In this document: positions 1 to 25,231 of the stretch, in pieces
How positions within the stretch are numbered: position 1 is the first letter of the stretch
How the letters are laid out: each line of letters opens with the position of its first letter
Source: a virus
Direction: 5' to 3' (one strand)
IMG/VR virus record: IMGVR_UViG_3300024503_000397
Location: 1 to 25,231 of that record
Length of the DNA stretch: 25,231 nucleotides
Made by a program: the position numbers and the translations under genes
The notes under the pieces: generated by a model
Seen by the model: the letters and a program-made list of their open reading frames with translations, nothing else
Database searches by the model: none
Told to the model about the DNA's origin: nothing

Positions 1-2969
1 TAAACGAGTCTAGTCGTTCTGGAGGAATATTAACATATTCAAAAAATGTTGCAGATTATCAATTTTATAGGGTTACAGTAAGAGCAAGTGTTGACGGAAA
101 TAGTGCTACTTATGCATATAGTAATAATGGAACAAGTAGTACTCCATCTTATGTTTATGCAGAAGGATTTGGCCCATCTACACCTTATATTTCAAACATA
201 ACCACCAGTTCTAATACAATTGGAACATACATTAATTTTGATGTAAGTTTATCAAGTGAGGGAAGTAATAGATTATCTTATTGGCAATACTCAATGGATG
301 GCGGATATAGCTGGAATACCCCAAGCGGTTATGATTACATAGCGTTTAATGGAGCAAGGTTTTATGTGTCTTCTGGAACATATTATTCTTTTATGATTAG
401 GGCAAATAATATGGATGGATTTACATCTTCATCTAGTAATCAGCTTTCAATAACATCTTTTCAAAAACCAGGAGACCCTACAAATGTTGTTTTCCATACG
501 TACAACAATTATGAAGGAACAATATACTTTACGACTGGAAGTAATACTCAATCAGTTCAGTACTATTTAGATTATGAATCTGGACTACAATATGAAAGCA
601 AAGATACTTATATAAATATTGGTTCTAACGATTATGGAAGTATGACAATTTCTGGAATGTCTTCTCTTAGCAGATCTTATACGCCGTACCTTCTTGCTTA
701 TTCTGGTACAAATAAAACTGGTGGACAAGGAAACTCTTTATCATATTCACCTAGATCTTTAAATGGTACAAATAAACCAACGGCAACTTTTAGTGGTACT
801 CCTACAGTTTCTAATCAAAGGACCGTAACAGCTTCTTGGACGGGCGGAGGAGCAGCAAACGAATATTATGTTCAGCTTTATGATTACTATGGAGGTTATG
901 TTGTAGCCTCAACAACCACAACTTCAACTTCAGCATCTTTTGGACCATCAGATGGAACCGATTATGCAAAAACATATTATTTCTTTATTACGCCAAGATA
1001 TAGATATGCTGGAAGCATTTATACTGATGGACAACCAGCGGCGTCTAGTAACGTTACAACATATGCAAATTTGACTGCTCCCACAATTACTGATGTTCAA
1101 ACATCTGATGGTAATAATTGGACAATTACTGTAAGTGGTGGAGGGCCATACTATCAAGTTTATTGGTTATCATCAACCCCTGGCCCATCAAATACACTAA
1201 CCAATTATGATGCCGCAAGTACATCTACTACAATTTCTGAAACTTATTCAACTACAGGAAGCGTTTATTGGTGGGCCAGATCTTCTACAGAAAATAGAGG
1301 AAATACAACAACTAGTGGTAATGCAACAATTGGAACATTTTCAGACTGGTCTTCATATTATTTGGCGCATCAAGTTACGTATAATTATAATGGCGGGTCT
1401 GGAAGTACTTCTAGAGCAACAGTAAAAGATTCAACATACACACAATTACCAACCCCAAATAATAGATCAGGATATACATTTAATGGCTGGTATACAGCAT
1501 CTTCAGGAGGCACCTATCTTGGAGGAAGTGGAAGTTATGTATATATAACTTCAACCCAAACAATATATGCCCAATGGACTTTAAACCTTTCTTCTCCAAC
1601 AATTTCAAGTGTTACTTTTAATTCATCTAATAATACATGGACTGTTAATTATTCTGGAGGATCTGGTCCATACTATCACATATGGTATCAAACAACTTCA
1701 TCAACAACTACAGTGCCATCTTTATCTGGTACTAAAAATAGTGTTGCAGATCAAACTTCTAGCTCTGCTTCTTCAACAGATAAAGTTTTGTCTCCATCAG
1801 CTGGATACGCATATTATTGGTGGGTGAGATCATCAACTACGTTAAATGGAACTGGTGATGGAGTTGTAAGCGATTGGAATGGTCCAGTAACAATGTCCCC
1901 AATGAATACATCTGCCCCTACATTATCTGGAACAACAAAAGTTGGACAGACACTCACATTTGGTGTTGGCTCGTGGGTTAATGCTACGTATTACGATCTT
2001 GAATTATATAGAGGAACCGCAGGAGTTATTACGTCTGAAACACAGTCAAAAGATGCTGGAAATTCAACAAGCAGCACTTATGTTATTCCTTCTTCAGATT
2101 TTACAGATCCCAATAATAGAAAGTATTATAGATCGTTTGCTAAAGGATTTAATCCATCATATACAAACACCTCATTTGTTGCTGGTACTGAACTTGGACC
2201 ACTTGTAAACCTTACCTTGTATACAATTTCATTTGATAGCAAGGGTGGTTCTGCTGTATCTGATTTAACTCAGTCTACAGAAGGTGGGTCAATTGCAAAG
2301 CCATCAGATCCAACATTGAGTGGTCAAAATTTTGGTGGCTGGTCTACAACCAATGGCGGTACCACAGCGGTATCTTGGCCAAGAACTCCATCCTCAAATG
2401 AAACACTATATGCTATTTGGACTTCAGCAGCATCATATTCTATTACATATAATGGAAATGGAAACACTGGTGGAAGTACTACAGCAACAACTGGTAATGG
2501 TTCTGTTACTGTAAGAGCAAACGGGTTTACGAGAACAAATTGTACATTTTCAAGTTGGAATACTTCAGCGGATGGTAGTGGAACAACCTACTCACCTAAT
2601 GATAGTTATAATTTAACAGCCAACGTTACCTTCTATGCTATCTGGACTGCTGTTACAAACTCAGCTACTGCACCTACTGGATTTAAATTTGATGGAAATA
2701 ACCTTCCAACTTCGGGAAGAAAACGATGGTCTTGGACTGGTGTTGGAACAGTTACTGGTGGAACAGCAACTGGTATTAGGGTACAGATAAGTTCAACAAG
2801 TTCTACTTCTGGATTTTCCATAGCAACTGGCTCACCACTCGCTCTAACTGCAAGATCTTATGATATTGCAGTTAGCCCAGTTACCAGTGCCAGATGGTTA
2901 AGAATAGCAATGGAGTATACTGATGGTCTTGGAGTAACTAGGGTTGGAACATATACAAGTGCACTATAA
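1..2969 (+). CDS. Fibre/adhesin-like protein with fibronectin-like and InlB B-type repeats (5' partial)
   Basis: The reading frame is open from the first complete codon at position 3 to the stop at 2969, so the N-terminus is missing and at least 988 residues are visible. The composition is rich in Ser, Thr, Gly, Tyr and Asn, as in beta-rich surface proteins. Three segments resemble the Listeria-Bacteroides (InlB B) repeat: about visible residues 457-527, 740-808 and 812-883. Each starts with a 'Y.I.Y/F...GG' strand, has a 'GW' or 'SSW' core and ends in YAQWT or YAIWT. Two fibronectin-III-like modules (about 359-456 and 531-630) share the pattern 'WT(I/V)..SGG..PYY', then 'YWW.RSST', then 'SDW'. 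In phages such repeat stacks occur in tail fibres and minor tail proteins that contact the host; that role is inferred from this and from the downstream small virion-like genes. No enzymatic motif is visible. Confidence 0.75.
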   Translation, partial: NESSRSGGILTYSKNVADYQFYRVTVRASVDGNSATYAYSNNGTSSTPSYVYAEGFGPSTPYISNITTSSNTIGTYINFDVSLSSEGSNRLSYWQYSMDGGYSWNTPSGYDYIAFNGARFYVSSGTYYSFMIRANNMDGFTSSSSNQLSITSFQKPGDPTNVVFHTYNNYEGTIYFTTGSNTQSVQYYLDYESGLQYESKDTYINIGSNDYGSMTISGMSSLSRSYTPYLLAYSGTNKTGGQGNSLSYSPRSLNGTNKPTATFSGTPTVSNQRTVTASWTGGGAANEYYVQLYDYYGGYVVASTTTTSTSASFGPSDGTDYAKTYYFFITPRYRYAGSIYTDGQPAASSNVTTYANLTAPTITDVQTSDGNNWTITVSGGGPYYQVYWLSSTPGPSNTLTNYDAASTSTTISETYSTTGSVYWWARSSTENRGNTTTSGNATIGTFSDWSSYYLAHQVTYNYNGGSGSTSRATVKDSTYTQLPTPNNRSGYTFNGWYTASSGGTYLGGSGSYVYITSTQTIYAQWTLNLSSPTISSVTFNSSNNTWTVNYSGGSGPYYHIWYQTTSSTTTVPSLSGTKNSVADQTSSSASSTDKVLSPSAGYAYYWWVRSSTTLNGTGDGVVSDWNGPVTMSPMNTSAPTLSGTTKVGQTLTFGVGSWVNATYYDLELYRGTAGVITSETQSKDAGNSTSSTYVIPSSDFTDPNNRKYYRSFAKGFNPSYTNTSFVAGTELGPLVNLTLYTISFDSKGGSAVSDLTQSTEGGSIAKPSDPTLSGQNFGGWSTTNGGTTAVSWPRTPSSNETLYAIWTSAASYSITYNGNGNTGGSTTATTGNGSVTVRANGFTRTNCTFSSWNTSADGSGTTYSPNDSYNLTANVTFYAIWTAVTNSATAPTGFKFDGNNLPTSGRKRWSWTGVGTVTGGTATGIRVQISSTSSTSGFSIATGSPLALTARSYDIAVSPVTSARWLRIAMEYTDGLGVTRVGTYTSAL

Positions 2970-2978
2970 GGAGAAAAT

Positions 2979-3191
2979 ATGATAACAAAAGATGATAAAA
3001 TACAAATTGTGAATAATAAAATAAGCATACTTGAGGGTGTGATTTATAATTTAGACATTGAGATGGCTGCAGAATCAGCCAAATCTAATCCAAATAATGA
3101 ACATATTGAAAATCTTTTATCTGAAAAAAACGACAATTTACTAGCGTTAAACGCTATTAATGAGATCCTAGACATTCTAGTTTTAGAATGA
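2979..3191 (+). CDS. Small coiled-coil protein, paralogue of the next gene
   Basis: A 70-residue protein with a clear ribosome site (AAGGAG, 5 nt before ATG) directly behind the fibre gene. It is almost entirely predicted helix with heptad-like hydrophobic spacing, as in short coiled coils. It aligns over most of its length with the 76-residue product of the next gene: both have a '(K/E)DK' near the start, an 'I..LE..IY.L...M' or 'LE.NIYGLELDLMVE' helix, an Asn/Pro/Asp turn and a second helix. The pair therefore looks like a tandem duplication. The position after the fibre gene suggests a tail component or fibre-assembly helper, but nothing in the sequence fixes this. I do not recognise a named family. 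Confidence 0.75.
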   Translation: MITKDDKIQIVNNKISILEGVIYNLDIEMAAESAKSNPNNEHIENLLSEKNDNLLALNAINEILDILVLE

Positions 3192-3197
3192 TATAAT
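3169..3197 (+). promoter_or_regulatory. Predicted sigma-70-type promoter (TAGACA-N17-TATAAT, extended -10)
   Basis: The -35 hexamer TAGACA (3169-3174) and -10 TATAAT (3192-3197) are separated by 17 nt, and a TG one base before the -10 box makes it an extended -10. The box overlaps the stop codon of the upstream gene. The predicted start, about 3203-3205, lies at the edge of the Shine-Dalgarno sequence (GGAGG at 3204-3208), so the leader would be only about 10 nt. It would restart transcription for 3214-4075. Confidence 0.6.
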
Positions 3198-3213
3198 ATG
3201 AAAGGAGGAAACA

Positions 3214-3444
3214 ATGACAGAAACAACAGAAACACTGCTTACCACTGAGGATAAGCATGCTATTTTAAATCAACATATTAAAAGCCTAGAATATAATATA
3301 TATGGTCTTGAGCTTGACCTTATGGTTGAGAATGCTGGAACACCAGATCCAGATAGAGTTACATCTATTAATGCACAGATATCAACTGCTAATGCAAAAA
3401 GAGATGTACTGGTTGCAGAACGAGCAGAAGTATTAGGATTGTAG
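3214..3444 (+). CDS. Small coiled-coil protein, second copy of tandem paralogues
   Basis: A 76-residue protein with the strong ribosome site AAAGGAGG. It is the diverged second copy of the preceding 70-residue protein: the 'TEDK' start, the 'LEYNIYGLELDL' helix and a C-terminal helix rich in Ala, Val and Glu correspond to segments of its neighbour. A PDPD turn separates the two helices, so a helical hairpin or short coiled coil is likely. It has its own predicted promoter, overlapping the end of the first copy. A tail-associated or assembly role is inferred only from position. Confidence 0.75.
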   Translation: MTETTETLLTTEDKHAILNQHIKSLEYNIYGLELDLMVENAGTPDPDRVTSINAQISTANAKRDVLVAERAEVLGL

Positions 3445-3450
3445 GATACA

Positions 3451-3639
3451 ATGGCTGAAAAAGCAGAATTAATAATTACAGCACTGCAACAAAGAATGGG
3501 TGAAATAGTAGCAAACTATGAAACTCAAATTGCAGTATTGAGAGCAGAAATAACTATTCTTATGGAGCAGTCAAAGAAGCAGGATGCCCTTGCGGAATAT
3601 GCAAATTCATTAGAAGAAAAAATTAGTGGGGTAGAGTAA
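3451..3639 (+). CDS. Small coiled-coil protein
   Basis: A 62-residue, highly helical protein beginning 6 nt after the previous stop, with only a weak ribosome site (TAGGA), so it is probably translated by coupling. Leu, Ile, Val and Ala recur at heptad-like spacing from about residue 5 to 58, and charged residues fill the other positions, as expected for one continuous coiled coil. It may be distantly related to the two preceding small proteins, but the match is too weak to claim. A role with the fibre or tail is a guess from location. Confidence 0.65.
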   Translation: MAEKAELIITALQQRMGEIVANYETQIAVLRAEITILMEQSKKQDALAEYANSLEEKISGVE

Positions 3640-3640
3640 A

Positions 3641-4075
3641 ATGGCAGATACAAGTTTTAATTTTGAAGATGGGGCACCAATTTCTGCTTCAGAGTTAAGA
3701 AAACTTGTCGAGTATATTAACAAGGTAAATGCACAGGCCATATCCTTGCCAAGTCAGTTTGGTACTTTAGCTGATAAAGCTATTGCACAAAAAATGACTG
3801 CTGGATCTGTTTCTGTTCCAAGCCTAAGTTTAACGGCAGCAAAAGAAGTGCCAATTGTATTTACCCCACCACTTACTTCGGTTCCAGCAGGAGTCCAATT
3901 AACTGTAGAGACAAGTTCTGTTGACTCAGAAATAATTGTTTTTTTGAAAGCAAATACTGCAACTTCTACAGGATGCACTGCAGTTTTAACCAGAGCCGCT
4001 AACGCTATTGGAAAATCTATAACAAGCCCAGGTTCTGTAAAAATACATTATTTTGCCATAGCAAAATCTTCTTGA
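3641..4075 (+). CDS. Putative small virion protein
   Basis: A 144-residue protein whose ATG lies 1 nt after the preceding stop, implying coupled translation. The N-terminus (about residues 5-35) has the 'F.DG.PISASELRKLVEYIN' pattern I associate with the first helix of several phage baseplate or fibre-attachment proteins. The rest (about 55-144) is Thr/Ser/Val-rich, predicted beta, and ends in 'VKIHYFAIAKSS', like the last strand of a small beta-sandwich. There are no cysteines in a metal-binding arrangement and no catalytic motif. The family is not firmly recognised; a structural role is inferred from composition and its place at the end of the fibre cluster. Confidence 0.6.
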   Translation: MADTSFNFEDGAPISASELRKLVEYINKVNAQAISLPSQFGTLADKAIAQKMTAGSVSVPSLSLTAAKEVPIVFTPPLTSVPAGVQLTVETSSVDSEIIVFLKANTATSTGCTAVLTRAANAIGKSITSPGSVKIHYFAIAKSS

Positions 4076-4099
4076 CAAAATATAAAGTAATAGTAAAAT
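4072..4099 (+). promoter_or_regulatory. Predicted promoter for the replication operon (TTGACA-N16-TAAAAT)
   Basis: A perfect -35 box TTGACA (4072-4077) overlaps the stop codon of the previous gene and is followed after 16 nt by TAAAAT (4094-4099). The predicted start near 4106 lies just before the hairpin at 4109-4128. This is the only promoter candidate I see for the overlapping gene run from 4147 to 8770. Confidence 0.55.
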
Positions 4100-4108
4100 T
4101 ATACAACC

Positions 4109-4131
4109 AAAGTCACTGACGTGACTTTTTT
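4109..4131 (+). terminator. Hairpin with T-run (terminator or attenuator)
   Basis: AAAGTCAC (4109-4116) and GTGACTTT (4121-4128) form a perfect 8-bp stem with a TGAC loop, with T residues running through 4131. It can terminate transcripts from the fibre cluster, but it also lies about 3 nt inside any transcript from the promoter at 4072. It could therefore act as a 5'-end hairpin or attenuator for the downstream operon. Confidence 0.6.
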
Positions 4132-4146
4132 CATGTTAGGATTTAA

Positions 4147-4947
4147 ATGACAAATGATTTAAAATGGATGCTGTCGTCAGACCAGCAGTTCCCTTATCAA
4201 GATGATAAGATGATTGAATTATGGTTTAAGGTTTTAAAATGGTTTAAGCCAGATGTAGTAGACTATTTAGGTGACACAGACGATCAGGCATGCTATAGCA
4301 AATATACTGAAGGTCGTTCAGCAGAGTTTTTAAATCTTCACAAAACAGACAGCGCTGACCTTATTGTTCCTATGATGAGACACGAAGCTAAAGGTGCAAG
4401 AGATTTTTATGCTAAGACTCGTGAGATGCTTCCAGACGCACAATTATTTTCTGCATTAGGAAACCATGACATACGTATCTTTGATTATATAGATAAAAAA
4501 CTTCCAGAGTATGCAGCACAAGTAACACCAGAAGCGCTATGGTCTTTGGATTCATTAGGGTATGAATATATTTATTATAACGAACTCCCTAAGCGCCGTT
4601 TTGGCGATATACATGTTCATCATGGAATTTCTATTGCCGCAACTGGGTCAGTTCGCAAGGATATGGAAGATCTTCAAGTTTCATTAATACGTGGTCATTC
4701 ACATAGAATTGCATCACATTTAGTTACATATGAATTAAGAAACAATGGAGAAGGAGAAACTCTTCGTGGTTATGAAATTGGACATATGTGTGATGAAAAG
4801 GGTCCAGGCATGAAGTATACCCAACATCACGATTGGCAAAAAGGATTTGCAATTGCACATATTGTCAACGATTATCCTCATATTCAAATGATTCACGTAG
4901 CACCAGATTATTCATGTGTTGTAGATGGGAAAGTATTTAAACTATGA
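4147..4947 (+). CDS. Calcineurin-like metallophosphoesterase
   Basis: A 266-residue protein with the signature motifs of the calcineurin-like phosphoesterase fold in order: D12-Q-Q (where many members have D-x-H), G42-D-T-D-D46, G105-N-H-D108, H158-H-G160 and G183-H-S-H186. These residues normally bind two metal ions and hydrolyse phosphomono- or phosphodiesters. Length fits a single-domain enzyme without the extra domains of SbcD/Mre11, so a DNA-repair nuclease role is possible but not indicated. No signal peptide is seen, so it acts in the cytoplasm. It is the first gene after the 4072 promoter, and its stop overlaps the start of the next gene (ATGA). The substrate cannot be deduced. Confidence 0.85.
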   Translation: MTNDLKWMLSSDQQFPYQDDKMIELWFKVLKWFKPDVVDYLGDTDDQACYSKYTEGRSAEFLNLHKTDSADLIVPMMRHEAKGARDFYAKTREMLPDAQLFSALGNHDIRIFDYIDKKLPEYAAQVTPEALWSLDSLGYEYIYYNELPKRRFGDIHVHHGISIAATGSVRKDMEDLQVSLIRGHSHRIASHLVTYELRNNGEGETLRGYEIGHMCDEKGPGMKYTQHHDWQKGFAIAHIVNDYPHIQMIHVAPDYSCVVDGKVFKL

Positions 4948-5132
4948 TGCATTGTAGAAGATGTGGCGGACGAGTTTTTATAGATAGAGTCTTTTCACAA
5001 AAACTACATATTGAATTGTATTGTCTGCTTTGTGGAAGACGTTGGATGATTAATAAAGAAATGAGTATATTTGGAAGATGGCTAGACGAAAAAGAGCTAG
5101 AACAAAGAAAAACTTTCGGTATTTCTTCTTAA
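4944..5132 (+). CDS. Small zinc-ribbon protein
   Basis: A 62-residue protein overlapping the phosphoesterase gene by 4 nt (ATGA); a second ATG follows at once. Two CxxC pairs, C4-R-R-C7 and C27-L-L-C30, have the spacing of a classical zinc ribbon, with 'CGG' and 'CGRRW' knuckles. The tail is basic and acidic mixed helix. Such proteins bind nucleic acid or serve as adaptors, but the specific role is unknown. The start of the next gene lies inside this one by 55 nt. Confidence 0.75.
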   Translation: MMHCRRCGGRVFIDRVFSQKLHIELYCLLCGRRWMINKEMSIFGRWLDEKELEQRKTFGISS

Positions 5133-5566
5133 ATGAAAAATTACATAAAGTTTTAAAATCTTCTAGAGTAAAAGATCAGATCATTGCCTGGTCTTATTTA
5201 GATAAAAAAAGAGTTTTATACTCATATGCTGAAGTAATCAAATATATGGAAAGAGCGTATTCTCTTAAAGAAGTGTGCTTTATTTTAGATAAACATGTTG
5301 TAACTGTAAAAGACTATATTGGTGAAGGCAAAATTAGACAGCCACAAAAAATATATCCTATAGGAAATTCTGAAAGCACAAAATGGTCTCAATATATGTT
5401 TAATCAAAAAGACATATTAGAGTTACATGATTACATATTGAGCAGCGGTAGAAATACTGAGAACCTGCCAACAAAAACTGAATTACTGGCCTTGCTAAAT
5501 CATAATGTCATATTGTATACTAAGACATCCGAAGGCACCTTTGTCCCAGTATGGAAAGCAGAATGA
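5078..5566 (+). CDS. Helix-turn-helix DNA-binding protein
   Basis: A 162-residue protein with a strongly basic N-terminus ('MARRKRARTKKNFRYF'). A central helix-turn-helix resembling the MerR/excisionase winged-helix class spans about residues 60-115: 'YSLKEVCFILDKHVVTVKDY' followed by a wing and 'F.QKDILELHDYI'. In that class the first two helices contact DNA and the wing follows; there is no recombinase domain. It starts within the zinc-ribbon gene in another frame; I keep the long form because the basic extension continues smoothly into the fold. A regulatory or origin-binding role in this early operon is plausible but unproven. Confidence 0.7.
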   Translation: MARRKRARTKKNFRYFFLNEKLHKVLKSSRVKDQIIAWSYLDKKRVLYSYAEVIKYMERAYSLKEVCFILDKHVVTVKDYIGEGKIRQPQKIYPIGNSESTKWSQYMFNQKDILELHDYILSSGRNTENLPTKTELLALLNHNVILYTKTSEGTFVPVWKAE

Positions 5567-5856
5567 GAAAAAAACAAGAAGAAGAATTTGAAAAGCTTGA
5601 CAGTTCTACGGCTTTTACTAGAATTGCAGGCAACCTAGATCTTGCATCTATGCATGCAAATAAAAAGAAAGATGTGCAAGGGCTAATCACAGTCGCAGTT
5701 GCTTGGATGCAATTTTCTGATTTTATTGCTAATGGAGAGATGCCAAAAAAGAAATTTACAATAGGATTTGGACCAGAAGAGGAGGAGCAAGATGAAAGAC
5801 CAATCAACCGTCGTAAAGGTAGATCTTCAATTCACAAGAAATCTAGGGAACTATGA
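5563..5856 (+). CDS. Conserved-looking phage protein of unknown function
   Basis: A 97-residue protein. I choose the ATG at 5563, which overlaps the previous stop (ATGA) and has GGAAAG just upstream, over the ATG at 5551, which has no ribosome site. The N-terminal third is a charged helix, the middle (about 45-60) is hydrophobic ('GLITVAVAWMQFSDFI'), and the C-terminus is strongly acidic then basic ('PEEEEQDERP', then 'RRKGR'). The hydrophobic stretch is too short and polar for a confident membrane segment. No family recognised. Confidence 0.6.
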   Translation: MRKKQEEEFEKLDSSTAFTRIAGNLDLASMHANKKKDVQGLITVAVAWMQFSDFIANGEMPKKKFTIGFGPEEEEQDERPINRRKGRSSIHKKSREL

Positions 5857-6016
5857 AAGTATTAAGATTGGTATAGGCGTAGAAGATATTGTTCGTGACG
5901 GCGAAAATGTTGATTCTGCCACAAATAGAGTTTATAAATTTGTTGAAGATAAATTAATTCAAAAAGCTTCCGAGATAGAAGAGGAATTGAAAGTTGGCAA
6001 GCAAGGAAAACAGTAA
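5792..6016 (+). CDS. Small replication-cluster protein with NYESIKI motif
   Basis: A 74-residue protein. The start at 5792 is preferred over an in-frame ATG at 5768 because GGAGGAG lies just before it. It overlaps the previous gene by 65 nt. The core 'LGNYESIKIGIGVE' is a beta-hairpin motif I have seen in small proteins of many phage replication clusters. It is followed by a helix with conserved-looking 'DKLIQKASEIEEEL'. The function of these proteins is not established as far as I know. An accessory role to the helicase or primase that follow is inferred from position only. Confidence 0.6.
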   Translation: MKDQSTVVKVDLQFTRNLGNYESIKIGIGVEDIVRDGENVDSATNRVYKFVEDKLIQKASEIEEELKVGKQGKQ

Positions 6017-6371
6017 ACAGGCTCACGCTCTGCTTACACATTATATTTATTTGTTTAAGGATAAATATAATCGTGACCCAATTTTAAATAGGTATAGAGA
6101 AAAATGGGGTATGCAAGACGTTATAGATACTGTTGGATATGAACGTGCCAAAGATTTGATAGAATATTATTTTACTTTTAATAGATATAATCATCCCTTA
6201 CAATGGTTTTTTTATAATTTTGATAAATTAGATAAGCTTTGGAAAGATATAGAGGATGACAAAGTGCATAGAGATATGCTAAGATTAAAGACCAAAGAAA
6301 TGGTGGAAGAGAGAGAAAGGCGGTTAGATGAACACGGAAGCAACGCTGATATCAGCAGTATGCAAAAATAA
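5994..6371 (+). CDS. Unknown helical protein upstream of the helicase (possible loader)
   Basis: A 125-residue protein starting at TTG 5994 with GAGGAA about 7 nt upstream; no in-frame ATG could serve without losing the N-terminal helix. It is predicted mainly helical, with many aromatic residues in the centre ('YYFTFNRYNHPLQWFFYNF', about residues 58-76) and a charged C-terminal helix ending in 'EERERRLDEHG'. It overlaps the helicase gene by 44 nt. Phage helicase loaders are small helical proteins encoded just before the helicase, so this is a candidate, but I see no diagnostic loader motif (no AAA+ Walker motifs). Confidence 0.6.
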   Translation: MASKENSKQAHALLTHYIYLFKDKYNRDPILNRYREKWGMQDVIDTVGYERAKDLIEYYFTFNRYNHPLQWFFYNFDKLDKLWKDIEDDKVHRDMLRLKTKEMVEERERRLDEHGSNADISSMQK

Positions 6372-7554
6372 AGATATAGCCACTTTACTTGCCGATAATG
6401 TTGACGATTTATTTACCTCCCATAAAGATGTTTGGGAAGGCTTAAAGTCTTATTATTATAAATTTAAAGCAGTTCCAGATATCGGAATCCTTACGGATAG
6501 GTTCAGAGACTTTGACCCATCAGAGGTTAAAGGTGAAACTGGATATTATTTAGACCAACTTAAAGCAGAATATCTTTCTAGCAAATTAAAGGGCATTATA
6601 TTACGTGGAGGGTCTGCGTTAAAAGAAGATGCTCCTTCTAGAATTATTGCTAATATGCAAGCGGAGCTTGCAAGCCTTTCTAAATTTACTAGCAACGTAA
6701 GAGATTTAGATGTTACCGATTTTGAATCTGCAGAAAAATATTTTGAGCAAGTCAGAAAACGTTCTGGCATTATGGGTGGAAGTCCAGGAATTCCTACTGG
6801 CTTTAAAGCAATTGATACAGCATATGCAACTGGAATGGCTCCAGGACATTTAATTGTTGCTATTGGTTGGCCAGGTAGAGGAAAGACTTGGTTTACTTCC
6901 TACCTTGCATGCAAAGCATGGGAACAAGGTTTTAAACCCATGATTATATCTCTTGAAATGTCTCCAGAAGATATGCGTAATCGTATTTACACAATGATGG
7001 GATCTGGATTGTTTAAGGCAAGTGATTTTTCTAGAGGCGATGTAAATGTTGATGACTTCAGGTCCTGGAGTAAAAAGAATTTTGAAAACAAGAATGGTTT
7101 CATACTTGTTTCAAATGAAGGAATGGGTTCGGTAAATGCAAATACTGTTCAAGCTAAAATTGACCAGCATAAACCAGATATTGTAATCCTTGATTACCAC
7201 CAGTTGTTTGCTGATACAAAAGGAAGCACTGGGGCTACTGAGAGAAATATGAACGTTTCTCGTGAATTTAAAATGTTGGCAATGAACAATAATATTCCTA
7301 TTATTGACATTACCGCTGCAACTATGGATGATGTATCAGATCAAGACAATCCGCCTATGCTGTCACAAGTGGCATGGTCAAAAGCTATTGAGTATGATGC
7401 TGATATGGCAATAGCCATTCATAAATATAATGACACAAACATGATTGAAATTGTGTCCAGAAAGAACCGCCACGGCAGCGACTTTGGCTTCTATTTGGAC
7501 TGGGATATTAATAGGGGTATAATTAAGGAGATATATGAAAATATACCTAAATGA
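6328..7554 (+). CDS. dnaB: DnaB-type replicative helicase
   Basis: A 408-residue RecA-fold helicase that would unwind the fork ahead of the phage polymerase. The N-terminal domain (about 1-110) is followed by 'GIPTGFKAID', typical of the linker before the ATPase core. Walker A is G180-WPGRGKT187, the 'LEM' element sits near 209-211 and Walker B is 'IVILDY' (285-290). Near residue 330 the usual 'SQLNR' (with a phosphate-sensing Gln) reads 'TAATM', while the following 'QVAWSKAIEYDADMAIAI' matches the DnaB C-terminal core and 'SRKNRHG' matches the R-finger region. Length is slightly below bacterial DnaB (about 450-470), as in many phages. It sits between a possible loader and the primase genes. 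Confidence 0.9.
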   Translation: MNTEATLISAVCKNKDIATLLADNVDDLFTSHKDVWEGLKSYYYKFKAVPDIGILTDRFRDFDPSEVKGETGYYLDQLKAEYLSSKLKGIILRGGSALKEDAPSRIIANMQAELASLSKFTSNVRDLDVTDFESAEKYFEQVRKRSGIMGGSPGIPTGFKAIDTAYATGMAPGHLIVAIGWPGRGKTWFTSYLACKAWEQGFKPMIISLEMSPEDMRNRIYTMMGSGLFKASDFSRGDVNVDDFRSWSKKNFENKNGFILVSNEGMGSVNANTVQAKIDQHKPDIVILDYHQLFADTKGSTGATERNMNVSREFKMLAMNNNIPIIDITAATMDDVSDQDNPPMLSQVAWSKAIEYDADMAIAIHKYNDTNMIEIVSRKNRHGSDFGFYLDWDINRGIIKEIYENIPK

Positions 7555-7853
7555 CCCATCAACGTATACAACGATTTCAGGTCAGAGCAGAATTCAATAG
7601 TGATGCAGATATCATCCGAGTTCGTGCTCAGTACGAGTCACTTCTAATACAGGAAATGAGAGACAAAGGATTTGTAAGAGTCCTAGATATTGATCCATCA
7701 TTTTCAACATCATATGAAAACAACATATGGTCTTTTATATTAACAATGCATAGCGTATACGTAGGAAAGAAGAAAGCATGGGAATCAGAGGGAATCTCGC
7801 AAGGAAAGTTGATTCCACGAGATACACGTCGTCACACATTAAATCAATTCTAA
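7551..7853 (+). CDS. Small protein between helicase and primase, function unknown
   Basis: A 100-residue protein whose start overlaps the helicase stop (ATGA), so translation is probably coupled; no strong ribosome site is visible. It looks like a small alpha/beta fold: 'RFQVRAEF' strand, a long helix around 'IRVRAQYESLLIQEMRDKGF', then strands through 'WSFILTMHSVYVGKKKAWE'. No catalytic or metal motif is evident. It overlaps the primase gene by 76 nt. The conserved place suggests a replication accessory role, which I infer only. Confidence 0.65.
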   Translation: MTHQRIQRFQVRAEFNSDADIIRVRAQYESLLIQEMRDKGFVRVLDIDPSFSTSYENNIWSFILTMHSVYVGKKKAWESEGISQGKLIPRDTRRHTLNQF

Positions 7854-8770
7854 AGTCATTAAATGTTTCTGTAGTTGGAGAGACTGGCAATGACTTCCTG
7901 TGCTATTGTCCATTCCATTCCAATAGACATAGTGCCAGCTTTAGCGTTTCTAAAGAAATAGGTGCTTGGCTATGTTTTAATCCTGCTTGTGGCGAGAGCG
8001 GAACATTAATTGATTTAGTTAAAAAAATAACTAAAAGAAATGATTTTGAGGCTTTAAGATTTGTATCTCTTAAAGAAGCAGAAGTTCTTTCAAATTTTGA
8101 TGAACTTTTAGAAAGTGCCGTGGAGGAAAAAGAAGATTTTATTGAGTTTGATTCAAGCACACTTGACAAACTATCTTTAGAAATGAAAGAATATTCTGAA
8201 GGAAAAGAGTATATGTATACTCGTGGATTTAAAGATGAGACATTGGAGTACTTTAATGTTGGATATTCTAAAAACCGTAATATGGTTACAGTTCCTGTTC
8301 ATAGCCCAGACGGCATTTGTGTTGGCGTTGTTGGGCGCAGTGTTACACAAAAAGAATTTAAAAACTCACCAGGGCTACCTCGCAATTCTACTCTTTTTAA
8401 CATTCACCGTGCTAAGCGTGTGGGGGCAAATTGTATTATTGTTGAATCTTCGTTCGATGCAATGAGAGTGCATCAGGCTGGATTTCCAAATGTTGTTGCT
8501 ACTTTAGGCGGACATATATCTTCAAATAATTTATCTTTATTGAATAGATATTTCAATAGACTTATAATTATGACAGATAATGATGAGGCTGGCAGATCTT
8601 TGGGAAATAATATTTTTAATAAATTAAGAAACAAAGACATCTTGTGGGCATCCTATGAATATGGTAAGATATACCCACATAACGCAAAAGATGCTGGTGA
8701 TATGACTGACGAAGAGATAAAGCTTTGTATAAATAACTCTGCATCACATATTGAATATATCAACTGGTAG
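7778..8770 (+). CDS. dnaG: DnaG-type DNA primase with zinc-binding and TOPRIM domains
   Basis: A 330-residue primase that would make RNA primers for lagging-strand synthesis. The N-terminal zinc-binding domain has C44-x2-H47 and C66-x4-C71 ('CPFH', 'CFNPAC') followed by 'GTLIDLV'. The TOPRIM domain has 'IIVESSFDAM' with E223 and 'MTDNDEAG' with D267 and D269, the acidic residues that bind metal. It lacks a bacterial-type C-terminal helicase-binding domain, which fits its short length (bacterial DnaG is about 580 residues). The start at 7778 has AGGAAAGAAG upstream and lies inside the preceding gene. The predicted promoter of the next gene begins near its 3' end. Confidence 0.9.
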   Translation: MGIRGNLARKVDSTRYTSSHIKSILKSLNVSVVGETGNDFLCYCPFHSNRHSASFSVSKEIGAWLCFNPACGESGTLIDLVKKITKRNDFEALRFVSLKEAEVLSNFDELLESAVEEKEDFIEFDSSTLDKLSLEMKEYSEGKEYMYTRGFKDETLEYFNVGYSKNRNMVTVPVHSPDGICVGVVGRSVTQKEFKNSPGLPRNSTLFNIHRAKRVGANCIIVESSFDAMRVHQAGFPNVVATLGGHISSNNLSLLNRYFNRLIIMTDNDEAGRSLGNNIFNKLRNKDILWASYEYGKIYPHNAKDAGDMTDEEIKLCINNSASHIEYINW

Positions 8771-8779
8771 TGATATAAT
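8751..8779 (+). promoter_or_regulatory. Predicted promoter for the ssDNA-binding protein (TTGAAT-N17-TATAAT)
   Basis: TTGAAT (8751-8756) and TATAAT (8774-8779) with a 17-nt spacer and a TG one base before the -10 box (extended -10). The predicted start near 8786 is a few bases before the inverted repeat at 8789. With the terminator after 9502 this makes the ssDNA-binding gene a separate unit, which suits a protein needed in large amounts. Confidence 0.65.
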
Positions 8780-8788
8780 AATAATACA

Positions 8789-8805
8789 GATGGATATATA
8801 CCATC
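8789..8805 (+). promoter_or_regulatory. Inverted repeat in the leader (5' hairpin or operator)
   Basis: GATGG (8789-8793) and CCATC (8801-8805) flank the AT-only spacer ATATATA. The whole 17-nt element is nearly palindromic. It sits at the predicted mRNA 5' end of the ssDNA-binding gene, so it could be a 5' stem-loop or, by analogy with autoregulated T4 gene 32, a translational or transcriptional operator. That function is inference. Confidence 0.4.
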
Positions 8806-8827
8806 ACCTATATAGCAAAGGAATAAA

Positions 8828-9502
8828 ATGGGAATAGTAAAAGGTCTAAAAGACCTAAATAAAACATTAGACAAGCCGCAATCTTCTGGCGGAGACTCAG
8901 CAAAAGGTCGCTGGCTCAAACTTGAAGATGGAGAAAGCATCAAAGTAAGATTTCTTCAAGAGTTGGATCCAGATTCTCCAACGTACAACGATAAGCTTGG
9001 ACTGGGCTTTATTGCAGTCGAACACACAAATCCAAAAGATTATCGCCGTAAAGCGCTATGCTCTATTGACGACCAAGGAAAGTGTTGGGGTTGTGAGCAA
9101 CACCGCAAAGATTATAAGGCTGGCTGGAAAGGTCGTTCACGACTTTACATCAATGTTCTTGTTGATGATGGCAAAGAAGAGCCATATGTAGCAATCCTTT
9201 CTCAGGGCAGTAGTGGGAAAACAATTACTCCAACTCTTATTGAGTATGCTGGAGAAATGGGATCCATTACAAATCTCATGTGGAGAATTAAGCGCTCTGG
9301 CACAAAAACAGACACCAGTTATACAATCATTCCTCTTGCTAAAGACGAGGTAGAATTTGATGCGTCAAAGCTTGAGATTTTTGAATTGGAAAAGACAGCA
9401 ATTCGTGATCTTCCATATTCAGAACAAGAAACATTTTATCTATTCGGAGATAATGAAAAGAGCGAAGGCTCAGAAAATACCACCAGTAATTTAGAGTGGT
9501 AA
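8828..9502 (+). CDS. gp32-like single-stranded DNA-binding protein
   Basis: A 224-residue protein resembling the T4 gp32 class of phage ssDNA-binding proteins, which coat exposed single strands during replication and recombination. The zinc-binding cluster C78-x7-C86-x2-C89-x2-H92 ('CSIDDQGKCWGCEQH') sits in a beta-rich core, preceded by 'GRWLKLEDGESIKVRFL', a typical first strand. The C-terminus (about 205-224) is short and acidic with Glu and Asp, as expected of the tail that recruits partners. It is shorter than T4 gp32 (about 301). It has its own promoter, leader repeat and terminator. The start has only a modest ribosome site (AAGGAA, 4 nt before the ATG). Confidence 0.8.
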   Translation: MGIVKGLKDLNKTLDKPQSSGGDSAKGRWLKLEDGESIKVRFLQELDPDSPTYNDKLGLGFIAVEHTNPKDYRRKALCSIDDQGKCWGCEQHRKDYKAGWKGRSRLYINVLVDDGKEEPYVAILSQGSSGKTITPTLIEYAGEMGSITNLMWRIKRSGTKTDTSYTIIPLAKDEVEFDASKLEIFELEKTAIRDLPYSEQETFYLFGDNEKSEGSENTTSNLEW

Positions 9503-9517
9503 CTATTGACAGTTCAT

Positions 9518-9553
9518 GGGGGAAAGTGTTAAGCTTTCCCCCTATAACTTTTT
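9518..9553 (+). terminator. Intrinsic terminator after the ssDNA-binding gene
   Basis: GGGGGAAAG (9518-9526) and CTTTCCCCC (9534-9542) form a perfect 9-bp stem with a 7-nt loop, followed by an AT-rich stretch with TTTTT at 9549-9553. I see no convincing promoter between it and the next gene at 9563, so that gene probably depends on read-through. Confidence 0.8.
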
Positions 9554-9562
9554 AGGAGTAAT

Positions 9563-10057
9563 ATGCAAACTTTTTTACCTTATCCGTCTAAGCGTGAAAG
9601 CTTAGATGCTTTAGACAATAAACGACTTAATAAACAAATCTTAGAGTGCTATCAGATACTTAATATATTAACTGGCAACTCAAAATCAAATGCTTGGCGT
9701 CATCACCCTGCCGTTTTAATGTGGGAAGGCGCTGAATCAGAATTGTATCGCTATGCTATGACTGCTGTTGTTTTAGCCGATATGCGTGGTATCAAAACAG
9801 ATAAAAATAAGGAAAACCTAGAACGTCTATCTCGTTCTCGTGCTTCTTTAATATGGGAAGATAATACTCCTTTATGGGCTATTAATCCAACTACAATTAA
9901 ACGTGTAAATGCTACACACAAGGCCAACCTATATCGTAAAGATCCTATATTCTATGTAGATTTTGCAGATTCAGTTGATAGCGAATACAACAAGCCTTGT
10001 TGCGATAAATGCTTGTACTATTGGCCAACACATGTTTTGAGGTCAATTGCAGCATGA
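9563..10057 (+). CDS. Pyrimidine-dimer glycosylase / MSMEG_6728-like family protein
   Basis: A 164-residue protein with AGGAG 6 nt before the ATG. The N-terminus 'MQTFLPYPSK.ESLDALDNKRLNKQ' matches the pattern of proteins annotated as pyrimidine dimer DNA glycosylase/endonuclease V family (MSMEG_6728-like), common in actinobacteria and their phages. The 'HPAVLMWEGAE' segment (about 48-58) is the second typical block. Members are thought to process UV-damaged or modified DNA, but activity is unproven for many. A C-terminal CCDKC motif (about 147-151) is extra and could bind metal. Its stop overlaps the start of the polymerase gene (ATGA). Confidence 0.75.
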   Translation: MQTFLPYPSKRESLDALDNKRLNKQILECYQILNILTGNSKSNAWRHHPAVLMWEGAESELYRYAMTAVVLADMRGIKTDKNKENLERLSRSRASLIWEDNTPLWAINPTTIKRVNATHKANLYRKDPIFYVDFADSVDSEYNKPCCDKCLYYWPTHVLRSIAA

Positions 10058-13000
10058 GTTTTGCACACCTTCACGTACATTCGTACTACTCTTTAATGGA
10101 TGGATACAATTCTCCAAAAGAGTTATTGGAGGCTGCAAAAAATGTAGGGCAAACGGCATTAGCAATTACAGACCATGGAACCCTGTCTTCTCACAGAGAA
10201 ATGCAAATTGCTGCAAAAGAATTAGGAATCAAACCAATACTTGGAGTAGAAGCATACATTTCTCCAACAGATAGGTTTGATAGATCTTCTGGAACAGATA
10301 AAAGCATACAGGCATATAACCATATTATTTTGTTAGCTAAAAATGACGTAGGCCTTAAAAATATAAATAGATTACAAGAAATTGCTTGGACTGAAGGATT
10401 TTATTCTAAGCCACGTATTGATAGAGAAATATTAAAAGAGTTTTCTAAAGATATTATAATCCTTTCTGGATGCTTGAATGGTCTTATTTCAAAATGTATT
10501 GAAAAGAATGAATTTGCTGATGCCAAAATGATGGTCAAATGGTTTAAAACAAATTTTGGAGACAACTTTTTTATTGAAGTTCAGCCTGCTAATCCACCAG
10601 AAATTAATAAAAAGCTTTTAGAATTGGCTGATGAATTTAATGTCAGGCCAGTAGCAACTGCCGATGCTCATTTTTCTAAAGAAGAAGAAAGGGCATTAGA
10701 AGAAGCAATGCTTATTCTTTCAACTTCTCCAAAAGTAAACAAGGATCTTGATTTTGATAAATCTCGCAAGTTTGACAATATGTTCGATAGATTCAACTAC
10801 CTTTGGCCAGATAGAAGAATCTCGTTTGAGCATTTAGACCTGTTTATTATGAGCAGAGAACAGATGTCTGAAAGATTTAATAAACAAGGAATTAGTAGAA
10901 CCGATATTTATGACAACACCATGTATATTGCAGACATGGTTGAAGAATATACCTTTAAAGAGAATCTAGACCTTCTGCCAGTCCCAAAGACTAATGCTGA
11001 TAAGAAGCTTAAGGAGATGGCTGAAGAGGGTCTTAAAAGGCTTGGAAGGGCTTCTGATGGGGTCTACAGAGAGCGCCTAGAGGAAGAACTTGGGGTTATC
11101 AAGGATAAAAATTTTGCCTCCTACTTTCTTATTGTTTCAGACATGATCAATTGGGCCAAAGACAATGGCATAAGAGTTGGACCAGGTCGTGGCTCTGCAG
11201 CAGGATCTTTAGTTTGTTATACATTGGGAATTACAGATGTAGACCCAATTAAATATGATCTACTGTTTTTCCGATTTATTAATCCAGAACGTAATGACTT
11301 TCCAGATATTGATACGGATTTTGAAGACCGCCGCAGAAAAGAAGTTAAAGATTATCTAAAAAAGAAGTTTAAACACGTAGCGTCTATTTCTACATTTACT
11401 TACTTTAAAGATAAAGGTGTAGTTCGTGATGCTGCTCGTGTATTTATGATTCCACTGCAAGAAGTTAATCGTGCATTAAAAACCGTAGACACGTTTGAAG
11501 ATTATATGGAGTCTCCAAATACAAAAGAGTTTAGAATGAAATACCCAGAGGTCGGTTGGCTTGCTGAAAATTGGAGAGGCCGAATTAGAAGTACTGGTGT
11601 TCATGCCGCTGGAGTTGTTGTTGCTAAAGATGAATTAAGAAACTATGCACCAATTGAAACTCGTGAAGATCCAAAAGATAAGGTATCTGGAAGAATTCCA
11701 GTGGTTGGTTATGAAATGGAAACCGTTGCAGACATAGGTTTGATTAAGATGGATGCTCTTGGACTCAAGGCATTGTCTATTCTCTCAGACACTTTGTCAT
11801 CAATTAAAGATAGATACGATAAAGACATTGTTCTTTCTGATTTAGACTTAGAAGATAAAAAGGTTTATGAAAGTTTAAACCAAGGCTACACCAAAGGCAT
11901 ATTTCAGGCTGAAGCAACTCCGTATACAAACCTTCTAATTAAAATGGGCATAGATAAGTTTGAGGATTTGGTAGCTTCAAATGCTTTGGTTAGACCTGGT
12001 GCAATGAATACTGTTGGAGCTTCCTATATTAACAGAAAAAACGGTAAAGAAGCAGTTGAATATACGCATCCAATACTAGAGCCTTTTACAAAAAATACCT
12101 ACGGTGTTATTATATATCAAGAGCAAGTTATGCAGGCTTGCGTACATTTGGGAGGCATGACTTGGTCTGAGGCTGATAAAGTTCGTAAGATCATTGGTAA
12201 GAAAAAAGATGCAAAAGAATTTGACCAATTCAAGGATAAGTTTGTTACTGGGGCTTCAAAACACATTTCTAAGAAACAGGCAGAGGAACTCTGGCATACT
12301 TTTGAGGCTCATGCTGGCTATTCCTTTAATCGTTCTCACGCTGTTGCTTATTCCATGGTATCTTATTACACTGCTTGGCTTAAGACTTACTATCCCCTTG
12401 AGTTTATGTTTGCGGTTCTTAAAAACGAAACTGATAAAGATGCTAGGACGGAATATTTAATTGAGTCTAAAAGATTAGGCTTAAAGGTATTGTTGCCACA
12501 TATTAACGAATCGGAAGTTGATTTTTGTTTGCAAAAAGACTCTATGCGATTTGGACTAGCAGACATTAAATATATTTCAAATAATATTGCTAATAAGATT
12601 ATAAAACATCGTCCATACATGAATTATGCAGATTTTACTCAAAAAGCTGCAATGAAGAACAGTGGAATTAATAGTCGTGCAATTTCAGCATTAAATTCAA
12701 TTGGTGGCGCTGCATTTAAAGATAATGAGCGTAGAGGAAATGAACAAGAAAACTTTTATGAATATCTAGGTATTCCTCAGTTTAATCTGCAAGATTTACC
12801 TCCAAGAATTAAAGCTCAAGCAAAACCAATAGAGGATTTTGATGACCTAGGTTCTTTTGTAATGTTTGGTATGGTTAAAAACATTAAGCGTGGCACTGGC
12901 TGGGCTAGAGTTGAACTAGTAGATGAAACTGGTTCTATTGGGTTATTTCATAACGAACAAACGCAAATAGAGACTGGACAGATGTACTTTGTGCTTGTTG

Positions 13001-13326
13001 GAGACAATCGCATTGCTAGATACGTAAAGGTTTCAGAAATAAATAAAGAAAATGACGACGTATTTGTTGACTATTTGTATAGAAAAGAGTACGAAGATTT
13101 AGATGAAGACAAGTATCTGGTATTAAATTTTACTCCATATAAGACAAAGGCTGGGAAAATGATGGCCCACATTGTTTTAACAAATAAAAATAAAGAGTTA
13201 AAAAGAGCTATTGTTTTCTCTACTATGTATAAAATTGCTTTGGCAAAAATGAGAGAGGGAATGGTATGCGACGTTGTTATCAATAAACTTGACGATGGAA
13301 CACTAATGATAAAGGAAATAAAATGA
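10054..13326 (+). CDS. dnaE: C-family replicative DNA polymerase (DnaE type) with PHP domain
   Basis: A 1090-residue DNA polymerase III alpha-type enzyme, the probable phage replicase. I start at ATG 10054 (ATGA overlap, 'MSFAHLHVHS') rather than 10009. The PHP domain (about 1-250) keeps the metal-site pattern: H7-x-H9, D40-H41, 'GVEAYI' (E66), 'NHIILLAK', 'SGCLNG' and 'TADAHF', so it could be an active 3'-5' exonuclease. The polymerase active site is 'GPGRGSAAGS' (376-385) and 'PDIDTDF' (D418, D420, D422). A C-terminal OB fold starts near residue 933 ('FVMFGMVKNI'). It is slightly shorter than E. coli DnaE (1160). No clamp, clamp loader or epsilon subunit is visible here; host factors may serve. 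Confidence 0.95.
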   Translation: MSFAHLHVHSYYSLMDGYNSPKELLEAAKNVGQTALAITDHGTLSSHREMQIAAKELGIKPILGVEAYISPTDRFDRSSGTDKSIQAYNHIILLAKNDVGLKNINRLQEIAWTEGFYSKPRIDREILKEFSKDIIILSGCLNGLISKCIEKNEFADAKMMVKWFKTNFGDNFFIEVQPANPPEINKKLLELADEFNVRPVATADAHFSKEEERALEEAMLILSTSPKVNKDLDFDKSRKFDNMFDRFNYLWPDRRISFEHLDLFIMSREQMSERFNKQGISRTDIYDNTMYIADMVEEYTFKENLDLLPVPKTNADKKLKEMAEEGLKRLGRASDGVYRERLEEELGVIKDKNFASYFLIVSDMINWAKDNGIRVGPGRGSAAGSLVCYTLGITDVDPIKYDLLFFRFINPERNDFPDIDTDFEDRRRKEVKDYLKKKFKHVASISTFTYFKDKGVVRDAARVFMIPLQEVNRALKTVDTFEDYMESPNTKEFRMKYPEVGWLAENWRGRIRSTGVHAAGVVVAKDELRNYAPIETREDPKDKVSGRIPVVGYEMETVADIGLIKMDALGLKALSILSDTLSSIKDRYDKDIVLSDLDLEDKKVYESLNQGYTKGIFQAEATPYTNLLIKMGIDKFEDLVASNALVRPGAMNTVGASYINRKNGKEAVEYTHPILEPFTKNTYGVIIYQEQVMQACVHLGGMTWSEADKVRKIIGKKKDAKEFDQFKDKFVTGASKHISKKQAEELWHTFEAHAGYSFNRSHAVAYSMVSYYTAWLKTYYPLEFMFAVLKNETDKDARTEYLIESKRLGLKVLLPHINESEVDFCLQKDSMRFGLADIKYISNNIANKIIKHRPYMNYADFTQKAAMKNSGINSRAISALNSIGGAAFKDNERRGNEQENFYEYLGIPQFNLQDLPPRIKAQAKPIEDFDDLGSFVMFGMVKNIKRGTGWARVELVDETGSIGLFHNEQTQIETGQMYFVLVGDNRIARYVKVSEINKENDDVFVDYLYRKEYEDLDEDKYLVLNFTPYKTKAGKMMAHIVLTNKNKELKRAIVFSTMYKIALAKMREGMVCDVVINKLDDGTLMIKEIK

Positions 13327-13571
13327 TAGAAGTTATATTAACAGAGGATGAGGCAAAAGATCTAGAAGATACACTGATTCATCACATGGAGCAGTGCTAT
13401 AACACTCTTTATGATTTAGAAGGAGTAGAAGAAAATTTTGAGCCGTATAATCCCTTTGACGGTTGCTCAAATTGTGAAACAAGAGAATTTTTGATGAAAA
13501 CTGTAGAATGGTTTAGAAATAACAAAGACCTAGCAATTTGGGTCGGAGAAAAGGAAATAAAGCATGACTGA
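13323..13571 (+). CDS. Small acidic protein with CxxC motif
   Basis: An 82-residue acidic protein with start overlapping the polymerase stop (ATGA). Predicted as an N-terminal helix ('TEDEAKDLEDTLIHHMEQCYNTLYDL'-type, with His and Cys), a short loop with 'CSNC' (about 48-51), and a C-terminal helix ending 'WVGEKEIKHD'. A single CxxC is not enough to claim a zinc site. Its frame is coupled to the polymerase and to the next gene (8-nt overlap). Function unknown. Confidence 0.65.
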   Translation: MIEVILTEDEAKDLEDTLIHHMEQCYNTLYDLEGVEENFEPYNPFDGCSNCETREFLMKTVEWFRNNKDLAIWVGEKEIKHD

Positions 13572-13764
13572 AACAACAGAAATGTCGCAAGAGATAAACG
13601 TAACTAGCCTTCTCGTGGCTATATTAAAAACACTTAAGTCTGTAGAAGTTTCTTCAGAACTGATTTTAAATCCAGCAAATGAAGATACTGGCTTAATGGT
13701 TACATACAATGAAGAAAATAGAACTTTTATTATATCGCTAGGAGAGATAAATGGGAGTAATTAA
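13564..13764 (+). CDS. Small protein of unknown function
   Basis: A 66-residue protein overlapping the previous gene by 8 nt and the next by 14 nt. AAGGAAATAAAGC before the ATG supplies a ribosome site. The N-terminus is Thr/Glu-rich, followed by a helix ('VTSLLVAILKTLKSVEV') and two or three beta strands ('GLMVTYNEENRTFIISLGEI'). No motif recognised. Confidence 0.6.
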   Translation: MTETTEMSQEINVTSLLVAILKTLKSVEVSSELILNPANEDTGLMVTYNEENRTFIISLGEINGSN

Positions 13765-14155
13765 GACAGATAATTTTAGAACACCACCAAATACAGAAAA
13801 AACTACTCAAACTGCATCAAGTGTGCTTTTAGATTATGGTTTAGATGCATTATCTGCAATTTTGCATGAATCTGCAGTAGAAAAAGGTTTTTGGGATGGA
13901 GAATATGATTATGATAAGTTTGGAAATAAATTAGCATTAATTCATTCAGAAGTAACAGAAATGCTTGAGGCTATCAGAAAACAAAAGGGTAGCCGTGAAA
14001 TTACTGAAGAAGCAGCCGATATTCTAATTAGACTTTTAGATCTATATGCGGCTCTAAGAAATGCTGGATTAATTGAAGATTCACTAGACGATATATTAGA
14101 CTATAAAGTTGATAAAAATAGAGGTCGTCCAAGACTTCACGGCAATTTATTTTAA
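13751..14155 (+). CDS. MazG-like nucleotide pyrophosphohydrolase
   Basis: A 134-residue protein of the all-alpha NTP pyrophosphatase (MazG-like) superfamily, which hydrolyses (d)NTPs or related nucleotides to monophosphate and pyrophosphate. The metal-binding pattern is visible: E67-V-T-E70 in one helix ('IHSEVTEMLEAI') and E87-A-A-D90 in the next ('ITEEAADILIRLLDL'). The C-terminal 'KVDKNRGRPRLHG' is typical of single-domain members. In phages these proteins are proposed to adjust nucleotide pools or lower the host (p)ppGpp alarm; which applies here is not known. The start has AGGAGAG upstream and sits in a row of overlapping genes before recA. Confidence 0.8.
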   Translation: MGVIKTDNFRTPPNTEKTTQTASSVLLDYGLDALSAILHESAVEKGFWDGEYDYDKFGNKLALIHSEVTEMLEAIRKQKGSREITEEAADILIRLLDLYAALRNAGLIEDSLDDILDYKVDKNRGRPRLHGNLF

Positions 14156-14164
14156 TGCTATACT
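14156..14164 (+). promoter_or_regulatory. Possible extended -10 promoter before recA (TGCTATACT)
   Basis: TGC followed by TATACT (14159-14164) matches an extended -10 element. The -35 region (14136-14141) is poor. The predicted start near 14171 leaves a short leader containing the recA ribosome site (AGAAGGAAA). It could give recA and downstream genes extra expression. Confidence 0.4.
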
Positions 14165-14188
14165 ATGTAAACAAAAGAAGGAAAATCA

Positions 14189-15187
14189 ATGGATATAGAA
14201 GAAATTTTAGCGGGACTGGATCCCAAAACTCGTAAAAGAGTTCAAATAGCAGTAGAAGTAGAAAATCATAAACAAAAAACTCCTAGCATAGGCCTATCGC
14301 TTGCGCTTAAAGGTGGATTTGGTTATGGCAGACAAGTCCTTGTATGGGGAAATAAATCTGCAGGAAAGTCTTCATTTTGTTTACAAATGATTGGTATGGC
14401 ACAAAAAGAAGGAAAAACTTGTGCATGGATTGATTCTGAAGAGTCTTATGACCCACAGTGGGCAGAAAAACTAGGAGTTGATTCATCAAAGCTTATATAT
14501 TCTACAGCTAAATCTGTAAACGATATGGTAGATGTTGCTACTCAATTAATGAATGCTAATGTGGATGTTATAGTAGTAGACTCAATATCAGCGTTGCTAC
14601 CAGCCATTTACTTTGAAAAAGATAGCGATGAATTGAAAAAGCTTGAAGATACTAAGCAAATTGGTGCTGAGGCAAAAGACATGACTCATGCAGTCAAAAT
14701 GCTTAATTACGCAAATAAAAACACGCTGCTTGTTCTTATATCACAACAGCGTAATCAATTTGGAAGTATGCATGCTTCACACATTCCAACTGGTGGAATG
14801 GCAGTCAAGTTCTTTTCTTCAACAGTTGTAAAGCTTTGGTCTTCTGAAGCTGAGGCTAATGCTATCAAGTCTGGGGTTAAGGTTGGAGATAAAATTATTG
14901 AGCAAAGAGTAGGCAGACCAGTTAATTGGATTATTGACTATAATAAACAAGGTCCTCCAAATCTTTCTGGTCAATACGATTTTTACTTCCAGGGAGACGT
15001 ACTTGGTATAGATCAAGTTGGAGAAACTTTAGACGTTGCAGAAATGTATGGCATCATAGAAAAAGGCGGAGCATGGTATACAATTGGAAAAGAACGTTTT
15101 CAAGGTAGAGCAAAAGCAGTCGAATATTTAAAGTCTAATCCAGATGTAGTTTCTGAGTTACAGGAGAAAATATATGCCAGATCTTAA
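14189..15187 (+). CDS. recA: RecA recombinase
   Basis: A 332-residue RecA/Rad51-fold ATPase that would form filaments on ssDNA for strand exchange, cooperating with the gp32-like protein and nucleases encoded nearby. Walker A is G54-NKSAGKS61 (bacterial RecA has GPESSGKT). The catalytic Glu is E84 in 'AWIDSEESYDP', Walker B is 'VIVVD' ending at D131, and 'ISQQRNQFG' corresponds to the L1/sensor region. Length is close to bacterial RecA (about 350), with a slightly shorter C-terminus. The ribosome site is AAGAAGGAAA. It overlaps the following zinc-ribbon gene by 14 nt. Confidence 0.92.
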   Translation: MDIEEILAGLDPKTRKRVQIAVEVENHKQKTPSIGLSLALKGGFGYGRQVLVWGNKSAGKSSFCLQMIGMAQKEGKTCAWIDSEESYDPQWAEKLGVDSSKLIYSTAKSVNDMVDVATQLMNANVDVIVVDSISALLPAIYFEKDSDELKKLEDTKQIGAEAKDMTHAVKMLNYANKNTLLVLISQQRNQFGSMHASHIPTGGMAVKFFSSTVVKLWSSEAEANAIKSGVKVGDKIIEQRVGRPVNWIIDYNKQGPPNLSGQYDFYFQGDVLGIDQVGETLDVAEMYGIIEKGGAWYTIGKERFQGRAKAVEYLKSNPDVVSELQEKIYARS

Positions 15188-15377
15188 TGATTTTTTAAAT
15201 AATCAAAAAGAAGAAGTTGTTGAAAATTACATTGATTCTGATATTCCAACTATGGGTGGTTCTTTTATGTGCCAAGAGTGTGGAACTGAGGTTAATAATG
15301 CATTCTTTAGACACAAGGAGGAAAGACTTACTTGGACATGTCCAATTGGTCATGTTTCATCAGTCCCATTTAAATAA
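15174..15377 (+). CDS. Small zinc-ribbon-like protein
   Basis: A 67-residue protein starting within the end of recA, with AGGAG before its ATG. 'C33-Q-E-C36' and 'C56-P-I-G-H60' form a plausible mixed Cys/His zinc site, with 'FMCQECGTEV' and 'TWTCPIGH' as the two knuckles. The N-terminal 25 residues are acidic and probably disordered. Its stop overlaps the next start (TAATG). Role unknown; a nucleic-acid or protein adaptor is likely from the fold. Confidence 0.7.
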   Translation: MPDLNDFLNNQKEEVVENYIDSDIPTMGGSFMCQECGTEVNNAFFRHKEERLTWTCPIGHVSSVPFK

Positions 15378-15685
15378 TGTCGGAAATATCGGAAGCAAAA
15401 AGAGACGGCGCAAGACAACATAAAAACAGCGGACGTGGTAATTATCAGAAGGGTGACGCTACGTGGAAAGATTTCGTGGTGGATTATAAAGAGTACGAAA
15501 AATCAATCTCTATTTCGCAAGATATCTGGGCTAAGATTTGTACAGACACTTTTAAAGTTAGTAGGGATAAATATCCAGTACTTAAACTCATCCTTGGCGG
15601 AGCTAGTAGCAAAACAAGGTTGGCGGTAATAGAATGGTCTTTGTTAGAACAATTAGTAGAAGAATGGGAGAAACGAAATGTCTAG
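15377..15685 (+). CDS. PD-(D/E)XK nuclease, Holliday-junction-resolvase-like
   Basis: A 102-residue protein resembling phage and archaeal Hjc-type resolvases. An early Glu (E6) in a helix is followed by 'NSGRGNYQKGD' ending in G26-D27, and then 'D36-Y-K38' in the position of the (D/E)XK pair; a later strand 'RLAVIEW' fits the fold's final core strand. These enzymes are dimeric, metal-dependent nucleases that cut branched DNA. The family match rests on motif order and length, and I cannot exclude another PD-(D/E)XK nicking enzyme. It lies in the recombination cluster, together with a separate RuvC-like protein downstream. Confidence 0.6.
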   Translation: MSEISEAKRDGARQHKNSGRGNYQKGDATWKDFVVDYKEYEKSISISQDIWAKICTDTFKVSRDKYPVLKLILGGASSKTRLAVIEWSLLEQLVEEWEKRNV

Positions 15686-15818
15686 CGGACAATATAAACC
15701 ACATTATGGATTTAATAGTGTTCAAATTAAAAATGGAAGAATTGTAAGAATGAGAAAAGATGGAACAATCAAGGCGGATCTTGGTCCATATCCTAAAGAG
15801 AAAAGAGATAAAAAGTGA
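15678..15818 (+). CDS. 46-residue basic protein, unknown
   Basis: A short ORF of 46 residues, start overlapping the previous stop by 8 nt and stop overlapping the next start (GTGA). Product: basic, Gly- and Lys-rich, with 'YGFNSVQIKNGRIVRMRKDG' likely forming a beta hairpin and a lysine-rich C-terminus. The continuous overlap chain on both sides supports that it is translated. Function unknown. Confidence 0.6.
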   Translation: MSSGQYKPHYGFNSVQIKNGRIVRMRKDGTIKADLGPYPKEKRDKK

Positions 15819-15973
15819 GAGATGTTTTGTTGACCACTCTTGTTGGAGCAGTTGTTGGCGCAGTATTCAGTGCATTTAAATTGCCAATTCCTGCCCCGCC
15901 AGTATTTGCAGGACTAATGGGAATTGTTGGTTTGTGGATTGGATACGCTTTAATTACTAAGGTATTGGCATGA
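15815..15973 (+). CDS. XapX-domain small membrane protein
   Basis: A 52-residue protein starting at GTG 15815, overlapping the previous stop (GTGA). Two hydrophobic segments (about 4-20 and 29-50) flank the signature 'LPIPAPPVFAGLMGIVGLWIG', which closely fits the XapX family of small inner-membrane proteins: a PxPAPP turn followed by a glycine-rich helix. The family's biochemical function is not established as far as I know. GxxxG-like spacing in both helices suggests oligomerisation. In a phage, two-helix mini-membrane proteins may also be holin-like or act on the host envelope, but no endolysin is adjacent. The next tiny membrane gene overlaps it by 4 nt. Confidence 0.75.
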   Translation: MRDVLLTTLVGAVVGAVFSAFKLPIPAPPVFAGLMGIVGLWIGYALITKVLA

Positions 15974-16074
15974 TTCAATTTTTGTTTGGCGTAATGCTTG
16001 GGTTTATTGTAGGATACCCCATGGGACTTTGGGCAATAGGATATACAAGGAGATTTAATGAGCGACAAAAGTAG
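15970..16074 (+). CDS. 34-residue single-span membrane protein
   Basis: A tiny ORF beginning at ATG 15970 (ATGA overlap with the XapX gene) and ending at 16074 inside the next gene. One hydrophobic segment (about residues 2-24, 'FLFGVMLGFIVGYPMGLWAI') is followed by a basic tail ('YTRRFNERQK'), the arrangement of an N-out/C-in single-pass protein. It has GxxxG-type glycine spacing like its neighbour, so the two may form a complex. Function unknown. Confidence 0.55.
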   Translation: MIQFLFGVMLGFIVGYPMGLWAIGYTRRFNERQK

Positions 16075-16393
16075 TCTGGAATTAATTAGTGATATAACAG
16101 AGTTTAACGATCTTCATGACTTTATGAAGGACGAACAACTTGATAGGGCCATGGCAGTAATAATTAATATTATTGCTAAGCCAGATATTCCTGCAGCAAA
16201 AGCACATTTATTGATTGTTGAGTTGCAGGGTATCTCTGCAAAATTCGGTGTTCTTGCAGCATACTACACAACAATAGCTAAAGACAAAGCTGGCACTATC
16301 AACAATAATAAAAAAAATATTTATTATTCAGTAAAGGAGTCGATAGACAAACTTGTAGACGCTCTCAAGTATGTTGTTCGTTATAATGGCTAG
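16058..16393 (+). CDS. Unknown helical protein of the recombination cluster
   Basis: A 111-residue protein with AAGGAG before the ATG. It is predicted wholly helical. The second half has the pattern 'ISAKFGVLAAYYTTIAKDK' and 'KKNIYYSVKESIDKLVDALKY', rich in Tyr and Lys and spaced as amphipathic helices. I recognise the general look from phage replication/recombination clusters but cannot name a family. It sits directly before the Cas4-like nuclease gene and overlaps it by 8 nt, so an accessory role with that nuclease is possible. Confidence 0.65.
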   Translation: MSDKSSLELISDITEFNDLHDFMKDEQLDRAMAVIINIIAKPDIPAAKAHLLIVELQGISAKFGVLAAYYTTIAKDKAGTINNNKKNIYYSVKESIDKLVDALKYVVRYNG

Positions 16394-17180
16394 AGAAATA
16401 GTTAAAAATCTTAAATTTAAAAAATATGAAGGAAGCTTTGACGTTCAAGAGTTTTCCAGTCTTTTAGACGAGGCGTACCTTTCTACTAAACGACCAGATG
16501 GAGAGATGACAAAAAAATCTTTTAGCCCAAGCTCATTTGGTTATGGTCAAGGGAACTGTCCTAGGTATTGGTATATGGCTTTTAGTGGGGCTTATTTTAT
16601 AGACAATAATGATGCTCAAGCCGTTGCAAATATGTCTCAAGGAACTCAAGCACACGAAAGATTGCAAAAATTAATATCTAGTCAATCTAGCGATTTATTT
16701 AAATCTACTAAAATAAACTCAGTTAGTACTGAAATTGAGATTACTAACGAGTATCCACCAATTAGAGGTTTTATAGATCTATCAATTGATTGGGATGGCA
16801 CACCAGTATTGGGAGAAATTAAAACAGCAAAACAAGAAGTCTGGGATACTAGACAGGCAGAAATGTCAGCATCATCCAATCACATTTTACAACTCCTTAC
16901 ATATATGAAATTAAAAAATGTTAAAGAGGGCTTCTTCTTGTATGAAAATAAAAATACGCAAGAGATTCTTATAATTCCAATTTATATGACACCAAAAAAT
17001 GAAAAATTAATTGATGATTTATTTAATTGGCTATGCAAAGTTTATGACAATTTTAAAGCAGGATTACTCCCAGAAAGACCTTTTCAAAAGACATCCTATG
17101 CTTGCAAAAACTGCCCTATTAGAAAAGAATGCTGGAAAGGCAAAGACGGAGATGTTGTGATAGAGGCATATCAAACATGA
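16386..17180 (+). CDS. Cas4/RecB-like exonuclease with predicted Fe-S cluster
   Basis: A 264-residue PD-(D/E)XK nuclease of the Cas4/AddB-C-terminal type. Four cysteines are placed as in the iron-sulphur family: C58 ('GNCPRYWYM') and C240, C243, C249 near the end ('CKNCPIRKECW'). Between them are H90, D131 ('GFIDLSID'), E144-I-K146 ('GEIKTAK') and Q169 ('LQLLTYMK'), the RecB-type active-site order. Related phage enzymes resect or cut DNA ends for recombination; no CRISPR array is present, so a spacer-acquisition role is unlikely. I prefer ATG 16386 over 16371 because the earlier one adds only five residues; neither has a strong ribosome site. Confidence 0.85.
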   Translation: MAREIVKNLKFKKYEGSFDVQEFSSLLDEAYLSTKRPDGEMTKKSFSPSSFGYGQGNCPRYWYMAFSGAYFIDNNDAQAVANMSQGTQAHERLQKLISSQSSDLFKSTKINSVSTEIEITNEYPPIRGFIDLSIDWDGTPVLGEIKTAKQEVWDTRQAEMSASSNHILQLLTYMKLKNVKEGFFLYENKNTQEILIIPIYMTPKNEKLIDDLFNWLCKVYDNFKAGLLPERPFQKTSYACKNCPIRKECWKGKDGDVVIEAYQT

Positions 17181-17452
17181 TATGTTCAAATAAAGATTGC
17201 AAAAAAGAGTTCGAGAAGAAAACTCATAATCAAAAATATTGCTCTGATGAATGTTGTAGGGTTGCTACTAATAAACGAATCATGGAAAAATATTATGAGA
17301 AAAAAGCAATCCGAAATGGTGCTGTAAGGCTATGTAAATGTGGCAATAGGCTTAGTAGATATACAGAAAAAACAGTATGTGTCATGTGTGTTGCTAAAAG
17401 TAAAAAAGAAACCAGGAAAAAATTAAAGGAAATGATTGATGGGATTAGCTGA
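17177..17452 (+). CDS. Double zinc-finger protein
   Basis: A 91-residue protein; start 17177 overlaps the previous stop (ATGA) and is preferred over an earlier in-frame ATG at 17129. Two metal-binding modules are visible: 'C3-S-N-K-D-C8' with 'YCSDECC' (about 22-28), and 'LCKCG' (about 52-56) with 'VCVMC' (about 68-72). The first module resembles the 'C.....C...H...YCS..C' finger often found in phage and plasmid proteins. A long basic helix lies between them. DNA binding is likely, target unknown. It overlaps the RuvC-like gene by 14 nt. Confidence 0.7.
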   Translation: MICSNKDCKKEFEKKTHNQKYCSDECCRVATNKRIMEKYYEKKAIRNGAVRLCKCGNRLSRYTEKTVCVMCVAKSKKETRKKLKEMIDGIS

Positions 17453-18005
17453 TCTAGTAAAAACAAAAGCTCATAGAGTTTTAGGTATAGATGCCTCAAC
17501 AAACTCTGTGGCTTTCTGTTTAATGGAAAATGATATTCCAATTAAGTGGGGAAAAATTGAATTTACTGGATCAGATATATATGAAAAAATATATGACGCA
17601 AAAATTAAAACCCATGCAATGCTTAATGAATTAAAGGCAGATTATATTGTTGTAGAGGGGGCAGTGTTTGTCAAATCCCCAGATGCTGTGATAAAATTGT
17701 CCTATGTATATGGTGTCATCATTGCTGAGCTTATGTCTACTGGGGCTAGTGTTATTACTATATCTCCTACATCTTGGCAGGCTTATATTGGAAATAAAAA
17801 CCCAACAAAGCTGGAGAAAGACAAACTTAGGTTTGAAAATCCAGGACATGCTGACTCTTGGTACAAAGCAAAAATGCGGGAGATCAGAAAGCAAAGGACT
17901 GTAGATTATTTTAATAAAAAGTATAACTTACAGTTAGACGATTTTGACGTAGCAGATGCATTCGGCATCGCTCATTATTCGAATACGGTGTTAACACAAA
18001 GATGA
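17439..18005 (+). CDS. RuvC-like Holliday junction resolvase
   Basis: A 188-residue RNase H-fold nuclease. The acidic triad is present: D18 in 'VLGIDAST', E73 in 'YIVVEGAV', and D170/D173 in 'DFDVADAFGIA'. Length and motif order match RuvC-type resolvases (about 160-190), which cut four-way junctions symmetrically as dimers; in phages such enzymes resolve branched DNA before packaging. I start at ATG 17439, with AGGA 8 nt upstream, instead of the TTG one codon earlier. An insertion-like stretch at about 120-150 ('NPTKLEKDKLRFENPGHADS') is longer than in bacterial RuvC. Confidence 0.82.
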   Translation: MGLADLVKTKAHRVLGIDASTNSVAFCLMENDIPIKWGKIEFTGSDIYEKIYDAKIKTHAMLNELKADYIVVEGAVFVKSPDAVIKLSYVYGVIIAELMSTGASVITISPTSWQAYIGNKNPTKLEKDKLRFENPGHADSWYKAKMREIRKQRTVDYFNKKYNLQLDDFDVADAFGIAHYSNTVLTQR

Positions 18006-18148
18006 AATTGTATCAAAGCCAGACATGGTTATATAGAAGATATGTAGTTCAGAAAAAAACTGTTACGGAAATTGCTGATGAGTGTAAAGTTTCAGCAATG
18101 ACTATACAGAGATATTTAGAAAAATTTGGAATGATAAAGAGGAGATAG
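18002..18148 (+). CDS. 48-residue helix-turn-helix protein
   Basis: A tiny ORF with start overlapping the RuvC-like stop (ATGA). It consists of one HTH unit: a basic first helix ('YRRYVVQKK'), then 'TVTEIADECKVSAMTIQRYL' and a basic end ('KRR'). The pattern fits the resolvase/homeodomain-like HTH class (T..EIA...VS..T..RYL). With no other domain it could be a small repressor or a DNA-binding helper. One candidate target is the palindrome at 18478-18489, only about 330 nt downstream, but this link is a guess. Confidence 0.65.
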   Translation: MKLYQSQTWLYRRYVVQKKTVTEIADECKVSAMTIQRYLEKFGMIKRR

Positions 18149-18149
18149 T

Positions 18150-18473
18150 ATGCTAGAGCCAGTATTTGCAGACATGAAGGAATTTAAGTGTGACGACCTT
18201 TATTTATTAACTGTTGGAACGGAAGCGGGTAGAGAAATTTATAATGCTTGCCACGAAATTGCTCACATGCTAATTAAAAAGAACATTGCTTATGGCAACT
18301 CCGCCCTTGACCCAGTTAGAGTATTTTCAAAAGCGGGGCCACGAGAGCAGTTATATGTTCGTATTGATGATAAATTAAATAGGTTAATGAAGGGTACAGA
18401 ATACCCAGGCGACAACGATATTGATGATTTGATTGGATATCTAATTCTGCTAAAAATAGCTAAATCGATTTGA
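18150..18473 (+). CDS. DUF1599 / nucleotide-modification-associated (Nmad1)-like protein
   Basis: A 107-residue helical protein with GAGGAG before the ATG. The pattern 'KKNIAYGNSALDPVRVFSKA', then 'VRIDDKLNRLMKG', then 'DIDDLIGYLILLKIAKS' follows the conserved blocks of the DUF1599 family, which has also been described as nucleotide modification associated domain 1. The family occurs in phages and is thought to act in nucleotide or base-modification pathways. I recognise it by pattern only. Its stop overlaps the -35 box of the terminase promoter, so it ends the replication/recombination run. Confidence 0.6.
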   Translation: MLEPVFADMKEFKCDDLYLLTVGTEAGREIYNACHEIAHMLIKKNIAYGNSALDPVRVFSKAGPREQLYVRIDDKLNRLMKGTEYPGDNDIDDLIGYLILLKIAKSI

Positions 18474-18498
18474 TTTTTTAGTCGACTAAGATTATAAT
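18470..18498 (+). promoter_or_regulatory. Predicted promoter of the terminase operon, likely leaderless (TTGATT-N17-TATAAT)
   Basis: TTGATT (18470-18475) and TATAAT (18493-18498) are separated by 17 nt. The expected start, 6-7 nt after the -10 box, coincides with the ATG at 18505, and no ribosome site exists in between. The mRNA is therefore predicted to be leaderless, a mode common in actinobacteria. The spacer contains a perfect palindrome. Confidence 0.65.
18478..18489. promoter_or_regulatory. Perfect 12-bp palindrome in promoter spacer (operator candidate)
   Basis: TTAGTCGACTAA reads the same on both strands and lies exactly between the -35 and -10 boxes of the terminase promoter. A bound dimeric protein there would block RNA polymerase, or act as a MerR-type activator by distorting the spacer. 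I did not notice another copy in the window. Confidence 0.5.
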
Positions 18499-18504
18499 AT
18501 TAAT

Positions 18505-19044
18505 ATGGAAATAGAATTAGCAGACCATTTTGATAAAATGAACAAGGTGGTTTCAGAACTACTAAAGGGTAATAACCCAACTCAAATTGCTACAATAACT
18601 GGATACAAAAGAGCAGAAGTACTGGACTTAATAGACGAATGGAAGAGCGTTGTCCATAACGACTCAAGCGCAAGAGAACGTGCTAAAGAGGCTGTCTCTG
18701 GTGCTGATCAACATTATGCAATGCTTATTAAAGAGGCATGGAGCACTGTAGAGGCTGCCGATGCTCAAGGTCAACTTAATGTTAAGGCTAATACATTAAA
18801 GCTAATTGCTGATATTGAAACAAAAAGAATTGGCATGCTTCAGCAGGTAGGGCTATTAGACAATGCAGAGTTGGCAAATCAAATTGCAGAAACTGAAAAG
18901 AAACAAGAAATTCTTGTAGGCATATTAAAAGAAGTTACTGCTGGTTGTCCAAAATGTAAACTAGATGTTGCAAAAAGATTGTCGCAGATTACTGGAGTGG
19001 TAGAACCAGTTGTAATTGATACAGAGGAAGCAAGTGGATCTTAA
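18505..19044 (+). CDS. Putative terminase small subunit
   Basis: A 179-residue protein directly before the large terminase gene and overlapping its start by 11 nt. The N-terminus holds a helix-turn-helix ('LLKGNNPTQIATITGYKRAEVLDLIDEW', about 19-46, quoted pattern in two halves: Q-I-A-T-I-T-G and R-A-E-V-L). The centre (about 60-140) is long helices suited to ring oligomerisation. A CPKC pair (about 149-152) may bind metal. Small terminase subunits recognise phage DNA and load the large subunit. The identification rests on position, length and domain order rather than a specific family match. The start is predicted leaderless. Confidence 0.7.
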   Translation: MEIELADHFDKMNKVVSELLKGNNPTQIATITGYKRAEVLDLIDEWKSVVHNDSSARERAKEAVSGADQHYAMLIKEAWSTVEAADAQGQLNVKANTLKLIADIETKRIGMLQQVGLLDNAELANQIAETEKKQEILVGILKEVTAGCPKCKLDVAKRLSQITGVVEPVVIDTEEASGS

Positions 19045-20830
19045 TTTTAATGATCTTATTGATATCCTAGACGGAGAGGAATTTGATGAAAGACCAGTCG
19101 ATTTACGAACATTCGTTACAAGCCAAGATTTCCTTGGACTCCCTGAACTTTCGGAGTACCAGTATACACTCATTGAGAAGAGCAGCCAGATCTACAAAGA
19201 ATCCACACTTATCAAACTATTTGGACAAGAAGAAGGAACCCGCAGATACAAGCAAACTTGCAATGAAGTAATTGCACAATTGGGCAAGGGTAGTGGTAAA
19301 GATTATTGCTCAACAATATCTGTAGCGTATATAGTTTATTTACTATTATGCTTAAAAGATCCAGCAACATATTATGGAAAACCAGCTGGAGACTCAATTG
19401 ATATTATTAATATTGCTATTAACGCACAGCAAGCAAACAATGTTTTCTTCAAGGGATTTAGAACTAGAATTACTAGATGCGGGTGGTTTGCTGGGAAATA
19501 TACAGAAAAAGCTTCCGAAATAAAATTTGATAAAAATGTAAATGTTTATTCTGGCCATTCAGAGAGAGAAGCATTTGAAGGATATAACGTTATAGTTGTT
19601 GTTCTAGACGAGATAGCAGGCTTTGCGGTAGAAAATACAACTGGACACGATCAGGCTAAAACAGCAGATGCAATATATGAAATGTATAGAGGATCAGTTG
19701 ACTCTCGTTTTCCAGATTATGGAAAAGTAATTCTTTTGTCTTTTCCAAGATTTAAGGGTGATCCAATTCAAAAGTTCTACGATCAAGCAATTGCTGAAAA
19801 AACTGTAACAATAAGAAAACATAAGTTTAAAATAGACCAAGACCTTCCAGATGGAATTACTGGCAATGAATTTGAAATAGAATGGGAAGAAGACAATATA
19901 ATTTCTTATAGAGTGCCTAAAGTATATGCTTTAAAAAGACCAACTTGGGAAATTAATCCAACAAGATCTTTAGAAGATTTTAAAATTCCTTTTTACAAAA
20001 ATGCTTTAGACGCACTAGGGAGATTTGCATGTATGCCGCCAGAAATGGTTGATGCATTTTTTAAGTCTAGAGAAAAAGTAGAAAAAGCTTTCAACAAGGC
20101 ACACCTTGCTGTGGATGGATTTGGAAGGATCGAAGAGTGGTTTATACCAGATCCAGACAAAGATTATTTCATACACGTAGACCTTGCACAAAAACATGAC
20201 CATTGCGCTGTTGCAATGTCTCATGTTAATAAATGGGTTAACGTAAAGGTTACAGATAATTATTCTCAGCCAGCACCAGTAATTGAAGTTGATGCAATTA
20301 GATATTGGACGCCTACACCAGATAAGTCTGTAGATTTTACTGAGGTAAAAGATTTTATATTGGCTTTAAAAACTCGTGGATTTAAAATTCGTGTGTGCAC
20401 ATTTGATAGATGGAACTCTCATGACATGATGCAACAGTTAAAAACTTATGGCATCAATACAGAAATATTATCTGTTGCCAAAAAACATTATGACGATATG
20501 GCTATGGTAGTTTTAGAAGAAAGATTAAATGGTCCGCACATCCCTTTACTCATTGATGAATTATTACAGTTAAAAATTATGAGAGATAAAGTTGACCATC
20601 CAAGAAAAGGTTCTAAGGACTTGGCGGATGCTGTATGTGGATCAATATTTAATTGTATAAGCATGAGCAGATTTGACACCAATCAAGAAGTAGAAATTCA
20701 CACATACGAATCAATGAATTATAAAGCTGACTTTGGAGAAGAAAAAGAGGAATCTATTAATCTTATTAAGCCTCCAAAAGCAATGCCAAATGACTTACAA
20801 GACGCTATAGGAAGAATGATGGTTTTATGA
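19034..20830 (+). CDS. terL: Terminase large subunit
   Basis: A 598-residue packaging motor with ATPase and nuclease domains. I start at GTG 19034, which has GAGGAAG upstream; a TTG at 19016 is less likely. The ATPase has Walker A 'GKGSGKD' (84-90) and Walker B 'VIVVVLDE' (D192, catalytic E193). The RNase H-like nuclease domain shows acidic residues D383 ('HVDLAQKHDHCAVA'), D458 ('FDRWNSHDM') and D532 ('KDLADAVCG'). It pumps DNA into proheads and cuts it at the end of packaging. Its stop overlaps the next gene (ATGA). Portal and capsid genes are not visible nearby, so the packaging and capsid genes are separated in this genome or lie beyond the window. Confidence 0.92.
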   Translation: MDLNFNDLIDILDGEEFDERPVDLRTFVTSQDFLGLPELSEYQYTLIEKSSQIYKESTLIKLFGQEEGTRRYKQTCNEVIAQLGKGSGKDYCSTISVAYIVYLLLCLKDPATYYGKPAGDSIDIINIAINAQQANNVFFKGFRTRITRCGWFAGKYTEKASEIKFDKNVNVYSGHSEREAFEGYNVIVVVLDEIAGFAVENTTGHDQAKTADAIYEMYRGSVDSRFPDYGKVILLSFPRFKGDPIQKFYDQAIAEKTVTIRKHKFKIDQDLPDGITGNEFEIEWEEDNIISYRVPKVYALKRPTWEINPTRSLEDFKIPFYKNALDALGRFACMPPEMVDAFFKSREKVEKAFNKAHLAVDGFGRIEEWFIPDPDKDYFIHVDLAQKHDHCAVAMSHVNKWVNVKVTDNYSQPAPVIEVDAIRYWTPTPDKSVDFTEVKDFILALKTRGFKIRVCTFDRWNSHDMMQQLKTYGINTEILSVAKKHYDDMAMVVLEERLNGPHIPLLIDELLQLKIMRDKVDHPRKGSKDLADAVCGSIFNCISMSRFDTNQEVEIHTYESMNYKADFGEEKEESINLIKPPKAMPNDLQDAIGRMMVL

Positions 20831-21078
20831 CAAATATATATCAAGAGAGAGCAAAAGAGTGTAAATGTTGTGGAAAACATGTGCCACTACCAACTGTTTT
20901 ACGTGAATATAATGGAGTAATGATGTGCCCAACTACCTATGCAAACGTTTTGGAGTATACTAGGATATGGAAGCAAATAGGTTCTAGACCAGCTGGGAGT
21001 ATTAGAAAACATTTTTCTGAATATGTCCAACAAGTTGTTGAAACAACTATTGACATATCTGATCAGACAAAGATATAA
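20827..21078 (+). CDS. Small Cys-containing protein downstream of terminase
   Basis: An 83-residue protein coupled to the terminase gene (ATGA). 'CKCCGKHVPLPTVL' (about 12-25) and a later 'MCPTTYANVLEY' provide three or four Cys for a possible single zinc knuckle, followed by a helical region with 'GSRPAGSIRKHFSEYVQ'. The place and small size would fit a packaging accessory or HNH-related fragment, but the His/Asn residues of an HNH nuclease are not apparent. The promoter for the following tRNA lies within its last codons. Confidence 0.65.
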   Translation: MTNIYQERAKECKCCGKHVPLPTVLREYNGVMMCPTTYANVLEYTRIWKQIGSRPAGSIRKHFSEYVQQVVETTIDISDQTKI

Positions 21079-21079
21079 T
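21050..21079 (+). promoter_or_regulatory. Consensus promoter for tRNA(CAT) (TTGACA-N18-TATAAT)
   Basis: Both hexamers are perfect (TTGACA 21050-21055, TATAAT 21074-21079) with an 18-nt spacer. The predicted start near 21086 is 2 nt before the tRNA 5' end. The promoter overlaps the 3' end of the preceding gene. It also serves the genes at 21175-21737. Confidence 0.75.
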
Positions 21080-21087
21080 ATTCCAAC

Positions 21088-21161
21088 GTGGCAGTAGCTT
21101 AGTTGGTTAGAGCCCCGAACTCATAATTCGGTAGTCGTAGGTTCGAGTCCTACCTGCCGCA
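21088..21161 (+). tRNA. tRNA with CAT anticodon (Met, or Ile2 after lysidine modification)
   Basis: A 74-nt cloverleaf. The acceptor stem is GTGGCAG/CTGCCGC with one G-T pair. The D arm contains AGTTGGTTAGAGC. The anticodon stem is CCGAA/TTCGG around loop CTCATAA, and the T arm is GTAGG/CCTAC with loop TTCGAGT. The discriminator is A and CCA is not encoded. The paired first base argues against initiator tRNA. CAT may read ATG, or ATA if position 34 is changed to lysidine; ATA is common in these genes, so I leave identity open. Confidence 0.92.
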
Positions 21162-21174
21162 CAAGGAGAAAGAA

Positions 21175-21483
21175 GTGGAAAACATGAATAACATGGAACA
21201 CTATATTGAAATAGGCGCTATTGAAATAGAGGGCGTTGATGAAACTGGTGAATTAGTTCTTTCAATTAGTGAAAGGGCAAAAGATATTGCTCCAGAACTA
21301 TGGGCTGCTCATGTTCAACATATTGACGAAACTCTTCTTGAGCTGTATAAGTCTGGTTACATGGATGTAGAATACGATGAAGATCTTGAACCAAACTTTA
21401 AATTAAGTGATGAAGGAATAAAAATTGCAAAAGAAATGGGGTTAATTCCTATGGATAAACAAAGGAATATCCCAAATAATTAG
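21175..21483 (+). CDS. Acidic winged-helix-like protein, unknown
   Basis: A 102-residue acidic protein starting at GTG 21175, with AGGAG 6-7 nt upstream and 13 nt after the tRNA. Two beta strands at the start ('EIGAIEIEGVDETGELVLSI') are followed by helices ('APELWAAHVQHIDETLLELYKSG') and a short strand-helix end ('FKLSDEGIKIAKEMGLI'), an order that resembles a winged-helix fold. I have no family name or function. Probably co-transcribed with the tRNA. Confidence 0.65.
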   Translation: MENMNNMEHYIEIGAIEIEGVDETGELVLSISERAKDIAPELWAAHVQHIDETLLELYKSGYMDVEYDEDLEPNFKLSDEGIKIAKEMGLIPMDKQRNIPNN

Positions 21484-21491
21484 GAGGAATT

Positions 21492-21737
21492 ATGCCTTGG
21501 AAAGTTGAAAAAGGTGCAGCAGGTTGTAATGGGTATGCAGTAGTAAAAGAAGATACTGGTGAGCTTGTTGGGTGTCATCCAACAAAAACAGCAGCAACAG
21601 CACATCTAAAAGCTTTATATGCAAATGAGGTAGAAAAGGCAAACCCTTGTTGGGACGGGTATGAAATGATTGGGTGGAAAACCCAAAATGGAAAAAGAGT
21701 TCCAAACTGTGTAAAAACAAAAAAAGTTTTTTCATAA
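21492..21737 (+). CDS. Two-module small protein (CHPTK and CWDGYE motifs)
   Basis: An 81-residue protein with the strong site TAGGAGG. The first module (about 1-46) has 'WKVEKGAAGCNGYAVVKEDT', 'GCHPTKTAATAHLKALYANE'. The second (about 51-75) has 'NPCWDGYEMIGWKTQNGKRVPNCV'-type spacing: CW.GYE, a basic GK turn and VPNCV. In my experience each occurs in other phage proteins, sometimes at the ends of larger structural or protease genes. Here they form a stand-alone protein. Function is unknown; Cys residues could form disulphides or bind metal. Confidence 0.7.
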   Translation: MPWKVEKGAAGCNGYAVVKEDTGELVGCHPTKTAATAHLKALYANEVEKANPCWDGYEMIGWKTQNGKRVPNCVKTKKVFS

Positions 21738-21749
21738 TTGATTTAGTAA

Positions 21750-21755
21750 TATAAT
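21750..21755 (+). promoter_or_regulatory. Possible -10 box upstream of the tRNA-Arg leader (TATAAT)
   Basis: TATAAT at 21750-21755 stands in a gene-free stretch directly after the 21737 stop; the -35 region is only a T-run. The predicted start near 21762 is the first base of a structured non-coding stretch. Confidence 0.4.
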
Positions 21756-21761
21756 TATCCT

Positions 21762-21846
21762 GTAGGCGCTAACCCCCCTACGCATTCGGGCTCGCTACCT
21801 TGGGATGATTATGGTTACGTAAAGGCTAACTTCGGTTAGCCTTTAC
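21762..21846 (+). ncRNA. Structured non-coding stretch with UUCG hairpin upstream of tRNA-Arg
   Basis: About 85 nt between a -10 box and tRNA-Arg, with GC content higher than its surroundings. GTAGG (21762-21766) can pair with CCTAC (21777-21781), or alternatively its GTAG with CTAC further on. The 3' end is a perfect 12-bp hairpin, 21819-21830 with 21835-21846, closed by a C(TTCG)G tetraloop. No T-run follows, so it may be a processing or stability element for the tRNA precursor, a leader, or a short RNA. No known RNA family recognised. Confidence 0.45.
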
Positions 21847-21850
21847 TTAT

Positions 21851-21923
21851 GCCCTTGTAGCTCAGTGGATAGAGCGAGACTCTTCTAAGGTCTGCGTCGG
21901 AGGTTCGATTCCTTTCAGGGGCG
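21851..21923 (+). tRNA. tRNA-Arg (TCT anticodon)
   Basis: A 73-nt cloverleaf. The acceptor stem is GCCCTTG/CAGGGGC with one G-T pair. The D arm is GCTC/GAGC, the anticodon stem AGACT/GGTCT holds loop CTTCTAA (anticodon TCT), and the T arm is GGAGG/CCTTT with two G-T pairs. CCA is not encoded, and TTTTT follows 2 nt later. It reads AGA and AGG, and AGA is clearly a preferred arginine codon in these AT-rich genes, so it probably supplements the host supply. Confidence 0.92.
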
Positions 21924-21928
21924 CTTTT

Positions 21929-21962
21929 TGGTATAATAGCTTTGGATCGCCATTAGGGGTCC
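21929..21962 (+). promoter_or_regulatory. Extended -10 promoter and 5' hairpin for hsp20
   Basis: TGGTATAAT (-10 at 21932-21937) is an extended -10 element directly after tRNA-Arg; the -35 region is poor. The predicted start near 21944 coincides with the first base of a small stem: GGATC (21944-21948) with GGTCC (21958-21962), including a G-T pair. The leader then runs to the ribosome site AAAAGGAGG before 21998. Confidence 0.5.
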
Positions 21963-21997
21963 ATTAATTAACTTATTCGCTTAAAAGGAGGAATAAA

Positions 21998-22423
21998 ATG
22001 GTAACACAATTCGCAATGGATTTTTTTAATGATCCATTTTTTATCGGGTTCAATCGTGATTTTGACAAATTGTCAAGAATTCACACCCATGCAGCAGGAA
22101 CAAATTATCCACCATACAATGTAATCACAACAGACAATGAAGATAAATTCTTTATTGAAATTGCGGTTGCTGGATTTTCAAGAGAAGACCTTGATGTATC
22201 TGTAAAAGAACAGGTATTGACCGTAAAGGGAGAAATCAAGGATTCTAAAGAAGAGACAAAGTATGCTCACCGTGGAATTGCAGCACGTAAGTTTGTTCGT
22301 GAATTTGCCCTAGGTGAATTTATTGAAGTAACTGGTGCTACAGCGGAAAACGGAATGCTAAAAATTTCGTTGGAACGTATTGTTCCTGAAGACAAAAAGC
22401 CAAAATCAATTAGAATCAAGTAA
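21998..22423 (+). CDS. hsp20: Hsp20 / alpha-crystallin small heat-shock protein
   Basis: A 141-residue small heat-shock protein that would hold unfolded proteins in a soluble state as oligomers. The alpha-crystallin domain spans about residues 37-130. It starts with 'YPPYNVITTDNEDKFFIEIAVAGF', the IbpA-like class pattern, and contains 'VLTVKGEI' and 'ENGMLKISLERIVPE'. It ends with 'SIRIK', where I-x-I is the motif that docks into neighbouring subunits. The N-terminal arm is Phe-rich ('MDFFNDPFFIGF'). Small Hsp20 genes are known in several aquatic phages and probably aid virion assembly; host chaperone overlap is possible. It has its own promoter and a terminator. Confidence 0.93.
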   Translation: MVTQFAMDFFNDPFFIGFNRDFDKLSRIHTHAAGTNYPPYNVITTDNEDKFFIEIAVAGFSREDLDVSVKEQVLTVKGEIKDSKEETKYAHRGIAARKFVREFALGEFIEVTGATAENGMLKISLERIVPEDKKPKSIRIK

Positions 22424-22448
22424 TAGGTCTAGACAGACCTATTTGTTT
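22422..22448 (+). terminator. Terminator hairpin after hsp20
   Basis: AATAGGTCT (22422-22430) and AGACCTATT (22435-22443) form a perfect 9-bp stem with an AGAC loop, followed by TGTTT. The stem starts inside the hsp20 stop codon, and its loop region doubles as the -35 box of the next promoter. Confidence 0.7.
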
Positions 22449-22458
22449 GAGGTATAAT
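22430..22458 (+). promoter_or_regulatory. Predicted promoter for the oxygenase gene (TAGACA-N17-TATAAT)
   Basis: TAGACA (22430-22435) and TATAAT (22453-22458) are 17 nt apart, the same hexamer pair and spacing as the promoter at 3169. The -35 box lies in the loop of the hsp20 terminator. The predicted start is near 22465. Confidence 0.65.
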
Positions 22459-22464
22459 TATATT

Positions 22465-22538
22465 GTGTACCGCCTAAGTTGCGGACATAAGGGCCCTGGG
22501 CATGGCCAAGTAAACTGCCCATTTTATAATGGAGAGCC
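22465..22538 (+). promoter_or_regulatory. Structured 5' leader with possible H-type pseudoknot (cis-regulatory RNA candidate)
   Basis: The 74-nt leader has a hairpin CCGC (22470-22473)/GCGG (22481-22484). It then has an arrangement fitting an H-type pseudoknot: GGCC (22492-22495) pairs with GGCC (22504-22507), interleaved with GGGCA (22498-22502) pairing TGCCC (22516-22520). Its last loop is the A-rich AAGTAAAC. The ribosome site GGAG (22531-22534) follows 10 nt later. This resembles small pseudoknot riboswitches in architecture, but I do not recognise a known class. Confidence 0.5.
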
Positions 22539-23273
22539 ATGGAGATTATTGATTTAGAGCAACCAAATGTATTAATCATTAAAAATTTCTTTTCTAAAGA
22601 AGAAGTTGAAAAAGTTTTAATTCCAATGAAAGAAACTTCTGAAGAAATTTGGAATCTTCAGGGTGAAGCCAAAAAAGAAGATTCTACTAGAATTAAAAGA
22701 ATGTCAGAAAGACTTATTAAATCTGATAACATGAATTGGTATGGAATGACTATGGATATTACAAGTCGTGTTGATGCCTATAGAATGTATTCACATCTCC
22801 CACATGCTTTTTTAATAGAAAAAGAGCAACAAATAAAAAAAATAATAACAAATAAATTTAAACAAAATGTTGTTTTACAGCTCTCTGGTCTTCATAGGTG
22901 GAGGCCAGGAAGAGAGCAAAAGCCTCATATAGATTATTATGATTCTAGTGAACAGCATGATTTTGATATGTTAGAAAAATATAATCTGACAAAAGATCGT
23001 TTAGAAGAATTTGAGCATTCTTTTAATGACAAACATTATTCTTCATTAGTTTATTTTAATGAAGATTATATGGGTGGAGAACTATATATGCCTCAATGGG
23101 ATTGGGAAATAAAACCTGAGACAGGTATGTTAATTGCTTTTGAGGGAAATCAAAATCATTTACACGGAGTAAAGATGATGGAAGAAGGAATAAGATATAC
23201 TTGGTCTATTTTTTGGACAAGATTTGAGTGGGCTATGAAAAACAAAATTAAAGATAGTAAAGTGAGCATGTAA
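22539..23273 (+). CDS. 2-oxoglutarate/Fe(II)-dependent oxygenase
   Basis: A 244-residue protein of the 2OG-Fe(II) oxygenase fold, prolyl-hydroxylase-like. The metal triad is H130-x-D132 ('KPHIDYYD') and H209 ('NHLHGV'), and R219 ('EGIRYTWSIFW') would bind the 2-oxoglutarate carboxylate. 'SSLVYFNEDYMGGELYMP' (168-185) is the strongly conserved strand-loop between them. These enzymes couple 2OG decarboxylation to hydroxylation of protein, nucleic acid or small-molecule substrates; the target cannot be inferred here. They are common in aquatic phages. It has its own promoter and a structured leader, and ends 4 nt before the next gene. Confidence 0.88.
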   Translation: MEIIDLEQPNVLIIKNFFSKEEVEKVLIPMKETSEEIWNLQGEAKKEDSTRIKRMSERLIKSDNMNWYGMTMDITSRVDAYRMYSHLPHAFLIEKEQQIKKIITNKFKQNVVLQLSGLHRWRPGREQKPHIDYYDSSEQHDFDMLEKYNLTKDRLEEFEHSFNDKHYSSLVYFNEDYMGGELYMPQWDWEIKPETGMLIAFEGNQNHLHGVKMMEEGIRYTWSIFWTRFEWAMKNKIKDSKVSM

Positions 23274-23277
23274 TCTT

Positions 23278-23460
23278 ATGCCTATTTATGAATACAAATG
23301 TATTATTTGTGAACATATCAAAGAAATAAACAAATCAATTGATGAAGCAACAATGACAGAGATTTGTGAAAAATGTGGTGCCGCAATGGTTAAGCAATAT
23401 GGATCTTTTGGTATTCAGTTCAAAGGTTCTGGTTTCTATAAAACAGATAACGCTAAGTAG
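23278..23460 (+). CDS. FmdB-family zinc-ribbon protein
   Basis: A 60-residue protein starting 4 nt after the oxygenase stop, with no strong ribosome site and so probably coupled. It carries the FmdB/CxxC regulatory-type zinc ribbon: 'MPIYEYKC8-I-I-C11' and 'C30-E-K-C33-GA', followed by 'FKGSGFYKTD', a segment shared by many family members. The family is described as putative regulatory proteins; its biochemical function is unclear. Co-transcription with the oxygenase is likely. Confidence 0.85.
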   Translation: MPIYEYKCIICEHIKEINKSIDEATMTEICEKCGAAMVKQYGSFGIQFKGSGFYKTDNAK

Positions 23461-23465
23461 TCCAA

Positions 23466-23498
23466 TGATATAATTAATTAAGCAAACATAGTTTGCTT
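23466..23498 (+). promoter_or_regulatory. Extended -10 promoter and 5' hairpin for the PA14 gene
   Basis: TGATATAAT (-10 at 23469-23474) is an extended -10 element with a weak -35 region. An 8-bp perfect stem AAGCAAAC (23480-23487)/GTTTGCTT (23491-23498) with an ATA loop starts at the predicted mRNA 5' end (about 23481). The ribosome site AGGAG (23499-23503) begins on the base after the stem. Confidence 0.6.
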
Positions 23499-23510
23499 AG
23501 GAGATTATAG

Positions 23511-25231
23511 TTGACTAGAACTAAGTTATGGAGATTATCTTTAGCCGCCATTTTAGGATTTGGTTGGCTATTTCTCACACCCGCTTCTTATAGCGACGAT
23601 CCACTTGGAACTGCCGCTCAGCAGATAGATCAACTTGAGGTGGATGTTCAAAAACTCAATGATAAGGTTTCAACACAGGCTAAGATAGATATAGCCAATT
23701 CAAAATATGATTCCGCCGTTGCTGCAAAGTCTGACATGGATTCTAAACAGGCAATTAAAGCAACGAAACAAACTGAATATGATAACGCAGTTTCTGCATT
23801 AGCAACAGCATTATCAGAAAAAAATGCAGCACAATCGGCAGTAGATGGACAAACTGTTGTAGTTGCTACAGCAAATACTAATAAGCAAAATAAAAAAGAT
23901 ACCTTAGATGCTGCTAACATAAATTTACAAACTCAAGCATCTGGCAATAGCTCACAAACAAATACGCTAGATGCTTATTTATACGACTGTTACACTTGGT
24001 ATAACAAATATAATTCTGCACCAGATCTTGAATGTCCAGATGGAAGAGGTGGCGGAAATGCTATAGCAATGGGTCCTTGGTCAGGTATTAATTTTAATTT
24101 TGGTAGTGGTGGTCCAGCAGGGTTGTACGATGACTATCAAATTAAATGGGTAGGATATATTAAAACTACACAGCATTGGACTCCACAATTTAGATTATGT
24201 TCTGATGATGGAATGATATTAAAAATTAGTGGACTTACTGTTGTTAATAATTGGTATGATCGTGGTGGTCAATGTGGAGCGTCAAACGGATACTATATGG
24301 CATCAAATGGGTGGGAGCCTATAGAAGTATGGTGGTATGAAAATGGTGGAGGAGCCAATGGAAGCCTACAATGGAATATAGGTAATGGATGGACAGTTAT
24401 TCCTGCTAATGTATTTTCAATTACATTACCACAAAATAGTCCAGAATATGAAGCAGCGTTAGCTGCACAAATTACTGCACAACAAGAGTATGCCGCTGCT
24501 CTTGCTACATATAATACTGAAAATGATAAATTAACTCAATATAATCAAACTCTTTCTAGTAAAACAACTGCATATAATACTGCTGTTACAGATAAAAATA
24601 CTGCACAGACTTCTTTGGCTACTGCTACAACAAATTATAATAATTCAGTAACTACATATAATACGTCAATTACTGAATTAAATACTGCAATTACTGATGC
24701 ACAAAATGAATATAATAGTCAATGGAATTTAGAAGAGCAGCAGAGAATTCAAGCAGCTATTGCACAGGCTTTAGCAAATCAACCACAGCCTACTCCAGAG
24801 CCAACTACTGAATCTACTCCAGAGCCATCGCCTGAGCAAACAACACCAGTCGATCCCACTCCAACTCCAGATTCTGAAACCACAGATGAACCGAAGCCAG
24901 ATATAACTGCTGATCCTGAGCCCACTGTTGAGCCTTCACCAGAACCTTCACCTCTGCCATCGGATATAAATCCAGATCCAACTCCTGAACCAGAGCCAAC
25001 TCCTGCTGAACCTTCTTCAAAACCATCTGCTAATACTATCACAGAAGAGACAGCAAATCTAATTGCAGATTTAACAAGTAAAGATACATTAACTAAATTA
25101 ACTCCAGAACAAAAGCAGGCGGTAGCACAGGGTCTTGGAATTAAAACAGAAGAATTAGCAAAGGTAGCAGCATTGGCAGCTACTGATAAAAATTTAGCAA
25201 CAGCCTTACAAGAATTTGGCGATAGAATTAA
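23511..25231 (+). CDS. Large predicted secreted protein with PA14 domain and Pro/Glu-rich linker (3' partial)
   Basis: Starts at TTG 23511, 7 nt after AGGAG, and stays open for 573 codons to the window end. The N-terminus looks like a signal peptide: basic 'MTRTKLWRL', hydrophobic 'SLAAILGFGWLFL', then 'PASYS-DD' (about 1-28). Next come a long Ala/Lys/Gln-rich coiled coil (about 33-135), a PA14-like domain (about 190-300; 'WVGYIKTTQHWTPQFRLCSDDG' pattern, cited in part, with SDDG and 'EVWWYE'), and a second coiled coil (about 308-410). These are followed by an extended Pro/Thr/Glu/Ser linker (about 424-507, PTPEP and PEPSP units) and a helical segment. PA14 usually binds carbohydrate. The C-terminus and any anchor or enzyme domain are outside the window. 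Role inferred: cell-surface or virion adhesion. Confidence 0.8.
   Translation, partial: MTRTKLWRLSLAAILGFGWLFLTPASYSDDPLGTAAQQIDQLEVDVQKLNDKVSTQAKIDIANSKYDSAVAAKSDMDSKQAIKATKQTEYDNAVSALATALSEKNAAQSAVDGQTVVVATANTNKQNKKDTLDAANINLQTQASGNSSQTNTLDAYLYDCYTWYNKYNSAPDLECPDGRGGGNAIAMGPWSGINFNFGSGGPAGLYDDYQIKWVGYIKTTQHWTPQFRLCSDDGMILKISGLTVVNNWYDRGGQCGASNGYYMASNGWEPIEVWWYENGGGANGSLQWNIGNGWTVIPANVFSITLPQNSPEYEAALAAQITAQQEYAAALATYNTENDKLTQYNQTLSSKTTAYNTAVTDKNTAQTSLATATTNYNNSVTTYNTSITELNTAITDAQNEYNSQWNLEEQQRIQAAIAQALANQPQPTPEPTTESTPEPSPEQTTPVDPTPTPDSETTDEPKPDITADPEPTVEPSPEPSPLPSDINPDPTPEPEPTPAEPSSKPSANTITEETANLIADLTSKDTLTKLTPEQKQAVAQGLGIKTEELAKVAALAATDKNLATALQEFGDRI

Follow-up and report, generated by a model that had tools for sequence, protein, structure and literature searches.

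Conserved RNA hairpins near predicted transcription starts in a family of freshwater actinobacterial viruses

Promoters and leader stems in the viral sequence

The window, by which we mean the whole stretch analysed here (25,231 nt; IMG/VR virus record IMGVR_UViG_3300024503_000397, positions 1 to 25,231), contains six transcription units in which a -10 hexamer is closely followed by a stem. All six hexamers and all six stems listed in the initial annotation were found.

4072..4099, + strand: promoter of the metallophosphoesterase (MPE) unit, TTGACA, 16 nt, TAAAAT (-10 at 4094); predicted +1 at 4106
4109..4131, + strand: MPE leader hairpin of 8 bp (stem 4109-4128), AAAGTCAC-TGAC-GTGACTTT followed by 6 T; terminator-like, begins at +4
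4147..4947, + strand: metallophosphoesterase gene (phrog_221)
8774..8779, + strand: extended -10 of the SSB unit, TATAAT, TGATATAAT; predicted +1 at 8786
8789..8805, + strand: 5-bp hairpin of the SSB leader, at +4; loop consensus AUNUAYA
8828..9502, + strand: single-strand DNA-binding protein (SSB) gene (phrog_9721)
21750..21755, + strand: -10 of the small-RNA/tRNA-Arg unit, TATAAT; predicted +1 at 21762
21762..21781, + strand: stem GTAGG/CCTAC, begins at +1; arms identical in relatives
21819..21846, + strand: 12-bp hairpin before tRNA-Arg; stem covaries, loop variable
21932..21937, + strand: -10 of the hsp20 unit, TATAAT; predicted +1 at 21944
21944..21962, + strand: hsp20 5' hairpin, GGATC/GGTCC, begins at +1; inner GCC-NNNN-GGG conserved
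21973..21996, + strand: hsp20 hairpin masking the SD, UUAUUC(G)CUU / GAGGAAUAA; ROSE-like, with a bulged G in the UYGCU anti-SD
21998..22423, + strand: Hsp20 gene (PF00011)
22453..22458, + strand: -10 of the 2OG-Fe(II) oxygenase (2OG) unit, TATAAT; predicted +1 at 22465
22465..22488, + strand: 2OG 5' hairpin, GUGU-A-CCGC...GCGGACAU, begins at +1; core CCGC/GCGG at 22470-22484
22492..22521, + strand: small H-type pseudoknot, GGCC-C-UGGGCA-U-GGCC-AAGUAAAC-UGCCCA
22539..23273, + strand: 2OG-Fe(II) oxygenase-like gene (PF13640)
23469..23474, + strand: extended -10 of the 23511 unit, TATAAT, TGATATAAT; predicted +1 at 23481
23478..23500, + strand: 23511 leader stem, contains AGCAAAC/GTTTGCT; 3' arm touches the SD AGGAG (23499-23503)

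The stems differ between genes of this one genome, which bears out the suggestion that position recurs and stem sequence does not. Four other units had been named as exceptions. This is right for three of them; the tRNA(CAT) unit is of a different kind, with the tRNA itself beginning 2 nt after the predicted +1.

3192..3197, + strand: promoter of gene 3214, stemless; leader about 17 nt
14159..14164, + strand: recA promoter; leader short and unstructured
18493..18498, + strand: -10 of the leaderless terminase unit, whose ATG begins with the 7th base past the hexamer, at the spacing used for +1
21074..21079, + strand: -10 of the tRNA(CAT) unit; the tRNA begins at 21088

By itself, the window is weak evidence for the pattern. 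Seven of the ten window leaders have a predicted MFE of -4.5 or lower; the share is 31% among all 36-mers (binomial p 0.014) and 39% among segments after other TANAAT sequences (Fisher p 0.09). Five of the ten leaders have a stem of 5 bp or more, versus 19-25% in the two backgrounds (p 0.025 and 0.14). The comparison with background proposed in the initial annotation thus has a divided outcome: stem frequency is barely above chance in the window alone (p 0.01-0.14) and far beyond chance across relatives. In Rfam scans, gathering scores were passed by tRNAs alone; matches to freshwater-2, preQ1-II and DUF2815 fell below the thresholds and were driven largely by the SD region. A literature query on phage transcriptomes gave no match.

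Calibration of transcription starts

Leaderless genes in these phages served to calibrate +1, which was placed on the 7th base past TATAAT (offset 6): the ATG lies at this offset in 42 unique leaderless genes, and any other offset accounts for at most 10 genes. On this calibration, stems start exactly at +1 at four window sites (the small-RNA, hsp20, 2OG and 23511 units) and at +4 at two (SSB and MPE). The first RNA base would itself be paired in the former, and 3 nt would precede the stem in the latter. Placing +1 at this offset leaves no more than one unpaired 5' base in 95-100% of 23511 and hsp20 leaders, compared to 22-26% of controls. A competing AUCCU/GGGAU fold at 21757 in the small-RNA unit would lie mostly upstream of +1 and was discarded for this reason; the hairpin at 21819..21846 is the probable 3' end of a leader RNA of ~85 nt.

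Conservation of leader stems in related phages

These phages form a large and abundant family that infects freshwater actinobacteria. Up to 80 relatives per gene were compared, most data coming from four query genes; the relatives are not phylogenetically independent. Leader stems are conserved and covary. In the SSB stem 320 of 320 cells are paired, with changes on both sides in four of five pairs; the corresponding values are seven of eight pairs for MPE and seven of 11 for the hsp20 5' stem. The arms of the 21762-21781 stem do not vary in relatives, and it has no covariation support there. When stems were scored without favouring either mismatch, G·U pairs outnumbered A·C by 92 to 7 on the transcribed strand, and this asymmetry argues that the stems were selected as RNA. 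For SSB and MPE, setting the MFE against that of the reverse complement gave no information, since the two strands differ in loop energies.

Folding energy of non-redundant promoters, expressed as MFE minus shuffle, dips to -2.45 +/- 0.29 at 0-5 nt past the -10, versus -0.15 +/- 0.16 in coding controls, and no dip follows coding look-alikes of extended -10 sites. There is a second dip at +65-70, which lies within coding sequence and may stem from the SSB family.

Structure is linked to leader length. None of the 17 extended -10 families with leaders shorter than 40 nt is structured, and all four of the best-sampled longer-leader families (46-80 unique leaders) are, with z from -2.5 to -4.3. 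A unit has either a short, unstructured leader (<40 nt) or, where families are well sampled, a longer one that opens with a hairpin. Early leftward promoters in six near-complete relatives and in fetched loci have no leader stem. Together with the 17 short-leader families, they make the proposal that most promoters are followed by a stem too wide. As judged from the comparative alignments, the leader stems are real, conserved RNA hairpins, their location set by the transcription start. Elements that stabilise mRNA as 5'-terminal stem-loops are expected to begin within about 0-4 nt of +1 and to keep their pairing at the RNA level. The window stems lie within this distance and most MPE relatives do not; pairing is kept at the RNA level except in the invariant 21762 stem.

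Gene-specific features of the leaders

The MPE hairpin covaries in relatives, and neither its stem nor its loop sequence is kept across lineages. The T-run after the stem is present in the window and in most relatives, is shorter in Streptomyces phage Comrade, where the stem is kept, and is missing in the stem-keeping lineages L256, L289 and L319 and in phage Annadreamy. MPE lineages in which the hairpin is lost have leaders of ~27 nt. The stem is preceded by about 6 unpaired bases in the majority of MPE relatives and would be a poor shield there. Many MPE promoters carry an additional dyad, TGTTACA-N5-TGTAACA, over the -10.

Across 64 leaders of the SSB unit the loop AUNUAYA hardly changes, whereas the pairs of the stem do. 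The hairpin is also found in cultured Streptomyces and Rhodococcus phages, with the stem at about +2 to +5 and a different loop. It resembles the autogenous mRNA operators of T4 genes 32 and 43 in having a structured conserved-loop site upstream of the gene of a binding protein, followed by an A+U-rich stretch up to the SD of a replication gene. It differs from them as a plain 5-bp hairpin at +4, and its operator role is putative; the SSB protein is possibly the ligand of its own leader hairpin. A pseudoknot of the loop with its 3' tail was dropped after inspection by eye, as covariation was not seen.

Like ROSE-type RNA thermometers, the hsp20 leader precedes a small heat shock gene and has a 5' hairpin followed by one in which a UYGCU anti-SD, with a bulged G, faces the SD. 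Unlike ROSE elements, it belongs to an actinophage and has two hairpins only, and Rfam ROSE models did not match it up to E 10. At 25 C the predicted value for an unpaired SD is about 0.30, versus 0.84 for SSB, and little melting is predicted up to 50 C (predicted exposure 0.33 at 5 C and 0.42 at 50 C).

The 23511 leader resembles the T4 gene e switch: the -10 directly precedes the 5' arm, the predicted own +1 lies inside this arm, the SD is beside the 3' arm, and the upstream gene is 50 nt away. The stem reaches upstream of +1, so that it is complete in read-through RNA alone, and 7 bp remain in RNA begun at +1. The SD is predicted to be unpaired 0.30 in read-through RNA versus about 0.52 from its own start, and predicted accessibility shifts by more than 0.1 between the two RNAs in 28 of 42 leaders. 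The unit differs from T4 gene e in that a host-type -10 takes the place of the late promoter, and its SD is masked only in part. As with MPE, stem and loop sequences are not kept across lineages.

The pseudoknot of the 2OG leader (~28 nt) is widespread in phages and bacteria. It had no match in Rfam, and a literature search found nothing on its consensus or on phage ROSE elements.

Possible functions of the leader hairpins

Hairpins at the 5' terminus can protect mRNA from 5'-dependent decay. A 5' structure stabilises mRNA, and RppH requires unpaired 5' bases (PMC3997798). In our overall reading, to which we assign a probability of about 0.48, hairpins set at +1 bury the 5' end of long-leader mRNAs, with gene-specific modules on top. 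The stem would hide the 5' triphosphate end from pyrophosphohydrolase and RNase E/J, both of which need a single-stranded end, and mRNAs lacking ribosome cover at the 5' end would thereby last through infection. The leader hairpin probably shields an exposed RNA end and, in several genes, also acts as a gene-specific switch. In hsp20 the module would be the ROSE-like SD-masking hairpin behind the 5' stem. In 23511 it would work as in T4 gene e, the SD being masked in read-through RNA and freed in RNA that the unit's own promoter begins inside the 5' arm. The SSB conserved-loop hairpin (possibly SSB-bound), the terminator-like MPE stem and the 2OG oxygenase pseudoknot may be further modules.

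The buried-end reading is supported by the energy dip, the leader-length split, covariation, the G·U excess, the start calibration and the paired 5' bases, as well as by the short leaders of hairpin-less MPE lineages and the SSB stem in Streptomyces and Rhodococcus phages. It is weakened by the unpaired bases before the stem in most MPE relatives and in SSB, by the upstream extension of the 23511 stem, which a cap does not need, by the stemless early units, which are presumably expressed too, and by the conserved letters of the SSB loop and the hsp20 internal loop, which point to specific recognition rather than simple shielding. The idea of stems as caps in the initial annotation stands insofar as RNA structures beginning at +1 or +4 suit a hidden 5' end, and is limited by the other or additional roles of several of them.

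A serious competitor, somewhat less probable, holds that these are separate regulators (an SSB autogenous operator, an hsp20 thermometer, a 23511 switch and an MPE attenuator) that share a position owing to short leaders and have no common end protection. The near-invariant SSB loop on a varying stem, the lower predicted accessibility of the hsp20 SD compared to that of SSB, the predicted 23511 shift and the T4 precedents of genes 32, 43 and e (PMC3014915) all fit it, whereas the identical start base (+1) in several unrelated units and the unconserved 23511 and MPE sequences do not, and the link with leader length is left unexplained. It is unlikely that the MPE stem and similar ones are the intrinsic terminator of an upstream operon or a promoter-proximal attenuator, placed after the promoter by chance: the GC-containing stem with its T-run, kept in most relatives and shortened in Comrade, looks the part, but some lineages keep the stem without a T-run and the other five window stems all lack one.

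DNA operator dyads bound by a repressor at the promoter would account for repeats over +1 and for the further dyad at many MPE promoters, and promoter inverted repeats of cluster K mycobacteriophages are thought to bind a regulator (PMC11373665). The G·U/A·C asymmetry rejects this very improbable reading, and the conserved loops are asymmetric and the stems differ among genes of one genome. The cluster K repeats (ESAS) resemble the present elements as a SigA-like promoter with an inverted repeat recurring in one actinophage genome; ESAS copies share sequence, whereas our stems have sequences of their own and are located downstream of the -10. Least credible of all are chance stems in AT-rich sequence. 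The marginal significance in the window would allow them, but covariation, the energy metaplot, paired 5' ends and deep conservation refute them for five sites, the 21762 stem not being among these.

Coming back to the buried-end reading, the closest known counterparts are the 5'-terminal stabilising stem-loops of the E. coli ompA/papA type (RppH, RNase E/J entry), where the stem of the leader likewise sits on +1 or a few bases from it. Unlike these, the present stems occur in many units of one phage family, often exactly at +1 and with unrelated sequences, and their stabilising effect would be by analogy. Each mechanism is already known; what is new is the +1-anchored arrangement over multiple genes. 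More doubtfully, we speculate on a genome-wide rule by which an mRNA either starts near its SD and is ribosome-covered, or opens with a hairpin whose first pair holds +1 or lies slightly further on; such a hairpin would be an RNA 'cap' independent of sequence, to which the SD-masking hairpin, the SSB hairpin and the pseudoknot would be added as sensors.

If this is true, 5' stem-loops and T4-like leaders, known from single mRNAs, would become a general layout of an abundant virus group, and transcription starts could be read from sequence through leaderless genes and +1 stems. The hsp20, SSB and 23511 leaders would be testable RNA switches, those of SSB and MPE having counterparts in cultured Streptomyces and Rhodococcus phages.

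Stems downstream of the -10 boxes

The window, a 25,231-base fragment from IMG/VR, encodes a metallophosphoesterase (MPE), SSB, RecA, terminase, Hsp20 and a 2OG-oxygenase (2OG), which have many relatives among other uncultured contigs. Cultured relatives are found in Streptomyces phages (Stanwilliamsviridae) and Rhodococcus phages, with gene order partly kept. Four genes, with as many as 80 relatives apiece, and six near-complete relatives (106-116 kb, taken as 20-kb pieces) made up the comparative set. All six -10 boxes and stems claimed in the initial annotation were found in the window:

4109-4128, stem of the MPE unit (-10 at 4094)
8789-8805, stem of the SSB unit (-10 at 8774)
21762-21781, stem of the sRNA/tRNA-Arg unit (-10 at 21750)
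21944-21962, stem of the hsp20 unit (-10 at 21932)
22470-22484, stem of the 2OG unit (-10 at 22453), with the fold extending to 22465-22488
23480-23498, stem of the unit termed 23511 (-10 at 23469), within 23478-23500

A test confined to the window gives a weak pattern (p between 0.01 and 0.14 according to the null); this matters because the initial annotation was made from the window alone. In relatives, folding energy compared with shuffled sequence gave a clear signal. For 30-nt windows at extended -10 sites upstream of gene starts, mainly from the queried genes, the minimum folding energy (MFE) minus the shuffled mean is -2.45 (s.e. 0.29) directly past the -10 (0 nt) and -2.32 at +5 nt, versus -0.15 at the equivalent position of coding look-alike sites. 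Elsewhere around the promoter it is mostly 0 to -0.8; a second dip at +65-70 lies within coding sequence.

As a ruler for the transcription start (+1), leaderless genes were used in which an ORF of 80 codons or more begins with an ATG downstream of TGNTATAAT. Forty-two unique genes have this ATG at offset 6, and no other offset has more than 10. If the offset-6 base is +1, the window stems of the sRNA, hsp20, 2OG and 23511 units would begin at +1, and those of SSB and MPE at +4. In relatives, no more than one 5' base is unpaired and 5 bp or more form in 95% of the 23511 leaders and 100% of the hsp20 leaders; the figure is 22% for coding controls and 26% for random window 34-mers. In most MPE relatives about six bases are unpaired.

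RNA rather than DNA structure

In the SSB stem, all 320 cells are paired (88% on average in shuffled controls), 36 of them with changes on both sides, and four of five pairs covary. The MPE stem is 93.6% paired with covariation in 7/8 pairs, and 7/11 pairs covary in the hsp20 5' stem. Conserved stems could also be DNA dyads, which predict equal numbers of G·U and A·C. In the best stems, chosen with scoring that favours neither pair, the ratio is 92:7 (hsp20 68:5, 23511 17:0, MPE 7:2, SSB 0:0), which argues for RNA. The conserved SSB loop and the MPE T-run, both one-sided, also argue against dyads. Stems at five sites are almost certainly conserved RNA structures positioned by the transcription start.

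Leader length and structure

Leaders were grouped by the protein family encoded downstream. No structure is seen in 17 families that combine an extended -10 with a leader shorter than 40 nt (median z -1.6 to +0.9), whereas well-sampled families with longer leaders are structured; small families include exceptions.

Well-sampled families with leaders of at least 40 nt
23511: leader 40 nt, 46 leaders, z -4.3
SSB: leader 48 nt, 64 leaders, z -2.5
MPE: leader 53 nt, 72 leaders, z -4.1
hsp20: leader 59 nt, 80 leaders, z -2.9

As leaders shorter than about 25 nt cannot fit a stem beside the Shine-Dalgarno (SD) sequence, the comparison that informs is leaders of 25-39 nt against those of at least 40 nt. 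In MPE lineages that lost the hairpin (L249-L251, L254, L262, L286) the leader measures about 27 nt, and early leftward promoters have short, unstructured leaders with GAAAGG SDs. The proposal that most promoters carry a stem thus does not hold genome-wide; the cleaner rule appears to be a hairpin with a long leader and none with a short one.

A sequence common to the early leftward promoters (L325, L326, L333; minus strand) is TGTCRGTGG, located a few nucleotides upstream of TGCTAYAAT. An element GGTGAGGCTTTCAGG...AGTCTTTAAATATGCATAGTGTGGATGCAGCC behind a -10, with no gene start found, is common to L325:18391- and L333:777- and is possibly a small RNA.

SSB and MPE leaders

Across 64 leaders the SSB loop AUNUAYA is nearly invariant and the stem is not (GAUGG/CCAUC, GACGG/CCGUC, GAGUC/GACUC); this suggests recognition, perhaps autogenous as in T4 genes 32/43. 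The search in related phages that had been proposed found the arrangement again: primase-SSB gaps of cultured Streptomyces (Faust, Gilson, Anedea, Annadreamy) and Rhodococcus phages (Weasels2, Trina, NiceHouse) contain a -10 and then, at about +2 to +5 in our reading, a hairpin whose sequence is unrelated, sometimes not the MFE fold of the whole gap and only about 4 bp in Rhodococcus phages. Strong hairpins also lie in the MPE gap of Comrade (short T-run) and Annadreamy (no T-run); in most relatives the MPE stem is terminator-like, and it persists where the T-run is lost. An operator-like dyad, TGYTACA-N5-TGTARCA, overlaps the -10 upstream of the MPE gene in many relatives (L242-L321) and is absent from the window.

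tRNA, hsp20, 23511 and 2OG units

Further features of the window are:

21074-21162, tRNA-Met(CAT)
21756-21846, conserved RNA upstream of tRNA-Arg(TCT)
22422-22443, hairpin downstream of hsp20 that a scan marked as terminator-like on the minus strand, containing the next promoter's -35 (TAGACA)
22492-22521, pseudoknot of the 2OG leader

The RNA directly upstream of tRNA-Arg (about 85 nt, 23 contigs) is strongly conserved, has a covarying 3' hairpin and may be an sRNA freed by RNase P. It includes the 21762 stem, which is plausible and showed no covariation support in relatives. Since tRNA-Met(CAT) begins only about 2 nt past the inferred +1, 5' processing may be minimal or unnecessary.

In the hsp20 leader, past the 5' hairpin, the SD is covered by pairing of UUAUUC(G)CUU with GAGGAAUAA, the G being bulged. 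Nearly all of the 38 leaders that were aligned keep this pairing, L010 showing a single compensated change, and the SD has the lowest predicted accessibility among five leader sets. SD pairing with a bulged G resembles ROSE elements; the leader was not so classed because predicted melting is small and Rfam ROSE models gave no match. The 23511 stem extends back to 0-4 nt past the -10; RNA begun at +1 lacks the outer pairs of this stem, with a predicted SD exposure of about 0.52 instead of 0.30, comparable to start-dependent exposure in T4 gene e (PMC3014915).

The 2OG leader contains, downstream of its 5' hairpin, a small H-type pseudoknot, NNNC-CUGRGCAY-GNNN-nn-AAACUGCYCA, without a match in direct Rfam scans. 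Among the matches listed in a pattern scan of IMG/VR and GTDB genomes (L358-L477, L499-L615), it is widespread in phages and bacteria and mostly sits shortly past a stop codon. Among the 116 unique viral copies listed with gaps of 4-7, a 5-nt spacer predominates and the median distance from the stop codon, where one was found, is 13.5 nt; two or more of the three P1 pairs that vary are formed in 100% of these copies, versus 21% with shuffled partners. In a sample of 20, the genes upstream of the element encode, among others, major head proteins, Hsp20, ssDNA-binding proteins and ribonucleotide reductase; our guess is that the element affects the stability or translation of abundant mRNAs. Larger, riboswitch-like two-domain leaders (hairpin domain and pseudoknot) precede a Zn-ribbon gene in L030, L079, L191, L192 and L205; the two scanned had no Rfam match.

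Possible role of the stems

The analysis shows structure, covariation, strand asymmetry, position and the leader-length rule; the transcription start, protection and regulation are inferences. The stems may serve purely gene-specific roles, a reading to which we give less than even odds. We tentatively prefer, with a probability of about 0.48, a shared role in which the stems would protect the mRNA 5' end, with gene-specific modules added to them.
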